Shown here piece after piece: positions 1 to 64,000 of a stretch of DNA of 64,000 bases. The notes under the pieces are model-generated. The model was not told where the DNA came from. It saw only the letters and a program-made list of their open reading frames with translations, and did not search any database. A program made the position numbers and the translations under genes. Positions within the stretch are counted from its first letter, which is position 1. Every line of letters starts with the position of its first letter. The DNA is from a virus. The stretch lies in the IMG/VR virus record IMGVR_UViG_3300033149_006345, positions 1-64,000 of that record; one strand, given 5' to 3'.

Positions 1-88
1 TCCATACCACGATATTTCTGGTATAACTCAAGCACCACTTCCCTGAGAGGTTTATTCCACGGATTCTTGTAGTTTCGTATCTTCGGTT

Positions 89-1303
89 TTACTTTTTCCT
101 TATGATCTTCTTTTTTTTTCTGGACAGCTTCTTAGGCTTCGGAAACATCTCAGGAAAATGTTCCTTCAGATATGCAACCGCCTCATCCGGCAGCTCCTCT
201 CTGGTGTCCGTATCCTGGTATGTTTCCTTCAGCAGAGAAATGAGATCGGCTTCCTCAAGATCGGATATATCCTCTTCCTCATATCCAGTTTCAATCAGCC
301 AAGCGTATACTTGGCTCTTTTCCTCGCTCTCTTCCTCTACCTCTTCCTCGGCTTCCTCTTCAGGCTCTTCTGTTTCCTCTTCGCCCCTCATTGCCTGATA
401 GAATTCAATGAGTTCGGGTGGGTAGTTTTCCTCCTCTTCAGGATCATAGGCATCGAGGATCATTTCAGCCAGATCCTCTTCGGTCTTGGCCTTTTTCATA
501 TGAAGAATCTTCAGCCCGACAGCCTTACCATATGCTTTCAATGTCCTCATATCGGGCATTTCAAATTCTACCTCTTCACCGGCCTCTTCCTCGGCTTCCT
601 CTTCAGGCTCTTCCTCGGTTATACCCCTGGTGCTCTTGTACCAATCAACCAGGGTATTCGGGAGATCATCATAGTCGCTTTCATCCAGCTCATCCATAGC
701 CTCAAGGATAGCCTCAGGGGTTGGTTTACAGCCGAGCAGGTTGCTCCAGCGCTTCAGTTTTATATCTGAGGGCTTTTCGTATGCAACTTCCTGCTCGGGT
801 TCAGCTTCGGCTTCAGGCTCACCCTCGTCTTCTACCTGACCAGAGATAATGGTATAGAAATGGAACAGCCCTTCACTCAGCTCTTCCCTGTCAGTTTCAT
901 CAAGGGCGTCTACTTCCTCATATACCTTACGAGCAAGTTCCTGATAGTCGGCATCATTCATACGCTTCTTATACTTGATACCGAGTTCATCAGCGTATTC
1001 TCTCAGCTCTTCTTTCGTGAAAGCAACCTCGTCCGGTTCCGGCTCAGGAGCCTTTGCCTTTTTGGCTTTAGCAGCCTTTTCAGTTTTCTTTGCCCTTTTG
1101 GGCTTGCTTTTGCCACCGGTCTGGCTTTTCTGGCTTTCCAGCCACTCCAGTTGTTCTTCGGTACATTCCTCCGGGTTCTCCTGCATATATTGAATCAGCT
1201 TTTCAGTAAGCTCTTCCTTGCTCTCACCGATTTTGGTTGCTATACCAAAACCCTTCTTTCCGGCCCATTTCTTTAGAGTGATAAACGATACATCCTTACC
1301 CAT
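89..1303 (-). CDS. Acidic multi-repeat protein with about five SAP/HeH-like helical units
   Basis: A 404-residue, very charged protein of unknown function. I see about five copies of a ~50-60 residue helical unit (roughly residues 6-58, 94-155, 175-217, 239-297, 320-372), most ending in an aromatic helix such as LVDWYKSTRG or LIEFYQAMRG. The units are joined by Glu/Pro/Ala-rich linkers and one Lys-rich linker (about 63-85). The tail is Lys-rich. The units resemble small DNA-end-binding helical folds of the SAP/HeH type, but that is inference. It is the last complete gene of the leftward operon, 24 bp after the upstream gene, with an AAGGAGAG ribosome site. A slippery A-run near the stop could extend the protein (see findings). 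Confidence 0.75.
   Translation of the reverse strand: MGKDVSFITLKKWAGKKGFGIATKIGESKEELTEKLIQYMQENPEECTEEQLEWLESQKSQTGGKSKPKRAKKTEKAAKAKKAKAPEPEPDEVAFTKEELREYADELGIKYKKRMNDADYQELARKVYEEVDALDETDREELSEGLFHFYTIISGQVEDEGEPEAEAEPEQEVAYEKPSDIKLKRWSNLLGCKPTPEAILEAMDELDESDYDDLPNTLVDWYKSTRGITEEEPEEEAEEEAGEEVEFEMPDMRTLKAYGKAVGLKILHMKKAKTEEDLAEMILDAYDPEEEENYPPELIEFYQAMRGEEETEEPEEEAEEEVEEESEEKSQVYAWLIETGYEEEDISDLEEADLISLLKETYQDTDTREELPDEAVAYLKEHFPEMFPKPKKLSRKKKKIIRKK
110..116 (-). promoter_or_regulatory. Candidate -1 frameshift slippery heptamer A AAA AAG
   Basis: On the minus strand the repeat-protein gene contains codons AGA AAA AAA AAG AAG shortly before its TAA stop (89-91). The heptamer A AAA AAG is in the phase needed for -1 slippage. 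The -1 frame then stays open to the window edge and encodes a segment ending LREVVLELYQKYRG, which resembles the terminal helix of the internal repeats. The same heptamer is used at the tail-chaperone site at 55198-55204. A sequencing indel in the nine-A run is the alternative. Confidence 0.45.
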
Positions 1304-1327
1304 CTTTACTCTCCTTTCTTTTTTCGA

Positions 1328-1807
1328 TTATTGTGCTTCTGTATCAACTACTTCCGGTCTCATTGGCTCCAACAGCTCTTGTATTTGGCACCTCCTTCCT
1401 ATAACTCTTGCTATTTGTTCTTTGATAGAGGCAGGGCATTTCACAAATGTCATACCCAAATCCCCACCCTTTACCTCGAATAGCCATAGTCCTTGGCATA
1501 TGAAGTAATCGTATAACAACTTATTATCCCGAATTCTACTTGCTTTTACAAATTCGATAGTTTTATATCCCTTCCTCCAGAATAGGCAATGCACCCAGGT
1601 GGGTGCGACAAGTGCCACTATTTTAAGCGATAAATTCAGGTTGTCAACCACTTTTTTTGCGGAATCGTACTTGTCTGGAATTGTTATCCTTTTTTGCCTC
1701 AGCCCGGCATACCCCATCGCTTTTATGGTTTCTATTTGACCATACGAGGGGTAATGCCGGGAGATGAACACAATTTTATCTCTCATATATTGCTTTTGCT
1801 GTCTCAT
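1328..1807 (-). CDS. Hypothetical protein
   Basis: A 159-residue protein I do not recognise. It is mixed alpha/beta in character, with a hydrophobic strand near residues 60-72 (KIVALVAPTW) and a second near 105-110. No catalytic motif or membrane segment is convincing. The chosen ATG has an AGGA site seven bases upstream and overlaps the end of the preceding gene by 32 bp; a second ATG seven codons in would overlap it by only 11 bp. It sits in the same operon as the DUF3150/AAA+ module. Confidence 0.7.
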   Translation of the reverse strand: MRQQKQYMRDKIVFISRHYPSYGQIETIKAMGYAGLRQKRITIPDKYDSAKKVVDNLNLSLKIVALVAPTWVHCLFWRKGYKTIEFVKASRIRDNKLLYDYFICQGLWLFEVKGGDLGMTFVKCPASIKEQIARVIGRRCQIQELLEPMRPEVVDTEAQ

Positions 1808-2108
1808 AAAATTTTCCTAGCTGGAACATTTCAGTTATTACCAACATAACCTTCGACCATTTGTCCTTTTCGCTATTATAGCAAGCACAGATTACTTTTA
1901 TTCGGCAATCCAAACATTCAGTAGCTTGCCATGAACAGTCATATTTGGTTTGTCTGGAGCACAGCGTTTTATATCGCCTTATAGCTGCAAGTCGCCATTT
2001 GCCTGCTTTCTCATGCGGTACTAACTTCTCAGTACCGTCAGGGAATGCAACAGTCACACCGGCTCTCGCTATATTCTTCACACGTGCTACCGTTCCGTTA
2101 ACTTGCAA
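1776..2108 (-). CDS. Small Cys-rich hypothetical protein (TTG start)
   Basis: About 110 residues. The N-terminal part looks like a small beta barrel (VNGTVARVKNIARAGVTVAF). The middle has a Cys cluster (C-x7-C-x7-C-x2-C-x5-C-x1-C) that could bind a metal. I chose the TTG at 2108 because AAGGGGAG lies a few bases upstream and this leaves a 31-bp gap to the preceding gene. The longer frame from an ATG at 2207 would overlap the DUF3150 gene by 68 bp and has no good ribosome site. Function unknown. Confidence 0.65.
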   Translation of the reverse strand: MQVNGTVARVKNIARAGVTVAFPDGTEKLVPHEKAGKWRLAAIRRYKTLCSRQTKYDCSWQATECLDCRIKVICACYNSEKDKWSKVMLVITEMFQLGKFYETAKAIYER

Positions 2109-2139
2109 TAAAGCTCCCCTTGTTATAAGCAAGTTATAG

Positions 2140-3129
2140 TTAGTCACGTACCACGATGATACGCTTCTTACCGGCTTTGAGGACAATTTTATTTGTATTG
2201 GTGCCACTATCTTTCTCCTTCTTTCGTACCTTAGTTATCTTCTTAGCAGCTAACAGCTTACGTTTTACAGCCCCTACCTTTGGAGCCTTTTCCAATGCTT
2301 CAGCCACTTCAGAGAAAGATTTGGCTATCTCCTCCTTCAGCTCTTCATCGGATTTAATTGTTTTGAGTCCAGCCTCATCAACATCGGTTAGAATCTCTCT
2401 TGCTTGCTCTGCATATTGTTTTAGTTCGTCATCGTTAAATATATTTTTCTTGTCGAATATATCCAGGAAACTTTCTAACTTCTCAAATACTGAGGAATGT
2501 ATTCTCTCGCCTTGAAGAGTTTTTGCGGCACGCTTTATAAGCTCCCGCATCTGCTCCCTCAAGGCAAGGATCATTCCTTCCTTTGCCTCCCTTAGAGTAT
2601 CCTGAAATTTCTTAACCTCTGCCTGATAGCGTTCGGGGGAAAGCAATCCCAGCTTTGCATCAGGCACGGATAGTACATAAAAGCTCCAGGTGAAGCTGTA
2701 CTTGCTCCTGATATAATCGACAGAGGGATAATCCTCCAGCCGGAAATATTTGCCCAGCTCATTTTGGGCTTGGGCAACAGCCTCATCCCAACGAGCTAAT
2801 ATGTTCTCTACTTCAGCATCGAATTCCTCTTTCAATTCGCTAAACTCTGCATCTAACTGTTGCAATAGGTCTCTGGATACAAAATGTATTCCCCTTATAG
2901 GGAATGGTAAAGTATATCTATTCAAGCAATCCCGTGCTCTGTTATAAATAGACGTAAGGTTATCGAATAGCGACGGGTCTATGAGTTTCTTTGTGGTATT
3001 GAACCACTCTTCATTGAGATCAACGTCTTCTAACCGAATAGTTTTGCGGTTTCCCCAGCGTTTAATTGATAGGTGTACTAAGCAACCCCTTTCAAACAAC
3101 GATGTAATTTCTCTTGCTATATTGCTCAT
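2140..3129 (-). CDS. DUF3150-family protein
   Basis: A 329-residue protein resembling the phage DUF3150 family, whose N-terminus carries a conserved basic loop; here it is the segment SIKRWGNRKTIRLEDVDLN at about residues 21-39. The middle is largely helical with coiled-coil character (about 90-125 and 170-230). The C-terminus (after about 290) is Lys/Arg-rich. DUF3150 genes are known to sit beside AAA+ ATPase genes in phages, which matches the neighbour at 3990-5684. The start overlaps the stop of the DUF1257 gene by four bases (ATGA), implying translational coupling. Biochemical role unknown. Confidence 0.75.
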   Translation of the reverse strand: MSNIAREITSLFERGCLVHLSIKRWGNRKTIRLEDVDLNEEWFNTTKKLIDPSLFDNLTSIYNRARDCLNRYTLPFPIRGIHFVSRDLLQQLDAEFSELKEEFDAEVENILARWDEAVAQAQNELGKYFRLEDYPSVDYIRSKYSFTWSFYVLSVPDAKLGLLSPERYQAEVKKFQDTLREAKEGMILALREQMRELIKRAAKTLQGERIHSSVFEKLESFLDIFDKKNIFNDDELKQYAEQAREILTDVDEAGLKTIKSDEELKEEIAKSFSEVAEALEKAPKVGAVKRKLLAAKKITKVRKKEKDSGTNTNKIVLKAGKKRIIVVRD

Positions 3130-3494
3130 GTTTCTATCTCCAGTATGAGATTGTCGTTTTGCTCATAGGTTTGCAGGTTTACATACCCACAAGCCAACGC
3201 AGCATCTTTACCTGCTTCAATGGTATAGTAAGCAAGCAATGTAGATGCTTCATTTCCTATGGTACGAGGTGCCATATCATCATAAACAAGATCGTATGTT
3301 CCTTGCTCGTTTGCCTTTACACCAACCCCAAGCTTACTATTGGGAAAGGTTATAGCATGGTCACATCGCTCGGTGGTATACCATAGAGTGACCTCTTTCT
3401 GGTTATAGTTGAGCTTGCCTCCAATCTTCTCGGCAGCTCGTGCCAATGCACCAAGGTTTTGTATATCAGCCTTCACTTGAACCCTTTTGCTCAT
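3126..3494 (-). CDS. DUF1257 (Ycf35-like) protein
   Basis: A 122-residue protein matching the layout of DUF1257, the family that includes plastid/cyanobacterial Ycf35. It has an N-terminal helix pair (LGALARAAEKIGG), a central strand with GVGVKANEQGTYDLV, and a C-terminal strand ending NDNLILEIE. I chose the ATG at 3494 because AAAGGAGATATAACC precedes it; the frame extends seven codons further upstream without a ribosome site. The partner DUF2997 gene lies directly upstream and a Ycf46-like ATPase follows two genes further up, a combination known from cyanobacteria and some phages. Function unknown. Confidence 0.72.
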   Translation of the reverse strand: MSKRVQVKADIQNLGALARAAEKIGGKLNYNQKEVTLWYTTERCDHAITFPNSKLGVGVKANEQGTYDLVYDDMAPRTIGNEASTLLAYYTIEAGKDAALACGYVNLQTYEQNDNLILEIET

Positions 3495-3507
3495 GGTTAT
3501 ATCTCCT

Positions 3508-3720
3508 TTATCCACAGAATGGCTTGAAGCAAATCTTGTCCTCTTCCTCTATCTCATTACCCATATAAAACTCAGGTTTGAGATCTTCGGCAACCTCTTC
3601 GCCAAGAGCCTTACGCAAAATATCAACAACCTCGGCGCATGTGCTTCCGGTATAACCGAAAGCCTCAATGTTGACTTCGCCTGTCTTCTTGTTTGCGGTT
3701 ATAACCACTTTCTTCATCAT
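3508..3720 (-). CDS. DUF2997 protein
   Basis: A 70-residue protein with the DUF2997 signature: an N-terminal VVITANKKTGEVNIEAFGYTG hairpin of strands, then a helix (CAEVVDILRKALG) and a C-terminal LKPEFY. DUF2997 commonly sits next to DUF1257, as it does here (13 bp upstream of it). The start codon overlaps the stop of the preceding gene (ATGA), and GGAGAA lies next to the ATG pair. Function unknown; the conserved pairing suggests a shared complex. Confidence 0.75.
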   Translation of the reverse strand: MMKKVVITANKKTGEVNIEAFGYTGSTCAEVVDILRKALGEEVAEDLKPEFYMGNEIEEEDKICFKPFCG

Positions 3721-3986
3721 TTCTCCTTTCTTGCTGGATTCTTCTTATAGAAAGAGTCTACTGGTTTCCAGAATTTGAAAACCATCTCCGTATACCCAAC
3801 AGAATAAAACTCTTCCAATCTCCACTCACAGGGTTTTCCCAATGCTAAATCACTTTTGTACATCTGGATCACTTCTTTCAGTAATCTAGCCCTATACCTG
3901 TGTACCTGCTTACTACGCCATCCGAATAATACTTTCGCTATGATATAGGGCAATAGAACAGTAAGTGCTCCTGTTCTTATATCCAT
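3717..3986 (-). CDS. Small protein with N-terminal hydrophobic segment
   Basis: An 89-residue unknown protein. Residues about 6-22 (GALTVLLPYIIAKVLFGW) could form one membrane helix, followed by a basic, helical, presumably cytosolic domain. It lies between the Ycf46-like ATPase (3-bp gap) and DUF2997 (4-bp overlap), so it is probably part of the same module. It could be a membrane anchor for the ATPase complex; this is inference from position only. Confidence 0.68.
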   Translation of the reverse strand: MDIRTGALTVLLPYIIAKVLFGWRSKQVHRYRARLLKEVIQMYKSDLALGKPCEWRLEEFYSVGYTEMVFKFWKPVDSFYKKNPARKEK

Positions 3987-3989
3987 ACA

Positions 3990-5684
3990 TTATGTCCCTT
4001 TCCTAACCTTTTTCACCTTCCGCTTTACATGGATTTTCCTCTCCTTTACGATTCCCATATCAACCTTTGGGCGCAAAGCCTTTGGCTTGGCAAAGTGCCC
4101 CGCCGGTATTGTGTTTTCCTTGATATATTTCTGAATCCTCTCCACGGATTCAGCATCAACCTTCCTGATTGGTCGTACATATTTCATAGCTTCGGCGATC
4201 CCACATTGGAGCATCTTGCAATGCTTGACTATTGTCTTCAGCTCGGCATGGGAATATCCGCAAAGAGCATCGTTTATTAGCTTATCATCAACCTCATCCA
4301 AGATATGTTCTACATCGTAGAATTTTGAATAATATACCAGGTTGGCGGCTATTTCATCAGGAGATGGTAAATCTACACCCCATATGGAATCCCACCGACC
4401 GGCCCTTTTGAACTCCGGGGGCAGATCGGCAATGTTGTTGCAAGTGGCGACTACATATACCCCCTCCGGTTTCTTATCCAGCCATTTCAGGAATATGCTA
4501 CCGACCCCGGCTTTCGTACCGGCATCTGTATGCCCGGAGCTTTGAATACCGGACAACCCCTTTTCAATTTCATCAAAGATAGCAATAGCAGGCGCCATTG
4601 CATCAATAACCTTGAAGGTATTCAATGCTTGTTGCTCAGCCTGACCGACTATACCACCACCTGCCGCTCGCATACGCTCAAAGGAAACGAGGATGGCAGG
4701 AATATTCAATTCGTTGGCTAAGGCTTCGGCGGTATACGTCTTACCGGTGCCGGGAACGCCGACTACCAATATACCCTGAGCCAATGGATTCATGGCGGTC
4801 TTGGAGAGATATTCAATCAAATTCTCCAGACCCACCACATCATCAAAGGTATGTGTGGCGCTGGATATCTCCAGCGTTGCAGTTTTCTTTACCTGTTGCT
4901 TTTTGATTTCACCAATAATTAACGGATCAAACGAGGGAGATATTTCACCCTCTTCACCAGCTTCCTGCAATTCCCTGGTTATACTTTCAGTAAGGGCCAG
5001 GGATAAAGCGTTCTCGACTTCCAGATGGGTCATACCTTTAGCTGCAATAACAGCGTCCCTGGATAGCTCCACCAAAAAGCGTTCTTCCGGTGGATCAATC
5101 TCAGGGTTCCAGTCGGTATTGATAAACTCTTCATACCCGGCCAGTATACCCATCATAATCTCTTTAATTTCATCCTCAGTCGGCAAAGGAAAATCCACCA
5201 ACTGAAATAGACGGTCAACTTCCGGTGGTAGGTAAAACGAAGGCGATATAACAATCAAAGTTTTCCCGGTCGCCTTCCATTCAATCGAATCGTTTGAGAT
5301 TTGCTGTGCGAACCTCAGATATTGAGCGTTCCTTCTATTATCCAAAAACTTATCATAGTTTTGCACAAAGATGATTGTGTTAGATGGGGCACCGGATAAT
5401 ATCGCCAATGGATATAACGGCGATTCCGGCGGTATATTGGTTTGCGTTTTGGCAATTATCTCTGTAGGATTTATTTCACCCTCGTCCGGGCTTATATCGC
5501 TTATCCCCCGAGGCGTAACTTTATAGAAGCCTCGGGCGACATCCCAGCCATAAGTACGAAATGGCTCCTTCATGTTGAGGCTCAACTCTTCCACTTCTTT
5601 AGCAAGACCAAGCAAAGCACGCTGAGGCTCAAGCGTGTTGCAATACAAGCAAGGATATCCCGCAATGATATATTCCTTAATCAT
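3990..5684 (-). CDS. Ycf46-like AAA+ ATPase
   Basis: A 564-residue AAA+ protein. The C-terminal half has Walker A (GVPGTGKT, about residue 310), Walker B (IAIFDEIEKG), a sensor-1-like VVATCN and an arginine-finger region (FKRAGRWD). The N-terminal half resembles Ycf46 with a degenerate first ATPase-like domain (IIFVQNYDKFLDN, then KTLIVISPSFYLPPEVDRLF). The C-terminus is a basic tail. Ycf46-type proteins are AAA+ ATPases of plastids and cyanobacteria with poorly defined roles; the family assignment is confident, the substrate unknown. The ATG follows AAAAGGAGATAGAAG and overlaps the regulator gene stop. Confidence 0.85.
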   Translation of the reverse strand: MIKEYIIAGYPCLYCNTLEPQRALLGLAKEVEELSLNMKEPFRTYGWDVARGFYKVTPRGISDISPDEGEINPTEIIAKTQTNIPPESPLYPLAILSGAPSNTIIFVQNYDKFLDNRRNAQYLRFAQQISNDSIEWKATGKTLIVISPSFYLPPEVDRLFQLVDFPLPTEDEIKEIMMGILAGYEEFINTDWNPEIDPPEERFLVELSRDAVIAAKGMTHLEVENALSLALTESITRELQEAGEEGEISPSFDPLIIGEIKKQQVKKTATLEISSATHTFDDVVGLENLIEYLSKTAMNPLAQGILVVGVPGTGKTYTAEALANELNIPAILVSFERMRAAGGGIVGQAEQQALNTFKVIDAMAPAIAIFDEIEKGLSGIQSSGHTDAGTKAGVGSIFLKWLDKKPEGVYVVATCNNIADLPPEFKRAGRWDSIWGVDLPSPDEIAANLVYYSKFYDVEHILDEVDDKLINDALCGYSHAELKTIVKHCKMLQCGIAEAMKYVRPIRKVDAESVERIQKYIKENTIPAGHFAKPKALRPKVDMGIVKERKIHVKRKVKKVRKGT

Positions 5685-5979
5685 CTTCTATCTCCTTTTC
5701 TTTATGCAACATACACCATACATCATGGTTTATTTGCAAATTCAACCATAACTCTGGCGTAGTATCAAAAACCCGTGATAAGCGTATAGCCATATCAGTA
5801 GTGACAGAACATTTCTCGTTCACAAGTTTAGAAGCGGTTTTCCTTGATACACCCAACCGTTTTGATAACTCTGTAACTGACATACCCAATGGTTTTAGAT
5901 AGCCATATTTTATCACTCGCCCTGGGTGTACAGGGCACCTTTCCCTTTCAATAATGGGAGGTATAACTTTCTCATTCAT
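5677..5979 (-). CDS. HigA-like XRE-family DNA-binding protein
   Basis: A 100-residue protein with the HigA pattern: HPG near the N-terminus, PLGMSVTELSKRLGVSRKTASKLVNEK as the helix-turn-helix, and the family ending TPELWLNLQINHDVW. HigA proteins are antitoxins and autoregulators of HigBA modules. No HigB-type toxin is visible beside it, so here it is an orphan and more likely a phage transcription regulator. The start at 5979 is chosen for the AGAGGA site just upstream; an in-frame ATG at 5997 is less likely. Confidence 0.85.
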   Translation of the reverse strand: MNEKVIPPIIERERCPVHPGRVIKYGYLKPLGMSVTELSKRLGVSRKTASKLVNEKCSVTTDMAIRLSRVFDTTPELWLNLQINHDVWCMLHKEKEIEDD

Positions 5980-6061
5980 TTTTTCCTCTTTTTGCATATT
6001 TTCATATGCGAGACGCTGAAAGAATAGAGGAGCCTGCCTAACTCGCCCAATAGTTAGAGCA

Positions 6062-6304
6062 TCAATTTCCCCCCCTGAACGGCTCCTTTAACCATCTCCT
6101 GCAATTTGCGACTTCCATTTTTACAAGAGTCTCATATCTGCGTCCTTTGAGGATAGAATTAACACGTAGGGCTTCTACTTCATTAAAAATCAAATGTGCA
6201 ATAATATGCCCAGGTATATTGTGCTCTTTGGATACACTTTGTACAAAATCCCTGAACTCCTCAACCTCCCACATTCTTTTCTCTCTTTCTTCATTACAGA
6301 ACAT
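6062..6304 (-). CDS. Small hypothetical protein
   Basis: An 80-residue acidic then basic helical protein, not recognised. The ATG is preceded by AAAGGAGATAAGTT, a strong site. It is separated by about 80 bp from the HigA-like gene downstream and by a structured 125-bp gap from the gene upstream. No motif supports a function. Confidence 0.65.
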   Translation of the reverse strand: MFCNEEREKRMWEVEEFRDFVQSVSKEHNIPGHIIAHLIFNEVEALRVNSILKGRRYETLVKMEVANCRRWLKEPFRGGN

Positions 6305-6330
6305 AACTTATCTCCTTTCCGGAGGTATAG

Positions 6331-6419
6331 AATACAGCGGGGGGTGGGGCAAAGAAGCACAACCGAGAGAAAGAGCAAGAAAATATATCTTTCAGTCCCC
6401 TCTTCTCTCCCGCTGTATT
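6331..6419. repeat. 11-bp perfect inverted repeat enclosing a 67-nt loop
   Basis: AATACAGCGGG at 6331-6341 is matched by its exact complement at 6409-6419. On the minus strand this would pair the gap between two genes into a stem with an internally pairable purine-rich/pyrimidine-rich loop (GGGAGAGAA against UUUCUCUC). There is no U-run, so it is not a standard terminator. It might be an mRNA-processing or regulatory structure. Confidence 0.45.
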
Positions 6420-6429
6420 TATGTTTTAT

Positions 6430-7068
6430 TTATTTTTTATTCAGGAGCATAAACACAGTTTTAGGACTATCAAAATGTTGTTTGAGAACTTCTAATACTT
6501 TAGCAAAAACCTGACAGACTTTTTGTGAACGATAAAAATAGTCACACGGTTTGTTTACTCTCATCCAGGTATTTGGGTGAGAATCAATAACTCCTTTAAT
6601 CTCTACATAGTCGGGGAAGTTTTTAACAGGAAATGTTATTAAACCATCTAAAAGAGTAATATTTTTTCCTTGATGTAACATTGGCTCAACTTTTTCTACT
6701 ATTGCAAGTTTGATTGCTTTTAACACTTTCATCTCTTCGCTGTCATTCCGACAATTTTTGGGAAGAATCACGCCCTTTAGGCAGTGATGCTCCCCCAGAC
6801 AGATTCCCCGGATTCGCATAGGGTTTGTATATCCGCGGATTTCCTTTAAGTGTTTAAGGGCATAATCTAAACTGTCTGTCCACAAGATCTCACTGGTACC
6901 CTCAATCTTATAGGGCCAGATACTATCTTGAGCAATGTACTCTTCAAATGTGATATAGTGAGTATACATTTCTACAATTTGGCGAACAGCTTTCTCCCGT
7001 GTTTCCCGGTCTTCACTATGATAACGCATATATAAATTGTAATCAAATGGTTGGTGTTCCCATCTCAT
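6430..7068 (-). CDS. Hypothetical protein
   Basis: A 212-residue unknown protein. It has a helical, acidic N-terminal half and a more basic C-terminal half with several Cys and His residues (LGEHHCLKG, NCRND). No catalytic motif is recognised. The start at 7068 follows AAAGGAGAAGAAA, stronger than the ATG six codons upstream. It is closely linked to the next upstream gene (18 bp), so probably co-transcribed from the divergent control region at 7.7-8.2 kb. Confidence 0.7.
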   Translation of the reverse strand: MRWEHQPFDYNLYMRYHSEDRETREKAVRQIVEMYTHYITFEEYIAQDSIWPYKIEGTSEILWTDSLDYALKHLKEIRGYTNPMRIRGICLGEHHCLKGVILPKNCRNDSEEMKVLKAIKLAIVEKVEPMLHQGKNITLLDGLITFPVKNFPDYVEIKGVIDSHPNTWMRVNKPCDYFYRSQKVCQVFAKVLEVLKQHFDSPKTVFMLLNKK

Positions 7069-7086
7069 TTTCTTCTCCTTTTGCAT

Positions 7087-7707
7087 TTATATGATAATCT
7101 CGACATTTGTTGGTGTCACTCTCTCAAAAGCTAATTTCTTTCCATACCGACAATACCTACCCCCGACCTTGCACTTGACAAGCACCTTGGGGGCATTGAG
7201 ATACTTGGAATCGGCAGGAAAAGGGGCAAACCGGGCATCCAATATATCCTCGTAGACGTATAAGCCGCCATTATGCCCTTTCCTGGGAGTTTCCTTTCTC
7301 TCCACCCCCAAGACCCAGGGGGAGCCATCGTAAACCGAATATAGCCTGCCATCTTCACCAATGGCTAGCTTCTTGTAAGCATAGCCATATTTGCAGGCTC
7401 TTGTTTTTGTCTGCTTTCTGGTCTTATATTCCTCCAAATCCTTCTTTGCGATATAAGAAGCCTGCCACCTGATTGTCTCGTCGTCTGCGCCATGCTTGGC
7501 AACAAGATTTTCAACATGCCTTTTGGTTCTGCAATGCAACAAGTACGAAAATGGATACTGGCGAGAGGGCCAACGGATATATCTGCAACATTCGCACTCT
7601 TCCCATTCGTCAGGATACCAACGCCCGGCTCGATCAAACGAGCCTTTTGGATGACACAAACGCTGTTCTCTGGCAAGATGAATTGCCAGGATAATATCCT
7701 GCGACAT
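7087..7707 (-). CDS. Hypothetical protein, first gene of the leftward operon
   Basis: A 206-residue unknown protein. The N-terminal part has a Cys cluster (ECECC, about 37-41) plus CHP and LLHC, possibly metal-binding. The C-terminal part (about 110-200) is beta-rich with repeated Tyr/Gly motifs (GYAYKKLAIGEDGRLYSVYDG, KVGGRYCRYG). GAAAGGAGAAAAA precedes the ATG. It is the first gene after the divergent promoter region, so probably expressed early, but no function can be named. Confidence 0.68.
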   Translation of the reverse strand: MSQDIILAIHLAREQRLCHPKGSFDRAGRWYPDEWEECECCRYIRWPSRQYPFSYLLHCRTKRHVENLVAKHGADDETIRWQASYIAKKDLEEYKTRKQTKTRACKYGYAYKKLAIGEDGRLYSVYDGSPWVLGVERKETPRKGHNGGLYVYEDILDARFAPFPADSKYLNAPKVLVKCKVGGRYCRYGKKLAFERVTPTNVEIII

Positions 7708-7731
7708 TTTTTCTCCTTTCCTGTTCCCTAG

Positions 7732-7812
7732 TTTTTGGCGTTCTGGATAAAGGATTCTCGACTTTTTGCCGTTCTGTATGAGAGAAATAAATTCTCCAGT
7801 TTTTTGCGTTCT
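7732..7812. repeat. Three copies of a ~23-bp motif ending TTTTTGCGTTCT
   Basis: CGTTCT occurs at 7739-7744, 7770-7775 and 7807-7812, each preceded by a T-run. Copies two and three share the longer form RATTCTCNAGTTTTTTGCG followed by TTCT. The same motif recurs three times at 11738-11786, ahead of the second rightward operon. Position just upstream of the leftward operon suggests regulator or polymerase recognition sites. Confidence 0.6.
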
Positions 7813-8142
7813 GATGATTAAAAGGAAAGCTCATCCTCTCTTTTAAGGTATATGTTGCTTGAGGTATACCCTTCTGCTGGTATACCAGTTATCTCAGATA
7901 TAGTCGCTTGTTGGGTATACCTGCCCTTAGCCTCTATACCACCCCTGGCTGGGGTATATTGTGTTTGTTATACATTGCCCTGCCCCCTATACGCCAATTA
8001 TGTCAATTATGTTAACACCTATATATAAACGCCGATATGCGATTTTGGCGCATTGTGCCACCTTGACCACCGAAAGTTAACAGAAAAATTTTTCCGTAGT
8101 CATTTCGGCCAGTTGGCACAAAAGTTTGTGTGCAAAAAACGC
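7813..8142. other. Non-coding divergent region rich in GGTATACC words
   Basis: This gap between divergent operons holds no convincing gene. About eight GTATAC/TATACC-type words occur between 7845 and 8000, including a palindromic TGGTATACCA near 7885. The same word family is frequent in the other non-coding regions (11.9-12.0 kb and 14.9-15.0 kb). It may be a compositional habit of this phage or a binding word. Confidence 0.5.
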
Positions 8143-8171
8143 TTGACAACGGCAATTGGCTATGGTACCAT
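8143..8171 (+). promoter_or_regulatory. Sigma70-like promoter for the first rightward operon
   Basis: A perfect -35 TTGACA (8143-8148), a 17-bp spacer and a -10 TACCAT (8166-8171) lie 75 bp ahead of the first rightward gene at 8246. This is a near-consensus housekeeping-type promoter and points to expression by the host polymerase. Confidence 0.7.
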
Positions 8172-8174
8172 AGC
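8159..8174. promoter_or_regulatory. Perfect 16-bp palindrome over the -10 (operator candidate)
   Basis: GCTATGGTACCATAGC is its own reverse complement and covers the whole -10 element of the promoter at 8143-8171. A dimeric repressor bound here would block the polymerase. The HigA-like protein at 5677-5979 is one possible binder, by inference only. Confidence 0.6.
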
Positions 8175-8245
8175 GCCAAAATCGTGAATCACTTTTTGAC
8201 AATTAAATACAGTTATTATTAACCCGAACCAGAGGAGTAAAGAAA

Positions 8246-8692
8246 ATGAAATGCCCTAAATGCAACTATGAAATTGATGCTCTCCGTGCCGATGTAATTA
8301 GAATTTTAGACGGAGAATGTCCATCTAGTTGTGATGACGCTGTAGTAATCAGCGTCAGGTGTCCCAAATGCTTATTTAAGGTTTTCGGGAAGACAGTAGC
8401 CCAAGAATATGCTACTTGGGCTATAAACGAATACCCGGAATGGGTAGAAACTGGATTCACAGCGGAGTTAAAAAACACTTCCCTTGATGAAGACCTTTAT
8501 ATCTTCCCAAAGGATGGGAAGGTATATCTTGCGGAAAGAGCACGAATAATTTATTCTGGAGGTCCAGACGATGATCTTCCAGATATACCTGACGAAACCG
8601 ATTTGAAACTAGAGGTTTTAGACGACGGAAGATGGTTTATCCGTCGTCTAGATAGAGTAATAGCTGAAATTAAGCATTACAACAACAACTAG
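8246..8692 (+). CDS. Zinc-ribbon hypothetical protein
   Basis: A 148-residue protein beginning with a zinc-ribbon pattern: CPKC at 3-6, C at 25 and 29, then CPKC at 39-42. The rest is acidic with a possible beta domain near the C-terminus. AGAGGAG precedes the ATG. As the first gene after a strong promoter it is probably an early protein that binds nucleic acid or a host protein, but nothing more specific can be said. Confidence 0.75.
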   Translation: MKCPKCNYEIDALRADVIRILDGECPSSCDDAVVISVRCPKCLFKVFGKTVAQEYATWAINEYPEWVETGFTAELKNTSLDEDLYIFPKDGKVYLAERARIIYSGGPDDDLPDIPDETDLKLEVLDDGRWFIRRLDRVIAEIKHYNNN

Positions 8693-8707
8693 AAGGGAGG
8701 TATAACT

Positions 8708-9121
8708 ATGGCTAAAACGACTAAGACGAAAGTAAAGGTAGAGAAGCTGAAGAAAGGTATGTTGGGAAAAGGAAACAGATTTGCGGATGTGGATATAACT
8801 CCACGGTACGTAAAAAAGGATAGAAAACTAACACAACGAGATATAAAAGCAATTGATGAACAAACCAAAGACCTAGAAGCACTATTGAAAGATCCTGGAG
8901 CCAAAGCAGATTTAACAAAACAGCTCCAGATCAGCGATATACCTATTAGTGACAACCAGATTGTTCATGCTGTCCGATCTCAACCTAGTGTTGAGATCAA
9001 AAAAGATGCCAAAGGTAATGTGTCCTTCACTGTCAAGGTATACTCAGACGATATGGAGGATGCTTATACCAAGGCTGTTGATATAGCGGAACGCTTAGTA
9101 GCTATGGAGCTACAAAAATGA
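8708..9121 (+). CDS. Basic/acidic hypothetical protein
   Basis: A 137-residue unknown. The first 60 residues are very Lys/Arg-rich, the middle is helical and acidic, and the end contains a beta-helix stretch (GNVSFTVKVYSDDMEDAYTK). GGGAGGTATAACT precedes the ATG, a ribosome site form shared by most genes of this operon. The stop overlaps the next start (ATGA). Confidence 0.72.
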   Translation: MAKTTKTKVKVEKLKKGMLGKGNRFADVDITPRYVKKDRKLTQRDIKAIDEQTKDLEALLKDPGAKADLTKQLQISDIPISDNQIVHAVRSQPSVEIKKDAKGNVSFTVKVYSDDMEDAYTKAVDIAERLVAMELQK

Positions 9122-9333
9122 AGCGTGACGTTATATCCGGGCGTTTCCTAAATGAGCGGGTGTGTCGTATATCACGGCAACTAAACGGCAAGAAAATGGT
9201 GATTATATACGGTACGCCTTCTCGGTCTTTCAGGAAACGCCTAGCAGACTACGGTTTTAGGTATGATGGTAATAACAAGCGCTGGTATAAGATAATGAGC
9301 AAGAATCAAAAACTACCAGCGTTTATAAGATAA
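9118..9333 (+). CDS. Small basic protein with GFRYDGNNKRWYK motif
   Basis: A 71-residue basic protein. The segment FRKRLADYGFRYDGNNKRWYK resembles a short fold found in many phage and plasmid proteins (DUF5710-like), where a Gly-Phe/Trp turn packs against a Trp-Tyr pair. It is translationally coupled to the upstream gene by a 4-bp overlap. Function unknown. Confidence 0.68.
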   Translation: MKRDVISGRFLNERVCRISRQLNGKKMVIIYGTPSRSFRKRLADYGFRYDGNNKRWYKIMSKNQKLPAFIR

Positions 9334-9345
9334 GGGGGATATACC

Positions 9346-9675
9346 ATGCGTTTGCGAGATCGTTATATTACAATGACGGCAATGATCAACCATTTTGGTG
9401 ACACTTTCGAAGAGGCATTTGCAAAAAGCGAAATGACATTGCGTGAAGCAATATATGTACATGATCATTATGTGCCTCAGAATAAACGCCTGCGGTATAT
9501 CCGCATGAACGGCAAGATGTTCAAGTATATCGGCAACGGCGTATTTCGCCGTGTCGATTCCCTTGGTCGTTTTTGTCTAGATGGTAAAAACGATCATGTA
9601 AAAGTGTTGGGATTCGTCAGGAATCCGCTCGAAGTTATATTCAACGATTCAATCGAAAAGATTAAGGAGGTATAA
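9346..9675 (+). CDS. Hypothetical protein
   Basis: A 109-residue basic protein with no recognised motif, helical at the N-terminus and beta-rich after residue 50 (KMFKYIGNGVFRRVDSLGRF). AGGGGGATATACC precedes the ATG. Short spacing to both neighbours shows it is part of the operon. Confidence 0.7.
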   Translation: MRLRDRYITMTAMINHFGDTFEEAFAKSEMTLREAIYVHDHYVPQNKRLRYIRMNGKMFKYIGNGVFRRVDSLGRFCLDGKNDHVKVLGFVRNPLEVIFNDSIEKIKEV

Positions 9676-9677
9676 AA

Positions 9678-9986
9678 ATGGAATGGATATGTGATATCAG
9701 ACGTGTCAACAGTTGTGAAGCGCATCTGAGAGTCCTTTCAGATGCAATTGGTAACAATAAATGGACTGCATGGTTCGGTGGCCGGGGAGATCAAGTAGTA
9801 ATTAGTATACCACGCAACTTCAAACTTTCTCGAAGGCGAGAGAAAGTACTGCTTCGAGATGGTTTCGGATATACTCCGATCATTATATTCGAAGATGGTA
9901 GGAAATTTGAACCCTCTATGTCAGAATTATATAGTAATAACTTTCCGACAGTTACTCAAGAAGATCTTGACCGTTTTTACAAATAG
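9678..9986 (+). CDS. Hypothetical protein
   Basis: A 102-residue unknown protein with an N-terminal strand-helix pattern (CDIRRVNSCEAHLRVLSDAIG), a Trp pair (WTAWFGG) and a central basic strand-turn. AGGAGGTATAAAA precedes the ATG, which lies two bases after the previous stop codon. Nothing supports a function. Confidence 0.7.
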   Translation: MEWICDIRRVNSCEAHLRVLSDAIGNNKWTAWFGGRGDQVVISIPRNFKLSRRREKVLLRDGFGYTPIIIFEDGRKFEPSMSELYSNNFPTVTQEDLDRFYK

Positions 9987-9997
9987 GAGGATATATC

Positions 9998-10633
9998 ATG
10001 ACATACCCAATACAGCAGATTAAAGTATATGACGCCGAAGTGGTATATCAGGCCATGAAGGCATCTGATGAGTTTTACTTCGTAGAGTTTAACAGAGAGA
10101 AGGGAATAATATACTGCACCATTGAAAGATATGCCATGGACGGCCATGGCTACCATGTCGGATATGAGCGATTTAAGTATACCATTGGTCCCTTGTTGAC
10201 CAAAGAAAGAATGGGTGTATACAACATGGGACCATGGGGTTTATCTAAATATGTCTTCCTCCATGCCGATATAACCAACTGCGAGGTAAAGGTTATACCG
10301 GCAGAAGAGGAACACAGGCCAACTAAAACAGAGCTGATTGAATATATTATAGAAATGAGAAAAGGGGAGTATACCAAAACCGAATTACGCAAGATGTCCA
10401 AGGATGAAATTGAGGATATAGCATCCAACCTTGGATATTACGACGGGGTATACTACCCCGCTGACGAAGATTTCGCCTATGAAGTATTTAGAGTAACAAT
10501 GGAGGATATAGTACTGAAAATAATAGATGAAAACCCTAATGATTGGGAATATACCTACAATGCCGAAGGTGGATATTGGAGCCTCGGCGATTTGATTTGG
10601 GATATAGAAAATAACACCTATGAGGAGGTATAA
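9998..10633 (+). CDS. Hypothetical protein
   Basis: A 211-residue acidic protein, unknown. The first 110 residues look beta-rich with many Tyr; residues 105-150 are helical (LIEYIIEMRKGEYTKTELRKMSKDEIEDIASNLG shows a Lys/Glu helical segment that resembles a SAP-like or HeH-like unit); the end is acidic. AGGAGGATATATC precedes the ATG. Ile is very often encoded by ATA here, as in the whole operon. Confidence 0.7.
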   Translation: MTYPIQQIKVYDAEVVYQAMKASDEFYFVEFNREKGIIYCTIERYAMDGHGYHVGYERFKYTIGPLLTKERMGVYNMGPWGLSKYVFLHADITNCEVKVIPAEEEHRPTKTELIEYIIEMRKGEYTKTELRKMSKDEIEDIASNLGYYDGVYYPADEDFAYEVFRVTMEDIVLKIIDENPNDWEYTYNAEGGYWSLGDLIWDIENNTYEEV

Positions 10634-10635
10634 CT

Positions 10636-11091
10636 ATGGCATATGCACCGTTTTATATCTGGGGTCGAGTGAGCAACAGGAAACATGATATATCCATTCG
10701 TGTCAGAAACTCTGGCGGTATAATCATATTCGCCAGAGTAGATGGCGGAAGCGAAGAAGTAGTATCTATATACATGGACACAGAGCGTGATGGTAATATC
10801 ATAACAATGAACATTAGACTACCGAATGCTAAGCAATACAATTGGGCATGGTTTGGAAAGAATCAAGGTTATATCCGCTTCAACCGCTTTGATATAGTAG
10901 ATGCCTATTACGTATACTCGATGGATTACGGCGAACATGTGACGCTGGCAAGGTTGACAGATAAACTGAGATATACTCCATCTCCCAAGATAAAGGAAAA
11001 GGGATATCATGGATTGAGCAAAAATGCCAAGAAGATATATCACAATCTTGTTGTAAGGCACTATAGCGATCTTGCAAGATATAAAGGATAA
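10636..11091 (+). CDS. Hypothetical protein
   Basis: A 151-residue basic, Tyr- and Asn-rich protein of unknown function. It appears beta-rich for the first 105 residues and helical at the C-terminus (GLSKNAKKIYHNLVVRHYSD). GAGGAGGTATAACT precedes the ATG. No family recognised. Confidence 0.7.
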   Translation: MAYAPFYIWGRVSNRKHDISIRVRNSGGIIIFARVDGGSEEVVSIYMDTERDGNIITMNIRLPNAKQYNWAWFGKNQGYIRFNRFDIVDAYYVYSMDYGEHVTLARLTDKLRYTPSPKIKEKGYHGLSKNAKKIYHNLVVRHYSDLARYKG

Positions 11092-11109
11092 GGAGAGAAG
11101 AGGATTAAG

Positions 11110-11259
11110 ATGAGATATACTTGCATATGCGGTGGGCAATTGTATAAGGTTATGGTTCAACCATTTCAACAAGCGGGATGGTATATCTGTAGTAAATGTA
11201 ACAGAAGAGGACCATTATATATAATTAGTAGATTGTTTGTGATTGGAGATGATCAATGA
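11110..11259 (+). CDS. 49-residue zinc-ribbon microprotein
   Basis: A short frame encoding 49 residues with the pattern C-x1-C-x21-C-x2-C (CIC ... CSKC), typical of a very small zinc ribbon. An AGAGGA site lies upstream of the ATG, and it fills a 200-bp space between two operon genes that would otherwise be empty. The Cys spacing and position make it a credible gene, though the start codon spacing is not ideal. Confidence 0.6.
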   Translation: MRYTCICGGQLYKVMVQPFQQAGWYICSKCNRRGPLYIISRLFVIGDDQ

Positions 11260-11295
11260 GATATATCAAGAGATCCTTTATATAGGGGGGATATA

Positions 11296-11682
11296 ATGCT
11301 AATCGTATTGAGAAAAGCTATTGCCAGTAATGTATACCCCACATACAGCAATGGGGTATATGACGGCAAACCTATGAGAAAATATTATACTGTTAAACTT
11401 GGCACACATGAGCACGAGAGTTATACCTGTGCTCAATGTGGCAAACAACACGATAAGTTATATCTAATTGTGAGGAAAGTTCGAGATATGTTTGGTCACT
11501 TTCCTGTAGTTATGCTGAATGGACAAGAACACGTGATTGATATAACCTTGCCAACTACGGTGGATAAAATACCACGTGATGCTGTTGCCGTACCTGATGC
11601 TATAGCTAGCAAGGTATGGCATTGGGACAGTCATCGTTTTGTACATAGCAGCTTGATATCATTCTGGAAAAACAACAGATAA
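11296..11682 (+). CDS. Hypothetical protein with CxxC/His cluster
   Basis: A 128-residue protein, last of the first rightward operon. Residues about 37-52 (HEHESYTCAQCGKQH) form a His/Cys cluster likely to bind zinc. The remainder is beta-rich with a conserved-looking IDITLPTTVDKIPRDAV stretch. AGGGGGGATATA precedes the ATG. An intrinsic terminator follows four bases after the stop. Confidence 0.7.
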   Translation: MLIVLRKAIASNVYPTYSNGVYDGKPMRKYYTVKLGTHEHESYTCAQCGKQHDKLYLIVRKVRDMFGHFPVVMLNGQEHVIDITLPTTVDKIPRDAVAVPDAIASKVWHWDSHRFVHSSLISFWKNNR

Positions 11683-11685
11683 AAG

Positions 11686-11723
11686 AAAACCCCGGCCAGG
11701 TATATCACCTGCCGGGGTTTTTT
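11686..11723 (+). terminator. Intrinsic terminator of the first rightward operon
   Basis: AAAACCCCGGC and AGG pair with CCT and GCCGGGGTTTT around a short loop, followed directly by a T-run. It is a textbook Rho-independent terminator directly after the stop at 11682. Confidence 0.92.
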
Positions 11724-11737
11724 ATTCTTTATAACTT

Positions 11738-11786
11738 GGCGTTCTCGATATATCGGCGTTCTGAATCCTCAGTTTTTTTGCGTTCT
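11738..11786. repeat. Second cluster of the GCGTTCT motif
   Basis: CGTTCT occurs at 11740-11745, 11757-11762 and 11781-11786. The last copy has the long form AATCCTCAGTTTTTTTGCG then TTCT, nearly identical to copies at 7.8 kb. The two clusters flank the first rightward operon. Confidence 0.58.
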
Positions 11787-11850
11787 ATATACCGGGGGGG
11801 AAGGTCGGTGCAATATTTCTCTTGCGCCAATCCCGCTTGCGCCAATATAC

Positions 11851-12015
11851 TTTGCACCGGTGCAAATATATTTAGCTCCATGCAAAATATATTTGCACTA
11901 GTTATATCCTAGGATATACCATGTGGTATATCTGCAACGGTATACTGCACACAATTGTGTGCAATGTTTCCCATGCAAATATGCCTGCATGGTATACTTG
12001 CAGGATATATCCTGC
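11851..12015. promoter_or_regulatory. Array of distinct perfect or near-perfect palindromes
   Basis: Non-coding. Palindromes in order: TTTGCACCGGTGCAAA (11851-11866), TATATCCTAGGATATA (11903-11918), two 9-bp arms GATATACCA/TGGTATATC (11913-11932), TGCACACAATTGTGTGCA (11946-11963), 7-bp arms CCATGCA/TGCATGG (11971-11992) and GCAGGATATATCCTGC (12000-12015). Just upstream the decamer CTTGCGCCAA is directly repeated (11821, 11836). Candidates are an operator array or a replication origin. Confidence 0.65.
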
Positions 12016-12114
12016 TAGATATAACTTGCCTAAAAATTTTTCTCGAATTTTCTCGATCAGCCAATATGTTTCATGGTATATCTTGCCGGAAATACTAGCA
12101 AATTCGGAAAAATT

Positions 12115-12139
12115 TGTCAAGCGAATTTTTTGCTTGACA
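12115..12139. repeat. 8-bp inverted repeat overlapping the -35
   Basis: TGTCAAGC (12115-12122) and GCTTGACA (12132-12139) are exact complements separated by nine bases. The right arm contains the -35 hexamer of the promoter at 12134. It may be an operator, or a remnant of back-to-back promoters. Confidence 0.5.
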
Positions 12140-12161
12140 TGCTCATATTATATGATATAAG
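12134..12161 (+). promoter_or_regulatory. Sigma70-like promoter for the second rightward operon
   Basis: TTGACA (12134-12139), a 16-bp spacer and TATAAG (12156-12161), 50 bp ahead of the first gene at 12211. The -10 region contains a 13-bp palindrome TTATATGATATAA (12148-12160) that could be an operator. Confidence 0.68.
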
Positions 12162-12210
12162 TAAAGGCAAATCCGGCAAGGGAACCCGAAAAGGAAAGGA
12201 GGTTAAGGAA

Positions 12211-12429
12211 ATGGTAAAGGAAAACAAAGGGTTACGGAAAGACATCAGACGGGAAATAGCTTACAAAGTCATAAAGAGACATCCGGCCTGGAATTTGGTT
12301 GAGGCATTGAAATTTATAGATGCAACAATGGATCTAGTCCGAAACAAGGAAATTGATAGAGTATATGAAAATTTTGATATTGTTGGTCTGCCGTACAATC
12401 TCGCCATCGAGATTGCCGGACATTGTTAA
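12211..12429 (+). CDS. Small hypothetical protein
   Basis: A 72-residue, mostly helical, basic protein not recognised. The start at 12211 is fixed by AAGGAGG ten bases upstream; the frame is open further upstream but that part overlaps the promoter. It opens the second rightward operon. Confidence 0.7.
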   Translation: MVKENKGLRKDIRREIAYKVIKRHPAWNLVEALKFIDATMDLVRNKEIDRVYENFDIVGLPYNLAIEIAGHC

Positions 12430-12450
12430 CCACAAAACGGGAGGTGCAAC

Positions 12451-12750
12451 ATGGCAAAGGCAAAAAATAAAGTAATCGAATTGAAACCGGAGGACGCATT
12501 AGTGTTTGACAGGTTGGTCAATGAACTGGAGGATTTTTTAATCCGTAAAGGCATCAAGCGTGCTGATGCCGAGAGAAAACTCTTAGCAAAAGGTTTTCGT
12601 CCTGTAACTTCCAAAGAATTTGCTCACCTTACTAGGTTCGAGCGAAGTTTACTTGAATGGCGTGTTTGCGGCCGCAAGCGCTTTGTGCGGCCGCGTCAAC
12701 GGTTTATCCACCGCGGGCGTGTTGTCACGGTGGAATACAAAAGGGCGTGA
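12451..12750 (+). CDS. Small basic hypothetical protein
   Basis: A 99-residue protein. The first half is an acidic helical domain (PEDALVFDRLVNELEDFLIRKG) and the second half is very Arg-rich (GRKRFVRPRQRFIHRGR), suggesting nucleic-acid contact. GGGAGGTGCAAC precedes the ATG; the same ribosome-site form starts the gene at 13697. The GC content is higher than in the first rightward operon. Confidence 0.7.
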   Translation: MAKAKNKVIELKPEDALVFDRLVNELEDFLIRKGIKRADAERKLLAKGFRPVTSKEFAHLTRFERSLLEWRVCGRKRFVRPRQRFIHRGRVVTVEYKRA

Positions 12751-12752
12751 TC

Positions 12753-13634
12753 ATGGTACAGGATGTTTATAAACGTGATCAATCAACCGTCGAGTTTTTA
12801 CGGCAGGTTGGTTTAGCTTGTCGCAACCTCGATGGAATAGATCATGTGTATTATTGCAAGGCAAAGCGGCAATGTAAGACGCTTTTGCCTTGCGTCTACA
12901 ATTGTGGTGAATATGAAGGTTGCCAGGACATACCAGACAACCTGCAACCTCTAATATCAACCATAAAACGGATGGAGGAAAAAATCATGGCAAAGGTAAA
13001 GGTAAGCAAAAAGGCAACCGGCAAGGGAAACATCAAGGCAAAGGTAAAGGTTGGTAGCAAAGCAACCTCCACCACCAACCAGGAGGTGAATAACGGCAAC
13101 CTGCAAACCACCATAAAGGCAATCAAGGATTTGCTCGATGGATATCAATTTAACAACAAACACAACGTAACCATGAACACGTTGTGCGACATCGACAAAA
13201 AGCTTGACAGGTTGATCGACGCTTTGCGTTATTTTAATGAACGACTGGAAAAATTGGGACCGGCCATAGAGGTTATAAGTCGATATGGCCGGGAAAACCG
13301 GCAGGACTATTTGCCGCAAAAGGCAACCGAAAAGGCAACATCCACCTCCACCAAAACATCACGTCTTGGAAGTTTAGTCGGGACAGTATATAACGCTTTG
13401 GTGGAATACACAGAACAGGATGGAGGTGCAACCTTCGATGAGGTGATAGACTATGTAAAGGAACATGGCTTCACCTCCGACAGCAATCTGTCAACCGTCC
13501 AGCAATATCTAAAACCTAACGTGCAATTTGTGGAATTTCTCCGCAAAAAGGGCAAGCGATTGATGGAGGTGCTATTTGAGGATGAGGACGGCAACCAGGT
13601 TGACGGTTATGTCCTAGAGGACATAGAGGACTAA
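12753..13634 (+). CDS. Multi-domain protein with Cys-rich N-terminus, Lys/Thr linker and winged-helix-like C-terminus
   Basis: A 293-residue protein starting two bases after the previous stop. Residues 1-70 have six Cys in a possible metal-binding arrangement (YYCKAKRQCKTLLPCVYNC). About 79-115 is a Lys/Ala/Thr-rich linker, 120-175 is helical and may oligomerise, and 200-290 resembles a winged helix (GATFDEVIDYVKEHG, then NLSTVQQYL). A second in-frame ATG at 12987 is preceded by GGAGGAAAAAATC, a much stronger site than that of the first ATG, so a 215-residue short form lacking the Cys domain is likely also or instead made. Function unknown; DNA binding is inferred. Confidence 0.68.
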   Translation: MVQDVYKRDQSTVEFLRQVGLACRNLDGIDHVYYCKAKRQCKTLLPCVYNCGEYEGCQDIPDNLQPLISTIKRMEEKIMAKVKVSKKATGKGNIKAKVKVGSKATSTTNQEVNNGNLQTTIKAIKDLLDGYQFNNKHNVTMNTLCDIDKKLDRLIDALRYFNERLEKLGPAIEVISRYGRENRQDYLPQKATEKATSTSTKTSRLGSLVGTVYNALVEYTEQDGGATFDEVIDYVKEHGFTSDSNLSTVQQYLKPNVQFVEFLRKKGKRLMEVLFEDEDGNQVDGYVLEDIED

Positions 13635-13652
13635 GACCAAATATTAACCTAG

Positions 13653-13674
13653 GGCAAGGCAACAATGCCTTGCC
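13653..13674 (+). other. Intergenic mRNA hairpin
   Basis: GGCAAGGCA and TGCCTTGCC form a 9-bp stem around a 4-nt ACAA loop between two genes of the operon. No U-run follows, so it is more likely a stability or translation-control element than a terminator. The CCTTGCCTGCA word in its right arm recurs in the non-coding region downstream. Confidence 0.5.
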
Positions 13675-13696
13675 TGCAACAACCGGGAGGTGCAAT

Positions 13697-13942
13697 ATGG
13701 CTAAGGGTAAGGTTGTCGGCAACCTGTACATCATGGAGGATTTTACGGACGGTTTAGAGGTGGAGTTTTACAGGATGTCAAAGGATTCAAGGGGTGGGAA
13801 ACCTCGATATACTACTCCAACGGAATATAACCAGGATGATCTAATCCTCGATGATGTCCTGGTTATAACTGTCAACCGCAAATCCACCAACGGCAAGGCA
13901 AAACCAAAGGTAAAGCGTCGGCCAAAGGTAGCTAAAAAGTAA
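13697..13942 (+). CDS. Small basic-tailed hypothetical protein
   Basis: An 81-residue protein with a beta-rich first half (KVVGNLYIMEDFTDGLEVEFY) and a Lys/Arg tail. CGGGAGGTGCAAT places the start at 13697; the frame extends nine codons upstream. Last gene before the terminator. Not recognised. Confidence 0.65.
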   Translation: MAKGKVVGNLYIMEDFTDGLEVEFYRMSKDSRGGKPRYTTPTEYNQDDLILDDVLVITVNRKSTNGKAKPKVKRRPKVAKK

Positions 13943-13964
13943 AACTCATATCTAAACCTGATGG

Positions 13965-13996
13965 AACCTCCTGGTTGTTACGCCAGGAGGTTTTTT
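13965..13996 (+). terminator. Intrinsic terminator of the second rightward operon
   Basis: AACCTCCTGG (13965-13974) pairs perfectly with CCAGGAGGTT (13983-13992) around an 8-nt loop and runs into TTTTTT. Confidence 0.92.
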
Positions 13997-14989
13997 ATTG
14001 CCTTGATCATGGTATATCTCAATGGCCTGTACAGCAAGGCAATATCCAAAACATGCCTTTCCAATGTTTTTCTCTTATAGTTTTCTCTTGTCTCTGCAAT
14101 ATCGTTTCCTTGCCTGTAATAATATGCAGATACAATAAAAGGTTATATTTGAGATACAGATATTGCTAGCAGATATTTGATTAGTTGAATGTCTGGTAAT
14201 TGGTTTACCAGGTAACTGATCATTGGCGATTTGGGTATTTGGTTGTTTGTTCAGGTAGTAGTCGGTGGTTTGGTTTACCTGGTGATTGGTTTACTGGTAA
14301 CTGGTTGTTTGGTGATTGATTTGGTGATTTGGTTTACCTGGTGATTTGGCGATTTGATAGTACGCCAATGATCCCTTGCCTACAGTTTTTCATATCACCA
14401 ATATACTAAACTCAAAAGTATAAACTAGAACATATCTAATTCGCTTTATACTCGTATCAAACACCTTGCCTGCACCTAAATCTACCTCTATCGCCTAATC
14501 CCTACCACAGGCAAATCTGGCATTATATGAACGTTGCTATATGCAGGCATTGCCGTATATGCAATCCACTATACACCATGCCTATTTCGTCTCACAATCG
14601 CTTTTCTATGCCTTGCCAATATCAAACACTAGGACTAAGGCGAAAATCGATCACAAGCCAAATTTGATCCATTTGCAACGTACAGATGGTTTAGCTATGC
14701 CTGCATATGCCGGTATGATCGCTGCTATAGTACACAGGCAAGCTTCGATCATCACCTTGAGCACTATACCAGTCGATCCATTGCCCATATTTCCATGCAC
14801 CAATATATTGAACATTGCATATGATCATGTGCTGATATATTCCAATATGGCAGCAATATATCCATTGCACCATGTGCTATATATCTATTGCGGTATACAA
14901 TACTGCATTTGATCCTATGTGGTATATGGTATAGGGGTATACTCGGGTATACTGTCCAATATACCCAAAGTCCCATTTTGGACACACCG
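13997..14989. other. Long AT-rich non-coding region
   Basis: About 1 kb with no credible gene on either strand; open frames here lack ribosome sites and have implausible composition. It contains the recurring word CCTTGCCTRYA (14108, 14374, 14464, also 13668), many GTATAC/GGTATA words towards its right end (14.88-14.99 kb), and the GT-rich repeats described separately. It may hold an origin or a packaging or partition signal. Confidence 0.55.
14170..14365. repeat. GT-rich degenerate repeats
   Basis: The words TGGTTTACC, GGTAACTGG and GGTGATTTGG recur in a strongly strand-biased (G+T on plus) stretch of nearly 200 bp, for example TGGTTTACCTGGTGATT at two places. Copies are irregular in spacing. 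No coding potential. Confidence 0.6.
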
Positions 14990-15002
14990 GATATACCAAG
15001 AA

Positions 15003-15330
15003 GTCAACCTTACACCTAACAAGTTTTCTCAACTCACATATATAAAGAACCTATTAGTTCAACCTTACATCTAACAAATTTCTCCAATCCGTATATATAA
15101 GGAACTATTTAATTCCATATTTCACCTACTAGATTTTTCAAACTTGTATATATAAGGAAGTTGTTTCTATTTTACCTACCATCTAACAACTCTTTCAAAC
15201 TCACATATATAAGGAAGTTGTTTTACTTCATCCACCATCTAATAAATTTTTTCAATTCACATATATAAGGAACAACTTAATTCCATATTCCACCTGACAA
15301 TTTTTTCAAACTCGTATATATAACAACTCC
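15003..15330. repeat. Six-copy ~56-bp direct repeat array with ATATATAA core
   Basis: ATATATAA occurs at 15038, 15093, 15148, 15205, 15261 and 15316, i.e. at 55-57 bp intervals. Each copy also has an upstream CTAACAA-like block and a TTTTTCAAACTC-like block, and copies 2-5 continue AAGGAA. The segments between are AT-rich and diverged. It is non-coding and does not look like CRISPR. An iteron-type origin, a partition site or a protein-binding array are the leading options. Confidence 0.75.
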
Positions 15331-15576
15331 ATTTGCTACACCTGATTGTTTTTCTTGAAACCATTTTTATCCATTCAGATTTTCTTATCGTCTATTGTTT
15401 TTTAAACTTCCATATGTTGAAAGATATATGCAGCAATAAATTTTTCATATACGCATATATATTGGCTTCGTCATATTTTACTTCCCTGAAAACTATTGAT
15501 ATTGCAAATTGGAAAAATGAATTTTGGAAAAATATATGGAGGGAAATTTGGATATGGGTATATAAGGGAATGGATA
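15331..15576. other. Non-coding AT-rich spacer
   Basis: Between the repeat array and the leftward terminator. Open frames on both strands lack ribosome sites and resemble random AT-rich translation. Nothing else is seen in it. Confidence 0.4.
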
Positions 15577-15623
15577 AAAGAAAAGCCATATGGGACTCCG
15601 TGTTGGAAAATCCCATATGGCTT
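15577..15623 (-). terminator. Intrinsic terminator of the leftward operon
   Basis: AAGCCATATGGGA (15583-15595) and TCCCATATGGCTT (15611-15623) are exact complements. Read on the minus strand the hairpin is followed by TTTTCTTTT, so it ends transcripts coming from the genes at 15.66-27.1 kb. Confidence 0.85.
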
Positions 15624-15657
15624 CCGTTGGGAGGGGGATGTATGGAGGGCTGTATGA

Positions 15658-15759
15658 TTATCTGCGTCTGCCTTTCCCTTTTCTGCTCTTCTTCAATCGC
15701 TTTTGTTTTTCTTTCTTCTTTTGCTTTGCGGTAGGTCTATTCCGTTTTCCCTTGGGCAT
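15658..15759 (-). CDS. 33-residue highly basic microprotein
   Basis: A short frame encoding 33 residues, of which more than half are Lys or Arg (starting MPKGKRNRPTAKQKKKEKQ). CCAGGAGCTTCAAT gives a good ribosome site. It is the last frame before the terminator. Such arginine/lysine-rich peptides can bind nucleic acid; function unknown. Confidence 0.55.
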   Translation of the reverse strand: MPKGKRNRPTAKQKKKEKQKRLKKSRKGKGRRR

Positions 15760-15807
15760 ATTGAAGCTCCTGGTTTATTCTCATCGCTTTGCGTATTGTC
15801 TATTCCT

Positions 15808-15867
15808 TCATTGTACCATAGCCGTTTCAAATTCTGTTATTATACGGTATAAGTATATTTTATTCAT
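15808..15867 (-). pseudogene. 19-codon remnant duplicating the start of the upstream gene
   Basis: The ATG overlaps the upstream stop (ATGA). The peptide MNKIYLYRI... matches the start MNKLYLYRI of the 90-residue gene just upstream, and about 40 bp of DNA around both starts are nearly identical, including the AAGGAAGAA ribosome site. It then ends at TGA. It looks like the surviving front of a duplicated gene, though translation of the short peptide cannot be excluded. Confidence 0.5.
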
Positions 15868-16136
15868 TGTTCTTCCTTCCATTTTTCCACTATTTGAATT
15901 ACACCCGGACTATCTATTAGAAATGTTGATGGTGACACAATAATATTATCTTGTTTGGCTACAAGTTCAATAGATATGGTACCCATCCTTTCCCAAACAG
16001 CCTCTTCATCACCTTCTTTTATATCTCTTTTCATACGTTCATAGAGGGTTAAAAAGGCACTGGCTGGATCTGTGCTTAGTACAAGAGCTTCACCAAAACT
16101 CGCTGCTTTTATACGGTATAAGTATAGCTTATTCAT
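15864..16136 (-). CDS. Hypothetical protein, MNKLYLYR family
   Basis: A 90-residue protein of unknown function: an N-terminal strand (KLYLYRIKA), a helix (SAFLTLYERMKRDIKEG) and a C-terminal strand-helix. AGGAAGGAAGAATA precedes the ATG, which overlaps the stop of the 28-residue frame upstream (TAATG). Neighbouring short frames on both sides start with a similar M-x-K-(L/I)-YL-(Y/F) sequence. Confidence 0.68.
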   Translation of the reverse strand: MNKLYLYRIKAASFGEALVLSTDPASAFLTLYERMKRDIKEGDEEAVWERMGTISIELVAKQDNIIVSPSTFLIDSPGVIQIVEKWKEEQ

Positions 16137-16222
16137 TATTCTTCCTTCCTTTCAGGTAATACCAATTTCCTTATTATTGATCCGGGTCTCATTCTTACTT
16201 CAAACAGATATAATTTTTTCAT
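16136..16222 (-). CDS. 28-residue microprotein related to its neighbour
   Basis: Encodes 28 residues beginning MKKLYLFEVRMRPGS, similar to the start of the 90-residue protein downstream. Both ends overlap neighbouring genes (ATGA at the start, TAATG at the end), so it fits exactly into the operon and is probably translated by coupling. No independent ribosome site with good spacing. Confidence 0.5.
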   Translation of the reverse strand: MKKLYLFEVRMRPGSIIRKLVLPERKEE

Positions 16223-16419
16223 CTCCCATTTATATCCTTCGATATGCTTTTCGCAAGCCCGTATGAAACAATACCAACCAGTCCTATTGCCCCAATGAGG
16301 AAACGCCAGGGCAATGGGTTTACCATTAAAGCCATAATTTTGAAGAAGGTTAACAAAACCGATAATATAAATATTGTCATTGCTATACTGAATAAATCCT
16401 CTTTGCTACTATATTTCAT
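16219..16419 (-). CDS. Small two-helix membrane protein
   Basis: A 66-residue protein with two predicted membrane helices (about 10-32 and 39-57). AAAGGAGGTAGCAA precedes the ATG. Its stop overlaps the next start. Placed directly after the Macro-SLOG gene; role unknown, with holin-like or superinfection proteins among many possibilities. Confidence 0.7.
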   Translation of the reverse strand: MKYSSKEDLFSIAMTIFILSVLLTFFKIMALMVNPLPWRFLIGAIGLVGIVSYGLAKSISKDINGR

Positions 16420-16422
16420 TTG

Positions 16423-17235
16423 CTACCTCCTTTCCCATATTATGATTTTTGTTTCCAATCCAACTCTCTTTGCGATATTGATCATATGTTTTGTTCCCCT
16501 GCTTTTGCCGTCCCAAAAGGCTATTAGCTGATCGCTGTATGCAGCCATTAGCCGATTGCGAATGATCCCGGCAGGTTTTCCGAACAAACCCCAATGCGCC
16601 GGAAACAATTTATAGCGAATGTTGTTTTCCTCGGCGTATTTTATACCATATTGATCCGGTCCTTTGGCATTGCCTGAAATTATGATGGCAGTTCGGGGAA
16701 TACGTAATCTATCCAAATGTTCCTTCACAAAAATGTAGGAATCCACTATCCGTGATCCTGCAACTATAATCCTCTTCCTTTTGGAAATTCTCTTGGAGAC
16801 TATAACAAAGCGAGCGTCCAGTTGAGCTTTCTCCAATATTTGTTTTACATCTCTCCAGTCAAGACCTCCATTACCACATCCAGGTCTTGGCAAGCAAACC
16901 AATTTCCAGTCGTTTTCATCAGCCAGTTGTTTTAGTTGGATAGCTGATTGTTCTATCAATGTTGGATCGGCTCTTTCCCACCAATTATGCTTCACAGGGA
17001 AGGAATATATGTTTTCCAACAGGTGGTTTATTTGGTTCCCTTTTTGTTTGATGGTATTTCCCAATATTGAATCTATGCCATTGAATTTTGTTTTGGCTTC
17101 AAGAGCACAGCCTCTTCCCATAACGGCGGCACCATTTTTCTTTATGGTGCCATTCGTTGTTATACAAACGGCGTCAAATAATATACGTCTTTCAAACAAA
17201 TCCATTTGCAGAGAGCGGAATTTGGGGATTAGCAT
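16423..17235 (-). CDS. Macro domain - SLOG (YspA/DUF2493-like) fusion protein
   Basis: 270 residues in two domains. Residues ~15-150 resemble an ADP-ribose-binding Macro domain: NGAAVMGRGCALEA near the start and VCLPRPGCGNGGLDWRDV for the phosphate-binding loop and following helix. Residues ~153-270 resemble a SLOG domain of the YspA/DUF2493 type: IIVAGSR, IISGNAKGPDQYGIKYAEE, and MAAYSDQLIAFWDGKSRGTKHMI. Macro domains bind or hydrolyse ADP-ribose derivatives; SLOG domains bind nucleotide or nucleoside-derived ligands. The pair suggests sensing or processing of an NAD- or nucleotide-derived molecule. The ATG overlaps the upstream stop, with AGGAAAAAGAT ahead of it. Confidence 0.82.
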   Translation of the reverse strand: MLIPKFRSLQMDLFERRILFDAVCITTNGTIKKNGAAVMGRGCALEAKTKFNGIDSILGNTIKQKGNQINHLLENIYSFPVKHNWWERADPTLIEQSAIQLKQLADENDWKLVCLPRPGCGNGGLDWRDVKQILEKAQLDARFVIVSKRISKRKRIIVAGSRIVDSYIFVKEHLDRLRIPRTAIIISGNAKGPDQYGIKYAEENNIRYKLFPAHWGLFGKPAGIIRNRLMAAYSDQLIAFWDGKSRGTKHMINIAKRVGLETKIIIWERR

Positions 17236-17561
17236 ATCTTTTTCCTATATGGTAGTAGTATATTTTTCTTATTCATGGTCCTTTCCCTCTTCCTGCCTTT
17301 TATATTCCAAAAAGATGACATTTCCGACTCTTGAATATTCCAAAGAAATGCCGCAAAATTTGCTACATCTATCCAATCTTCTTTCTCTATATGTTTCCTC
17401 AACTCGCTTTTGAAAAAGGACTTATACCGGGGAGTATCCCATCCCCGATGTCCCTCTTGGAACTTTTGGTGCAGTTTTCGTTTCATTTCTTGGGCAAAAG
17501 TGTCAATTAAAGCATCTAATCCAATATCACGTATATCGGTGCTAAACCTTAATGTATTCAT
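17229..17561 (-). CDS. Hypothetical phage protein with HxGWD motif
   Basis: A 110-residue protein with the pattern KLHQKFQEGHRGWD then LRKHIEKEDWIDVANFAAFLWN. This resembles a widespread, uncharacterised phage protein type in which a Gly-Trp motif is followed by a DxxDVANFAMML-like helix. The ATG at 17561 follows AAGGGATATAAA; another ATG six codons upstream is less well placed. Function unknown. Confidence 0.7.
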   Translation of the reverse strand: MNTLRFSTDIRDIGLDALIDTFAQEMKRKLHQKFQEGHRGWDTPRYKSFFKSELRKHIEKEDWIDVANFAAFLWNIQESEMSSFWNIKGRKRERTMNKKNILLPYRKKIC

Positions 17562-17575
17562 TTTATATCCCTTAT

Positions 17576-17791
17576 TCATACGTGAGAGAGATCGACGACT
17601 AAAGCTACTTGCGGACTGTACACAGCATCGTAGTAGTCTCTAAAAGCGTCTGGATCAAGGGTCTCAGCAGATTCCCTAGTGAAACCGTAATGCTCAACTG
17701 CTATTCTTTTTAGATCGGTGAACCACTCGTCAAAAGGATAATGCTCCAGCCATGCGCTTCTCAATTCCTTTTTCCTGACCCGCTTTTTCAT
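17576..17791 (-). CDS. Small hypothetical protein
   Basis: A 71-residue helical protein, basic at the N-terminus and acidic in the middle. AAGGAGAAAA precedes the ATG. Not recognised. Confidence 0.65.
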   Translation of the reverse strand: MKKRVRKKELRSAWLEHYPFDEWFTDLKRIAVEHYGFTRESAETLDPDAFRDYYDAVYSPQVALVVDLSHV

Positions 17792-17808
17792 TTTTCTCCT
17801 TCTTTACT

Positions 17809-18411
17809 TTACTGTCTAGATATATGCTCAGTTGATGTGTACTTATCTGTCTGGTTTCCCCAAACAAACCACCCATGCCTACGTCCTCTTGCGAAGAGTT
17901 CAATAAAAGGACCCCAACTACATGATTCTATAATTACGTACTGTTCATCTGGCTTCCTGCTATGTTCTCTTTTACGTGAAACAATAATATTCTCTTGAGT
18001 TCGACCAGGTTGTAATGTACGAGCACTTTTACCTCGGACTCCAAAAAGGAGTATCTCAGTAACATTTCTAAAGTAGAACCCGACTCCTCGTCTATCCGGT
18101 CCACCATCTTTTCTAATTTTGTACCAGACTATGTTGGTTTTGTATGTAAATCCCCAATGTTCCATAACTTCTAGACCTTCAATCAAAAGTGCATTGGGCA
18201 CCCAGAGATATAAGTGCGCTGTTTCTTCTACTATCTTCGAAACAGGAAGCTCTTTGATTGTCTCTATACTTAAAGTAGGGTATCTCCAGAGTCTCTTATG
18301 CTCTGGTGCCATTTTACCTGTATGATTCTGAAACTGCCAAGGCGGATCTGCTAAAACAGTAGCAAACCGTCGATCCCCTACTGATTTCAGAAGATCTTCT
18401 GGCACATTCAT
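17809..18411 (-). CDS. MT-A70 family DNA N6-adenine methyltransferase
   Basis: 200 residues with the MT-A70 hallmarks: the catalytic DPPW motif (LADPPWQFQN, residue ~22), the TLSIETIKELPV helix, LYLWVPNALL, and the C-terminal FIELFARGRRHGWFVWGNQ that closes the SAM site. This family methylates adenine at N6 in DNA (or RNA) using SAM. In phages such enzymes commonly protect against restriction or mark phage DNA. No restriction partner is adjacent. GGGGGAGCTGGTGGA precedes the ATG. Confidence 0.92.
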   Translation of the reverse strand: MNVPEDLLKSVGDRRFATVLADPPWQFQNHTGKMAPEHKRLWRYPTLSIETIKELPVSKIVEETAHLYLWVPNALLIEGLEVMEHWGFTYKTNIVWYKIRKDGGPDRRGVGFYFRNVTEILLFGVRGKSARTLQPGRTQENIIVSRKREHSRKPDEQYVIIESCSWGPFIELFARGRRHGWFVWGNQTDKYTSTEHISRQ

Positions 18412-18470
18412 TCCACCAGCTCCCCCTGTTGTTTTTGTACATTATCTTAAATACATAATAGTGAATCTCC

Positions 18471-18722
18471 TTATATCTTCAAGCCAGCCTTTTTCAAATC
18501 CTTTTTCAATTGCTCCAAATGCTTCTGCTGGTTTACCGATAAGCAGGTACGCTTTGGGTCGAACCCGAACCTGTAGGGAAAGAAGGCGCATTCCACCGCT
18601 GTACATCTTTCTATTTCCGAAGGGTTGGGCACGGGCCATACATTGTCTACTGCCCGTGGCCCACCCATACATTCGGAACAGTTTCTCCTTATTAGTTTGA
18701 GCAGTTCATTCTTGGTTGCCAT
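18471..18722 (-). CDS. Cys-motif hypothetical phage protein
   Basis: An 83-residue protein with CSECMGG near the N-terminus, then C-T-A-V-E-C-A-FFPYRFGFDP. This layout is common in small phage proteins near DNA-metabolism genes and probably binds one zinc. It overlaps the upstream gene end by 17 bp. Function unknown. Confidence 0.75.
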   Translation of the reverse strand: MATKNELLKLIRRNCSECMGGPRAVDNVWPVPNPSEIERCTAVECAFFPYRFGFDPKRTCLSVNQQKHLEQLKKDLKKAGLKI

Positions 18723-19287
18723 TTCGCTTCTCTATATTTGCTTTTCTTTCACGGGGTAATATCAGCTTCCTGCTGATTTTCTTTGGAGCTTTTTCCATAA
18801 GCTCCTCCTCAACGAATTTATCCAAGAATGTATGTAGGTTTGCGGACAGGAAATTTTGGAACCTTTCCATAATGGTCATTGTTGCTTCATCTAGTTCTAC
18901 TGGCGGTAGTAGTTTATTTTCTTCTTGTGTTTGGCGGAACATTAGAACATAAGAATTACCATGACGACCGAAGAGAAAATGGTTTACTAATCCAGGGTCT
19001 ATTTTATACAATAAAGAAAAAATATACCGGACCAACTCTTGATCTCGTTGTTTATTGTATTGGCTCTTCGATACCGTACCATACCGATATTTTCCGTATT
19101 GGTATTCCACCGGGTTGTATACAACATCAACTTCACTATTGGGATATGATAATGCTGCACCTATAAGCCACAAGGCTCTTGCCAGAAGATAATGTTTCTC
19201 CCTTGTTGGAATTAAGGGTTTATAATCGTATGGCAAACTCTCCAATGAGAAAACTTCACAAAGATCTCTTGCAACTTCTTCAGACAT
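18706..19287 (-). CDS. Hypothetical protein
   Basis: A 193-residue protein, mostly helical with a basic C-terminal tail (KKISRKLILPRERKANIEKRN). No motif recognised. It sits between the thymidylate-synthase-like gene and the Cys-motif gene with short spacing. Its start follows GGGATAAGCA. Confidence 0.68.
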   Translation of the reverse strand: MSEEVARDLCEVFSLESLPYDYKPLIPTREKHYLLARALWLIGAALSYPNSEVDVVYNPVEYQYGKYRYGTVSKSQYNKQRDQELVRYIFSLLYKIDPGLVNHFLFGRHGNSYVLMFRQTQEENKLLPPVELDEATMTIMERFQNFLSANLHTFLDKFVEEELMEKAPKKISRKLILPRERKANIEKRNGNQE

Positions 19288-19290
19288 TGC

Positions 19291-19971
19291 TTATCCCCTC
19301 AAGCATCTTTGCATTACCAAATCAACGACATATCCGTAATAATGTGCCCCTTTGCAATAGCAAAGAGACTCACCTGGGTCGACACCGATTTCCCCTGCCA
19401 TGTATTCCTTCAGATATTGAATACCACCCAGGTTTGCCGGGAACCCACTCCATAGGTCCCAACTCCTATATATTATATGGAAGTGTAGCTTCCCATCCTG
19501 GATTCGTGTATCTATGAGCTGAAGACATGGTGGATCATTCAACTCACGATCAGTCGGCAATCCGACGTTCATGACCAACTGGTTATTCCTGTACCCATAC
19601 CTTTTATATATAGAGATAACCTTCTCTATTTGGTCCACCCCAAGCCCGTTGCGTAATCGGCTTCCGTATGTATAGTCTTCCCCTGGTTGTTTCAGGTTAT
19701 CCATTATATAACTAGTGTATTCTTCTATGTACCCTGGCTCCACTGGTGGTGGAACTCCAGCCATATGAGGAGGCAGATCCGGTTCAAAAGGTCGTGCTTC
19801 AGGATGAGTGATCTGAACGAAAATCGTATCGAACTCCAATCTCTTTTCCACACCTGCAAAAGAACCGTGGTCTATATCGAACAACCGAGCATTATCCGGT
19901 GCCGACAATATCAGTTGATGCCAAGCATCAGGTATTGTTGTTGCTCTTATTATGACTGGGTTTAGCATCAT
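19291..19971 (-). CDS. Thymidylate-synthase-like protein
   Basis: 226 residues. The C-terminal half aligns with the thymidylate synthase core: PPC at the nucleophile (NDPPCLQLID), RSWD for the phosphate-binding Arg-Ser and Asp, FPANLGG carrying the conserved Asn, and GAHYYGY for the His/Tyr pair. The residue after the Cys is Leu, not His, as in archaeal-type and some phage pyrimidine hydroxymethylases. It is shorter than classical ThyA (about 264). It may make dTMP or a hydroxymethylated pyrimidine nucleotide; the sequence alone does not decide. Confidence 0.8.
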   Translation of the reverse strand: MMLNPVIIRATTIPDAWHQLILSAPDNARLFDIDHGSFAGVEKRLEFDTIFVQITHPEARPFEPDLPPHMAGVPPPVEPGYIEEYTSYIMDNLKQPGEDYTYGSRLRNGLGVDQIEKVISIYKRYGYRNNQLVMNVGLPTDRELNDPPCLQLIDTRIQDGKLHFHIIYRSWDLWSGFPANLGGIQYLKEYMAGEIGVDPGESLCYCKGAHYYGYVVDLVMQRCLRG

Positions 19972-19974
19972 AGT

Positions 19975-20163
19975 TTACCCCTGAAACGTTAGAATATGCA
20001 CACCGATCAAAATAAAGCCCAGGATAAAGATGATTACAAGAGATAAAAGTCGCTCGTATGTTGATAGATCAGGTGTGTTTGTAATATTATTCGAGATATA
20101 TAAGATAACCGAGACGTATATTATGCAAAGTACGCCCAATATTCCAAGCATTTTTTGCTCCAT
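19975..20163 (-). CDS. Small two-helix membrane protein
   Basis: 62 residues with two hydrophobic helices (roughly 5-26 and 39-58). The start chosen overlaps the upstream stop (TGATG); an ATG four codons later has GGAGCAAAAA ahead of it and is equally possible. Role unknown. Confidence 0.62.
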   Translation of the reverse strand: MEQKMLGILGVLCIIYVSVILYISNNITNTPDLSTYERLLSLVIIFILGFILIGVHILTFQG

Positions 20164-20486
20164 CAATATGATCTGCTGATGCACTTTTCATTGATCCACC
20201 AAGTACCTATTTCCCCTCGTGGTCTAACTTTCAATAAACCACGCCATACGGAAATGTCTACCACAGATACTCTTTCGCCAGGCTCAAAAAGCCTACATCT
20301 GTCAAGGAGAATCAATCTAGCAACAGCTTCCACATCTCTTTGTTGCAAACAACTGACTACAATATCATAGTCAGAAAAAGTTTTGGCACCAAGTGTTCTA
20401 CGCAAAATAGTTTCAGCTTGTACTGCTGAGGTTGTAATGGCAAGAAGACAAATTACTATGATTATTGTTAAAACTACTTTTCGCAT
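20163..20486 (-). CDS. Exported small protein with signal peptide
   Basis: 107 residues with a clear Sec signal peptide: basic start (MRKVV), hydrophobic core to about residue 19 and a likely cleavage after AVQA (about residue 24). The mature part is ~83 residues with two Cys (VVSCLQQRD and DRCRLF) and a beta-rich end. AAAGGAGGTAAAC precedes the ATG. It is probably exported to the cell envelope; superinfection exclusion is one option, unproven. Confidence 0.75.
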   Translation of the reverse strand: MRKVVLTIIIVICLLAITTSAVQAETILRRTLGAKTFSDYDIVVSCLQQRDVEAVARLILLDRCRLFEPGERVSVVDISVWRGLLKVRPRGEIGTWWINEKCISRSY

Positions 20487-20499
20487 GTTTACCTCCTTT

Positions 20500-20790
20500 C
20501 TACTCTCTAGTAATTATCCAGTAAGTATTGCCAAGTTTTTCTATACCAATAAGTTCCTCAGTTGGGGATAACATTATCTGAACAACTTTAGGTTTCTTGC
20601 CGAAATTTGGCAATGGAGTTAACTTCAGAACGTGTGGTTGCGGGGTAATTTGTGTTGTATTATTTTCTCCGGTAAATTTTTTTGCAACAATAGGTGTTAC
20701 ATACGCCCCTGCAAAAAACATTACAAACATTCCCAACAAAAAAGCAAGAAGTGGATGAATAGAACCACGTTGGTTTATAAATGCTTTCAT
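20500..20790 (-). CDS. Single-pass membrane protein
   Basis: 96 residues: short basic N-terminus, one membrane helix (about 12-35, HPLLAFLLGMFVMFFAGAY), then a Pro/Lys-rich region and a beta-rich end that would lie outside the membrane. Its ATG overlaps the upstream stop (ATGA). Forms a small envelope cluster with the two genes downstream. Confidence 0.68.
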   Translation of the reverse strand: MKAFINQRGSIHPLLAFLLGMFVMFFAGAYVTPIVAKKFTGENNTTQITPQPHVLKLTPLPNFGKKPKVVQIMLSPTEELIGIEKLGNTYWIITRE

Positions 20791-21290
20791 TGTATCTTCT
20801 CCAGAAGTTTTGTGTATTGGTCTATCCTTCGTGCAGCATTGTCGATTTTATCTAGTTGCCATCCTTTACTAGAGCTAAACTTCTTAATGAGGGACTTTTC
20901 TAGTAAGATAGCACTACGTAGTGCTTGTTTTATTATTTTCATCTCTTCTGGTGTAAACGTTGTTTTTATTTTTCCATTTTTGTGCTTATCCTCCAATTCC
21001 AAGCAAACTATTGCCAACAGAGAATATACTGACAAATCCCTCAGCGTATCGTCCAGCTTTTCGTCGGTTACTCTGATCTCCCCTGTTTTGACAATGGACT
21101 TTAGTCTAGCCCATTTGTCGCTCATCCTGACAAGAACACCGATGAATGGAGAAACACCAAATTCCTCTACGTTCAGAAGGTTTCCAATTGGGTTACCCCC
21201 ACCGTAATCATGGCTCTTCCTGGCGTGCAAATCCGCGATCTGTTGTACCAACTCCATAAAGCGGGGATGCCCGCCTTTAGTTTCTACCAT
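20787..21290 (-). CDS. DUF1599 / nucleotide-modification-associated domain 1 protein
   Basis: 167 residues. The N-terminal half has the family pattern: RKSHDYGGGNPIGNLLNVEEFGV, then IGVLVRMSDKWARLKS and KLDDTLRDLSVYSLLAIVCLE. The DUF1599 (Nmad1) family is related in pattern to MazG-like all-alpha NTP pyrophosphohydrolases and is associated with phage nucleotide modification genes. The C-terminal ~60 residues are helical and not part of the family core. The nearby thymidylate-synthase-like gene fits a nucleotide-metabolism role. Confidence 0.8.
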   Translation of the reverse strand: MVETKGGHPRFMELVQQIADLHARKSHDYGGGNPIGNLLNVEEFGVSPFIGVLVRMSDKWARLKSIVKTGEIRVTDEKLDDTLRDLSVYSLLAIVCLELEDKHKNGKIKTTFTPEEMKIIKQALRSAILLEKSLIKKFSSSKGWQLDKIDNAARRIDQYTKLLEKIQ

Positions 21291-21308
21291 TTCTTTGCTC
21301 CTTGTTTG

Positions 21309-21494
21309 CTATTGGCTGAGTAATATTACGCATTTGTCGTAACATTGCCAACAAGGTTCATCTGACGGATTGAAGATAGTGTTATGTGTTTTGCACTTGA
21401 AACGTCTATCATTCATTTTGACCCAGCGTTGATTCTTCAATTGGTCGAATTTCTCCCAGTCGAAAGTGGTTCCGATCCATTTAACATCTTTCAT
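21309..21494 (-). CDS. Small zinc-binding hypothetical protein
   Basis: 61 residues with C-x2-H near the middle and CWQCYDKC near the end, a likely zinc site. The ATG at 21494 has AAAAGGGGAAAGTG upstream; the frame runs further but that part overlaps the upstream gene. Function unknown. Confidence 0.6.
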   Translation of the reverse strand: MKDVKWIGTTFDWEKFDQLKNQRWVKMNDRRFKCKTHNTIFNPSDEPCWQCYDKCVILLSQ

Positions 21495-21508
21495 CACTTT
21501 CCCCTTTT

Positions 21509-21829
21509 TTAATGCACTTTCCCAATTACCATATAGTCCGCTATATTTTCCCCCTCCTCCAACTCGCCACTCATGATCTTCTGCACCCCCGCCATGATGA
21601 ACTCCATGGCTTGTTCGATAGCTTGCCGATCCGCCTCTGTTAACGGAGCATGAGGGTCCATAGCGAGTTGAATGGTAAAGTTCCAACGCTTTTCCTCTGG
21701 CACCATTGGATTATAAAACAGCAATGCAACAGCTATACAAGGAGCTTGTTTTCTACTACAAGTCTCTCGCACCATCTGCGCTGTTTTTTCTGTCCATTTG
21801 TTTAAGTCGATAACACCTGGTTTGGTCAT
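21509..21829 (-). CDS. Hypothetical protein
   Basis: 106 residues, acidic, alpha-helical, with an amphipathic stretch (EADRQAIEQAMEFIMAGVQKIMSG). AGGAGAAAATAA precedes the ATG. Not recognised. The 100 bp between this gene and the next upstream one holds only a possible 15-codon frame (start about 21885) that I do not call. Confidence 0.68.
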   Translation of the reverse strand: MTKPGVIDLNKWTEKTAQMVRETCSRKQAPCIAVALLFYNPMVPEEKRWNFTIQLAMDPHAPLTEADRQAIEQAMEFIMAGVQKIMSGELEEGENIADYMVIGKVH

Positions 21830-21929
21830 TTATTTTCTCCTGAGTTTACAGAAGGTATTCCTCGGTTTCTCTACCATACTCTCACCTACTTCAACCTTCT
21901 CTTGGTAACTGTTCTCATCTGTGTGCTCT

Positions 21930-22124
21930 TTATTGTACAGATACACCACCCTCTCGTAGTGCTTTAGCCCAATCTTTATCAACTATCTGAGCTACCCTAT
22001 GGTTGCATCGCCCGCAACGCAAGTAGTCATCATAACGAATAATCTCAGTTACTTGGTTGCATCTTTGGCAGTATAAGGCATAGAGACCCTCCCACTCTAT
22101 TACAACAACTTCCCGTCCTTCCAT
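21930..22124 (-). CDS. Small zinc-ribbon protein
   Basis: 64 residues with a clear zinc ribbon: CQRC then CGRC, 15 residues apart (C-x2-C-x14-C-x2-C). The C-terminal tail is acidic and helical. It starts one base after the upstream stop. Presumably a nucleic-acid or protein-binding adaptor. Confidence 0.72.
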   Translation of the reverse strand: MEGREVVVIEWEGLYALYCQRCNQVTEIIRYDDYLRCGRCNHRVAQIVDKDWAKALREGGVSVQ

Positions 22125-22445
22125 TTATATATACTCCCCACACAGTCTGGCGATATAATCATCCTCCGACTCTCTCTTCTGGATAGTGATATGGAGTTGG
22201 GTCAGTTCTTCTTCCGCTATCGCAATTATGTCTTGCATTTCTTCTTTGGTGATCAATCCTTGCTTGCAAGCTGCCATAGCAGTCTGGCGCACCTGGTCTA
22301 CATATTCCGCCATATCCTCCAAAAGCCACTGATTGCAGTCCACTCTGATATGTTTTTCATAATGCTTACGCCAGTTTTGAGCCAGACAAGCAACAGCTTC
22401 TTTGGTTAAACGCTGGTCACAGCACTTGGTTTTCCCCCGTTGCAT
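22125..22445 (-). CDS. Hypothetical helical protein
   Basis: 106 residues, almost entirely helical and rich in Cys for its size (KCCDQ, CLAQN, DCNQW, ACKQG, LCGEY). AAAGGTATAACTA precedes the ATG. No family recognised. Confidence 0.68.
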   Translation of the reverse strand: MQRGKTKCCDQRLTKEAVACLAQNWRKHYEKHIRVDCNQWLLEDMAEYVDQVRQTAMAACKQGLITKEEMQDIIAIAEEELTQLHITIQKRESEDDYIARLCGEYI

Positions 22446-22496
22446 TAGTTATACCTTTTATTGCCCTCAAAAGGCTCCTACTTCGTTTTTGCCTCT

Positions 22497-22805
22497 TTAT
22501 ATCTGGCTCCCCTTTCCTTCTTTACCCCGCAATCCAGTCCGGTTGCGTTTATACCACTCTTCCCATTCCTTAAGCCTTTTTGGTGACATATCGTAATCAT
22601 CTACACAACCACCATCTTCACATTTGGGGCACAAATCTACCTTATAATAGCCACTTTCCCAATCGCCGTCTATACCTTCCTCGCACTCTTCTGCTGGTCC
22701 ACACCATCCACATTCGCTACAGATGGCAATGTCGGGTTTTGGCTCGGGATCAGGGTCCGGCTCGACAAGACCGAGAATCCTCTTTGTTTTCAGCAGGTCC
22801 GTCAT
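22497..22805 (-). CDS. Acidic zinc-finger-like hypothetical protein
   Basis: 102 residues. A Pro/Asp/Glu linker (PDPDPEPKPD) is followed by two CxxC knuckles (CSECGWC ... CPKCEDGGC) that should bind zinc. The end is basic and aromatic. GGAGGTAGGGGCG precedes the ATG. Function unknown. Confidence 0.7.
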   Translation of the reverse strand: MTDLLKTKRILGLVEPDPDPEPKPDIAICSECGWCGPAEECEEGIDGDWESGYYKVDLCPKCEDGGCVDDYDMSPKRLKEWEEWYKRNRTGLRGKEGKGSQI

Positions 22806-22893
22806 CGCCCCTACCTCCGTTGGTAAGAAGTAACCTTAGCTTTATCTCCTTCTTGTGAATTTGCATGTCTATTAGGTGTTCTAGCTTGTCCAT
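22750..22893 (-). CDS. Possible 47-residue microprotein
   Basis: A frame of 47 residues starting MDKLEHLIDMQIHKKEIKLR, plausible as a small phage helix protein. It overlaps the start of the zinc-finger gene by 56 bp in another frame, and its ribosome site is weak, so it is only a candidate. Confidence 0.38.
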   Translation of the reverse strand: MDKLEHLIDMQIHKKEIKLRLLLTNGGRGDDGPAENKEDSRSCRAGP

Positions 22894-22900
22894 TTTCTAT

Positions 22901-23021
22901 TTACCTTAATTTACATCCAAAGGCTTTCTCCCAACATTCTAGGAGTTCTTCTGGAAGTTTAAGCCCACGAATTATACTTGTAGCTTTTTGCCTCCTCTAA
23001 TGTCTTGGGTGGATTGATCAT
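22901..23021 (-). pseudogene. Small gene apparently broken by a 1-bp A-run indel
   Basis: An ATG with GGAGGAAAACAC upstream overlaps the previous stop (ATGA). The frame starts MINPPKTLEEAK but shifts at an A5 run (22985-22989). With one A fewer it would continue ATSIIRGLKLPEELLECWE... to a stop at 22901, a sensible 39-residue protein. As read it ends after 20 codons. Either a genuine frameshift mutation or a homopolymer error. Confidence 0.45.
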
Positions 23022-23347
23022 GTGTTTTCCTCCATTTCAAGCCATTCATCGAATTTCCTGTTAAGAAATTCGACTATCTTCCCTGGCATTTTAGGGATGT
23101 GCTCATTATTTGCTATTTTTGGTAGTAGGTAGATAACCACCGCATTGTTAGTGGTGGGCAGAATAAGACGAATAAACCAAAGTATAACCACACATACCAA
23201 CAAGATAATACTAACTGTTGCTGAATGTGAAACAATTAGGACATAACCGAGAATAGGGAAAGCCAGAAAAAACATAGTAAGCTCTAATAGTGTACGCAAA
23301 TCATCCAGCTTTGAAATTATATAAATATGCCACCATTTTATTTTCAT
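23018..23347 (-). CDS. Two-helix membrane protein
   Basis: 109 residues: amphipathic start, two membrane helices (about 22-43 and 45-66) and a helical acidic C-terminal domain (KMPGKIVEFLNRKFDEWLEMEE) likely in the cytosol. Start overlaps the upstream stop (ATGA). Not recognised. Confidence 0.68.
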   Translation of the reverse strand: MKIKWWHIYIISKLDDLRTLLELTMFFLAFPILGYVLIVSHSATVSIILLVCVVILWFIRLILPTTNNAVVIYLLPKIANNEHIPKMPGKIVEFLNRKFDEWLEMEENT

Positions 23348-23415
23348 CTACTTGGACGATCTACATATTCGATTTTGTAAGTTTTCCCTAATATATTTAC
23401 GGAGCCTGGTTTCAT
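23344..23415 (-). pseudogene. 23-codon remnant resembling the start of an ImmA/IrrE-like phage protein
   Basis: AGGAAGGAGAAAG and an ATG overlapping the upstream stop begin a frame of only 23 residues (KPGSVNILGKTYKIEYVDRPSR). It resembles the first residues of phage ImmA/IrrE or SprT-like metallopeptidase proteins, in which a LGKTYKIEY-type strand leads into a longer enzyme. The enzyme body is missing; the stop overlaps the next gene start. Either a degraded gene or a short peptide kept for translational coupling. Confidence 0.42.
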
Positions 23416-23837
23416 CTTTCTCCTTCCTCCGTTTTCTTGCGAGCAACCTTGACAAGCTCGACAAAAGGGTTTGATGTCGAAGAATCCAGCAATTTCTTGT
23501 AGTTCACCCATCGCGCAGCGTGGTAACCGAACATCCAAAATTTGTAGCCCGCAAGAGCCTTCCAGGCTTTTTGTTCAGCATCGGCCATGGCGGACAATAT
23601 CTTCTTGCGGTTCATAACTTTCCTCGCCTGTGCTTTCCTCCTCAGCTTTTTAGGATCAATACAAATATATTCCCCCATCCTGGCCTGGGGGAATAGCCCG
23701 CAAGATAGTAGAGACCACTTCCTCCATTTACCGGCTTGTCTAGGGGTTAATAATATCTCCGTGCCAGGACCGGAGCGCCTTAGACGCTTAGTCGGCAAGT
23801 CGCCTAGATCCATTATATTGTAACGCACTTTCCTCAT
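23412..23837 (-). CDS. Basic hypothetical protein
   Basis: 141 residues, strongly basic, especially residues 15-25 and 60-80. Helical with several Trp. An alternative start eight codons in (23813) would reduce overlap with the 58-residue frame upstream. Not recognised; a nucleic-acid-binding role is possible from its charge. Confidence 0.65.
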   Translation of the reverse strand: MRKVRYNIMDLGDLPTKRLRRSGPGTEILLTPRQAGKWRKWSLLSCGLFPQARMGEYICIDPKKLRRKAQARKVMNRKKILSAMADAEQKAWKALAGYKFWMFGYHAARWVNYKKLLDSSTSNPFVELVKVARKKTEEGER

Positions 23838-23964
23838 CTTCTATCAGATGGTCCACTTGGTGGATAACCAACATGACCTTTTCTTGCAACTCGTCAGTTT
23901 GTATTCTATCATACACCTCTTGGAGTACTGTCTTTATACCTCTGAGCCTTAATAGCTTTTGCAT
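23788..23964 (-). CDS. Possible 58-residue acidic helical protein
   Basis: A frame of 58 residues with a plausible protein-like sequence (VLQEVYDRIQTDELQEKVMLVIHQVDHLIEDEE). It fills the gap between two genes but overlaps both (56 and 50 bp) and has only a weak ribosome site at its ATG. Candidate only. Confidence 0.42.
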   Translation of the reverse strand: MQKLLRLRGIKTVLQEVYDRIQTDELQEKVMLVIHQVDHLIEDEESALQYNGSRRLAD

Positions 23965-24412
23965 AGCGACTTTCCAACATAGCTGGTTGTGGTGGGGAAA
24001 GAAGTGCCTGCAACTGTTTCTGAATGGTGTTTTTTATAAGAGCTTCTTCCTCTTCGGTAGGGTCTTTGCCTAATCTCTGTACTACACTGTTGTATATATC
24101 CTCTGCTCGGTATATTTTTGCTGTTCGCAATATTCTTTCATCGGCTTTATCCAAGGCTGCATCCAGCTTATCCCGCATGGAAGCATTATCGTCTGTTACT
24201 ATCCTCTTCGACCTTTGCTGGAATACTGTTCCGCATTTTTTAGTGCAGAACTTTCTTTTGGTCCAGGTTTGAATGGTTTCGCCTCTACGCCTGAAAAAAA
24301 CTTTACCGCAACACTTGCACTCCTTCGCCTCCAGATTTTCCCCTCGAACACGCTGGAAAAGCTGTGGCTTAAAACATTCCTTCACCAATCGCTGACATTC
24401 TTCCTCGGTCAT
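23909..24412 (-). CDS. Zinc-finger hypothetical protein
   Basis: 167 residues. Residues about 31-62 form a zinc-finger-like unit (CKCCGKVFFRR ... KFCTKKC). The rest is helical with an acidic stretch (KDPTEEEEALIKNTIQKQL). Possibly DNA-binding. It is followed closely by further genes of the same strand. Confidence 0.7.
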   Translation of the reverse strand: MTEEECQRLVKECFKPQLFQRVRGENLEAKECKCCGKVFFRRRGETIQTWTKRKFCTKKCGTVFQQRSKRIVTDDNASMRDKLDAALDKADERILRTAKIYRAEDIYNSVVQRLGKDPTEEEEALIKNTIQKQLQALLSPPQPAMLESRYAKAIKAQRYKDSTPRGV

Positions 24413-24417
24413 TTTGG

Positions 24418-24693
24418 TTACTCGGTCTTTTTGCGGGTTCTCCGTCTTGGTTTGGGTTTATCTTCTTTGGTCGCAATATCATCAGGGGTAACATAAAGAG
24501 CTGATGGCGACGTGTTCAAACCCGCCTCTTCTTTCACTTTGAGTTTTTCCTCGACGATTCTGTTTATCTCCCTCTCCAGAAGCAGGAAAGGAATAGGTGC
24601 TTTTTCCTCCGTTGCGGTTCTCTTCTCCAAATTGGCGACCTTTGCCTCTAAGTCTGCTAGGCGTTGCAAAATGCTGTCGATTCTATCCGGCAT
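24418..24693 (-). CDS. Coiled-coil hypothetical protein
   Basis: 91 residues. The first 30 residues form heptads (IDSILQRLADLEAKVANLEKR), then a helical middle and a basic tail (KPKPRRRTRKK). The pattern suggests a small oligomeric adaptor with a nucleic-acid-binding tail. It overlaps the upstream gene by 11 bp. Confidence 0.68.
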   Translation of the reverse strand: MPDRIDSILQRLADLEAKVANLEKRTATEEKAPIPFLLLEREINRIVEEKLKVKEEAGLNTSPSALYVTPDDIATKEDKPKPRRRTRKKTE

Positions 24694-26044
24694 TTAATAT
24701 CCCTCCATTCTTTTCTATTTGTATGTCATTCCATAGAACCAACTTTTCTGCCTCTGTAGGTTTTCTACCCTCCTTTCTTATGAACTCTGCCATCCTATAC
24801 TCAAATAGTTCTTTGGCAGGTATATCCTTAACCTTCTTTTGTACTACCTGTGGGAAATATTTCCTGTTTTTCCTGACGTTTCCGTTAATACAATCGTGCA
24901 ACAATCGTCTATTTGCAACGAATCCCGGAAATGGATAAACCGTGTCGTACCAGGGACTACTATACAAGATGTAGAAATAGTTGTCAATAGCTTTTTTTAT
25001 CAATTCTTCCGTGCAGTTACGGAAAATCAGGAGGTAAGTGATGGCTATCTGGGATTTATATACCACAGCCGAATCTTTTATGCGGTGAATGGGAACCCGT
25101 TTGGTCCTGTCCGCCTTTTTGTTGTATTTGGATGCTTTGCTGTTCCAATGTTCCAATATACGATACGTTTCCTCCCCCGCCGGTTGTATTTTCTTTTCAA
25201 ACAGTTTTGTACGCATATATATCAGCGGGCGATCATATTTGTGGGAAGACAGGTTATGGTGCGACAACCATTTTGACAAGGAAGCAGGTGTAATCTTTTT
25301 ATTCTTTTCAATTGGTATATTTTTTCTGGTTTCTGGTATATTTTTTGCGGCGGGCTGTTTTCGTTTGGAATCCCATTTTCTTCTAGCAAGGGAGTTACCC
25401 TTTCCTTTTCCAAGGGAGTCTCCTTTTCCTGGTTCAAGAGAATCCACTTCCTTGAAACAAGGAGGAGAGAGAGAATTTTCGTGCACGCTTTCGCAAGAAA
25501 GCGTTACAGAGGAATCTATGATTCCTCTTAGCGTTTTTGGAAAAGGGAATGTGTACGAACGTAGTGAGTACACATTCCCTCCAAAAACGCTTTGTACTAC
25601 GCCAGTAGTACAATTCTTAAACCGGGTGTATTTTTGCACCCGAGGTGAAAAATGTACCCCCTGCTCAGGTGTTGTTGTGCACCCCGTGACTTCCCTGCAC
25701 CGTTGCTCATGGATTTTTCTATTAAATTCAAACAGTTTCAGCGTCGTGCTTCCTTCCTTGCCGTTTTGTCTCTGGTAGTCGATCAGCCAAAGTTCCCGTA
25801 ATAATTGGGTATATTTTAGCACAAGGCGTTTATTTGCACCTGAGTAGGTCTCGCAAGTTCGCATCAGGCTACCGACGAACTTGCTGTTGAAGTCGCTGTC
25901 GATTTCACATAAGACGAGATAAATCCTGGAAAGATTGCTGGCGTCCTTCTTGCTGAAGTATTTGCGGAATAACCGAAGGACCCTTTTGTCCCACCATGCG
26001 TGTGGTACGTTTCGTTTACGTTGCTGTAATTGCTCTTTTGACAT
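24683..26044 (-). CDS. Winged-helix-type protein, possible replication initiator
   Basis: 453 residues. The first ~95 residues look like a helix-rich DNA-binding domain (WWDKRVLRLFRKYFSKKDASNLSR, then VLKYTQLLRELWLIDYQ). This part resembles the neighbouring 156-residue protein. A low-complexity middle (about 115-260) contains repeated DSL-x-KGK units; the C-terminal ~180 residues are helical and basic. The layout (DNA-binding N-terminus, flexible middle, helical C-terminus) is like phage replication initiators, and the gene contains a strong hairpin cluster in the DNA of the flexible middle. Function inferred, not shown. Confidence 0.7.
   Translation of the reverse strand: MSKEQLQQRKRNVPHAWWDKRVLRLFRKYFSKKDASNLSRIYLVLCEIDSDFNSKFVGSLMRTCETYSGANKRLVLKYTQLLRELWLIDYQRQNGKEGSTTLKLFEFNRKIHEQRCREVTGCTTTPEQGVHFSPRVQKYTRFKNCTTGVVQSVFGGNVYSLRSYTFPFPKTLRGIIDSSVTLSCESVHENSLSPPCFKEVDSLEPGKGDSLGKGKGNSLARRKWDSKRKQPAAKNIPETRKNIPIEKNKKITPASLSKWLSHHNLSSHKYDRPLIYMRTKLFEKKIQPAGEETYRILEHWNSKASKYNKKADRTKRVPIHRIKDSAVVYKSQIAITYLLIFRNCTEELIKKAIDNYFYILYSSPWYDTVYPFPGFVANRRLLHDCINGNVRKNRKYFPQVVQKKVKDIPAKELFEYRMAEFIRKEGRKPTEAEKLVLWNDIQIEKNGGILNAG
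25485..25613. repeat. Cluster of four perfect hairpins inside the winged-helix gene (origin candidate)
   Basis: Four inverted repeats follow each other within 129 bp: 8-bp arms at 25485-25504; 9-bp arms at 25508-25528; a long hairpin at 25531-25590 with 10-bp plus 12-bp paired segments; and 9-bp arms around a 4-nt loop at 25592-25613. A weaker one follows at 25623-25642. They lie in the part of the gene that encodes low-complexity protein, as expected if the DNA or RNA structure rather than the protein is conserved. Confidence 0.7.
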
Positions 26045-26486
26045 CTTCCCCTCCCTTTATCGAATTGCATGTGGTGAAAACTAGACCATGAATATCCTCG
26101 TCGTATTCCGATAGGTCTAGATAAGGGTATTGGTAGCCGTCGTCGGTCTCTCGATAACCGTATTCCAATACCCTGAGTTTCACAAGTTTATCCATATATT
26201 TTTTGACTTCCTCTCTTGGGATGCCTGTCAGCCTGGATGCAAGGTCGATTGGGTCTGGATGGTATTTTCGCTGAAGGTATTTTAATACGAGGTAGTAGTT
26301 GTCAATTTCGCACATGGTGAAATAGAAATAGATGATACTATTCTTATCCCGAATGTTGGTTCTATATCGTAAGTATCTAACTATTCGGGGGTCAAACCAC
26401 GCAAAACCGGCATCACGTAGAAGAGCAGGATTTATTTGTTGCTCATATTCTTCCGGGGTTAATAATTCACGTTCGGGTGGGGGCAT
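26016..26486 (-). CDS. Winged-helix-type paralog of the adjacent protein
   Basis: 156 residues. The stretch FAWFDPRIVRYLRY...IIYFYFTMCEIDNYYLVLKYL lines up with HAWWDKRVLRLFRK...RIYLVLCEID in the 453-residue protein downstream, so the two N-terminal domains are paralogs. It has a DNA-binding-like winged pattern (LASRLTGIPREEVKKYMDKLVKLRVLEY). Probably a regulator or replication accessory. The gene overlaps the next one by 29 bp. Confidence 0.72.
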   Translation of the reverse strand: MPPPERELLTPEEYEQQINPALLRDAGFAWFDPRIVRYLRYRTNIRDKNSIIYFYFTMCEIDNYYLVLKYLQRKYHPDPIDLASRLTGIPREEVKKYMDKLVKLRVLEYGYRETDDGYQYPYLDLSEYDEDIHGLVFTTCNSIKGGEDVKRAITAT

Positions 26487-26487
26487 T

Positions 26488-27117
26488 TTATTCCTCCTTT
26501 GCCAATATGGCTGCGAGAGCCTTTTTCAGCTTTTTATATTCATCCTCCCTGTTTGCGAATATTGGTATATCTTTTTCAGGTTTTCCTGTTCGATAGACCG
26601 GAAGTCGAATGATTTTTGTCTTTATTCTAAACTTATGTTGCAGGTAGTACTGTATGAGGAGGTTTATCAGGACGTGTTTGGTTAATCCGTCTTGGCGTAG
26701 TTTTTTGTCCAGTTGTCTGATTTCATACTGTGTCAGCCTGAGCCATTGTCCTCTGAATCTGGTACCGGGTGGGTATATTTTTGTATAATCAACCCTACTC
26801 CTTCTTCCCTTTTTTATCTTGGTATCAGGTTCAACGGTTTGTGTTTCTTCGTCTTCTAGGATCAACCGCCGGTGTAATATCAGCTCATTGTTTAGATAAT
26901 AGTCTAATAGTAGGTGGATGACCGTTAAAGCGGGTGTTGGTGAGGGGCACTCTTGTGTTGCTTTGGTTATGAATTTCTTTAGGATGTCTTCTGGTATCAT
27001 AACTTTGAATTGTGAGGTGCCTATGCGTATGCCAGGAGACTTTTTCTTTTCTTTTTCATGGTAGACTTGTCGGGCATTTCTTATTGGTATCGAGAACTTT
27101 TTCTTCGTTTTCTGCAT
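26488..27117 (-). CDS. Protein with two ribbon-helix-helix-like domains
   Basis: 209 residues. Two units each start with a short strand and two helices: FKVMIPEDILKKFITKATQE...ALTVIHLLLDYYLN (about 37-83) and QWLRLTQYEIRQLDKKLRQDG...KHVLINLLIQYYLQ (about 124-168). Both fit the ribbon-helix-helix pattern. The remainder is strongly basic. Being the first leftward gene after the divergent region, it is a good candidate for a regulator of both directions. Confidence 0.7.
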   Translation of the reverse strand: MQKTKKKFSIPIRNARQVYHEKEKKKSPGIRIGTSQFKVMIPEDILKKFITKATQECPSPTPALTVIHLLLDYYLNNELILHRRLILEDEETQTVEPDTKIKKGRRSRVDYTKIYPPGTRFRGQWLRLTQYEIRQLDKKLRQDGLTKHVLINLLIQYYLQHKFRIKTKIIRLPVYRTGKPEKDIPIFANREDEYKKLKKALAAILAKEE

Positions 27118-27214
27118 TTTTCTCGGCTTTCCTATATCATATAACTTTTAATTTCTTGACGTTGTTGTTTGATTATACTTAGAGTTTGTAGTACGATCCT
27201 TATGGAGTTTACAT
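27118..27214. promoter_or_regulatory. Divergent control region between leftward operon and late genes
   Basis: 97 bp separating the leftward and rightward genes. On the minus strand it contains TTATATGATATA (27133-27144) 16 bp ahead of the ATG, the same 12-mer as the -10 region of the promoter at 12.15 kb, and TATAAT near 27170. A convincing -35 is not visible in either direction, so promoter positions are uncertain. Confidence 0.45.
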
Positions 27215-27826
27215 ATGGATGAAATAGCCGTTGTTAAATACAGCATGACCAAAGAGAAAAAGTTCGGTAAGAAGCGAGGTGGAGATCCCATGTCTGAAAT
27301 AGTAACTATACGCCCTGGGCTTATTCGTAGGAACCGTAGAGATTTTTCTGATCCGGTACCTATACGCCGAGTAGTCAATGATCGTCGTTCATCGGGCATA
27401 AACGCCGCTCGTTTGGAAATTACTGAAGCCATACTAAAAGACCTCGAAACTTATATTGTTAGAGGTTGTACCTTGCCGGAAGCCTGCCGGTTGGCGGGCA
27501 TTCCGTACAACCGGTTCAACCGATGGAAAGAACAATACCCCGACTTTGAGGAGTTTGTCAAGACCTGTGAGGCCAAGGCGAAGTATGAGGCATTGGAGCA
27601 AATAAGTACAGCGAGGGAAGGGGGTGTTTGGCAAGCTGCTTCCTGGTTTTTGGAAAGAAAATACCCAGCCGAGTTTGGAAGAAAGGATATGACCCGTCAT
27701 CAAATCGTGCATGAATATCAAGAGTTCATCAAGATCGTGTTGGAGGTTTTGAATGAGGTTGAGCCAGAGTTACGAGCGAGAGTCGTTGATCGGCTCAGGG
27801 ATAAAAACATTACTATCGAAGATTAA
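27215..27826 (+). CDS. terS: Terminase small subunit
   Basis: 203 residues. The middle has a helix-turn-helix (LPEACRLAGIPYNRFNRWKEQYPDF), followed by the typical GGVWQAASWFLERKYPAEFGRKD segment found in terminase small subunits that recognise the packaging site. It is directly upstream of the large subunit and overlaps it by 74 bp. The start at 27215 follows GGAGTTTACAT; a downstream ATG at 27290 also has a fair site. Confidence 0.85.
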   Translation: MDEIAVVKYSMTKEKKFGKKRGGDPMSEIVTIRPGLIRRNRRDFSDPVPIRRVVNDRRSSGINAARLEITEAILKDLETYIVRGCTLPEACRLAGIPYNRFNRWKEQYPDFEEFVKTCEAKAKYEALEQISTAREGGVWQAASWFLERKYPAEFGRKDMTRHQIVHEYQEFIKIVLEVLNEVEPELRARVVDRLRDKNITIED

Positions 27827-30107
27827 CATAGATTACAGCGCCGGTATCCCTAGAGGAGAAGAGTTTACCGCCCAAGTTTTGAAAGATGAGCAGGGTGGTA
27901 GGATAGTTAATGATGTGGTGCATAAAGAGTTCCATTGGTTTATCCAGGAATGTCTGGAGGAACATGGAATTAGACGTATGATGATTTTGGGTGCTTTTGG
28001 TCTGGGGAAGTGTTTTTGTCGTGGAACGAAGGTTTTGCTTTATTCTGGTGAAGTAAAGCCAGTTGAAGATGTAAAGGTTGGCGATTTGTTGATGGGAGAT
28101 GACAACACCCCCCGCAAGGTGCTTTCAGTAGCTTCTGGAAGAGAAGAAGCATATAGAATTGTGTTATCTAATGGTGATTTTTATGAGTGTAATGAGTCTA
28201 GTATCTTGCCCGTTATAGTTTCATCTAGGTATAGTAGTTATAAGAAGGGAGACAAGCTGGAAATATCCCTCAAAGACTACCTTGAGTTGCCGGATTGGGT
28301 CAAGGAAAGTTGTTTGAAGATGTATAAAGTTCCGGTAGCTTTCCCAGAGAATCTTGAGATGCAAACACCACCTTATGACTACGGTGCCGCATTGGGCAAG
28401 TCTATCTCTGCATTCGAGTTGGTAAATATTGATGTTGCAAAGGAGTATCTAATCAATAGTGAGGATGTTCGTCTACAGTTTTTAGCTGGATTATTGGATA
28501 CTATTGGTGGGTTTAGTAACTCTGGTCATTATTTACTTACTGTCAGGACCTATTCACTTAAAGAAGATATTTTGTTCCTGTGCAGATCTTTGGGTTTCAG
28601 AGTGCATCTTAGGACTAAGAAGATTAAAGGACTGGATAATTATACTATTACAATAGGTGGTGATATTCACAGAATCCCCTGTAAAATTAAGAAAGCCCCT
28701 GAAAAAACAACAAAAACCAATCCTCTTGTCTTTGGGTTTGAGGCTATTCCCATAGGAGAAAAGGAATATTTTGGCTTTACCTTGGATAAAAATGGATTAT
28801 TTTTGTTACATGATTTTACGGTAGCCCATAACACCGAGCAGATTTCTATAGGTTACGTGTTGGAGTGCATTGCCCGGAACCGAAATGTGCGGATTAAGAT
28901 GGTTAGCAATACTGATGATAATGCTACTGATAGAGTGCGGGCGGTAAAGAATTATATAGAAAATGACGAGGATTTCCTACGGATAGCGCCTCATATAAAG
29001 AAGACAGCGATTTGGGGAAACAGCAAGTTTATTGTTTCCCGTGAATCGAGATCGAAAGATGGTACATTGGAGGCTTATGGTATTTTTGGTTCTGCTATTG
29101 GTGGGCGTGCCGATATGATTGTATTTGACGACCCCCAAGACTTAAAAACTGCTGTTTTGGAACCTAGTAGCAGAGAGAAGTGCATTCAGGTTATTGAGAG
29201 TGTTTGGCTTTCACGTTTGGTGGAGAATGGTGTGGCTATTATTCTAATGAATAGGTGGCATGAATACGATGTTGCTAGGTGGGTGATGTCCAATCCGGAT
29301 TGGGCTTGGTTGGCCATAAGTGTTGATGATAGTTACCGTCATTTAATAGTAGAGAAAAAGATAGGAACTGAGTACGACAAATATAAGATACCACCGTGGA
29401 AACCCCCGGACTATTTTGCACAAAAGCGGTCGGATTTGGGAGACCGAGCCTTTAAGAGAGGCTATCAGCTTGTGCCTTACTCCGACGAAGAGATGTTTTT
29501 CCCTTCTTTTGTCAAATGTTGCCATTTTAATGCAAACAGACAACAGAGAATACGTTCCCTGATTAAGACTAGGGATCATGTTATCGTTTGTGGTTTGGAC
29601 TATGCCTCGACAAAACGTCCTGGTACTTGTTTGGTCACGGTTTTAGCAGAGAAAAGAAGCCAGCAACGTCATCTAGTTGAGGTTGCTATCATGTCGGATG
29701 CCTCCAGGTTGGTGGAGCATATTATTAGGGTTTATACTCGGTACGGTATAGATTTGCTCATGGCTGAAAATAATGCTACACAGGATTTGATAACCGATAT
29801 GCTACAGGCGTTTGGTCAAATTCGTGGCATAAACATTAAGGGATTTTACACGGGCAAGAACAAGGCTGACCCCGATATGGGACTTATATCCCTGGAAAAT
29901 GAGTTTGAGAGAGGGTTATGGAGCTTCTATTTCGATTTTGACCAACCCCGAATCGAGGATGAGAAGAAGGACCCGTATACAAGGTATTATTACGAAATGA
30001 GGGATTACCCCTTTTGGGAAACAACAGATTTGGTCATGGCAACCTGGTTTTGCAGGCAAGGAATTGATTATCTATTTAGGCAAAAGGTGGTGCCTCGTAT
30101 TTATTGA
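27753..30107 (+). CDS. terL: Terminase large subunit precursor containing an intein
   Basis: 784 residues as translated; 510 after removal of a 274-residue intein (codons 28011-28832). The extein has Walker A GAFGLGK-T restored by splicing, Walker B VFDDPQD, the motor segment NRWHEYDVARWV, and a nuclease domain starting near DYASTKRPG and ending near the Asp/Glu-rich C-terminus. This enzyme drives DNA into the prohead and cuts it. The ATG at 27753 has TTGGAGG seven bases upstream inside terS, implying coupled synthesis. Confidence 0.9.
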   Translation: MRLSQSYERESLIGSGIKTLLSKINIDYSAGIPRGEEFTAQVLKDEQGGRIVNDVVHKEFHWFIQECLEEHGIRRMMILGAFGLGKCFCRGTKVLLYSGEVKPVEDVKVGDLLMGDDNTPRKVLSVASGREEAYRIVLSNGDFYECNESSILPVIVSSRYSSYKKGDKLEISLKDYLELPDWVKESCLKMYKVPVAFPENLEMQTPPYDYGAALGKSISAFELVNIDVAKEYLINSEDVRLQFLAGLLDTIGGFSNSGHYLLTVRTYSLKEDILFLCRSLGFRVHLRTKKIKGLDNYTITIGGDIHRIPCKIKKAPEKTTKTNPLVFGFEAIPIGEKEYFGFTLDKNGLFLLHDFTVAHNTEQISIGYVLECIARNRNVRIKMVSNTDDNATDRVRAVKNYIENDEDFLRIAPHIKKTAIWGNSKFIVSRESRSKDGTLEAYGIFGSAIGGRADMIVFDDPQDLKTAVLEPSSREKCIQVIESVWLSRLVENGVAIILMNRWHEYDVARWVMSNPDWAWLAISVDDSYRHLIVEKKIGTEYDKYKIPPWKPPDYFAQKRSDLGDRAFKRGYQLVPYSDEEMFFPSFVKCCHFNANRQQRIRSLIKTRDHVIVCGLDYASTKRPGTCLVTVLAEKRSQQRHLVEVAIMSDASRLVEHIIRVYTRYGIDLLMAENNATQDLITDMLQAFGQIRGINIKGFYTGKNKADPDMGLISLENEFERGLWSFYFDFDQPRIEDEKKDPYTRYYYEMRDYPFWETTDLVMATWFCRQGIDYLFRQKVVPRIY
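28011..28832 (+). mobile_element. Intein in the terminase Walker A motif, with degraded LAGLIDADG endonuclease
   Basis: Starts with Cys (CFCRGTKVLLYSG) right after GLGK and ends VAHN before Thr; the host motif becomes GLGKT after excision. A hallmark early block (VEDVKVGDLLMGDD) and the final FLLHDFTVAHN block are present. A central motif FLAGLLDTIGGF resembles LAGLIDADG but the usual second Asp is replaced by Ile, and a first motif (YGAALGKSIS) lacks Asp. Splicing appears intact while homing endonuclease activity is probably lost. Confidence 0.92.
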
Positions 30108-30118
30108 GGAGTGGGGGG

Positions 30119-30616
30119 ATGAGAGGCAAACATTTGCTTATGGATTTGTATGGATGTAAGCCGGTGTTTGTAACTCAGGATGTTGGTTTTTTGCAAGATG
30201 TCTTGCGGAGTGTGATAGCTTTGGCTGAAATGACTCTTATTTTTATGCCACAACCGGTTATCTACGAAGACTTTGATTCAACTTTTGGTTGGGGTGTTTC
30301 CGCTACAGCTATTTTGGCAGAGAGTCATGTAGCTATTCATACGGCCCCCTCGGTGATGAACAGTGTGTTTTTTGATATGTACAGTTGCAAGGATTTTGAT
30401 GATAGTATATTATACTCGAAAGTTGTTGATTTTTTCAACCCGGATTTTTTGGAGTGCAGGGTAATACCAAGAAATAGATTTTTACAGATGTCAAGAGGAG
30501 GAATGGTTTATGGGGATTATCAAAGACATGGATGCGAGGAAAGATATTGTGGTTTTGCGGGAGAAGATGGCAACTTTACAGGCGAAAATAGAGGAGATAG
30601 AGAAGCGGTCTGCTAA
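30119..30616 (+). CDS. speD: S-adenosylmethionine decarboxylase (SpeD/SpeH type)
   Basis: 165 residues. The family core shows LMDLYGCKP at the N-terminus, ILAESHVAIHTAP with the autocleavage Ser69 (ES bond) and His74, and FFDMYSC with Cys90, the spacing expected of bacterial/archaeal AdoMet decarboxylase. The enzyme makes decarboxylated SAM for spermidine synthesis. No spermidine synthase is visible here. The start at 30119 follows GGAGTGGGGGG. About 30 residues at the C-terminus extend beyond the normal family length and overlap the next gene by 107 bp. Confidence 0.85.
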   Translation: MRGKHLLMDLYGCKPVFVTQDVGFLQDVLRSVIALAEMTLIFMPQPVIYEDFDSTFGWGVSATAILAESHVAIHTAPSVMNSVFFDMYSCKDFDDSILYSKVVDFFNPDFLECRVIPRNRFLQMSRGGMVYGDYQRHGCEERYCGFAGEDGNFTGENRGDREAVC

Positions 30617-30845
30617 GAGTTGTAGTTGTGGGTCTACTGATGCAGTTAAGGGTATCAGGAAGATGTTGTTGGAATTGGAGCGAGAGCTTGGATTTTCACG
30701 GGATGAATATGATATACTTGATAGGAAGATACCCCCTGACTCGGCTTTGGGGCGATTGCAGTTGCAGATTGATTCTTTGGTTGAGGTTTTGGATTTGGAA
30801 GAAACATGGGCTGGTGGTAAACTAAGATATGAGAAGAAGGGGTGA
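30510..30845 (+). CDS. Coiled-coil hypothetical protein of the packaging region
   Basis: 111 residues with heptad repeats (ATLQAKIEEIEKRS, later LLELERELGF) and a CSCG motif between. AGAGGAGG lies 8 bases ahead of the ATG. It lies between terminase/speD and portal genes; function unknown, perhaps a packaging accessory. Confidence 0.7.
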   Translation: MGIIKDMDARKDIVVLREKMATLQAKIEEIEKRSAKSCSCGSTDAVKGIRKMLLELERELGFSRDEYDILDRKIPPDSALGRLQLQIDSLVEVLDLEETWAGGKLRYEKKG

Positions 30846-30869
30846 TAGTTAGGAAAGTGAGGTAATTTT

Positions 30870-32510
30870 ATGCCGAGAGGAGCACCCGCTTCATTGCTAT
30901 CTAGGGAAGGTATAGGAGAATTGGTAACAACACGAAGAAAGTCGTGGGCAGAGTTGCGGACTTTTTTTGAGAGGGAACGTGCGCTGTCTACCGGTCGGGA
31001 TTACAAGCGAAATCCCTCTAAACAACTGGATGAATATAGAGGGTGGGTATATAGTGCTGTTGATTGTATTGTGGACCGTTTGTGCTCTTTGAGCTATACT
31101 TTCAAAAGAGAAGATACCGGCGAGGTTATTTCACCTTTTGACAAACGTTATCATGCTATATTGAAACCGATAATCAAACCGAATGAGTATATGAGCCTAA
31201 AGTTTTTGATGCAGTTTTGTCAGACTCAATTGGATTTGTGTGGAAAGGCAGCTATCCTGAAAGTAAGAAATGCTTTTGGTAAGCCTTGGGAATTATGGCC
31301 GCTGGATATGAATGATTTCAGGCGTATTGTTTACCCACATAGACGGCAAGCTGGTAGGATTGTACCACCTGTGGGTTTCGAGTTCAGGCTTGGTAACAAG
31401 TTAGTTCTCATCGAGTGGAAGGATATTATATGGTTGCGATATCCAAGTCCTCTTAATATGTGGGATGGTTTCTCACCGATTCGGGCGCAAGCGTATACTA
31501 CAGATATTGATTACTACCTTGAAGTTTACGAGCGGGGTTTCTTTAGAAATTCGGCTCGGGTGGATTTTGTGATTGAAGGGGAAAATCTTACTGAGGAAGA
31601 CGCCAAGCGGTTGAAGCAAGAGTGGGTAAAGAAGTATGGTGGCCCAAAACGGTCATATGAGCCTGCTGTACTTACTGGCGGTATTAAGATTGTTCCTATA
31701 ACAATGACCAATAAGGATTTTCAGTTTTTGGAGCTGGCACGTTGGACCAAGGAACGTATTTTGAGTGCTTACCGTGTGCCAGAGGGCAAGTTGGGTTTAT
31801 TCCGTGATATCAATAGAGCCAACCAGAAAGGGATAGATATAGCATTTAATGAAGGTGCCATTTTGCCTCGGGCACGTTTGTGGGAGTCGGAGTTGACCTA
31901 TCAGCTCATTTGGGCTGATTTTACGGAAAAGGTCTCCATTGAGTTTGAGAATCCAATTCCTAGAGATAGGGAGGCAGATCTGAAAGAGTTGCAATTACGT
32001 AGTGGTAAGGGTATGGTTCCTATCAATACTATAAATGAGTTGCGTAATTGGTGGGATGGTTCTCCGTCTATAGCAGGAGGTGATGCAATTTTGGTAAATC
32101 AGAATCTTGTACCTATTACGAGTGTTGTTGGGGAGAATGGAGAGGGTGATACGGAGTCAGGTAATGAAAAACCTCCAGTAACAGACGATGATGATAAGCC
32201 CGGTCAGACGGACGATGATCCTGAATATGATCCTGAATATGATCCCGGCGGAGAGGAGTCTGATAAAAAGATACTGGATTGGGAAAAAGCGCTGGCACCT
32301 TTAGTTGGAAAGTATAGAGAGGCAATAAGCAAAACCAAAGGGTGGTCAGTTGCAAAGGTGGAAAATTATTTGAGAGGTTTAGAGCTTGATGTGAGTGATG
32401 GGGTGAAGAGAATTTTCGAGAACTGTGTGCTGAAGGATTATCCAGAGGTTAAATTTAAGCAAGCGGTAAAGGCATATCTTATTTTGACGGCAGTAAGGCG
32501 TAAAAATTAA
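30870..32510 (+). CDS. Portal protein
   Basis: 546 residues of HK97-type portal pattern: an N-terminal helix region, the RGWVYSAVDCIVDRL segment, ELWPLDMNDFRRIV, and a mid-protein WLRYPSPLNMWDGFSPIRAQ that leads into the helices lining the channel. The C-terminal ~130 residues are an Asp/Glu-rich linker plus a helical extension. It forms the dodecameric ring for DNA entry and exit. Location between terminase and prohead protease fits. Confidence 0.88.
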   Translation: MPRGAPASLLSREGIGELVTTRRKSWAELRTFFERERALSTGRDYKRNPSKQLDEYRGWVYSAVDCIVDRLCSLSYTFKREDTGEVISPFDKRYHAILKPIIKPNEYMSLKFLMQFCQTQLDLCGKAAILKVRNAFGKPWELWPLDMNDFRRIVYPHRRQAGRIVPPVGFEFRLGNKLVLIEWKDIIWLRYPSPLNMWDGFSPIRAQAYTTDIDYYLEVYERGFFRNSARVDFVIEGENLTEEDAKRLKQEWVKKYGGPKRSYEPAVLTGGIKIVPITMTNKDFQFLELARWTKERILSAYRVPEGKLGLFRDINRANQKGIDIAFNEGAILPRARLWESELTYQLIWADFTEKVSIEFENPIPRDREADLKELQLRSGKGMVPINTINELRNWWDGSPSIAGGDAILVNQNLVPITSVVGENGEGDTESGNEKPPVTDDDDKPGQTDDDPEYDPEYDPGGEESDKKILDWEKALAPLVGKYREAISKTKGWSVAKVENYLRGLELDVSDGVKRIFENCVLKDYPEVKFKQAVKAYLILTAVRRKN

Positions 32511-32537
32511 CACATTGAAGAGAGTAGGAGGTAAATA

Positions 32538-34247
32538 ATGGCATACAGGGTTAAAGCCAAGGACGAAAATGGAGCTGAGCGGAATGTTGTCATCAACGGC
32601 AAAGAGGTATTGGGTTTTGACGTTTCACCTGATCTAGTTGAGATTAAAGAAGTTGACGAGGAAAACAGGTCATTTTTGGCTACGGCGGCGTCGGAGGCAC
32701 CGGATCGGATATACGATATTATTCGTATAGCAGGGATTGATCTTACTGACTACGAGAAAAATCCTGTTGTTATGTGGGCACATGAGTACCGTGCTCTTCC
32801 GTTGGGCATTTCTCTGGAGACTATCAAACGCCCTAGAAAGAAGGTACTGGAATTTCGGCCAAATTTCGATGACCATGAGTTTGCTGAAAAAGTTTATCGC
32901 TCTTATCTGAAGAAGATAATGCGTGGTTTTTCCGTTGGCTTGCTTCCCATTGAGATGGAGAAGCGACAAGATATGACGGAAGAGGAAAAGGCACAAGCTG
33001 GGTATTTTGGTGGTTGGGAAATCAAGAAGTCGTCTTTGTTGGAGATAAGTTGTGCTCCTATACCAATGCACCAGGATGCTTTGGCGCAAATGAAGGCGGT
33101 AGGTTTTCCAATGGAACTTCTGTCTCCAGCCGATTTAGGTTTTGGTAATAAGGAGAAGGCATTGGATGACGGAAGTTATTGGGTTCCTGTGGAAGACACC
33201 ATGCTGTTTTTCAATCATAAGACCATCCCCTTGGATGATAAGGTAAATGCTATTGTTGCTGATCCTCTTGGTGCTAGTGGGAGTGGACGCAATCTCTCCA
33301 AGGTGGTTGGTTATCTCTTTTCCAAAGATATGTCTGAGGAGGAGAGGGCTGAATGGTTGTCTTCCTTTGGGGTTAGCGACCGTAATGTTATGATTGTTGC
33401 CTCTGATACGAATGTTTTGGAGCTGTCGGCAGAAGAAATAGGTTTAGTCAAAGGTATTTGCGGTTCGTCATCGTTGCCTTTGAGTGATAAGTCTTCTTGG
33501 GATGGCGATGCAGCCAGGAAGAGAATGTGGGAAAAGGGATTATCCACTTTTAAGAAAGGGCATGTATGGCAAAAACCAGATGAGAATCCGGAGACAAAGG
33601 GAGCCTATTCTTTACCCTTTGCGGATATAATTGATGGCACTTTAACTGCTGTTTGGGGTGGTGTTCGTGCGGCAATGGCTGCGGTACATGGTGCTCGTAA
33701 TGCTCCAGAAGGAGATAGGAGAAAACAACATAATTTCCTTGCCAAATATTATAGACGTTTTGGTAAGGAACCGCCAGAGTTCAAAACATATACTGATGAG
33801 GAATTACATGAAATTTTTGGTATTGACACTTCTGATATAGATAAACAAAATTCCACTGACGGTGACCACCAAGGAACGGCGAATGACATGGAACCCATTG
33901 TTAATGTTGTGAGGGAGGAGTTGACCGAGTTGTTTAATACTTTTAAGGAGGAAGTGGTTACAGCTATCAGAGCTTCATTGGAGGAAACTTCTGCTTCTTC
34001 TAGAGAACCAAATATCACTCAAGGAGCCGACGAGGGTGACGCCACTTTTGTGCAGGCGGTGGGTGAGTTGGTAGCTAAGTTGAAAGAGGATAAGGATACT
34101 CCGGTGATACCAGACGATCTCTCCCAGGAAGATATAGTAAAGCTCTCTGAAATGGTGGCGCAATCGCTTGGTGCCACTTTGGGTGATGCTATAGCTTCTA
34201 CGGTGGAAGAGAATCTGAAGAGTTATGCTGGTATCATTGACGACTAA
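32538..34247 (+). CDS. Prohead protease with long C-terminal extension (possible scaffold)
   Basis: 569 residues. Residues ~35-200 match HK97-family prohead proteases: AHEYRALPLG (catalytic His), RGFSVGLLPIE (catalytic Ser) and LLEISCAPIPMHQDAL. A second conserved-looking region (~320-425) has KGAYSLPFADIIDGTLTAVWGGVRAAMAAV, seen in other phage head proteins. The last ~130 residues are acidic and helical with coiled-coil character, as expected of a fused scaffold or delta domain. Unusually long for a simple prohead protease (about 180-250). Confidence 0.85.
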   Translation: MAYRVKAKDENGAERNVVINGKEVLGFDVSPDLVEIKEVDEENRSFLATAASEAPDRIYDIIRIAGIDLTDYEKNPVVMWAHEYRALPLGISLETIKRPRKKVLEFRPNFDDHEFAEKVYRSYLKKIMRGFSVGLLPIEMEKRQDMTEEEKAQAGYFGGWEIKKSSLLEISCAPIPMHQDALAQMKAVGFPMELLSPADLGFGNKEKALDDGSYWVPVEDTMLFFNHKTIPLDDKVNAIVADPLGASGSGRNLSKVVGYLFSKDMSEEERAEWLSSFGVSDRNVMIVASDTNVLELSAEEIGLVKGICGSSSLPLSDKSSWDGDAARKRMWEKGLSTFKKGHVWQKPDENPETKGAYSLPFADIIDGTLTAVWGGVRAAMAAVHGARNAPEGDRRKQHNFLAKYYRRFGKEPPEFKTYTDEELHEIFGIDTSDIDKQNSTDGDHQGTANDMEPIVNVVREELTELFNTFKEEVVTAIRASLEETSASSREPNITQGADEGDATFVQAVGELVAKLKEDKDTPVIPDDLSQEDIVKLSEMVAQSLGATLGDAIASTVEENLKSYAGIIDD

Positions 34248-34274
34248 TATTATATTCTACTAGGAGGTTTTAAT

Positions 34275-35555
34275 ATGGACAAGGAAAAATTGATGAAGCA
34301 ACTTCAGGAGATTAACGAGGAGATCGTCAAGCGTTATATTGGTAGCGATGAATTTACTAATATGATCAACAAGCGCATCCAGACCTTTATGGAGACTTTG
34401 CAAAAGCAGCTCCAGGGGGACTCAACTGCTGGTGCGATTGCTGATGCACAGCCTTCATCGCTTCCATTCGTGCAGGCGACTCTTCCTTACGCCAACGTCC
34501 GAGGAAATCTGATTGTTACACGCCAGGGGTCCGTATTGGATATCACCAAGAAGACTCCGTGGGTGCAGGTTTCCAAGGAAGTGCAGGATTGGGCCTCTGA
34601 TTTTCTTCAGTACGTGCAGAGTCGGGGGCGAGTTGTCGGTAAGACTCTTCAGGAAAGTGAGGACCCGAGTGGTGGGTATCTCGTACCGGAAGAGTTTAGG
34701 GCAACTATCCTGATGTACGATGCAGAACCGGCTATTGTTTGGCCCAGGGCTACTGTGTGGCCGATGGCGACCGATAAGCTGGGTATGCCGAAGTTGGCGC
34801 AGTCTCCTGATGGTATTGAGAATGACGACTATGACCATTTTGCGGGTGTAGCGTTTACCTGGACTGATGAAGGTGGTTCCAAGACCGAGACGGAACCTGA
34901 CTTCGAGTTCATTGAGCTTATTGCTCATGAGCTTTCTGGGTATACCGCTATCACTAACACTCTTATGGACGATAGCCCAATTAACCTGATGAACTTCTTG
35001 ACCACTTTGTTCAGGGGTGCATGGGTATGGCAGACCGACAAGGCATTTATCCGTCAGGATGGTGCCAATAAGCCGTTGGGGGTGACCAAAGACCCGAGTG
35101 TGTTGTCTGTGAACCGGAATACTGCTTCCACGGTGAAATATGCCGATCTGCTGAATATGGTTAAGAAGCTCCCCTCGGTATTTGACGCTGGAGCCGTTTG
35201 GTTCTTCAATAAGGAAGTCCATGCTGCTATTCGTAATGAGCGTGATAACAACAACGCTTTGCTGTTGCAGCAAACTTACGATTCGGCGGCTGGTAAGATG
35301 ATTGAGATTCTGCTGGGCTACCCTGTAGTCAAGTCCGACGGCAAGACTTATCCGATGGGGACTAAGGGCGATGTCATTTTGGGCAATTGGGCCTACTATT
35401 ATATTGGTGACAGGCAGGAGTTCAGGTTGGATACCAGCGAGCATTATCTGTTCCGTAGCAATAAGCTCGCAATCAGGGTAGCCAGCCGTCTGGATGGTCA
35501 GCCAGCGATTCCAGAGGCTTTTGTGGTTCTGGATGACGTGGCTTCCGCCAGCTAA
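34275..35555 (+). CDS. Major capsid protein (HK97 fold)
   Basis: 426 residues. An N-terminal helical delta-like region (~1-70) precedes the HK97-type core: GGYLVPEEFRATIL, the long helix before WPMATDKLGMPKL, FEFIELIAHELSGYTAITNTLMDDSPINL (backbone helix and P-domain) and the A-domain end FRLDTSEHYLFRSNKLAIRVASRLDGQP. AGGAGGTTTTAAT precedes the ATG. The N-terminal region is likely removed by the protease upstream. Confidence 0.93.
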   Translation: MDKEKLMKQLQEINEEIVKRYIGSDEFTNMINKRIQTFMETLQKQLQGDSTAGAIADAQPSSLPFVQATLPYANVRGNLIVTRQGSVLDITKKTPWVQVSKEVQDWASDFLQYVQSRGRVVGKTLQESEDPSGGYLVPEEFRATILMYDAEPAIVWPRATVWPMATDKLGMPKLAQSPDGIENDDYDHFAGVAFTWTDEGGSKTETEPDFEFIELIAHELSGYTAITNTLMDDSPINLMNFLTTLFRGAWVWQTDKAFIRQDGANKPLGVTKDPSVLSVNRNTASTVKYADLLNMVKKLPSVFDAGAVWFFNKEVHAAIRNERDNNNALLLQQTYDSAAGKMIEILLGYPVVKSDGKTYPMGTKGDVILGNWAYYYIGDRQEFRLDTSEHYLFRSNKLAIRVASRLDGQPAIPEAFVVLDDVASAS

Positions 35556-35588
35556 TTGAAAACTTCTTTATAACGGAGGTGGATTCTA

Positions 35589-36041
35589 ATGAGTGCAAAG
35601 CGTGATATGACCAATAATACGCTGGTGATTCCTTTTGTTACCCATACCACGCACCAGACCAACACCGGCATCTTGACCAGCAATTATGATACGATGCGTG
35701 GTGGAGCCAACCCGACGAGGATGTTGCTGATTTTGCTGATGTCCAGTTGGGGAAGCGGTGGCTCGGTTACTGTGCGGGTACAGGATTGTAATACCAGCAA
35801 CGGTACTTTCTCTACTCGGGCAACTTTGGGGGCTGCCAACCAGTCCACCGGGCAGACTTGTTTTATGGCGGAGGTGAGCGATTTTCGCCGGTTTGTCCGT
35901 CTCAGCTATGATGTGACTGGTGCAGCTTGTACCCTGTCTATCATTGGTATTTGTCAGCGTGGGCGAAAGGAGCCGGTGACGCAGTATGATGCTGTTGGCA
36001 AGCTGTCTGTGTCCCAGACGGTTGCTCCTGAAGCCTCGTAA
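35589..36041 (+). CDS. Small head protein, possible decoration protein
   Basis: 150 residues, beta-rich with Gly/Ser/Thr-rich turns and a C-terminal helix-free tail. Position right after the major capsid gene and composition suggest a capsid decoration or head-stabilising protein. No catalytic motif. ACGGAGGTGGATTCT precedes the ATG. Confidence 0.65.
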   Translation: MSAKRDMTNNTLVIPFVTHTTHQTNTGILTSNYDTMRGGANPTRMLLILLMSSWGSGGSVTVRVQDCNTSNGTFSTRATLGAANQSTGQTCFMAEVSDFRRFVRLSYDVTGAACTLSIIGICQRGRKEPVTQYDAVGKLSVSQTVAPEAS

Positions 36042-36056
36042 TGTTCCCCCTCTTTC

Positions 36057-36092
36057 CTTCCCTACCTGTACGCTTTTGTACAGGTAGGGAAG
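36057..36092 (+). terminator. Strong 15-bp hairpin after the capsid genes
   Basis: CTTCCCTACCTGTAC (36057-36071) pairs perfectly with GTACAGGTAGGGAAG (36078-36092) around a 6-nt loop. There is no U-run, so it may be a Rho-type or processing hairpin or an attenuator between capsid genes and the sugar island. A promoter-like sequence overlaps it. Confidence 0.55.
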
Positions 36093-36104
36093 TTCATATA
36101 TAAG
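36076..36104 (+). promoter_or_regulatory. Candidate promoter ahead of the small head gene and sugar island
   Basis: TTGTAC (36076-36081), 17-bp spacer, TATAAG (36099-36104). The -10 context CATATATAAG is identical to the core of the repeat array at 15.0-15.3 kb. The -35 overlaps the hairpin at 36057-36092, so transcription here could depend on which structure forms. Confidence 0.42.
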
Positions 36105-36135
36105 ATTACAGCGAGACCAGAAAAGGAGAAAGCAG

Positions 36136-36450
36136 ATGGCTGTTAAGGTTAAACTGACAAAACTATCTTTGATTAGACGGTATAGAAAATCTGTATTGGA
36201 AGTAAGTGAGGCGGAAGCCGCCCGGATGATCGGATCAGGGCTGGCTGTAGCAGTAACTTCTTTTGATGGACCACCGGTTAATAAACTGGTAGCTTCTCCT
36301 GGTATTAAGAAAGAAGTAGCAGAAATAAAGGAGGCTGATACCGCAGAAAACCCTACTGGGAAAGCGGAGGAACCTCCGAAACCTCCGCAGAAAAACAAAA
36401 AGAAAAAATCGAAGAAGTCAAGGAAGAAAGTCAAGGTAAATATCCAGTAG
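36136..36450 (+). CDS. Small head-module protein with Lys-rich tail
   Basis: 104 residues. The first 55 residues (KLSLIRRYRKSVLEVSEAEAARMIGSGLAVAV) look like a small domain often found between capsid and connector genes of siphophages. The C-terminal half is Lys/Glu/Pro-rich and ends in a strongly basic tail. The next gene has no start codon of its own and overlaps this basic tail in the -1 frame, so part of the translation may continue into it. Confidence 0.65.
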   Translation: MAVKVKLTKLSLIRRYRKSVLEVSEAEAARMIGSGLAVAVTSFDGPPVNKLVASPGIKKEVAEIKEADTAENPTGKAEEPPKPPQKNKKKKSKKSRKKVKVNIQ

Positions 36451-37409
36451 CACGTTGGTCTCCTTCTTTACCCTATGCACTTTGTAAGGTTGGTTGGATA
36501 CAGGACGCTGAGGTATTAGGTGGTGCTGAATTATCCAATCTACAGATAATCAAACGAGGTCTGGAGTTAGGTTTTGCTATTAGGGTTATAACTCCGGACA
36601 GTTTTGATCGTGACTGGATTGCCATTTCTGACTTTCTCATTTTCAATAACTTTTATACCTTTCCATCAAATCTTTGGCATTATTTGTTGCAAGTCATTTG
36701 GGAGTATAGGAAGCCTTATGTAATATATTCTCATGATCATCGGGATATATATGGTGAGACTGCTAGACTCTCTTTTGCATGGCGTTGGTTTAAGCATTCC
36801 TTCTTGAATGTCTTTATTTCTCCGGCACATTATGCCAACTTTAAGAAATGTTTAGGCAGTGCTGCCGAGCCGCATTTTATCTTACCCCCACCGATAGACA
36901 CCGAATTTTTCTACCCCAGGGAAGAAGTTACTAGGAAACCAAAGACTGTTGTTAATCTTACCGGTAGATTGGTTAGCAGTAAGGGTCTGATGAATGTTTA
37001 TAAGTGGGCCGCAGCAAACCCTGACTATAAGGTAAATGTTTATACGAAGTATGCCGAAGGTACCAGCGGTAAGGTTTTGGAGACTAAGAATAATATAACT
37101 ATCCATAAACCTGTACCATATGCCCTTTTGCCGTATATCTACTCTGAACATGAGTATGTGTTACATCTTCCTGAAGATTGGGAAGCGGCGGGGAGGACAT
37201 TGGTAGAGGGTTTATTGTGTGGTTGGACATTGGTAGAGGGTTTATTGTGTGGTTGTATCCCGATTTGCAATAGTAAAGTAGGAGTTGCTAGTTTCGCACC
37301 GGATCTATTGTCATACGGTCGTGAAAATCTGGCTGTGATTTTGGAGGAAGGACAGTATATTTTTTGGTACAATATTTATCGGTATTTCCAGTTATTGGAG
37401 GAAAGATAG
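36408..37409 (+). CDS. Glycosyltransferase (GT-B, family 4/1-like), no own start codon
   Basis: The frame is open from 36339 to 37409 and encodes a GT-B protein: N-terminal KVGWIQDAEVLGGAELSNLQIIKRGLELG (36480-36570), then KTVVNLTGRLVSSKGL for the second Rossmann domain, and a donor-site AGRTLVEGLLCG. No ATG, GTG or TTG occurs between the upstream in-frame stop (36338) and the first Rossmann fold, so it must be entered by -1 frameshift from the head gene (A-rich codons 36388-36409) or unconventional initiation. A TTG at 36684 would delete the first domain. A 30-bp tandem duplication (37197-37256) repeats TLVEGLLCGW. Confidence 0.75.
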   Translation: MEEVKEESQGKYPVARWSPSLPYALCKVGWIQDAEVLGGAELSNLQIIKRGLELGFAIRVITPDSFDRDWIAISDFLIFNNFYTFPSNLWHYLLQVIWEYRKPYVIYSHDHRDIYGETARLSFAWRWFKHSFLNVFISPAHYANFKKCLGSAAEPHFILPPPIDTEFFYPREEVTRKPKTVVNLTGRLVSSKGLMNVYKWAAANPDYKVNVYTKYAEGTSGKVLETKNNITIHKPVPYALLPYIYSEHEYVLHLPEDWEAAGRTLVEGLLCGWTLVEGLLCGCIPICNSKVGVASFAPDLLSYGRENLAVILEEGQYIFWYNIYRYFQLLEER

Positions 37410-38411
37410 ATGCGGAAAAAGCTGTTGATTGGGGTATTCGTTGGTGAGTTAGGTTGGGAATATCTACGTTATCAAGGATATTTTAGACGCTATGCGAGAT
37501 TAAATTGTTTCAAAGAACAGGGGGATGAATGCATCGCTTTTACGTATTTTGGGCATGAGCTTTTTTATCACGATTTTTGCTCCGCTGTTTTTTCACATGA
37601 ATCTTGGTTAGATGGAAGAAGAGAGATAATAGGACCACCACATGCTTTTGGGCATATGCAAATGTCCTCAGCAGTATATGATTCTCTTTGTCAGTATATT
37701 TTGAATGTTGTGTCTCATTATTATGACCATGCACAATATGATATAGAGTTTGTAAAACATCCGCTGGGTGTTGCTCATAGGGCGAATTACTTTTTGCAGG
37801 ACTTTGTTGAGTTTTCGGTAAGTGAAAAAGAAATAATGTCGATTTGGATACAGTTGGAAAAGAAATATCTTATACCTGACGCACAAATTGTATGTGTTTT
37901 TCCCAGGATGAAAGGTGATAAAAGGGATTGGGGAGCCGGTAACTATGAGAACCTGATAGAGAGTTTATTGGGGTACGGTTTTGGGGTTGTTATTTGTGGG
38001 CATCCGCAACAGTCATTTTGTACGGATATGGAAACAAGATATGGGCTGTTGAATCTTACGGAGTTTCCAAGGCGTTATATTTTACCTCTTACTATTTGTG
38101 CTTTGGCGAAGAGTGCTTTCGCCTTTGGGGGACAAAGTGCCCTTCCACTTATTTCTTTAGGGCAGGGGGTACCAACAGTTATGTGGGGGTGCGAGCCTAG
38201 GCGTCATAGCCAGATTTATAATTGGAGGAAAACCGCTTGTTTATTTTTGCCTTCCCAGCAGTATGATATTTCCCCCAAAGAGGTATTAGGGGCTTTTTTC
38301 GATTGGAAGGATGGTGTTTCCCGAGATGATAGACTCTCCCCTTTCCATCTCCTTGATGCTTCATTGCTTAAAGAAGGGGAAATTTTACCCAATGAAAAGG
38401 TGAAAAGATGA
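37410..38411 (+). CDS. Glycosyltransferase (GT9-like / GT-B)
   Basis: 333 residues. Two Rossmann-like halves: the N-terminal IGVFVGELGWEYLRYQG and a C-terminal IVCVFPRMKGDKRDWGAGNYENLIE with AKSAFAFGGQSALPLISLGQGVPTVMWG, resembling the ADP-heptose transferase (GT9) donor site. It starts immediately after the upstream stop. Sugar donor and acceptor unknown. Confidence 0.72.
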   Translation: MRKKLLIGVFVGELGWEYLRYQGYFRRYARLNCFKEQGDECIAFTYFGHELFYHDFCSAVFSHESWLDGRREIIGPPHAFGHMQMSSAVYDSLCQYILNVVSHYYDHAQYDIEFVKHPLGVAHRANYFLQDFVEFSVSEKEIMSIWIQLEKKYLIPDAQIVCVFPRMKGDKRDWGAGNYENLIESLLGYGFGVVICGHPQQSFCTDMETRYGLLNLTEFPRRYILPLTICALAKSAFAFGGQSALPLISLGQGVPTVMWGCEPRRHSQIYNWRKTACLFLPSQQYDISPKEVLGAFFDWKDGVSRDDRLSPFHLLDASLLKEGEILPNEKVKR

Positions 38412-39322
38412 AGCCGAAGATTCTTATGGTAGCGGATGTTAAAGGTTGGGCTTGGTGGTATAAGGCGCAACAGGTAAAAAAGCACCTGGCGAATGAGTTT
38501 GATATTGATATTGTATGTGTTGTTCAAGAAGGGGCATTGCCGAAAGAACTGGCTTCCAAATATGATTTATTTTTTACTTTTGCACCGAAATATTTGAAGA
38601 TGCTTAGCAATATAGGGGTGCCAGTCAAGAAACGTATTTCTGGAATAACAGCTCATTTTTTGGGATTAGAAGATGATCTTCTACGCTTTCAGAATCATGT
38701 TGTTTACTTTCATGCAAATAGCCCTGCTTTGGTAAAAATTGCAGAGAGGTATTATCGTCATGTTTTTTACGTACCGAATGGTGTTGATGAGACCATTTTT
38801 TATCCCACCAATAGAAAGCCGAAGGATGTTTTTATTGTGGGTCACGTAGGGAAACCTACTGCAAGGAAAGGTTTTGACTCGATAATTATGCCTGCTTTCG
38901 AGAAGGCGTTTTCCGGTGGTAGATCGGTAGCAACATTGAAGGTTAACCAACGACGATATTATAATGCTTTGTCCCAGCCGGAGATGAGAGAATGGTATCA
39001 GGATGTAGACGTTTTGGTGTTTGCCAGCGATTTGGATGGAACTCCCAATCCGATGTTGGAGGGTGGCGCAATTGGTATTCCTTCTATAATAAATTGTATA
39101 GGAAATGCAGAGGAATTTATTAGCGATGGGGTAAATGGTTTCCTGATGCGGGAAAAGACGGTAGATGCTTATGCGGACAGATTACAATGGTGTTTTTATA
39201 ACAGAGAGCAATGTTGGAAAATGGGGGAAGAGGCAAGAAAGACGGTATTGTCCAGTTGGACTTGGAAACAGAAAGTAGAGAACTATAGGAATATGTTCAG
39301 AGAGATTTTGTCGGAGGAATAA
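38408..39322 (+). CDS. Glycosyltransferase family 4-like
   Basis: 304 residues of the GT-B fold. C-terminal domain: FIVGHVGKPTARKGFDSIIMPAF, then VDVLVFASDLDGTPNPMLEGGAIGIPSIINCIGNAEEFISDGVNGFLM, the EGGA segment being the donor-binding signature of GT4. The N-terminal domain is shorter than usual. Overlaps its neighbour by four bases. Confidence 0.85.
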   Translation: MKPKILMVADVKGWAWWYKAQQVKKHLANEFDIDIVCVVQEGALPKELASKYDLFFTFAPKYLKMLSNIGVPVKKRISGITAHFLGLEDDLLRFQNHVVYFHANSPALVKIAERYYRHVFYVPNGVDETIFYPTNRKPKDVFIVGHVGKPTARKGFDSIIMPAFEKAFSGGRSVATLKVNQRRYYNALSQPEMREWYQDVDVLVFASDLDGTPNPMLEGGAIGIPSIINCIGNAEEFISDGVNGFLMREKTVDAYADRLQWCFYNREQCWKMGEEARKTVLSSWTWKQKVENYRNMFREILSEE

Positions 39323-39323
39323 G

Positions 39324-39905
39324 ATGCCAATAATTAGAGAGCACGTTCACGATGGAACCGTTTGTTATATTGAGCCGGAGTCTATTCCGTATATTGAAAA
39401 AGTGTTGCGTGAGTTCAAACCACAATTGATTATTGAGTTGGGCACAGCTTTTGGTGGTTTTACCAAGTATCTTTGCAATTGGTTTCCTTCCACTCCTATT
39501 TATACTGTAGATGCCTTTTTATACGCCTCGAAAAAGGACTTGGCGTTATTTAGGAAGAGAAACGTTACTTTGTTGCTTACTGCTCAGTTGTTCGAGGGGG
39601 AAATGACCATTCCGCTTCTTTGCTCTTTGCCTCTACGTAAATTTCTGTTCTGTGATAATGGGCAAAAGGATATTGAGGTTAGATTATTTGGTGGCTATCT
39701 GCGCCCAGGTGATTTGCTGGCTGTACATGATTGGAGTGATTATAAGCAACGTTTGGAGGGGGCTTTTGAGGAGTTTGTTGCCCATCCCATCAATAAAGTT
39801 TTGAAAACGGAAGTCGATTCGGATGTCCGCTTTTTCTATAAGAAAGATAGGAGTGGTACTAGGGTTAAACCGGTAAACAAAACGGAGCATATATGGGGAA
39901 AATGA
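39324..39905 (+). CDS. SAM-dependent methyltransferase (cephalosporin-hydroxylase/MT fold)
   Basis: 193 residues. The SAM-binding motif LIIELGTAFGGFTKYLC (about residues 36-52), an acidic motif after VDA and the product strand GGYLRPGDLLAVHDWSDY match class I methyltransferases of the type found in polysaccharide and antibiotic clusters. Its target in this island is unknown; sugar O-methylation is inferred from context. The stop overlaps the next start region. Confidence 0.72.
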   Translation: MPIIREHVHDGTVCYIEPESIPYIEKVLREFKPQLIIELGTAFGGFTKYLCNWFPSTPIYTVDAFLYASKKDLALFRKRNVTLLLTAQLFEGEMTIPLLCSLPLRKFLFCDNGQKDIEVRLFGGYLRPGDLLAVHDWSDYKQRLEGAFEEFVAHPINKVLKTEVDSDVRFFYKKDRSGTRVKPVNKTEHIWGK

Positions 39906-40816
39906 TGCCTTGTGATATAGTTGTTTCTGTGACCAAAGGATATTTTTTGTATTTGCAAATCCTTCTGGAGAGTTTTAGCAAAAGCAATCCAGATTTTTCC
40001 GGTTGTATACATATTCTTATGTATGACGAAGACGACTGGTTTCTCTCGTATTTGCGATCATGTAAACTTCCTTATGAGATCCATAAAAGATTTTTGGGAA
40101 ATGCTGTTACCAGCAAGAAGGCAACTACAGCTATGCTGGAGCGGTTTTCCTTTGCATCTGATTTGAAGAGACCGGTAATGCTGGTGGATGCTGACACCAT
40201 TTTTCTAGGTAATGTTAATATGTTCTTCGATATTGCGGGTTTGGGTTATATTGTTGGATGTGGAAATGGGAAGGATATAGAGTTTGGTTTTGGTTGCAAA
40301 GCTAGTAGATTCAAATATGGGAGACCTTTTTGTTATCCTGTACCGAGCAACATACCGGAGGTGGGGGGGAAGTGCAACTATAGAACGATTGCATTGCCTT
40401 TGTTTTTAGATCCTGTAAGGTATGGTTTTTTGTTGAAGGACGTATATGATTATTATTTTTCTCAGGATGAAGACAGAAAGCTCGCCGAGTGGGTTATCTT
40501 GCAGGCACTTTTGGTTAAACACGACTTAATAGATAAGATTTTGCTTTTACCATCACATCGAACATCAAATAGTTATCATTTTATGGTGAACCCATTGTCT
40601 GGTGTATATAAGTATAAAGAGAGGTTTTTATCATCTGCCGGAGGTGATGTGCTTATATGTCATGGCCGGGTGCTAAGCGGTTTTTGGTGGAATGAAAGTA
40701 TGGAAGCGATGAGGAATTTCTTTAGACTTTTTTCCGATGAAGATTGGTTTTTGCAAATGTGGAAAGATAATGCCCAACAGTTGCGAAATATTGTCGGTAG
40801 TTACAGGAGAGATTGA
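39893..40816 (+). CDS. Glycosyltransferase (GT-A fold, GT8-like)
   Basis: 307 residues. An N-terminal strand MPCDIVVSVTKGYFLYLQILLESF, then the metal-binding LVDADTIFLGN (DxD motif) and a later SAGGDVLICHG, the pattern of GT8-type retaining transferases. Inference on family is moderate; the DxD motif is clear. Confidence 0.75.
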   Translation: MGKMMPCDIVVSVTKGYFLYLQILLESFSKSNPDFSGCIHILMYDEDDWFLSYLRSCKLPYEIHKRFLGNAVTSKKATTAMLERFSFASDLKRPVMLVDADTIFLGNVNMFFDIAGLGYIVGCGNGKDIEFGFGCKASRFKYGRPFCYPVPSNIPEVGGKCNYRTIALPLFLDPVRYGFLLKDVYDYYFSQDEDRKLAEWVILQALLVKHDLIDKILLLPSHRTSNSYHFMVNPLSGVYKYKERFLSSAGGDVLICHGRVLSGFWWNESMEAMRNFFRLFSDEDWFLQMWKDNAQQLRNIVGSYRRD

Positions 40817-41619
40817 TTATGTATCCTCTCATACAGGTTTTTCGTGGCAGTGTTAGTAGACCGTGGCAATTGAAAAGAACAACTCCGACTCTCTTTGATA
40901 GATTTAAGTATGCTGGAAAGATTGAATATCATTTAGTTGAAAGTGTTTTTGTCGATGAGTTGTCGGAAGAATGTCTTGAGTACGCAACATCGCAAGAGTA
41001 TATCACTCATGTTATAAAACCACAACGGGGCTATGGTTATGCTATAAAATGGTTTTTGGATAATATGTGCACAGCCCCATATATGATAAATTGGGAAGAT
41101 GATTATGCTGCTGTGACAGATATTCCTCTGACCGAATGTGTTGAGTTGATGGAGACATATCCTCATATAAATCAGATATGTTTTAATAAACGTAAAACAA
41201 TGTCTTATAAGTGGGCGAGACCTGGTCATGGTAGAGAAGATTTTAAGTGGCAGAAGGAACAGAGGGAATTTCCATTGACTGATGGAAGGATGATACCTCT
41301 AGTAGTGAAGGAGAAATGGTGGTTTGGTCCGGCTATTTGGCGAGTTTCCTTCGTCAAAGATAAGTTTGTTGGTTTTAGAGAACGAGTACACCACCGATTC
41401 AATGATGAAGTGTTGTTTCCTTTATTTGGTCCACGCCGTTTGCCTGATGGTTCTCCTTATGTTCCAACACCTACTGAGGTAGAAGAGGTCATTGGTTGTT
41501 ATATTTATGGGAGACATAAAGATCCTCCTATGTCTAGGCATATGCAGGAGGGGGATAGTATCTGGAAAAAGGAACTTCTAGATAAATGGCGGGCAGAGGG
41601 GAGGAAGGTATATTTATGA
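40813..41619 (+). CDS. Glycosyltransferase-like protein (GT-A type)
   Basis: 268 residues. The acidic motif MINWEDDYAAV could act as the metal-binding site of a GT-A enzyme, and a conserved-looking INQICFNKRKTMSY follows. It is paralogous to the next gene (IN-QI-FNKRKTM). Family not certain. Confidence 0.66.
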   Translation: MIMYPLIQVFRGSVSRPWQLKRTTPTLFDRFKYAGKIEYHLVESVFVDELSEECLEYATSQEYITHVIKPQRGYGYAIKWFLDNMCTAPYMINWEDDYAAVTDIPLTECVELMETYPHINQICFNKRKTMSYKWARPGHGREDFKWQKEQREFPLTDGRMIPLVVKEKWWFGPAIWRVSFVKDKFVGFRERVHHRFNDEVLFPLFGPRRLPDGSPYVPTPTEVEEVIGCYIYGRHKDPPMSRHMQEGDSIWKKELLDKWRAEGRKVYL

Positions 41620-42344
41620 TTATTGATCTTTTGGTTACGTCTGCAAGTCGTCCTGCTCTTCTGGAGAAGACACTCACTTCATTTTCGGGTAATGTGGAGT
41701 TAACACAACATTACTTTCGTGGCTTATTGCATGAGGATATATTAGAAGAGGAGCCATCCAAACAAATTATTGTGTGGGCATCTAGATTTTCCTTTTCTGT
41801 GGTTGAACACCATCAACCACATATTGGTTTAGGGCCAGCTATTGGTTATATGCTGGATAATTTTGTCACTTCAAAATATTTGTTTTATTTGCAAGATGAT
41901 TGGGAGTTGGTACGCCCATTGGATTTAGATTTGGCTATAGATTATATGGAAAAATACCCAATGATAAATCAAATTCGTTTTAATAAAAGGAAAACAATGC
42001 CTTTTGTCGGGGATAACCCTAAGAAAAGATGGTATAAGAAAGAGGTTTTATTTGGGGATAGAATTTTTACTGTGTCACCGCATTGGGTTTTGAATCCGGC
42101 TCTATGGCGAGTTGATTTTATTAGTGACAAGTTTGTTCCTTCTTACGAGTTCTGTAACTGGCGTACCAATGATGTTTTGAAACAAGGAAAAGGGCCAAAT
42201 GAAATAGATGCCGACTGGATTGCGGAAAATATGGGTACTTTTATTTGGGGTGGTATTGGTGAACCGCCCTTTTTCAGACATCTTGGGCATGGTCAAAGCG
42301 CATTAACAAAGACGGGCCAGGAGCGCCAGTATTATAGGAGATAG
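41616..42344 (+). CDS. Glycosyltransferase-like protein (GT-A type), paralog
   Basis: 242 residues. DLLVTSASRPALLEKTLTSF resembles a GT2-type N-terminus and YLQDDWELV is the likely metal-binding motif. MINQIRFNKRKTMPF matches the preceding gene, so the two are tandem paralogs. The start (41616) overlaps the previous stop (ATGA) with GGGGAGGAAGG upstream; the frame runs ten codons further upstream. Confidence 0.7.
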   Translation: MIIDLLVTSASRPALLEKTLTSFSGNVELTQHYFRGLLHEDILEEEPSKQIIVWASRFSFSVVEHHQPHIGLGPAIGYMLDNFVTSKYLFYLQDDWELVRPLDLDLAIDYMEKYPMINQIRFNKRKTMPFVGDNPKKRWYKKEVLFGDRIFTVSPHWVLNPALWRVDFISDKFVPSYEFCNWRTNDVLKQGKGPNEIDADWIAENMGTFIWGGIGEPPFFRHLGHGQSALTKTGQERQYYRR

Positions 42345-42350
42345 TGAGAG

Positions 42351-42905
42351 ATGGGCGACGGATCAGGGGATTTGCAGAAAATATGGCATGTATATGTTGG
42401 TAAACATATTGTCTCCGGTTCTGTTTTGGATGTTGGGGCCGGATTAGGCAAGAGTAAAGGAAGATTGCTTATTGGTGCAGATGAAGTTGTTACTCAGGAT
42501 ATTGATAGGGCAAGGATGTTAGATGTTGATGTTATTTGCCCATTAGAAGAGATAACAGAAATTTTTGATTATGTTACTGCTTTTGATGTTATTGAGCATG
42601 TACCTCATCCGGTTAGCTTTTTGACGCATATGTGGAAGCGTTCCAGGAAAGGTATATTTGTCACTACCCCAAATGCTGTAGTTTACCCTCATCCTTGGCA
42701 TTTTACTCCTGCAAAGTTTGCTCTTCTTTTATCTGGTTTTGTTAGAGACAGACAGGAGGCCGAGCGGGTTGTTTTTGCTTACTTCTGTCGTTGTAAGACA
42801 GAGCAAGAGGATATTATAATTGAATCCACGTGGTCGGACTTTCTTCGAGCTGACTCCCCGATTGTTGGGTTGGGTGTATTGGTGCAGAGGAGAGAAAATG
42901 CGTGA
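42351..42905 (+). CDS. Class I SAM-dependent methyltransferase
   Basis: 184 residues. SAM motif I SVLDVGAGLGKSKGRLL (about 25-40), motif II VVTQDID, and DVIEHVPHPVSFLTHMW, typical of small methyltransferases in glycan clusters. Probably modifies a sugar or lipid; target unknown. Confidence 0.78.
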   Translation: MGDGSGDLQKIWHVYVGKHIVSGSVLDVGAGLGKSKGRLLIGADEVVTQDIDRARMLDVDVICPLEEITEIFDYVTAFDVIEHVPHPVSFLTHMWKRSRKGIFVTTPNAVVYPHPWHFTPAKFALLLSGFVRDRQEAERVVFAYFCRCKTEQEDIIIESTWSDFLRADSPIVGLGVLVQRRENA

Positions 42906-43926
42906 CTTTTACCGTATTTTGGTCTTATCTAAATTTCGCAATTACATCTCTTATTTTTCACATGGTGTTATTGAGGGAGCAATACGCAACGGCTGGCGTG
43001 CCAATTGGGTTGAGTTGCAGAAGCTAAATGATGCCGCCAATTATAAGGAGCATTGCGAGTCCATTTTGGAGCAGATAGTGCGCTATCGACCTCATGTAAT
43101 TTTCTGCAATGGCATTTTTGGGGAAGACTCAGAAGCCTTTCCGGGAATATTTGATGTGCTTCTTAAAATCAGGAAAAGATTTGATGATTGCAAGATTGTT
43201 TATCATATGGGTGATCCGAGAAATGAACCTAGGTATAGGAATGACATTTCCAAACTAGTTGATATAGCTCTTTGTAATTTTGGTGGTGAGCTATTAGAGA
43301 AATTCTCGGATATTTGGAAAGTTCCTTGTTATCATTGGCCCTACGCTTGCTGGCAGTTTCCCCGATATGTAGAGAAAGAAAAGAGATATGATTTATTATA
43401 TTTGGGTAATGTGTCAGAACACCCTCGTTATAAGGACCGCACTCCATTTGTTCATTATCTTTTGGATAATGCTTCTATGGAAGTGAGAAGATTTCCTGAT
43501 GAAGAAATAGGCAATACACGCTTCTTTTTGGAAGATATTGTTCCCTATGCTAGAGGGTTATTGAGTTTAGCAGCCACTTATGATCTACCTTACTACATAG
43601 ATGCCCGTCCTTTTGAATATCTTGGTTTTGGGGGTTTGGTTTTTCGTCCAATGTCTGCTGGTTTGACGGATATTTTTGTACCTTTTTATCACTTTATTCC
43701 TTTTGATTTTATCCCCGGAGAGCATAAGTATACTATGAAGTCTTTGGAGGAAGTATATTATGAATACACGACAGTGAAGCGAGATCAGGCGGAGAAAATA
43801 CGAAGACAAGGTTTTGAGTATACCCAAAATTATCATAATTATAGGATGCGAGTTAGAGATGTTATTTTGCTTTTGGAAGGAGTAATAGAGAGGCCCCTCG
43901 TCTACTTGTCTGATTTTGACTTTTGA
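42898..43926 (+). CDS. Glycosyltransferase of the CgeB-like/GT1-2 type
   Basis: 342 residues. It has a HMGDPRNEPRY segment, VPCYHWPYACW near the domain boundary and a C-terminal PYYIDARPFEYLGFGGLVF, the donor-site layout of CgeB/Glyco_trans_1_2-like enzymes. The start at 42898 follows AGAGGAGAGAAA. The next gene is a clear paralog (shared WKVPCYHWPYA). Confidence 0.75.
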   Translation: MRDFYRILVLSKFRNYISYFSHGVIEGAIRNGWRANWVELQKLNDAANYKEHCESILEQIVRYRPHVIFCNGIFGEDSEAFPGIFDVLLKIRKRFDDCKIVYHMGDPRNEPRYRNDISKLVDIALCNFGGELLEKFSDIWKVPCYHWPYACWQFPRYVEKEKRYDLLYLGNVSEHPRYKDRTPFVHYLLDNASMEVRRFPDEEIGNTRFFLEDIVPYARGLLSLAATYDLPYYIDARPFEYLGFGGLVFRPMSAGLTDIFVPFYHFIPFDFIPGEHKYTMKSLEEVYYEYTTVKRDQAEKIRRQGFEYTQNYHNYRMRVRDVILLLEGVIERPLVYLSDFDF

Positions 43927-43943
43927 TGATTGGAGGTTGTGGG

Positions 43944-44918
43944 ATGCAACCAAAAAGACCCATACGCCTAGCTTGTTTAGGAGATTGGTCAAATTATTTT
44001 AGCTATTTTCTGTATGGGAGCCTGGAGGGGGCTATATTAAATCAGTGCTGGTTTCGTCCTATTGATATACGCTCTCCAGTGAAGGTTATAGTGCGAAATA
44101 TTTTGGAGTTTCGTCCAGACATTCTTTTGGCGCATATGTTATTTTCTGAAGGAGTACGACCTATCCCGGAAACATTGGATTATTTGGCGACGGTTCGCAA
44201 GAAAGTAGGTACGCGAGTTTTTTATCATTTGGGTGATGCCAGAACAGTTCCCCGTTATGCAGGTGATATCAGTATGGCAGTTGATGGTTGTTTGGTTAAC
44301 CAGACCAACTTGACTCCTTTTGAAGAAATATGGAAAGTTCCTTGTTACCATTGGCCCTATGCTGCATTTAAGCAGGCTAGAATTGCTGGGAAAGTGAAGG
44401 AGTTTGAGCATCCACTTATATTTACCGGTAGGCTAAGTGACAAGGGGATACATAGGAACAGGACCATTTTTATTAGGGAACTCCAGCGCCTAATGCCTGT
44501 TAAAGTATATCCAGATGAGAAGTATCCAGATACAAAGCTATTGACAGCGGAAATTGCAGCTTCAGCAACAGCAATCCTTGGGGTTTGTGCCGGATATGAT
44601 ATTCCTGGTTATGCTGATGTGCGTCCGTATCAGTATCCTGGGGCGGGGGGTGTTTTGTTTCAACGGTATTATTTGGGATTGGAAGAGATTTTTCTGGATG
44701 GTAAACATATGATCTTCTTTTATGATGATGATCCAAGTAACTTCGAGGAGCTTTATAATAAATGGGTGTTTGGCGAGTTTTCGTCTCTTCTCTCTTCAAT
44801 ACGGCAGGAGGCTTTTTCTTTCCTTCAGAGATATCATACTTATGCCAACCGAATAAAGGATGTTTTGAATATTGTTTATTATGGCGTGCCCCCAAAGATA
44901 AAACTTGCGGATCTGTAG
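43944..44918 (+). CDS. Glycosyltransferase of the CgeB-like type, paralog
   Basis: 324 residues. Shares YFSYFLYGSLEGAI, HLGDARTVPRYAGDIS and IWKVPCYHWPYA with the preceding protein, and its end repeats the ADVRPYQYPGAGGVLF donor-site pattern. The start at 43944 follows TTGGAGGTTGTGGG; the frame begins seven codons earlier. Tandem duplication produced the pair. Confidence 0.75.
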   Translation: MQPKRPIRLACLGDWSNYFSYFLYGSLEGAILNQCWFRPIDIRSPVKVIVRNILEFRPDILLAHMLFSEGVRPIPETLDYLATVRKKVGTRVFYHLGDARTVPRYAGDISMAVDGCLVNQTNLTPFEEIWKVPCYHWPYAAFKQARIAGKVKEFEHPLIFTGRLSDKGIHRNRTIFIRELQRLMPVKVYPDEKYPDTKLLTAEIAASATAILGVCAGYDIPGYADVRPYQYPGAGGVLFQRYYLGLEEIFLDGKHMIFFYDDDPSNFEELYNKWVFGEFSSLLSSIRQEAFSFLQRYHTYANRIKDVLNIVYYGVPPKIKLADL

Positions 44919-44927
44919 GAGGAGCGA

Positions 44928-46238
44928 ATGCAGTTGGAGCGTATTTATGAAAAGTTAATGATACCAGAGACCGAAGATCGTGTTATTTTGGATGGAAAAG
45001 AATATTCAGCCAAGGTTGGTAAGCATAGCATTTGGATTCCTGAATTGGAGTTGAAGTTGCCATTTCAGTATAACGGCCATTTTGTTGAATATTACCATTG
45101 GTCAAGAGGGCAACATGCAGAGCGAATAAAAAATTTTACCTTTGGAACGGAACTCCCTTATGCCATGTCTTCTCTCTATAATATTGTTGAGGAATGGGCT
45201 ATTTTTTACTTGCTGGCAAAACGGAAGTTGGCTCCTCCAATTGGTGGTTTTGTCTTCTTCAAGAATATACTTTCCACTTTTCCAAAAGACGTCATGCGTT
45301 GTGACCCAAAGGGCGGATATGGTTTTTTTATGAGAGATGCTTCCAAGTTGGATAAGAAATCTTTCTCACCGGATTATTTTAAGCAGGAGTTTGTGTCAAG
45401 TGGTATATTATATTGCTCCGAGACAGCATTGGGGGATATTTGTGAGGAGGGGAGAAATAATCATATAAATGGGTATATTGTTGACATTAGGAGAAGCATC
45501 CAGGATGCAATTCATCTTCGTAAATTGCCCGGATTGGATGAGATTGCGACAGATACCTATTTAACCAGCATTTGCAAAGAAATTTTTTATCAGGATGATC
45601 CTGGGAAATTGAAAGAAAGAATTGCTGTATATGGTCAATTTCCTTTCAAACAAAGAAATAAGCCTTATCAAAGCTATTGGCTCAGGAATGAATATGTAGA
45701 AGGGGCTAGGGCTACTGAGGAAAGGTTGTCGTTGATGGGTATTCCAACTGAGCTTCCTCCTGAAACATCCGTGTTGGATTTGGGTTGTTGTATTGGTGCT
45801 ATTTGTCAAGGAATGTATTTAAGAGGGGCTAGAGATATTTTGGGATTGGAGTATCAACTAGAATATTTAGCTTGCGCCAGAGATTTAGCGAGATATAATG
45901 GTCATCAAATTTCTTACTTACAATATGATCTCTCTGATAGAGAACAGCTAGATAAGGTGATTGCTCATCTAAACAAATATTTTCCCAATGGAATTGACTA
46001 TGTTTTTGCTTTGGCTATTTATAAGCATATTGGTTTGGATAATTTGTTGTACCTTTTGGAGAACATTTCTTTCAGAAATCTATATGTTGAGAGTTCATCT
46101 GTTGAATCGGTGAAAACTACGGGACATGCCAAAGAATGTAATAAACAGTTGAATAAGCGTTGGAAAACAAAGTTTTTGGGGTATACTACTGATCGCAGTA
46201 AACGAGCGATATGGTATTGTGAAGGAGGGGAAAAATGA
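44928..46238 (+). CDS. Large protein with C-terminal SAM-dependent methyltransferase
   Basis: 436 residues. The C-terminal ~180 residues are a class I methyltransferase (SVLDLGCCIGAICQGMYLRGARDILGLE, then DYVFALAIYKHIGLDNLLYLL). The first ~250 residues are not recognised and contain an aromatic-rich segment (WSRGQHAERIKNF) and a phosphotransferase-like IVDIRR. Possibly couples modification of a lipid- or sugar-linked substrate to methylation. GTAGGAGGAGCGA precedes the ATG. Confidence 0.72.
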   Translation: MQLERIYEKLMIPETEDRVILDGKEYSAKVGKHSIWIPELELKLPFQYNGHFVEYYHWSRGQHAERIKNFTFGTELPYAMSSLYNIVEEWAIFYLLAKRKLAPPIGGFVFFKNILSTFPKDVMRCDPKGGYGFFMRDASKLDKKSFSPDYFKQEFVSSGILYCSETALGDICEEGRNNHINGYIVDIRRSIQDAIHLRKLPGLDEIATDTYLTSICKEIFYQDDPGKLKERIAVYGQFPFKQRNKPYQSYWLRNEYVEGARATEERLSLMGIPTELPPETSVLDLGCCIGAICQGMYLRGARDILGLEYQLEYLACARDLARYNGHQISYLQYDLSDREQLDKVIAHLNKYFPNGIDYVFALAIYKHIGLDNLLYLLENISFRNLYVESSSVESVKTTGHAKECNKQLNKRWKTKFLGYTTDRSKRAIWYCEGGEK

Positions 46239-46486
46239 GTCGGATTATTACCAAACCCACACCTAATTTTTATACCTGTAGGTTGCTTGAGCCGGTAAGT
46301 GAAGCAGAGTATTACTATAAGCGTTGTGCAGAGAAGAGCAAAGGACGCTGTATTGATCATGTGTATATGAAGAAGAGGGGAGAGGATTCGACCAAATTGC
46401 AATCTTTGCGGTACAAGAAGACGATATGGACCAGGCAAGCGGCAAAAGCCCATTGTGATCAGAGAGGAGGAAGGTTTGATGTTTGA
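46235..46486 (+). CDS. Small Cys-containing hypothetical protein
   Basis: 83 residues, basic, with the end WTRQAAKAHCDQRGGRFD, which resembles the tail of some phage head or portal-associated proteins. GAAGGAGGGG precedes the ATG. It lies in the sugar island but shows no glycosyltransferase feature; it might be a displaced structural-type small protein. Confidence 0.55.
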   Translation: MSRIITKPTPNFYTCRLLEPVSEAEYYYKRCAEKSKGRCIDHVYMKKRGEDSTKLQSLRYKKTIWTRQAAKAHCDQRGGRFDV

Positions 46487-47063
46487 GTTTTTGGGTGGCT
46501 TCAACCATATTTTGGTTACTGGAGTGCAACGATCCGGCACTACTATTTGTGCTCAGATGATTGCACATGATTTAGGGTATAAATGGTATAAGGAAGAGAA
46601 AGTAAAAGGTGAAGATTGGATAGCCTTGTATAAGTTCTTGACTGATTTTCGTGGAATGAAGTTGGTGCTACAATGCCCTAGATTTTGCTATTGTATCGAG
46701 CGAGTAAGTCTACCTTCAAATGCCATAGTTTTCATGGTTAGGAATAAGAGGGAGGTGTTGAAAGCACAGAGGGATATAGGATGGGATGCTTCAAAAGAAA
46801 TGCAACATCCTTGTTACCGAGGTTATAAAGATATCGTTGAAGCCAAGAAGCAATATTGGGAAACAGTTCAGAAACATGGCATCTATAATGCTTTTGAAGT
46901 GAATTATCGCTCTTTGGCAAAGCATCCATTGTGGATTCCGGCCAGGTTGCGGAAAGATTTTGCATCAATGCAGACATCTTTAGCTTCTCCTTATACCTTT
47001 GATGACTCCCCTGAAGATAAGAAGTTGCGGGAGAAACTGTACAAGAGAGGAAGGATTGTCTGA
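46479..47063 (+). CDS. Sulfotransferase-like P-loop protein
   Basis: 194 residues. HILVTGVQRSGTTICAQMI is a sulfotransferase-type 5-prime phosphosulfate loop (RSGTT), followed by VFMVRNKREVLKAQRDIGWD, similar to the 3-prime phosphate motif region. The length and layout fit a small sulfotransferase or a related P-loop kinase-like enzyme. It would need PAPS from the host if it is a sulfotransferase. AGAGAGGAGGAAGG lies upstream of the ATG at 46479. Confidence 0.68.
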   Translation: MFEFLGGFNHILVTGVQRSGTTICAQMIAHDLGYKWYKEEKVKGEDWIALYKFLTDFRGMKLVLQCPRFCYCIERVSLPSNAIVFMVRNKREVLKAQRDIGWDASKEMQHPCYRGYKDIVEAKKQYWETVQKHGIYNAFEVNYRSLAKHPLWIPARLRKDFASMQTSLASPYTFDDSPEDKKLREKLYKRGRIV

Positions 47064-47911
47064 TGTTTGGTATGAGTGTTACTGTTCCATACCGTAATCG
47101 CTTTAAGTGTTTGGATAGGTGCCTTCGTCCATTATTGCGACAGAAGACAAATTTTCCTTTTGAGGTAGTGTTTGTAGATTATGGAAGCACCGATGATACT
47201 CTGAGCTATCTTTGTAAGTCTTATTCTGCTGAGATAGCTTCTAATAAGTTGGTGCTTGTTCATTATCCTGCCGACGCATTTAATTTGGCAGGAGCACGTA
47301 ATGTTGGTATTGCTTTCTCTAATTATCCTTTGATTTTTACGTTTGATATTGATTCTATCTGCCTATCTGATACCATTTTGCAAGAGGTGTATGATTTTTA
47401 TTTGGATATGGAGCAAAAAGCAAAGAAAAATATACAAGATTTAGAACAATATAAACCACCATTGCTGACAAAAAATATACCTTACACTTATGATGAATAC
47501 AAGTATATCCCCTATGGACATATTGTCAGGACTGTTGGTTGGGGAAATTGTTTGTTGCATAAAGATATATTTTTTGCTATTGGTGGTTTGGACCATATGA
47601 CTTTTCGGGGCAAAGGATATGAAGATATGGCTTTTATGGTGTTGTGCTTGAGGAATGGTTATTATCTGGTTCAGTATCCTGATGTGCTATATCGAAAGAA
47701 GAATACGAAACTGGTAAATTTCAAGGACCATGAGTTGTCACCGGAAGAAAGGGTGGAAACATATGATGTATGGGAGGATGGTTGTGACGCTGGGGCTAGA
47801 GAACGGAGTTACAGACGCTTTCGGCTGTTGGTAGAATCCCCTGGAGTACGGTATAATTCAGTAGTTGATTGGAATCTTCTCAGGAAGGAAGGATATAGAA
47901 TAAATATATAG
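47063..47911 (+). CDS. Glycosyltransferase family 2
   Basis: 282 residues. VTVPYRNRFKCLDRCLRPLL, then VVFVDYGSTDDT, LAGARNVGIAFSNYPLIFTFDIDS (metal-binding DxD) and WGNCLLHKDIFFAIGGLDHMTFRGKGYEDM, the full order of motifs of an inverting GT2 enzyme, similar to capsule and chondroitin-type transferases. Confidently a GT; substrate unknown. Confidence 0.88.
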   Translation: MFGMSVTVPYRNRFKCLDRCLRPLLRQKTNFPFEVVFVDYGSTDDTLSYLCKSYSAEIASNKLVLVHYPADAFNLAGARNVGIAFSNYPLIFTFDIDSICLSDTILQEVYDFYLDMEQKAKKNIQDLEQYKPPLLTKNIPYTYDEYKYIPYGHIVRTVGWGNCLLHKDIFFAIGGLDHMTFRGKGYEDMAFMVLCLRNGYYLVQYPDVLYRKKNTKLVNFKDHELSPEERVETYDVWEDGCDAGARERSYRRFRLLVESPGVRYNSVVDWNLLRKEGYRINI

Positions 47912-47921
47912 GGGGTTATGG

Positions 47922-48125
47922 ATGATAGTTTATGTGGATGGAAAACTCTATCATGGGGCAAGAGGTTTGGTTGCTGTATGTTTTAGTGATCGGGATTTGG
48001 AACACATTCGCAATATGGCACCGGGTTGTAGAATTTATTGTGAGTATGATGCTGATTTATGGCAGGATGAAACAGAAGTTGCTTCTATTTTGCACGAATT
48101 TATGAAGGACTGCGAGAAGGAGTGA
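47922..48125 (+). CDS. Small hypothetical protein of the sugar island
   Basis: 67 residues, acidic, alpha/beta, unknown (VYVDGKLYHGARGLVAVCFSDRDLEHIRNMAPG). It ends one base before the next gene's region and overlaps its ribosome site. No motif recognised. Confidence 0.6.
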   Translation: MIVYVDGKLYHGARGLVAVCFSDRDLEHIRNMAPGCRIYCEYDADLWQDETEVASILHEFMKDCEKE

Positions 48126-48127
48126 AA

Positions 48128-49135
48128 ATGCGCTTCATCTTCAATCTGGAAAGATGCGGTGCAGCCAATAACGGTGGCACTAAGACCATTTTTGCTAGCG
48201 CCAATACTTTAGTAGATATGGGCCATGAGGTCTTTGTTGTTTCTGATATTGAGAATAAATTTACATGGTTCCCCTTGAAAGCAGAGTTTATTCATTTTCG
48301 AGGTAAATCCAAAGAGTATCCTAGTGCAGACGCTCATATTGCTACTGGTTTTCAAACGGTCAAGCCTGTTTTGGCTTCGCCTTCTTTTACCGGTGAGAGG
48401 GTGCATTGGATTCGGGCACATGAGACTTGGATTATGAAAGACCCTACATTGGTATATCATGCCCCGACGAGGAAGCTGGTCAACAGCAAGGGTCTTCAGC
48501 AATTTATAAAAGCAAATTATGGGATTGACTCAATCATTTTATATCCTGGGATAGAGTATGATGTATTCAGGAATGTTGGGAAATATGACATTAGTTATCC
48601 CATTGGTATTGGAGCTTTATATAACCAAAAGGCACGGAAACGTTTTCCTTGGGTGGTGGACTCTTTTCGTTTCTTAAAGAGGACATATGGTCGCGCGGTT
48701 AGGTTTATTCTGTTTGGTAATGATGGTCGTCCCATAAACTTAGAGAAACTGTTTCGTTTTTCGTATGTACAACAGCCAGCCCAAGAGCAATTGGTGCATC
48801 TTTATAATCAATGCACATTTTGGCTAGCTCCTACAGAATCAGAAGGGTTGCATATTTGCCCGATGGAGGCAGCGTTATGTCGCTCCGTTGTTATTGGTAC
48901 CGATGCTCCTTTGGCGGGTATGAGCGATTGGTTGGATGAAACCACAGGTTTTGTTTCGGAAAATGATTATGACAGCTACCTCAAAATGGTTTTATTTGCT
49001 TTCGAGCAAGAACCCAGCAAGCTGGCAGCTTTGAGTATTGCTGCCAGAGATAGAATTGTCCAAAAGATTGGTTCACGCAGGCGGAATATGGGCAAACTGG
49101 TTCATCTGATAAAATTTTGGAGGAATGAAAGATGA
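48128..49135 (+). CDS. Glycosyltransferase (GT-B, GT4/1-like)
   Basis: 335 residues. N-terminal NNGGTKTIFASANTLVDMGHEVFVVSD; C-terminal APTESEGLHICPMEAALCRSVVIGTDAPLAGMSDWLDETTGFV, the donor-binding EGLHICPMEAALC segment of GT4-like enzymes. The start at 48128 has GAGAAGGAGTGAAA upstream. Confidence 0.85.
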   Translation: MRFIFNLERCGAANNGGTKTIFASANTLVDMGHEVFVVSDIENKFTWFPLKAEFIHFRGKSKEYPSADAHIATGFQTVKPVLASPSFTGERVHWIRAHETWIMKDPTLVYHAPTRKLVNSKGLQQFIKANYGIDSIILYPGIEYDVFRNVGKYDISYPIGIGALYNQKARKRFPWVVDSFRFLKRTYGRAVRFILFGNDGRPINLEKLFRFSYVQQPAQEQLVHLYNQCTFWLAPTESEGLHICPMEAALCRSVVIGTDAPLAGMSDWLDETTGFVSENDYDSYLKMVLFAFEQEPSKLAALSIAARDRIVQKIGSRRRNMGKLVHLIKFWRNER

Positions 49136-50154
49136 GAGCATTATTACTACGACAAAAGGTGCCCCCTGATGCCAATCGTATAACTTTTCCCTCGTTTGAG
49201 GAAATAGATGATATGTGGATGTTGCTTTTTTATAGAGCATGTAAAAGGCTTGGTTTCTCGTCGGTCGAGGTTTGGAATTGGGGTGGTACGAGGTATGTGG
49301 AATATGATGCGGAGGACTCCGTTAGATTTATTGAGCGGTGGCTCCCGAATTATTGGCCGGATGGTGCCTCTATTTTCTCCCCCGATGATGTTCAATTGGT
49401 TTTTGCTCGTGGTGGTTTTAGGGAATATATACCAATTCTGAATTATTTTAAGAATGCCGTGAAGATTTATTATGGAGCTGGTAAAAGACATAACCCTAAG
49501 ATGTTGGATGACCCGACTGACTATAATGCTGTTTTATGTGATACGAAGGAGCAGGAAAAAGAATTGACTTCGGCGGGATATACCGCTTTTACTTTCATAA
49601 AACCAGCATGTGATACTATTTTCCACCCTTGGAAAGCTGAGAAATATTACGACGTGGTTTTTATAGCCAACGCCCCGCAACGCCAGTTAAAGGGACATGA
49701 TTTTCTTTTTGATGTATTGAAGGGAACGCACTTACACCTTCTTGTTATTGGGATTGCTGATGCTTCTGTTATCTCCTGTGCCACTTTACGGGGAGTAAAC
49801 TCTACATTTACTGGTTGGGTACCCAGGAAGGTAATACCTCAGTTGGCTTGTAGAGCCAAGATAGGGGTATGTTGCTCTACTTCTTATGAATCGTGTCCAC
49901 GGGTTATCCCGGAATATTTAGCTATGGATATCCCGATATTAGTGCGGTCTAGTGTTCGCTTCAATACGGATTTATATGTCACGCCGGAAACGGGAATGTC
50001 GGCAGATGATCATACTTTCCTCAAGACCCTTGAGTATATGGTACATAATTATACTAAGTTTACACCCAGGAAGTATTACGAAGAGCATTTGTCCCTTGAA
50101 GTTGCATCTGTTTATTTTAGCGGACTGTTACGTCCATTTATTAGAGGTTTGTAG
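49132..50154 (+). CDS. Glycosyltransferase (GT-B, GT1/4-like)
   Basis: 340 residues. DVVFIANAPQRQLKGHDFLFDVLKG opens the C-terminal Rossmann domain; ESCPRVIPEYLAMDIPILVRSSVRF is the donor-site segment. The N-terminal domain contains KIYYGAGKRHNPKML and CDTKEQEKELTSAG, a pattern shared by many bacterial glycan transferases. Overlaps its upstream neighbour by four bases. Confidence 0.75.
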   Translation: MRALLLRQKVPPDANRITFPSFEEIDDMWMLLFYRACKRLGFSSVEVWNWGGTRYVEYDAEDSVRFIERWLPNYWPDGASIFSPDDVQLVFARGGFREYIPILNYFKNAVKIYYGAGKRHNPKMLDDPTDYNAVLCDTKEQEKELTSAGYTAFTFIKPACDTIFHPWKAEKYYDVVFIANAPQRQLKGHDFLFDVLKGTHLHLLVIGIADASVISCATLRGVNSTFTGWVPRKVIPQLACRAKIGVCCSTSYESCPRVIPEYLAMDIPILVRSSVRFNTDLYVTPETGMSADDHTFLKTLEYMVHNYTKFTPRKYYEEHLSLEVASVYFSGLLRPFIRGL

Positions 50155-50156
50155 AC

Positions 50157-51107
50157 ATGCGTTTTTTGCGTGGTACAGATCGGTTATCAATAATTACTAT
50201 AGATTATGCCAACCGCTATAATATAGGAAATTATCATCTTAATGCCGAGTTAGCAAGTAACTTCAAGGAGGTGCGTTATTATTTCTTGGAGAATGGTTTT
50301 TCTTTGGATGACCCCTTCTTGTTGTCCAGCGACATGATTTTTATTAACAGACCACTACGAAAGACGATACAGAGAACAGTTGAGGGGGAAACCTACCGAA
50401 AGCTGAATTTCAAGTCTATTGATGGTATTGTGGTCCTTTTTGATACTGACCCACAGGTTTTAAGTATAAAAGAGCGGGCCAAAGTGATAGATAATATTGG
50501 CGTGGATCTGTTGCTATTGGGAAATAATGATGCTAGAGTTGTAGAACATAACAGGTTTTTTGGTGGACGTATTTTATGCAAGTGGCTCCCCTTTGGAGTG
50601 AATCTAGATCACTTTTACGATATGGGGATAGAGAGGGATATTGTAAGTGGTTTTATCGGCTCATATAGAAACTATTATTATGGCAAAAGAAAGGAGATGG
50701 TAGAGTATTTACGAGAGAAATTGGGCAACCGTTTCTTTTGGAAGAGGATGATAAAAGAGGAATATCTTTTGTTCCTAAATAGAATAAAACTGTTTGTCTT
50801 AGCAAATGACTTAACTGGTGGTTTCTTTATGAAGCATTTGGAAAGTATGGCTTCTGGTTGTTTGTTAGTGGCTGAATATACTCCTTTGTTAGAACGTTTG
50901 GGTTTTGTGCCTTCTGAAGATCTTATTGTATGGAATACTTTGCAGGAATGTGAGCAAGCTATTTTGTATTATGCTGTTTATGAGGGCAATCGGGGGCAGA
51001 TAATAGAAAATGCGAAGAAGAAGATCAAGGAGCATCATACATGGGCACACAGGGTAAAGTGGTTGTTAACTTGGGCAAGTGGAAAAAACCTAGATATAAG
51101 CTATTAA
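50157..51107 (+). CDS. Glycosyltransferase (CgeB/GT1-2-like)
   Basis: 316 residues. C-terminal FFMKHLESMASGCLLVAEYTPLLERLGF then LIVWNTLQECEQAILYY is the typical donor-site and switch-region sequence of CgeB-like glycosyltransferases. It overlaps the next gene by 67 bp, so the end of this gene or the start of the next may be tuned by coupling. Confidence 0.78.
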   Translation: MRFLRGTDRLSIITIDYANRYNIGNYHLNAELASNFKEVRYYFLENGFSLDDPFLLSSDMIFINRPLRKTIQRTVEGETYRKLNFKSIDGIVVLFDTDPQVLSIKERAKVIDNIGVDLLLLGNNDARVVEHNRFFGGRILCKWLPFGVNLDHFYDMGIERDIVSGFIGSYRNYYYGKRKEMVEYLREKLGNRFFWKRMIKEEYLLFLNRIKLFVLANDLTGGFFMKHLESMASGCLLVAEYTPLLERLGFVPSEDLIVWNTLQECEQAILYYAVYEGNRGQIIENAKKKIKEHHTWAHRVKWLLTWASGKNLDISY

Positions 51108-52168
51108 ACCGTGTTGCTGTGAATTTTGGTAATGGGCTGGGTAATTTTGTAATGTTGACGCCTACTCTGCATGGTTTATCTCGGATGTATAATGCCGCTA
51201 TCGACTTGGTTTTTGATGATACATGGCGGGATAGTAGACGGAAGTCTGTAGAGGAATTGTTCGCAAGTTGTTTTTATGGCGGTGAGATTATAAATTTTAC
51301 CGGCCCATCTTCACTTGATTTGGAGCGATATAAGGCGATCTATTGGACTTCTCATGGGGAGGTCAATCCTGCTTGGGAGTATATGCGGGAAGTAGCGACG
51401 ATTAAAGCCTCATTTGAGGATGAGGATGATACCTGGAGACAAGTCAAAATACATGAGGTTGATTTTTATCTGAAGCCACTTATTAAACTTGGTTATATTA
51501 AACGACCGACCCCTCAGTTGTTTGGTTTTAACGATGTCAGAAGGGTGGTAAGAAAGGGTTGGAAGACCAGGAGAGGACAAGTTTTCAATGGGCTTTTGCC
51601 TTTGGTTATCGGTTTCTGTAATGGGTTTTTTGGAGAGGAAGACAGCGTTTGGTCAAGGAAAGCATGGCCGTATTTTGGTGAATTGGCGTTGATGTTGTAC
51701 GGGTTTTTTGGGGATTTGGTTGATATTCAATTATTTGGAAAAGGAGCACAAGAGAGACGATGGGCAGAAACGGTAGTATCTATGCTAGAAGCTAAGAATT
51801 ACTATGCAAAAAATTTTGTTGACAGGCTTACTTTACCTCATACAATAAAGAAGATGGGTGATGTAGATATTTTTGTTACTACGGATACTGGTTTAATGCA
51901 TGTGGCTGATGCCATGGGGATACCGTCGGTGATTTTATTTGGGGCGACATTGGCGAGTAAGAACGGACCATACACTATGCTACGAAAGCGACTGGTTCAT
52001 AGTTTGGAAGGCTGTGCTCCCTGTCAGAACACTTACCATTTCCATCTGTGCAAAGATTACAAATGTATGAGGTCCATCACTCCGGCAGATGTTTTTCCAC
52101 AAATTTTGGCGTTGTGTAAATCTATGGGCTTTGTATTTCCTATTTTAAGGGGGCGCAAATGGCGATAG
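51041..52168 (+). CDS. Glycosyltransferase family 9-like (heptosyltransferase type)
   Basis: 375 residues. N-terminal RVAVNFGNGLGNFVMLTPTLHGL (GT9 nucleotide-sugar site), C-terminal VDIFVTTDTGLMHVADAMGIPSVILFGATLASKNGPY, which is the signature of ADP-heptose:LPS transferases. The tail has Cys-rich HSLEGCAPCQNTYHFHLCKDYKCM. It is the last gene of the island and overlaps the connector gene by ten bases. Confidence 0.85.
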   Translation: MGTQGKVVVNLGKWKKPRYKLLNRVAVNFGNGLGNFVMLTPTLHGLSRMYNAAIDLVFDDTWRDSRRKSVEELFASCFYGGEIINFTGPSSLDLERYKAIYWTSHGEVNPAWEYMREVATIKASFEDEDDTWRQVKIHEVDFYLKPLIKLGYIKRPTPQLFGFNDVRRVVRKGWKTRRGQVFNGLLPLVIGFCNGFFGEEDSVWSRKAWPYFGELALMLYGFFGDLVDIQLFGKGAQERRWAETVVSMLEAKNYYAKNFVDRLTLPHTIKKMGDVDIFVTTDTGLMHVADAMGIPSVILFGATLASKNGPYTMLRKRLVHSLEGCAPCQNTYHFHLCKDYKCMRSITPADVFPQILALCKSMGFVFPILRGRKWR

Positions 52169-52776
52169 ATACGACTATTTCCTTTGTAACTGATATTAAT
52201 GATTTGGTTGGGTGGGGTGGTCTTACTTCTAGCGATGTTACAGCTAACTCCACTCTCCTTGAGACATTGGTTAACCAAGTTGCTTCCTTTATGGAAAGAT
52301 ATACCAGCAGGAAGTTAAAAGCACGGGATTATGATTACAGCTCTGATTCAGACACGACGGATTCCATTGGGGATGGAGACGGGACTACCAGATTTTATAC
52401 GAAGCAATGGCCCATAAATTCTGTGACCACACTTGTTATTGGGGATGACACTATTTCCGCCGCCTCTGATTGGGATGATGACGGGTATTTTATCTATCCC
52501 AATGAAGGTTGCATATATTACGAAGATGGATTTGACAAATACAAGCAGAATATCAAGCTAAAATATAATGCTGGCTATAATGCGGATCATTCCGAGTATG
52601 ATCTGCTCAAAATGATAACTTGTGCTTTGGTGGGTTATATTTGGGAGAATAGAGATAAACTAGGTTTTAGGCAGGAGTTCCTTGGTAGGTACCGTTATAC
52701 AAAAGGCTCTTTTAAGGATGTAGACTCTTGGGTATGGGAAACTTTGGACTCTTTTAAGAGGCGAGGGGTGGCATGA
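52159..52776 (+). CDS. Head-tail connector protein (gp6-like)
   Basis: 205 residues. N-terminal helix (LLETLVNQVASFMERYTSRKLKA) and the family's TKQWPINSVTTLVI segment are typical of the HK97 gp6/SPP1 gp15 connector that binds the portal. It would form the ring below the portal. First gene after the sugar island. Confidence 0.8.
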   Translation: MAIDTTISFVTDINDLVGWGGLTSSDVTANSTLLETLVNQVASFMERYTSRKLKARDYDYSSDSDTTDSIGDGDGTTRFYTKQWPINSVTTLVIGDDTISAASDWDDDGYFIYPNEGCIYYEDGFDKYKQNIKLKYNAGYNADHSEYDLLKMITCALVGYIWENRDKLGFRQEFLGRYRYTKGSFKDVDSWVWETLDSFKRRGVA

Positions 52777-53132
52777 GTTATCTTGGTTTGTTGAAACAGA
52801 CCTGCAATATTTCTAGGGCGACTATTTCCCAGGGTTCCGGTGGTGAGTTGGATGAGAGCTGGGAGGATGTGGCTACTTCTGTAAAGTGTTCTATTCAGAT
52901 GACAACGATTTCAAGGGAAGAATATTCCAGTATGTATGGCGGTGAGGCGACAAGAACGACTTTTGTTGGTTTCTTCCCATATGGTACGGATATAAGGGAA
53001 GGTGATAGAGTAGTGATGCAGGATAATGGCGATAATCGTATATTTCATGTGAATAGAGGACCAATTATTGATACAGTTGGCAGGAAACATCATATTGAAG
53101 TTGATTTGGAGCTGGTGGATGCTACAAACTAG
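52773..53132 (+). CDS. Head-tail joining / head closure protein
   Basis: 119 residues, beta-rich: ISQGSGGELDESWEDVATSVKCSIQ, then RVVMQDNGDNRIFHVNRGPIID. This resembles the small SPP1 gp16/lambda-type head closure proteins that plug the connector. Overlaps the next gene. Confidence 0.75.
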   Translation: MSYLGLLKQTCNISRATISQGSGGELDESWEDVATSVKCSIQMTTISREEYSSMYGGEATRTTFVGFFPYGTDIREGDRVVMQDNGDNRIFHVNRGPIIDTVGRKHHIEVDLELVDATN

Positions 53133-53586
53133 CATCGAAATAGATGTTTCTGAGTTTCAGAAAGCCTTGGAGGCTAGACGGCGTGGGCTACGGGCTGCCG
53201 TATCCGAGTGTGCTTATTTAGCGGCATCTTATCTTGTGGATAGGATAAAGGATAATATTTTGGAATCTACTCCGGCGGGGAGGATTTATATCATACGAGG
53301 TGTTTGGCATCAAGCGAGTGCCCCTGGACAGCCACCGGCGGTTTTAACTGGTGATCTGTTAAAGGGGTTTTTTGTGCGAGCCGCTTTTGGTTATCGGGAG
53401 AAAGTTGCTACTGCTTATATTGGTAATCATGTTCCCTATGCAATCTATCTTGAATATGGCACTTATAAGATGGCACCCCGCCCATATGTTTCCCCAATTA
53501 TCTTTAATCCGAGTGAGTTGCAATCGGCTGGTGAAGTCTTTGCTGACTGTCTTGTGAGGAAGGGATTGGCAAAATGGTCGAGTTGA
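53119..53586 (+). CDS. HK97 gp10-like tail/connector protein
   Basis: 155 residues with a KALEARRRGLRAAVSECAYLAASYLVDRIKDNI helix, a conserved APGQPPAVLTGDLLKGF, and NHVPYAIYLEYGTYKMAPRPYVSP. These are features of the HK97 gp10 family of tail-completion proteins. The start at 53119 (GGAGCTGGTGG upstream) avoids the longer overlap of the frame that extends to 53068. Confidence 0.82.
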   Translation: MLQTSIEIDVSEFQKALEARRRGLRAAVSECAYLAASYLVDRIKDNILESTPAGRIYIIRGVWHQASAPGQPPAVLTGDLLKGFFVRAAFGYREKVATAYIGNHVPYAIYLEYGTYKMAPRPYVSPIIFNPSELQSAGEVFADCLVRKGLAKWSS

Positions 53587-54038
53587 AGGATTATATATAC
53601 AGCTTGTTAAAAGCTGATGCCACCATTCAGTCTTTGACTGGATATACTGCGTCTGATAGCCGAATCTATCCTGCATATCCCCCGAAAGAGGTGGTAGTCA
53701 ATTCTACTTACCCAGGATATATAGTTTTCCGTCTTGTTGGCTATGGTCGAGGCTCGGAATATGTTGATAGGGCTGAAAAGGGAGATATGTATTTGCATTT
53801 GGATATTTATGGACTCACTTATCGTACTGCGGAAAATATTGCCGTTAGAGTAAATGATCTCCTTGATCTCTACGGTCCTTTTTCTACAACGAATTACCGA
53901 GTCCTCAATTTGGAAGTGGTTGAGCACTCCGACTTCCCTCCGGAGGGAGAATCCACGAGTGAAATGAGATATAGGCGACATATTGTTATAAGATTGCGTG
54001 GAGTGTTGAGTAAGACCGAAGTGGGGAATGTCGCATGA
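53574..54038 (+). CDS. Tail terminator / completion protein (DUF3168)
   Basis: 154 residues: YIYSLLKADATIQSLTGY at the start, SRIYPAYPPKEVV, and GDMYLHLDIYGLTYRTAENIAVRVNDLLD fit DUF3168/lambda gpU-like tail completion proteins. It closes the tail tube at the head end. Location fits exactly. Confidence 0.82.
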   Translation: MVELKDYIYSLLKADATIQSLTGYTASDSRIYPAYPPKEVVVNSTYPGYIVFRLVGYGRGSEYVDRAEKGDMYLHLDIYGLTYRTAENIAVRVNDLLDLYGPFSTTNYRVLNLEVVEHSDFPPEGESTSEMRYRRHIVIRLRGVLSKTEVGNVA

Positions 54039-54277
54039 GAGATATGGTGCAACGTGAGCTAGGCATAAAAGTCGAATGCAAAGGAGAAGTGCGGGGATGT
54101 TATCATTGTAAGGATGTTAGCGGGAAACAAGGGTACTGTTCCAATTGTGGTCGCCGTTTGATAAAGAAGGTAGGGGAAGCATGTGGGGAACCACTTGCTT
54201 ATGTAGAAAAAAATTATGTTTGGACTGGTGCAATACGCATAAAGTGTAAGTGTTGTAAATCTATTACTACCATTTAA
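54035..54277 (+). CDS. Double zinc-ribbon, Com-like small protein
   Basis: 80 residues with two Cys clusters: CYHCKD ... CSNCGRR and, at the end, IRIKCKCCKSITTI. The second resembles the zinc knuckle of Mu Com-type translational activators. It lies unusually between tail terminator and tail tube genes, translationally coupled to the former. It may regulate translation in the tail operon; inference only. Confidence 0.6.
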   Translation: MRDMVQRELGIKVECKGEVRGCYHCKDVSGKQGYCSNCGRRLIKKVGEACGEPLAYVEKNYVWTGAIRIKCKCCKSITTI

Positions 54278-54289
54278 GGAGGTTTGCTG

Positions 54290-54796
54290 ATGCAGACAAG
54301 CTACTCAGTTGAAAATGTAAAATTGGGTATTTGCGAGATCGAGTACGATAATACCCATATCGGCCACACTCAAGGTGGTGCCACTTTGAGGATTGGTACT
54401 TTGGTAGCTGAAAAGAAAGTGGATCGGTATGGGGATGTCCCCGTTGATTATGTTGATATCGGGACGACTGTTGAAGTCGTAACTCGATTGGCAGAGGAAT
54501 CATTGACCAAACTTTTGAAGATTCTTCCAACTGGAAGTATGTCCGTAGTTGCTGATCGTCTGACGTTTGGTCGTGCGGTCGGTTCTTCTTTGGCCGCTCG
54601 GCGTTTGGTTCTTGATCCGATTGATGGTTCTGAGCCAATAGTTATTTACAGAGCTGTTCCCAATCCTGGCGAGACCATTGAGGCTGAGTATACCAATGAT
54701 GGCCAAAGGGTTTGGCAGGTAACTTGGCGTGGTCTGCCGGTTGAGGGACGTGCTGATGGGGATATGCTGTTCCGTATCGGTGGTCCAGCTTCCTAA
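54290..54796 (+). CDS. Major tail tube protein
   Basis: 168 residues, beta-rich: a strand-rich VEVVTRLAEESLTKLLKILP core and an Ig-like-ending VWQVTWRGLPVEGRADGDMLFRIG. Position before the G/GT chaperones and length fit the siphovirus tail tube subunit. The start at 54290 follows AAGGAGGTTTGCTG. Confidence 0.75.
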   Translation: MQTSYSVENVKLGICEIEYDNTHIGHTQGGATLRIGTLVAEKKVDRYGDVPVDYVDIGTTVEVVTRLAEESLTKLLKILPTGSMSVVADRLTFGRAVGSSLAARRLVLDPIDGSEPIVIYRAVPNPGETIEAEYTNDGQRVWQVTWRGLPVEGRADGDMLFRIGGPAS

Positions 54797-54820
54797 TATT
54801 ATTTATTGGAGGGTAAGTAA

Positions 54821-55207
54821 ATGAACAAAGATAATGTACAGCAAGATCGAGTAAGGAACTTTGATGAATATGATCAGCCTGAGAGATTTAAGTTTCGGGG
54901 GGAGGTTTACGAAATCCCCCCGATCTCTCAGGATACTTCTGACAGATTGGCTGCTATTTCCGAGAGACTGATTGCTCTTACTGATGAGGGCAAATATACT
55001 GAAGCGAATGCGTGTGTATTCGAGTATGTTTTGGTGGCTATGCTGGGGGACGACTATACCCCAGAGAAATTGGAGGAGATGAGGCAAGATCGCAAGTATA
55101 GGGCTTTCCCCAGAAGGATGTTGCATGATTTGATGTCGTTGATAAATACAATGCAGGGGCTTCCTTCGGAAATGACCCCTGTAGAGGAGGTTAAGGCAAA
55201 AAAGTAA
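54821..55207 (+). CDS. Tail assembly chaperone (gpG-like)
   Basis: 128 residues, mixed charge and helical, ending VEEVKAKK before a stop at 55205. It sits between tail tube and tape measure, and the last codons are a canonical A AAA AAG frameshift site that fuses it to the next frame, as in lambda G/GT. Its N-terminal RFKFRGEVYEIPPI is typical of these chaperones. Confidence 0.82.
   Translation: MNKDNVQQDRVRNFDEYDQPERFKFRGEVYEIPPISQDTSDRLAAISERLIALTDEGKYTEANACVFEYVLVAMLGDDYTPEKLEEMRQDRKYRAFPRRMLHDLMSLINTMQGLPSEMTPVEEVKAKK
55198..55204 (+). promoter_or_regulatory. Programmed -1 frameshift site A AAA AAG (G/GT)
   Basis: The heptamer A AAA AAG overlaps codons GCA AAA AAG directly before TAA (55205-55207). 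A -1 slip reads GTA ATA GAC CGC TTG... into the frame at 55216-55533, giving the longer GT chaperone. Confidence 0.85.
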
Positions 55208-55215
55208 TAGACCGC

Positions 55216-55533
55216 TTGAGGATATATTTTGACATTATGAAAGCCTCAAGCGGAGCGATTACTTTTAAGGAGCTAAGAGAGATGCCATTCGCACAGCTAT
55301 CTCTCTTAGCTCGTGTAGCCAAGGCTACGCAAATAGAAGATGAAATGCGGTTCATTGGCGGGGTTGCCACTGGTACCTCCGGTAATGCGAAGCATATGGA
55401 TAGTCTTGAATTTAGGTATAACCAACTTTTATTTATAAAACCGACTACAGATAGAAACAAGTTACTACAGATCAAGGAGAGAATGAAGAAAAAGCAACAA
55501 AAAACAGTTGGCTCCAAACGACGAGGTAAATAA
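55216..55533 (+). CDS. Tail assembly chaperone T part, read by -1 frameshift
   Basis: 105 codons downstream of the G stop, in the -1 frame. The sequence FKELREMPFAQLSLLARVAKATQIED then a basic end (KERMKKKQQKTVGSKRRG) is typical of the T domain that binds the tape measure protein. A TTG near 55216 or ATG at 55237 is open but has no good ribosome site, so frameshift fusion to the upstream gene is more likely. The stop is directly followed by the tape measure gene. Confidence 0.75.
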   Translation: MRIYFDIMKASSGAITFKELREMPFAQLSLLARVAKATQIEDEMRFIGGVATGTSGNAKHMDSLEFRYNQLLFIKPTTDRNKLLQIKERMKKKQQKTVGSKRRGK

Positions 55534-58317
55534 ATGCCTATAGGCACGCCGGATATTTTAGCGAAATTCAAAGGGGATATTAGCAATTTTGAGAGGGCCA
55601 TAGTCCAAAGCTCTTTGGCTGCGGGCAAGTTTGCCGAGCAGATGGCTTCGCATAATAAGACTATGGCTGCCGAGGCTAGGCGTGCGTATCAAGCCGAGAT
55701 GCAGAAGGTTAGAGCACTTAGACAAGCTGCCGCTGCTAGAAGGAGACAAGTAGTTGCGATAGAACGGGCGACACGGGAAATACGCCGGTCTACAAAGGCT
55801 GCGGAGCAACAGAATCATTCCTTTTCCTCTTTTTCTAAGACGTTGGGTACGTCTATTACTCTTTGGTATACCGCTAGAACGGCCATTTACGCCTTTCGGA
55901 ATGCTGTTGAAGATGTCATTTCTATTTACCGCAAAGGAATTGAGGCACTAGACGAGTTCAAAACCAGCGTTATTGGCGTCTCTGCTGTAATGATTCCTTA
56001 CGTTAAGGAGGGCACTACAGCAGTTGAGAAAATGGAATTGGCATTGCGGCACAATACCGAAGCCTTCAAAGACATGGAAATTGTCGCCGCAAAGCATATT
56101 GCTACTGGTAAATCTTTGCAGATGGTTTACGAGGCTTTGGCTGTCAGTGGTGTTTTTGCCTCCAAAGAGGATATTGATAATGTAGCGAAGTTGGCTGATT
56201 TTATTACGTTGTACACCAAGGGCCAGCGCCTTGAAGTCCAATTGATACAGGAAATTAGAGGTTTGATGGATGGGCAAGTCAGGGCGCAAAATAGGTTGGC
56301 ATATACTTTAGATAGGCTTTTAGGTGGTAGTCTGAAAGAGTACGTTGAGAAATGGAAGGAAGCCGGTAGGGATCAAAAAGGACAGTTGGTTGTCTTATCC
56401 GAGATAGTCAACCGTCTTGGTAATATTGACGTTTTGCAGGGGGAAATTCTGAATACTGTTGGTGCCTGGAAGAATACTCTTATAACGATAGGCACCAGGC
56501 TCTTGCGGGAAAGTGTAGTTCAGGCGCATTCTGATATTGTTTCCCTTTTGAAGAGAGTAGTTGGTTACGTCTATGATCTTGAAACTGGTTACACGAGGCA
56601 AGGACGTATTCTACAGTCTATAATTCGAGAGGGTTGGTTGAAAATACGGGATGTTGCGGAAGGCTTTCTTGGTACAGAACTGCGGAATATAAACCAAGTG
56701 ATGGATGAGCTTTTGGCAAAGAGCCAGAAGTTTGTGTTTAATTTGGATGGAAAGAAGATTGGAGAACAATTACGGGCAGGGTTTGAAATAGCTAAAGAGG
56801 CGGTTGAAGGTCTCTTTCTGCTGGTGAAAGCATATTTGGTGTATAAAATCCCGTATTGGGCGGTGAAAGCTGGTGAAGCACTGCTAGCAGCACTTGCTGG
56901 GAGGGCAACAATTGCTGAAGTTGCTGGGTTGTGGGGTTTAGTAACTCTGGTTGTTTATGAGTTAGCAAAAGCGTATAAAGAGGCAGCCAAAGAATCGGAA
57001 ACCCTGCAACGAATAAATGAAAAGCTAGCGCCGATTTTTGAACGATTGGCGAAAGCTATGTCAAATCTTTATGGGGCCGAAGTTGGTCTTGGGGAGGGGG
57101 GTAGAACTCAATTTATTAGGAGACCAATTGCATTTCCCCGTGGTGCAAAATACCCAGAAATATTAGAACGACATGGCGCAAGGGCAATAGCCCCTCCCCC
57201 AAGCATGCGCCCCGCTGGCCCGACTTTTGTAACTCCTGATAAGTGGTTTGAAAAGTATAAAGAAGAGCTGGAAGATACAGTAAAGAAGGAAAAAGAGCTG
57301 ACTGCGGATGACTGGATTACTCGGAGAATAAAAGGACGGGAAGAAGCATTAGAAAATCTATACAAAGCACAAAAAGCACTTTGGCAACTAACGGAAAAGG
57401 AGAGAAGGCGTAGAGAGGAAATAGATAGAATAGTTGCCGAAGGAATAGAGGAAGAGAAGAAAAGAAGGCAAGAAGAATTAGATCAATATGTTTCTGATTT
57501 AGGGGAATATCTTGCCCAGCAAGCTAAATTGGCAGAAGAAAGAGCTAGCCTACAGAAAACTTGGCATTTGGAAGTTATACGTCTTACTAAAGGTGAACTG
57601 GAAGCCAAAAAGGAGGCATTGAAGGAAGAAGAGGAGGCTATTAGGGAGAAGTTTGGCAATGATTTGGAGCTATTAAAGTTATACCATAAGTACAGAGATA
57701 AACTTTTAGAGGAGGAAGTTAGGAAGGATCAGTTAGCCAAAGCTGAAATGCTGTCTAATACCTTCAGCAATTTATCTGAGACTTTTAGGTTGCAGGGGCA
57801 ATATAGCAAAAAGTGGTTTAGGATGCACCAAGCTATGGCCGTCTCTCAAATTATAGTCGATACCTCCAGGGCAATTATGGCTACCTTAGCCAAAGAAGGC
57901 TGGTGGGCTTATGCTTTAGCTGGCTCAATTGCTGCATTGGGTGCAGCACAAATTGCTACCGTTTTACGACAAGAGCCACCGACTGTTACCGGTTTGGCAG
58001 AGGGTGGTGTTAGTCCTGGTGGTTTTAAGTCTTTGGCAGAGACGGTGCTTTCCAAACCAACGTATGTTGTTGCTGAAAGACAAGGTAGACCTGAGGCTGT
58101 GGTTCCATTGGACAAATATGATATATCGAGGAAAGGTAAAGGCGGCGGTGCCGTTGTTGTTGGAGATAGATATCAAGTGACTATTATGGCTGTTGACGCA
58201 AAGTCGCTGTGGGATATGTATACCAGAAACCGCCCTGTATTTGAGGGTATGATTGTTGAAATGTTGAGAAGTGGCAAGTCCAATGTGAAGGCAGCGGCCC
58301 GAAGTGCTGTGAGGTAA
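55534..58317 (+). CDS. Tape measure protein
   Basis: 927 residues, the longest complete gene in the window. It begins with MPIGTPDILAKFKGDISNFERAI, has long helical coiled-coil stretches rich in Ala/Lys/Glu (about 20-100, 590-760) and hydrophobic segments (about 440-490, 775-820), then a Gly-rich end with the SPGGFKSLAETVLSKPTYVVAERQ repeat-like motif seen in siphovirus tape measures. Its length sets the tail length; 927 residues predicts roughly 140 nm. Confidence 0.9.
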   Translation: MPIGTPDILAKFKGDISNFERAIVQSSLAAGKFAEQMASHNKTMAAEARRAYQAEMQKVRALRQAAAARRRQVVAIERATREIRRSTKAAEQQNHSFSSFSKTLGTSITLWYTARTAIYAFRNAVEDVISIYRKGIEALDEFKTSVIGVSAVMIPYVKEGTTAVEKMELALRHNTEAFKDMEIVAAKHIATGKSLQMVYEALAVSGVFASKEDIDNVAKLADFITLYTKGQRLEVQLIQEIRGLMDGQVRAQNRLAYTLDRLLGGSLKEYVEKWKEAGRDQKGQLVVLSEIVNRLGNIDVLQGEILNTVGAWKNTLITIGTRLLRESVVQAHSDIVSLLKRVVGYVYDLETGYTRQGRILQSIIREGWLKIRDVAEGFLGTELRNINQVMDELLAKSQKFVFNLDGKKIGEQLRAGFEIAKEAVEGLFLLVKAYLVYKIPYWAVKAGEALLAALAGRATIAEVAGLWGLVTLVVYELAKAYKEAAKESETLQRINEKLAPIFERLAKAMSNLYGAEVGLGEGGRTQFIRRPIAFPRGAKYPEILERHGARAIAPPPSMRPAGPTFVTPDKWFEKYKEELEDTVKKEKELTADDWITRRIKGREEALENLYKAQKALWQLTEKERRRREEIDRIVAEGIEEEKKRRQEELDQYVSDLGEYLAQQAKLAEERASLQKTWHLEVIRLTKGELEAKKEALKEEEEAIREKFGNDLELLKLYHKYRDKLLEEEVRKDQLAKAEMLSNTFSNLSETFRLQGQYSKKWFRMHQAMAVSQIIVDTSRAIMATLAKEGWWAYALAGSIAALGAAQIATVLRQEPPTVTGLAEGGVSPGGFKSLAETVLSKPTYVVAERQGRPEAVVPLDKYDISRKGKGGGAVVVGDRYQVTIMAVDAKSLWDMYTRNRPVFEGMIVEMLRSGKSNVKAAARSAVR

Positions 58318-58332
58318 ATAGGGGGAAACACT

Positions 58333-58914
58333 ATGGCAAAGTTTCCTGAAGCTGATACCATAGATTTTGTAGCACCTTTGACGATTGTTACTAGGTATTC
58401 GACTGTAGTCAGTCAGCTTCCTGGTGGAACGGAGAAGAGACGAGCTAAATTCACCTATCCGCTGTATGATTTGCAGGTGAAATACGATACTCTTTCTTTA
58501 GCTACTGCTAGAACCCTTTGGCAGTTTTATAAGGATAGGTATGGTGCTCTTCAGAGCTTTTATTTCTATAATCCTGCAACGGATTCTTATGAGGGAGAAT
58601 ATTGTGGGACTGGCAATGGTTCAGCTTTAACTTTTGACATTCCTGGAAAGAATACTTCTTCTCAATCAGTATATGTTAATGGTGTATTGAAGACCGAGGG
58701 AGTTCATTATAATATCGAGACCGGTTCCGGTGCTGAAGGTGCCGACAGGATTGTTTTTACGGCTGGTAATGCTCCAGCATCGGGCAATGTGGTAACTGTA
58801 GATTTCACAGGTAACTACAGGTATAAAGTGCGTTTTGCTGAAGACAAATATACCTTCAGCCAATTTTATAGAGCTTTGGTTTCTGTTGGTATAGCTTTGG
58901 TGGGTGTGCGATGA
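58333..58914 (+). CDS. DUF2460 distal tail protein
   Basis: 193 residues. FTYPLYDLQVKYDTLSLATARTLWQFYKDRYGALQSFYFYNP and the later FTGNYRYKVRFAEDKYTFSQFY match the DUF2460 family of siphovirus tail proteins, which act at the tail tip. First of the lambda-like tip genes after the tape measure. Confidence 0.85.
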   Translation: MAKFPEADTIDFVAPLTIVTRYSTVVSQLPGGTEKRRAKFTYPLYDLQVKYDTLSLATARTLWQFYKDRYGALQSFYFYNPATDSYEGEYCGTGNGSALTFDIPGKNTSSQSVYVNGVLKTEGVHYNIETGSGAEGADRIVFTAGNAPASGNVVTVDFTGNYRYKVRFAEDKYTFSQFYRALVSVGIALVGVR

Positions 58915-59531
58915 GATCTTGGCCATCTTCTTTCATAAATGAACTGCGAGCAGAGGTTAGTCGTGTTTTTGTCTTGGCAAGATTTTCATTTACCTCTGTT
59001 TACAGGGTAACGGATGCGGATAGACCTCTCTATTATAATGGGGAGGAATACACCCCTTTGGCGATGTCCGTGTCTGATGTAACCTATACCCAAGAGTCAC
59101 TTTTGGAATCGGTTACTTTGGAACTGGATAATGCTTCTTTGGAGCAAGTTCCTCGTTTTAATTCAGAAGATGTAAATGGAACCCAAGTTATCATCTATAT
59201 GCAGGCTCTAAATTCAAGCGGCTCAGCAATTGCAACTGTAACTTTGTTTGTTGGCTATATCGATGGTTGGTCTTTGGATGAAACTAGAGTTTCTGTTAGA
59301 CTCAGGTCAGAAGCTTCTCGTTTTGACCAAATGACGCTTCCAAGATATACTCCATCTTGTCGGTGGGTGTTTAAGAGTAGCAGGTGTGGTTATTCTGGGG
59401 GTGCCTCTTGGTGCGATCATAGTTATACCAGATGCAAAGCATTGAATAATGAAATAAACTTTATGGGTTTTCCTGAATTGACTGATTTGGAGACTGTGGA
59501 CATCTGGTGGGGTAGGCAACGTGGAGAGTAG
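58911..59531 (+). CDS. DUF2163 (BR0599-like) minor tail protein
   Basis: 206 residues. It has VRLRSEASRFDQMTLPRYTP, then CRWVFKSSRCGYSGGASWCDHSYTRCKALNNEINFMGFPE. The four or five Cys in that C-terminal block resemble the metal- or cluster-binding lambda gpL-type tail protein. Overlaps its neighbours by four and eleven bases. Confidence 0.85.
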   Translation: MRSWPSSFINELRAEVSRVFVLARFSFTSVYRVTDADRPLYYNGEEYTPLAMSVSDVTYTQESLLESVTLELDNASLEQVPRFNSEDVNGTQVIIYMQALNSSGSAIATVTLFVGYIDGWSLDETRVSVRLRSEASRFDQMTLPRYTPSCRWVFKSSRCGYSGGASWCDHSYTRCKALNNEINFMGFPELTDLETVDIWWGRQRGE

Positions 59532-59976
59532 AGCAAGAATTATAGATTCTATGTTAGAGATTCCATATAAACTTGGTAGTTGGAATCCAGAGGAGGGATT
59601 GGACTGTTTTACTTTTCTGGTTGAATACGGTCGTCGCTGTGGTATAATTGAGTTAGGGGATGCGGAATACCGTATCAAATATGCTGCTAGTAAAGGTTTA
59701 GATCTGTCTAAGTATCCCTACTACTTTAAGCATAAGACATCTTTTGCAATGGAAGTTTTTAGATCGTTTGTACAGGATTATACTGAGGAAGTCGGACTAA
59801 AGAATATAGAGTGTGGTGATATTATTGTTGCAGGCTACTCTGGGCCGGACTTTGATTTCTATTTTTTGATCTACGGTGGCAACTCGGTTTGTTTTGGTAT
59901 GTTTGAAGAGGGCGTCACAGCAATCAATATGTCAATGGTGGATGTTAGAGAGGTAAGGCGATGGGTGGTACCGTAG
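59521..59976 (+). CDS. NlpC/P60-like tail protein, possibly with altered active site
   Basis: 151 residues. GLDCFTFLVEYGRRCG is the NlpC/P60 catalytic-Cys segment (lambda gpK-like), and VECGDIIVAGY-like ECGDIIVAGYSG follows. The usual catalytic His segment (HVGIY-type) reads FYFLIYGGN here, so the His seems replaced by Phe. It may be a structural, non-hydrolytic version. Starts with GTG at 59521 and overlaps the preceding gene. Confidence 0.75.
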   Translation: MESRARIIDSMLEIPYKLGSWNPEEGLDCFTFLVEYGRRCGIIELGDAEYRIKYAASKGLDLSKYPYYFKHKTSFAMEVFRSFVQDYTEEVGLKNIECGDIIVAGYSGPDFDFYFLIYGGNSVCFGMFEEGVTAINMSMVDVREVRRWVVP

Positions 59977-62900
59977 AGAAAGTAGTTGAACCTATCACTA
60001 AAATAGTCGAGCCTGTTGTAGAAGTTGTTAGTGAAGTATTAGAGCCTGTTACAGAAGTCGTTAGCGATGTGTTTGGGACTGATGCTGGTGTGCTGTTATC
60101 TGGAGCTGCTCTTGGTTTTTCTGTTTTTACTGCTTTTGTTGATACGCCCATAAAAGCATTTACTTGGAAATTGTGGGCTGGGGCTGCGGGAGCGGCTGTT
60201 GCTGGTGCTGCTGTTACATATGGTATGTATAAAGGGATGTCGGACATTGCTGATGTTCGAGGAATGGATTCATCCGCTTTTATAGCAGAACAAAAAGGAA
60301 TAAAAGCAAACTTACGTGGCTCGCAAGCTGTAATTCCTATTGTTTATGGTACCCAACGTGTTGGTGGCAATCTCTTGTTTGTTGGTACCTCTGGGGAAAA
60401 CAATAAATATTTGTGGTTGGTATATGGTCTTTGTCATGGTGAAATAGAGGGCTTTGCCCAAGAGGGTGGTACGGATGCTCTCTATTTAGACGACAAATTG
60501 TATACCGAATATGGTGGAAAGGTTTCCTATTGGTTGTACAGAGGAACTTCTAATCAAGGGGTAGATACTCATTTATCTAGTGTTTTCTCTTCATGGGATA
60601 GAGCCTATCGTGGTTTGGCTTATATTGTTATTCGGCTGGAATATGATGAAAAATATTTTACACATATACCTACGGTCAACTGTGTCATAAAGGGGCGCAA
60701 ATTATATGACCCTAGAAATGGTACAACAGGCTATAGTGAAAATGCAGCATTGGCTTTATGGGATTTTCTTACTAATAATTTATACGGGCCGAATCTGGAT
60801 TCTTCTCGTCTTGATGCTACCTCCTTTGGGAATACTGCAACTTACTTTGAGACTACGAAAGGTTGGTCCTTCAATAGAACTTATATAGGAGAACGTAGTG
60901 TAAAAGAAATTATTGATGATATGTTGTTCCATATGCGGGGCTATCTGGTTTGGGGTACGGATAGGAAATATTACCTCCGTTATATGGATCTCAATTATGA
61001 ATCAAGTGTGATGTCTCTTTCGGATGAGGAAAATATTGTTGATGGTTCTCACAGCGTCTCTGATAGCGGTCGGTCTTCTTATTATAATAGTGCCAAGGTT
61101 AATTGGGTTGATGCTGGGAGAAACTATACCTCGGATGCCTTCTACATAACCGAAAGCTCTGTGACTAATGAAGGGGATAGGGTTACCTTAAATGTTGATC
61201 TTCCCGGCTGTATAGACAAAGAAATGGCCAGGGAATTGGGGACATACTACCTGGAGGTCTCTAGGCTAACTAGAACATATAGTATTACTTGCCTGGATGA
61301 AGCTGCCAAATTAGAACCTGGTGATATTGTAACTGTAACCACGGATGTGTTTGGTTGGAACAATCGGCTTTGCCGAGTAATAAACTCCTCAATAAAACCC
61401 AATGGCGAAGTGGCCCTTACTTTGAGGGAGGAAAGTACGAATCTATACGATGCGGATTTGGATTATTCGACTGATTCTGGTCCGTATATTACTCCGCCAG
61501 ATCCGATAGCATTGTCTGCGGTGACAAATGTTAGTGTCGTGGAACAAACAGCCCAGCGTGGAGATGGTTCTTTTAATGTCAGTCTGCGGGTTACCTTTAC
61601 CGCCCCTTCGGACATATATTGGGAGTATGGTGAAATATGGCTTAGTACTGATGATGTAAACTATCGCTATATTGGTAATGCTTATGGAAATCCGGGTTCT
61701 ACTGTGATTTATGATATATCGGCGGAGCAGGCATTAGTTACCCCCAATGATATTGCCTATGTTAAAATATTATCGCATAATATGAATGGTCCTACCCAGG
61801 AACTTGGGGATGTCCCTGCTTACAGTACAAGTGGAACTATTTCTTATCCAATCTATCTATACGCTTTAGGTAGTGGAACTCCTGATAATAATCCAAATAA
61901 TGGTATTGTTTGGCAGGCGGGTGACACACCAGGTGTAACTGTTTACGAAGGTGCCAATCTTAGGGTCAGATTGGGGTACCTTGCTGATGATATATATGGT
62001 CTTCTTGGATATGCTGGAGACGGGACCACTCGTATATTTGAATTGTCTAATAATCAACAAATGATAGCCGGGTGGACATTTGATAACGAGAAGTTTACAT
62101 CACCATCTGGAAGTTTTACCATTGATTCTACTGTTCCATCTTTATATATGGGCAACGCCACAGACTACATGACCGGCACCGGTATATGGATGGGCAATGA
62201 CGGCGGTACGTATAAGGCCCACATGGGTGATCCATCAGGGGATCATTTGAAGTGGGATGGATCGAACCTATACGTTACAGGGTACTTTGTCGGTAGTAGC
62301 GATATTGATACTACTATTTCTGACACCTTCACCATAAATGCTGACCGTGACGACGTAACCACCAGCTTGGTGCTGGGCAGAACCACAGGTGGCGACGCTA
62401 CGATAAGTTGGGATGGCAGTGAGCTGACGACTGATATCAATGTAGATGTTGACGGTAGTCTGGATCAGATCGCCACCAAAGAGTACGTGGATTATTCCGT
62501 AACCAGCCTCGGAGCGTCGTACTATATGCTGGATACAGCCTCCGGCGTCAGCGATTATAAGCTGTGTTCGCTTACTCCATCTTCCGATGCAGAAACATAT
62601 CTGGAAGCATCTGGTTTGGCAGATGGTGATTATATCGGTGGCTGGATTTCCCCTGATGGGGAAGCTCCAAATGTACTGCTGACGGGTACATTCAACTTCT
62701 ATCTCGTTGCTGAAAAGACCACAGGTACAAAGACTCTGAAGTTGTACTGGAAGATGTACGAGAGGAAGTCGGATACGACTGAAGTGTTGATCGGCACCTC
62801 TTCCACCAGCATAGAGGTAACCAACAGCAAGGATGCTTTTGTTATCCCTTTGACGCTTACCTCTGATTATATACCAGACAGCCTTTCAAGGATTGTGGGT

Positions 62901-64000
62901 AAGATATACGCTTCCGTGACTGGTAGTGGCAATGCGCCTACGGTGCGAATTTATTACCGTGGCGATACCGGATCACGGTGGGATATACCTGCCAATAGCG
63001 AAGTTTTCAAGAATATCTTCGTGCCGTACAGCGGTGCGGTGCAAGATGTGGATTTAGGAAGTTACGATATAAAGGCGACGATGGCTGAGTTTACTGGTTT
63101 GGCCGCTGGTTCCGCCACCATATCCGGCAATGTGGATATAACCAGCGGTGGTGATCTCACAGTTGGCTCCAACATATTCTTCGTCGATGCCTCACAGAGC
63201 AACGTGGGTATAAACTGTGCCCCTGACGCTCAGTTTGACTTGGACGTAGCTGGCAACTTGCGTGCCCAGGGTTGGATAGTTGGCAAGCATGCCATTCAGC
63301 TATCTGGGGCATTGATGATATGTCATTTTGATGGCCCTGAGCCGTATGAAACGGATTACACTGGTAACCCCACAGGGCATATGGGTCAGGTAGCAACTGT
63401 GAGCGGTGGTGTGATATACCGACCTGGGAAGTTTGGAAAGGCGGTGCAGATTGCTGAGGCGACGACTAATTATATTGGCAACCCACAAGCGGAAAATGAC
63501 CTTGGGTGGTGGGAGACTGTAGATACTGGCGTTACTCGAAGCACAGACAGACCATATATCGGCTCTGCATGTTTCCGATTTGAAGATGATGGAACAGACT
63601 ATGTTAATTTAGTTTCTCCAACAATCTCGACTAGTGGTGAACAAGACTGGACATTTTCATTATGGTATCGAGTAGATAATGGGGATTGGCAACAGTTTAC
63701 TCGTTCGGTTACTACTTCAACTGGAGCAACATGGATCAAATTTAATATTTACCGAGCGCAAAGTAATGGTAATCTAGCTTTACGGGTTGACGACTCAAAC
63801 GGCAGACTGATTGAGGTTGCAATTGCTACTGGTGGCACTTACTACTATGTGGATGCATGCCAAGCTGAGCAGAAAGCATACCCTACACCATATTGTTGTG
63901 GTGATTTGGGTGATGGTCATAGCTGGAGCGGTACTCCCCATGCGAGCACTAGCAGTAGGACTCAAGGATTACTTTATTACGACAATGTGGGTTTGTCCGA
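59961..64000 (+). CDS. J-like tail tip / host-specificity protein, runs off the window
   Basis: At least 1346 residues, open to the end. The first ~90 residues are unusual: VEP-rich repeats (KVVEPITKIVEPVVEVVSEVLEPVTEVVSDVF) then two hydrophobic Ala/Gly-rich segments. After that comes the tip-attachment core: RGSQAVIPIVYGTQRVGGNLLF, GLCHGEIEGF, LYLDDKLY, YFETTKGWSFNRTYIGERSVKEIIDDML (about 250-330) and a FnIII-like region (about 520). From about residue 700 it becomes Gly/Ser/Thr/Asp-rich with fibre-like repeats including IATKEYVDYSVTSLG, and the DNA is more GC-rich. It should bind the host receptor and hold the fibre. Confidence 0.85.
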   Translation, partial: MGGTVEKVVEPITKIVEPVVEVVSEVLEPVTEVVSDVFGTDAGVLLSGAALGFSVFTAFVDTPIKAFTWKLWAGAAGAAVAGAAVTYGMYKGMSDIADVRGMDSSAFIAEQKGIKANLRGSQAVIPIVYGTQRVGGNLLFVGTSGENNKYLWLVYGLCHGEIEGFAQEGGTDALYLDDKLYTEYGGKVSYWLYRGTSNQGVDTHLSSVFSSWDRAYRGLAYIVIRLEYDEKYFTHIPTVNCVIKGRKLYDPRNGTTGYSENAALALWDFLTNNLYGPNLDSSRLDATSFGNTATYFETTKGWSFNRTYIGERSVKEIIDDMLFHMRGYLVWGTDRKYYLRYMDLNYESSVMSLSDEENIVDGSHSVSDSGRSSYYNSAKVNWVDAGRNYTSDAFYITESSVTNEGDRVTLNVDLPGCIDKEMARELGTYYLEVSRLTRTYSITCLDEAAKLEPGDIVTVTTDVFGWNNRLCRVINSSIKPNGEVALTLREESTNLYDADLDYSTDSGPYITPPDPIALSAVTNVSVVEQTAQRGDGSFNVSLRVTFTAPSDIYWEYGEIWLSTDDVNYRYIGNAYGNPGSTVIYDISAEQALVTPNDIAYVKILSHNMNGPTQELGDVPAYSTSGTISYPIYLYALGSGTPDNNPNNGIVWQAGDTPGVTVYEGANLRVRLGYLADDIYGLLGYAGDGTTRIFELSNNQQMIAGWTFDNEKFTSPSGSFTIDSTVPSLYMGNATDYMTGTGIWMGNDGGTYKAHMGDPSGDHLKWDGSNLYVTGYFVGSSDIDTTISDTFTINADRDDVTTSLVLGRTTGGDATISWDGSELTTDINVDVDGSLDQIATKEYVDYSVTSLGASYYMLDTASGVSDYKLCSLTPSSDAETYLEASGLADGDYIGGWISPDGEAPNVLLTGTFNFYLVAEKTTGTKTLKLYWKMYERKSDTTEVLIGTSSTSIEVTNSKDAFVIPLTLTSDYIPDSLSRIVGKIYASVTGSGNAPTVRIYYRGDTGSRWDIPANSEVFKNIFVPYSGAVQDVDLGSYDIKATMAEFTGLAAGSATISGNVDITSGGDLTVGSNIFFVDASQSNVGINCAPDAQFDLDVAGNLRAQGWIVGKHAIQLSGALMICHFDGPEPYETDYTGNPTGHMGQVATVSGGVIYRPGKFGKAVQIAEATTNYIGNPQAENDLGWWETVDTGVTRSTDRPYIGSACFRFEDDGTDYVNLVSPTISTSGEQDWTFSLWYRVDNGDWQQFTRSVTTSTGATWIKFNIYRAQSNGNLALRVDDSNGRLIEVAIATGGTYYYVDACQAEQKAYPTPYCCGDLGDGHSWSGTPHASTSSRTQGLLYYDNVGLS

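Follow-up and report, generated by a model that had tools for sequence, protein, structure and literature searches.

Glycosylation of virions is known in a few mycobacteriophages, and the literature consulted says little on how sugars are directed to the shell. In the mycobacteriophages Che8, Corndog and Myrna the capsid and tail subunits are glycosylated, as relayed from Freeman et al. 2023 via PMC12363180, PMC12619734 and PMC11256854. In phage SPP1 a frameshift adds a further C-terminal domain to a minority of the copies of a structural protein (gp17.1/gp17.1*, about 3:1; PMC6316719, PMC8718954), and the tail assembly chaperone of the lambda type is made by a -1 frameshift (Xu et al. 2004, as relayed via PMC2884959). 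The 2,476 annotated phage frameshifts of PRFect comprise 2,397 tail chaperones and 79 hypothetical proteins (PMC10885494). A literature search, of incomplete coverage and with earlier reports possible, returned neither a frameshift-made glycosyltransferase nor a glycosylation island situated among phage head genes. The locus described here lies in a 64,000-nucleotide stretch of DNA from an uncultured tailed phage (the window; positions 1 to 64,000 of IMG/VR record IMGVR_UViG_3300033149_006345).

The island between the head and adaptor genes

The preliminary description of this DNA placed a glycosylation island within the conserved order from capsid to connector, and the flanking genes bear this out:

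27753–35555, upstream of the island: terminase, portal, protease/head ORF and major head protein
34275–35555, + strand: major head (capsid) protein, HK97-type (phrog_10, E 7e-56)
35589–36041, + strand: gene for a small decoration-like protein, bordering the island on the left (phrog_5707, 2e-7)
52159–52776, + strand: head-tail adaptor, right flank of the island (phrog_442, 4e-15)
53068, downstream of the adaptor: neck protein (phrog_5)

Homologues of the decoration-like gene occupy the equivalent position in the related loci L008, L015, L025, L062, L063 and L066, and the position of the adaptor is matched in L010, L062 and L066. All ORFs between 36.4 and 52.17 kb read from the + strand, no gap exceeds 10 bases and most neighbours overlap by 4–86 bases, confirming the tight spacing on the late strand that had been reported, and this arrangement suggests that the phage glycosyltransferases are expressed together with the virion genes. 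Downstream of the first glycosyltransferase frame (GT1, treated below) the island contains the following genes:

37410–38411, + strand: probable glycosyltransferase (TIGR04372 9.8e-5, under cut-off; 37% to the homologue in a relative)
38408–39322, + strand: GT4-type glycosyltransferase (PF00534 2.6e-13)
39324–39905, + strand: methyltransferase-like, rhamnosyl O-methyltransferase/CmcI (PF04989 1.6e-3, under cut-off)
39893–40816, + strand: GT8-like glycosyltransferase (PF01501 0.02, under cut-off)
40813–41619, + strand: no family match, probable GT-A, paralogue of 41586
41586–42344, + strand: no family match, probable GT-A (35% identity to an intact homologue in relative G001)
42351–42905, + strand: SAM methyltransferase-like (PF13489 4.5e-6, under cut-off)
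42820–43926, + strand: GT-B glycosyltransferase, Glyco_trans_1_2 (PF13524 4.8e-6), paralogue of 43923
43923–44918, + strand: GT-B glycosyltransferase, Glyco_trans_1_2 (PF13524 6.4e-7; 55% to relative)
44928–46238, + strand: protein with C-terminal methyltransferase domain (PF13649 7e-5, under cut-off; 49% to relative)
46455–47063, + strand: sulfotransferase-like P-loop protein (PF13469 1.5e-4, residues 19–39 only; 48% to relative)
47063–47911, + strand: GT2 glycosyltransferase (PF00535 1.5e-13)
48122–49135, + strand: GT4-type glycosyltransferase (PF13692 3.5e-8; homologues in L010, L062, L066 and L012)
49132–50154, + strand: GT4-type glycosyltransferase (PF13692 3.7e-8; homologues in L010, L062, L066 and L012)
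50157–51107, + strand: GT-B glycosyltransferase (PF13524 2.5e-13; 55% to relative)
51041–52168, + strand: GT9 heptosyltransferase-like, final island gene in the window (PF01075 6.8e-14; profile match to 1psw, heptosyltransferase II, 3.5e-9)

The capsid/decoration genes and the adaptor thus enclose about 13 glycosyltransferases, some known and others probable, together with three proteins resembling methyltransferases and a single one with a weak resemblance to sulfotransferases. About ten glycosyltransferases had been counted previously, a number that has to be raised; clear Pfam matches are found for those starting at 38408, 42820, 43923, 47063, 48122, 49132, 50157 and 51041, and weak matches for 36684, 39893 and 37410, and the paralogous pair 40813 and 41586 has an intact homologue in the island of G001. 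The three SAM methyltransferases of the preliminary description are kept as methyltransferase-like proteins with Pfam scores all under the cut-off, and its sulfotransferase-like protein matches in the P-loop only, on which any sulfation by the window phage would rest; in relatives a full sulfotransferase is present (L010:11992, 1e-12). A PDB sequence search with two of the island proteins gave no match.

A random order of the glycosyltransferases in relatives had been named as one of the findings that would speak against this interpretation of the island. When syntenic islands were sought, G001 (IMG/VR contig 3300010413_002165) was found to carry the island core in the order of the window and at the same site, and since this order is kept in a second virus at 34–60% protein identity it is more than chance. 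Related head-side islands are present in 45 further viral loci. GT1 is the first island gene and is found in every locus, the latter because it served as search query, and the GT9 heptosyltransferase-like gene is found in 22 of the 23 loci whose sequence continues for 8 kb or more downstream of GT1. The genes between GT1 and GT9 are variable and most decorating enzymes are unlike among relatives. Of the 29 candidate capsid genes that precede GT1 in these loci, 28 match phrog_10. The many distant relatives and the recurrent GT9 were absent from the preliminary description, as were the capsid-adjacent domain fused to GT1 and the -1 frameshift treated below. The island DNA has no match in 50,697 phage records, and tblastn of GT1, an in-frame fusion and the N domain against 50,697 phage records gave none either; two scans of 84,980 prokaryote genomes gave no confirmed relative, and the 436-aa methyltransferase as viral-contig query did not recover its relatives. 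The island and its conservation can be regarded as virtually certain.

The GT1 fusion and the probable target of the island

In the relatives GT1 is read in-frame with an N-terminal extension of 60–140 residues directly after the capsid gene (45 loci), and the fusion is seen in nearly all relatives checked. The extension is a small strand-helix domain in most of them, and in L023 and L024 it is of another kind, rich in Cys. The corresponding features of the window are:

36136–36450, + strand: N-terminal part of the putative recoded fusion, a strand-helix-strand-helix-strand domain with a disordered Lys-rich tail
36339–37409, + strand: GT1, a GT-B (GT4-like) open frame, -1 relative to ORF 36136–36450
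37196–37255, + strand: 30-base in-frame tandem duplication (copies at 37196 and 37226) in the conserved C-terminal motif of GT1, absent in relative

The structured domain of ORF 36136–36450 comprises residues 1–40 (model pLDDT 92–95), and the unshifted reading stops at a TAG. An HMM of the in-frame N domains of L062, L063 and L066 matches this ORF at 1.9e-9, and when all ORFs are searched the best two are this one and its L008 homologue; the element order is identical in the models of the window N-domain and of the in-frame fusion in L062. A Pfam scan of the N domains gave no family, with one subthreshold DUF6260 match only, and the N-domain model, when compared with known folds, matched only small uncharacterised phage proteins, and these weakly (best E 0.03), so that the term "head-binding" for this domain rests on gene position. 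Modelling of the L062 homologue of GT1 (39–40% identity) predicts a two-Rossmann GT-B fold (pLDDT 89.5), with HepE, BshA and PimA as best PDB matches (E about 1e-11 to 1e-9, 12–17% identity). With 10 residues of a conserved motif duplicated, the GT1 of the window may be impaired, or its sequence may be wrongly assembled.

The linkage of GT1 to a small protein whose gene neighbours that of the capsid, direct in the relatives and apparently achieved through frameshifting in the window, suggests a sugar-coating enzyme aimed at the head. We favour, with a probability of roughly 0.63, a late-expressed virion glycosylation pathway aimed at the head; the acceptor, which we infer, is probably a head protein. 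The same enzymes could instead act late in infection on the LPS core, O-antigen or capsule of the host envelope, and so serve release or the exclusion of superinfecting phages. Typical enzymes of LPS-core synthesis belong to the GT9 and GT4 families and are soluble and peripheral, hence compatible with the island proteins, none of which has a strong transmembrane segment (19-residue hydropathy maximum 1.87 versus 2.23 in a membrane control). Epimerase genes are found in the islands of G001 and L017, and some proteins encoded nearby in the distant L012 virus resemble, judged by eye, sugar-nucleotide enzymes. A role in the envelope would, however, leave unexplained the recurrent placement in the head module (28/29 tested), the linkage of GT1 with an extension whose codons directly follow the capsid gene, and the late expression, and family scans of the island proteins gave no match to a flippase, polymerase or lipid-carrier glycosyltransferase (Wzx/Wzy-type families). 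We consider it unlikely on balance, although it keeps some weight.

The -1 register of GT1 in the window family

In the window and in three of its near relatives the N-domain and GT1 occupy two different ORFs, offset by -1. This form is found in four contigs from four metagenomes, representing only three distinct lineages, and all lack an ATG, GTG or TTG for GT1. In the window GT1 does not stand alone as a gene: its frame is open from 36339, overlapping ORF 36136–36450, its conserved domain extends from 36486, and the first ATG/GTG/TTG is located at 36684, at least 66 domain codons in. An assembly error of the window as the cause of the missing start was considered and rejected, as three further contigs share it.

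Over the start-less GT1 codons the window and L008 have 71% amino acid identity with pN 0.20 and pS 0.85 (saturated), and the other two frames show 28–29% identity, with stops. Between L008 and L025 the changes upstream of the lysine run are 22 synonymous and 5 non-synonymous in the ORF frame versus 2 and 25 in the GT frame, and past the ORF stop 17 and 1 in the GT frame versus 2 and 16 in the ORF frame, and the 57-base overlap contains 2 changes, versus 27 in 228 and 18 in 153. This substitution pattern indicates that the constrained coding frame switches at the lysine run. The GT1 frame hence lies at -1, overlaps the preceding ORF, has no start of its own and is constrained at the protein level, as expected of a frameshifted gene. 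Two elements are located around the switch:

36364–36388, + strand: hairpin with perfect 7-bp pairing (GCGGAGG/CCTCCGC), immediately 5' of the A-rich slippery stretch
36396–36408, + strand: candidate -1 slippery sites C_AAA_AAG (36396) and G_AAA_AAA (36402)

In the near relatives the candidate slippery heptamer is G_AAA_AAG, present twice. Re-pairing in the P-site is imperfect for all three heptamers, and the strongest one, A_AAA_AAG, is not among them; the tail chaperone pair of these phages likewise has a -1 overlap, at A_AAA_AAR. In L008 an SD-like GGAGGAA lies about 10 bases upstream and local RNA structure has a z of -3.3, and in the window z is -0.26 (not significant), with no stimulatory structure found common to the two. 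On this sequence evidence, -1 recoding very probably joins the N-domain and GT1 in the window family. It is quite improbable that the split is not programmed, with GT1 initiating at a rare non-AUG codon, in decay, or broken by a shared assembly error. The 30-base duplication would fit such an origin, and an ATG in the other frame (about 36471), close before the start of the GT domain, is what an error of a single base could also produce. Against it, the same start-less -1 register recurs in all four contigs, the GT frame of L008 is without ATT, ATC, ATA or CTG from its opening to the GT domain, and the start-less codons show strong purifying selection, with a clean switch of the constrained frame.

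Proposed pathway and comparison with known systems

In the favoured pathway some ribosomes would slip -1 at the lysine run (about 36396–36408), giving free N-domain in excess and a minority of N-domain that carries GT1. The N-domain may tie GT1 to one of the head proteins, the capsid or the decoration protein, on which GT1 would place the first sugar, and GT9 together with the variable glycosyltransferases, methyltransferases and sulfotransferase would lengthen and cap the glycan, built in the cytoplasm during assembly from host sugar nucleotides. The variable middle of the island could diversify the particle surface sugars against receptors, antibodies or grazers. A more tentative proposal, doubtful in its full form, is that through frameshifting a constant minor share of a head-associated protein would bear an active GT-B; this capsid-tethered glycosyltransferase would become part of the prohead or dock on it and start the shell glycans there, and the GT1-GT9 module would be widespread in uncultured tailed phages. 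Glycosylation of the phage DNA (T4-like or hypermodified pyrimidines) is highly improbable, for an early thymidylate-synthase-superfamily protein (19291–19971, TIGR03283 7e-28, under cut-off), an early nucleotide-modification-associated domain match and an MT-A70 methylase would suit it, but no TET/JBP or T4-type DNA glucosyltransferase is among the families listed (25 of 27; 30 early proteins), and the glycosyltransferases are numerous, late and linked to the head module.

The joining of GT1 to a capsid-adjacent extension in tens of diverse uncultured phages offers a testable targeting mechanism, and frameshifting in one lineage would set the dose of GT1. The series of capsid gene, domain-GT1 fusion, ... 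GT9 and adaptor could serve as a signature for detecting glycosylated phages in metagenomes, and the recoding would link a head-module domain to an enzyme, not to a tail chaperone or decoration domain.

HepE, BshA and PimA, all GT4-family GT-B enzymes, share the predicted fold of GT1, whereas GT1 differs by its head-adjacent N-domain. Like the window, the Che8-type systems have phage-encoded glycosyltransferases, and Che8 gp108 is a glycosyltransferase fused to a methyltransferase, the latter with a 41% match to a protein of the distant L012 virus. The products gp108–gp110 have a best E of 0.04 to window proteins and no match to the GT1 or GT9 profiles. The Che8 glycosyltransferases (GT2+MT, GT2, GT25) are few and located near the 3' end of the genome, unlike the head-module island of the window, and the Che8 system as relayed is without capsid-adjacent fusion or frameshift. 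The lambda-type chaperone resembles GT1 in its -1 overlap and in a downstream frame without a usable upstream start, but other genes are involved and the product is a chaperone instead of a glycosyltransferase. In SPP1 gp17.1* the shift is +1 and an FN3 domain is added to a tail protein, whereas in the window the predicted shift is -1 and would add an enzyme.

Layout of the glycosylation island

The window covers bases 1-64000 of an IMG/VR virus record of 76,591 bases in total, and between a decoration-like gene and the head-tail adaptor there are 16 kb of closely spaced ORFs on the + strand, the glycosylation island, with the following flanking genes:

27753-35555, terminase, portal, protease/head ORF and major head protein, upstream of the island
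directly after the major head protein, small decoration-like gene
start 52159, head-tail adaptor, right of the island
start 53068, neck protein, beyond the adaptor

The island encodes enzymes of GT-B, GT2, GT8-like and GT9 types, three methyltransferase-like proteins and one sulfotransferase-like P-loop protein, with several family assignments scoring below curated cut-offs. An 83-residue island ORF (46235-46486) resembles a domain found in three protease-side ORFs of related viral loci, L062:283, L063:1583 and L027:7133.

The first glycosyltransferase as the probable second half of a fusion

The frame of the first glycosyltransferase, GT1, opens at 36339 and its domain begins at 36486, and the first ATG, GTG or TTG is codon 115 (36684), well within the domain. 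The frame lies in -1 register to the ORF 36136-36450, and the same register with a start-less GT1 is found in L008, L015 and L025, the first two being near-identical at this locus. In 45 further loci, retrieved with GT1 profiles and including some near-duplicates, no stop separates the GT1 frame from an N-terminal extension, some 60-140 residues long, which has a start codon in the same frame. These fused genes follow the capsid gene: of 29 upstream genes tested, 28 match phrog_10. In L062, L063 and L066 a decoration-like gene separates the two, an arrangement shared with the window. A profile of the N-terminal domain from these three loci has as its top matches, among all ORFs of the window, L008 and L003, the window's separate ORF (1.9e-9) and its L008 counterpart (1.1e-10). 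GT1 of the window is thus not a separate gene.

The fused L062 homologue is modelled well (pLDDT 89.5): a small strand-helix-strand-helix-strand domain is joined by a disordered linker to a GT-B domain, for which GT4-type enzymes are the closest PDB matches. For the window's separate ORF the model shows this small domain too, followed by a lysine-rich tail that is disordered. In L023 and L024 a Cys-rich, zinc-ribbon-like extension replaces the usual small domain, indicating that the fusion partner is exchangeable. A 30-base in-frame tandem duplication (37196-37255) lies in a conserved motif of GT1 (EAAGRTLVEGLLCG) and is missing in a relative; it may impair the enzyme, or represent a natural variant or an assembly artefact.

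In the 66 codons of the GT1 domain that precede any start, the proteins of window and L008 are 71% identical, pN is 0.20 and synonymous change is saturated; the other two frames give 28-29% identity and contain stops. Between L008 and L025 there are 22 synonymous and 5 non-synonymous changes in the ORF frame before the lysine run, and 17 and 1 in the GT frame past the ORF stop; the 57-base overlap is almost unchanged and a 6-base indel preserves both frames. The constrained frame therefore switches at AAGAAAAAGAAGAAAAAGAAA. By a simple frequency model of the window's late genes, the chance of a run without ATG, GTG or TTG is about 0.006 for 66 codons and 1.4e-4 for 115. Judged from these comparisons, the start-less codons are evidently translated, and -1 ribosomal slippage on AAA-AAR codons is the most consistent mechanism, with C_AAA_AAG and G_AAA_AAA in the window and two G_AAA_AAG in L008 as candidate heptamers. 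The tail assembly chaperone pair of the same phages, serving as control, has the same -1 overlap (window 54821-55533, A_AAA_AAG; L010 18889-19553, A_AAA_AAA), probably an ordinary -1 frameshift. Transcriptional slippage on the runs of 5-6 A may act instead of ribosomal slippage.

Relatives and distribution of the island

The 33-kb contig IMGVR_UViG_3300010413_002165 (G001, segments L008 and L010) carries the island at the equivalent site; 13 of the window's island proteins have homologues there, in unchanged order and with identities of 34-60%. It has in addition a GT2, a radical-SAM/B12 protein, an epimerase, a GT29-like protein, a full sulfotransferase and, read by eye, homing-endonuclease-like ORFs, and lacks three window genes, indicating that the core order is conserved and the decorating enzymes turn over. 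The major capsid gene of G001 (L008 5386-7464) is interrupted by about 0.6 kb, the near-identical L015 copy being intact; this interruption and several HNH-like ORFs within the island and close to it suggest homing elements.

GT1 is present in every locus by construction of the search, and the heptosyltransferase-like GT9, last in the window's island (51041-52168), accompanies it on its strand in 22 of the 23 loci for which 8 kb or more of sequence downstream of GT1 is available, counting G001 with its GT9 in L010. An adaptor homologue directly follows GT9 in G001, L062 and L066; in other loci, L022 among them, GT9 comes third in the island. GT1 homologues were found neither among 50,697 phage records nor, by two pattern-based scans that divergent copies can escape, in 84,980 prokaryote genomes. 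In a 109-kb virus (IMGVR_UViG_3300009529_000001), homologues of the window genes 49132 and 48122 are side by side, close to portal and capsid-like genes and proteins resembling sugar-nucleotide enzymes; one neighbour matches the gp108 methyltransferase of mycobacteriophage Che8 (41%).

Proposed function and known systems

The head-module position, the fusion of GT1 to a capsid-adjacent extension, the soluble enzymes and the coding on the late strand suggest that the island glycosylates a head protein. GT1 would be the targeted starter of the glycan, which GT9 and the remaining enzymes would extend and decorate; we infer the acceptor, as well as the sugar identities and the order of action. The main rival is that the island modifies the host envelope, as GT9 and GT4 enzymes also work on LPS at the membrane. 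Glycosylation of DNA by these enzymes is unlikely, with some room left for it by a methanogen-type thymidylate synthase homologue (19291-19971, - strand; TIGR03283, below cut-off) that could be a hydroxymethylase.

The proposed head-protein glycosylation by a frameshifted GT1 differs from the frameshifts of SPP1 and lambda-type phages, which extend tail proteins or chaperones and do not yield an enzyme on a head-module domain.
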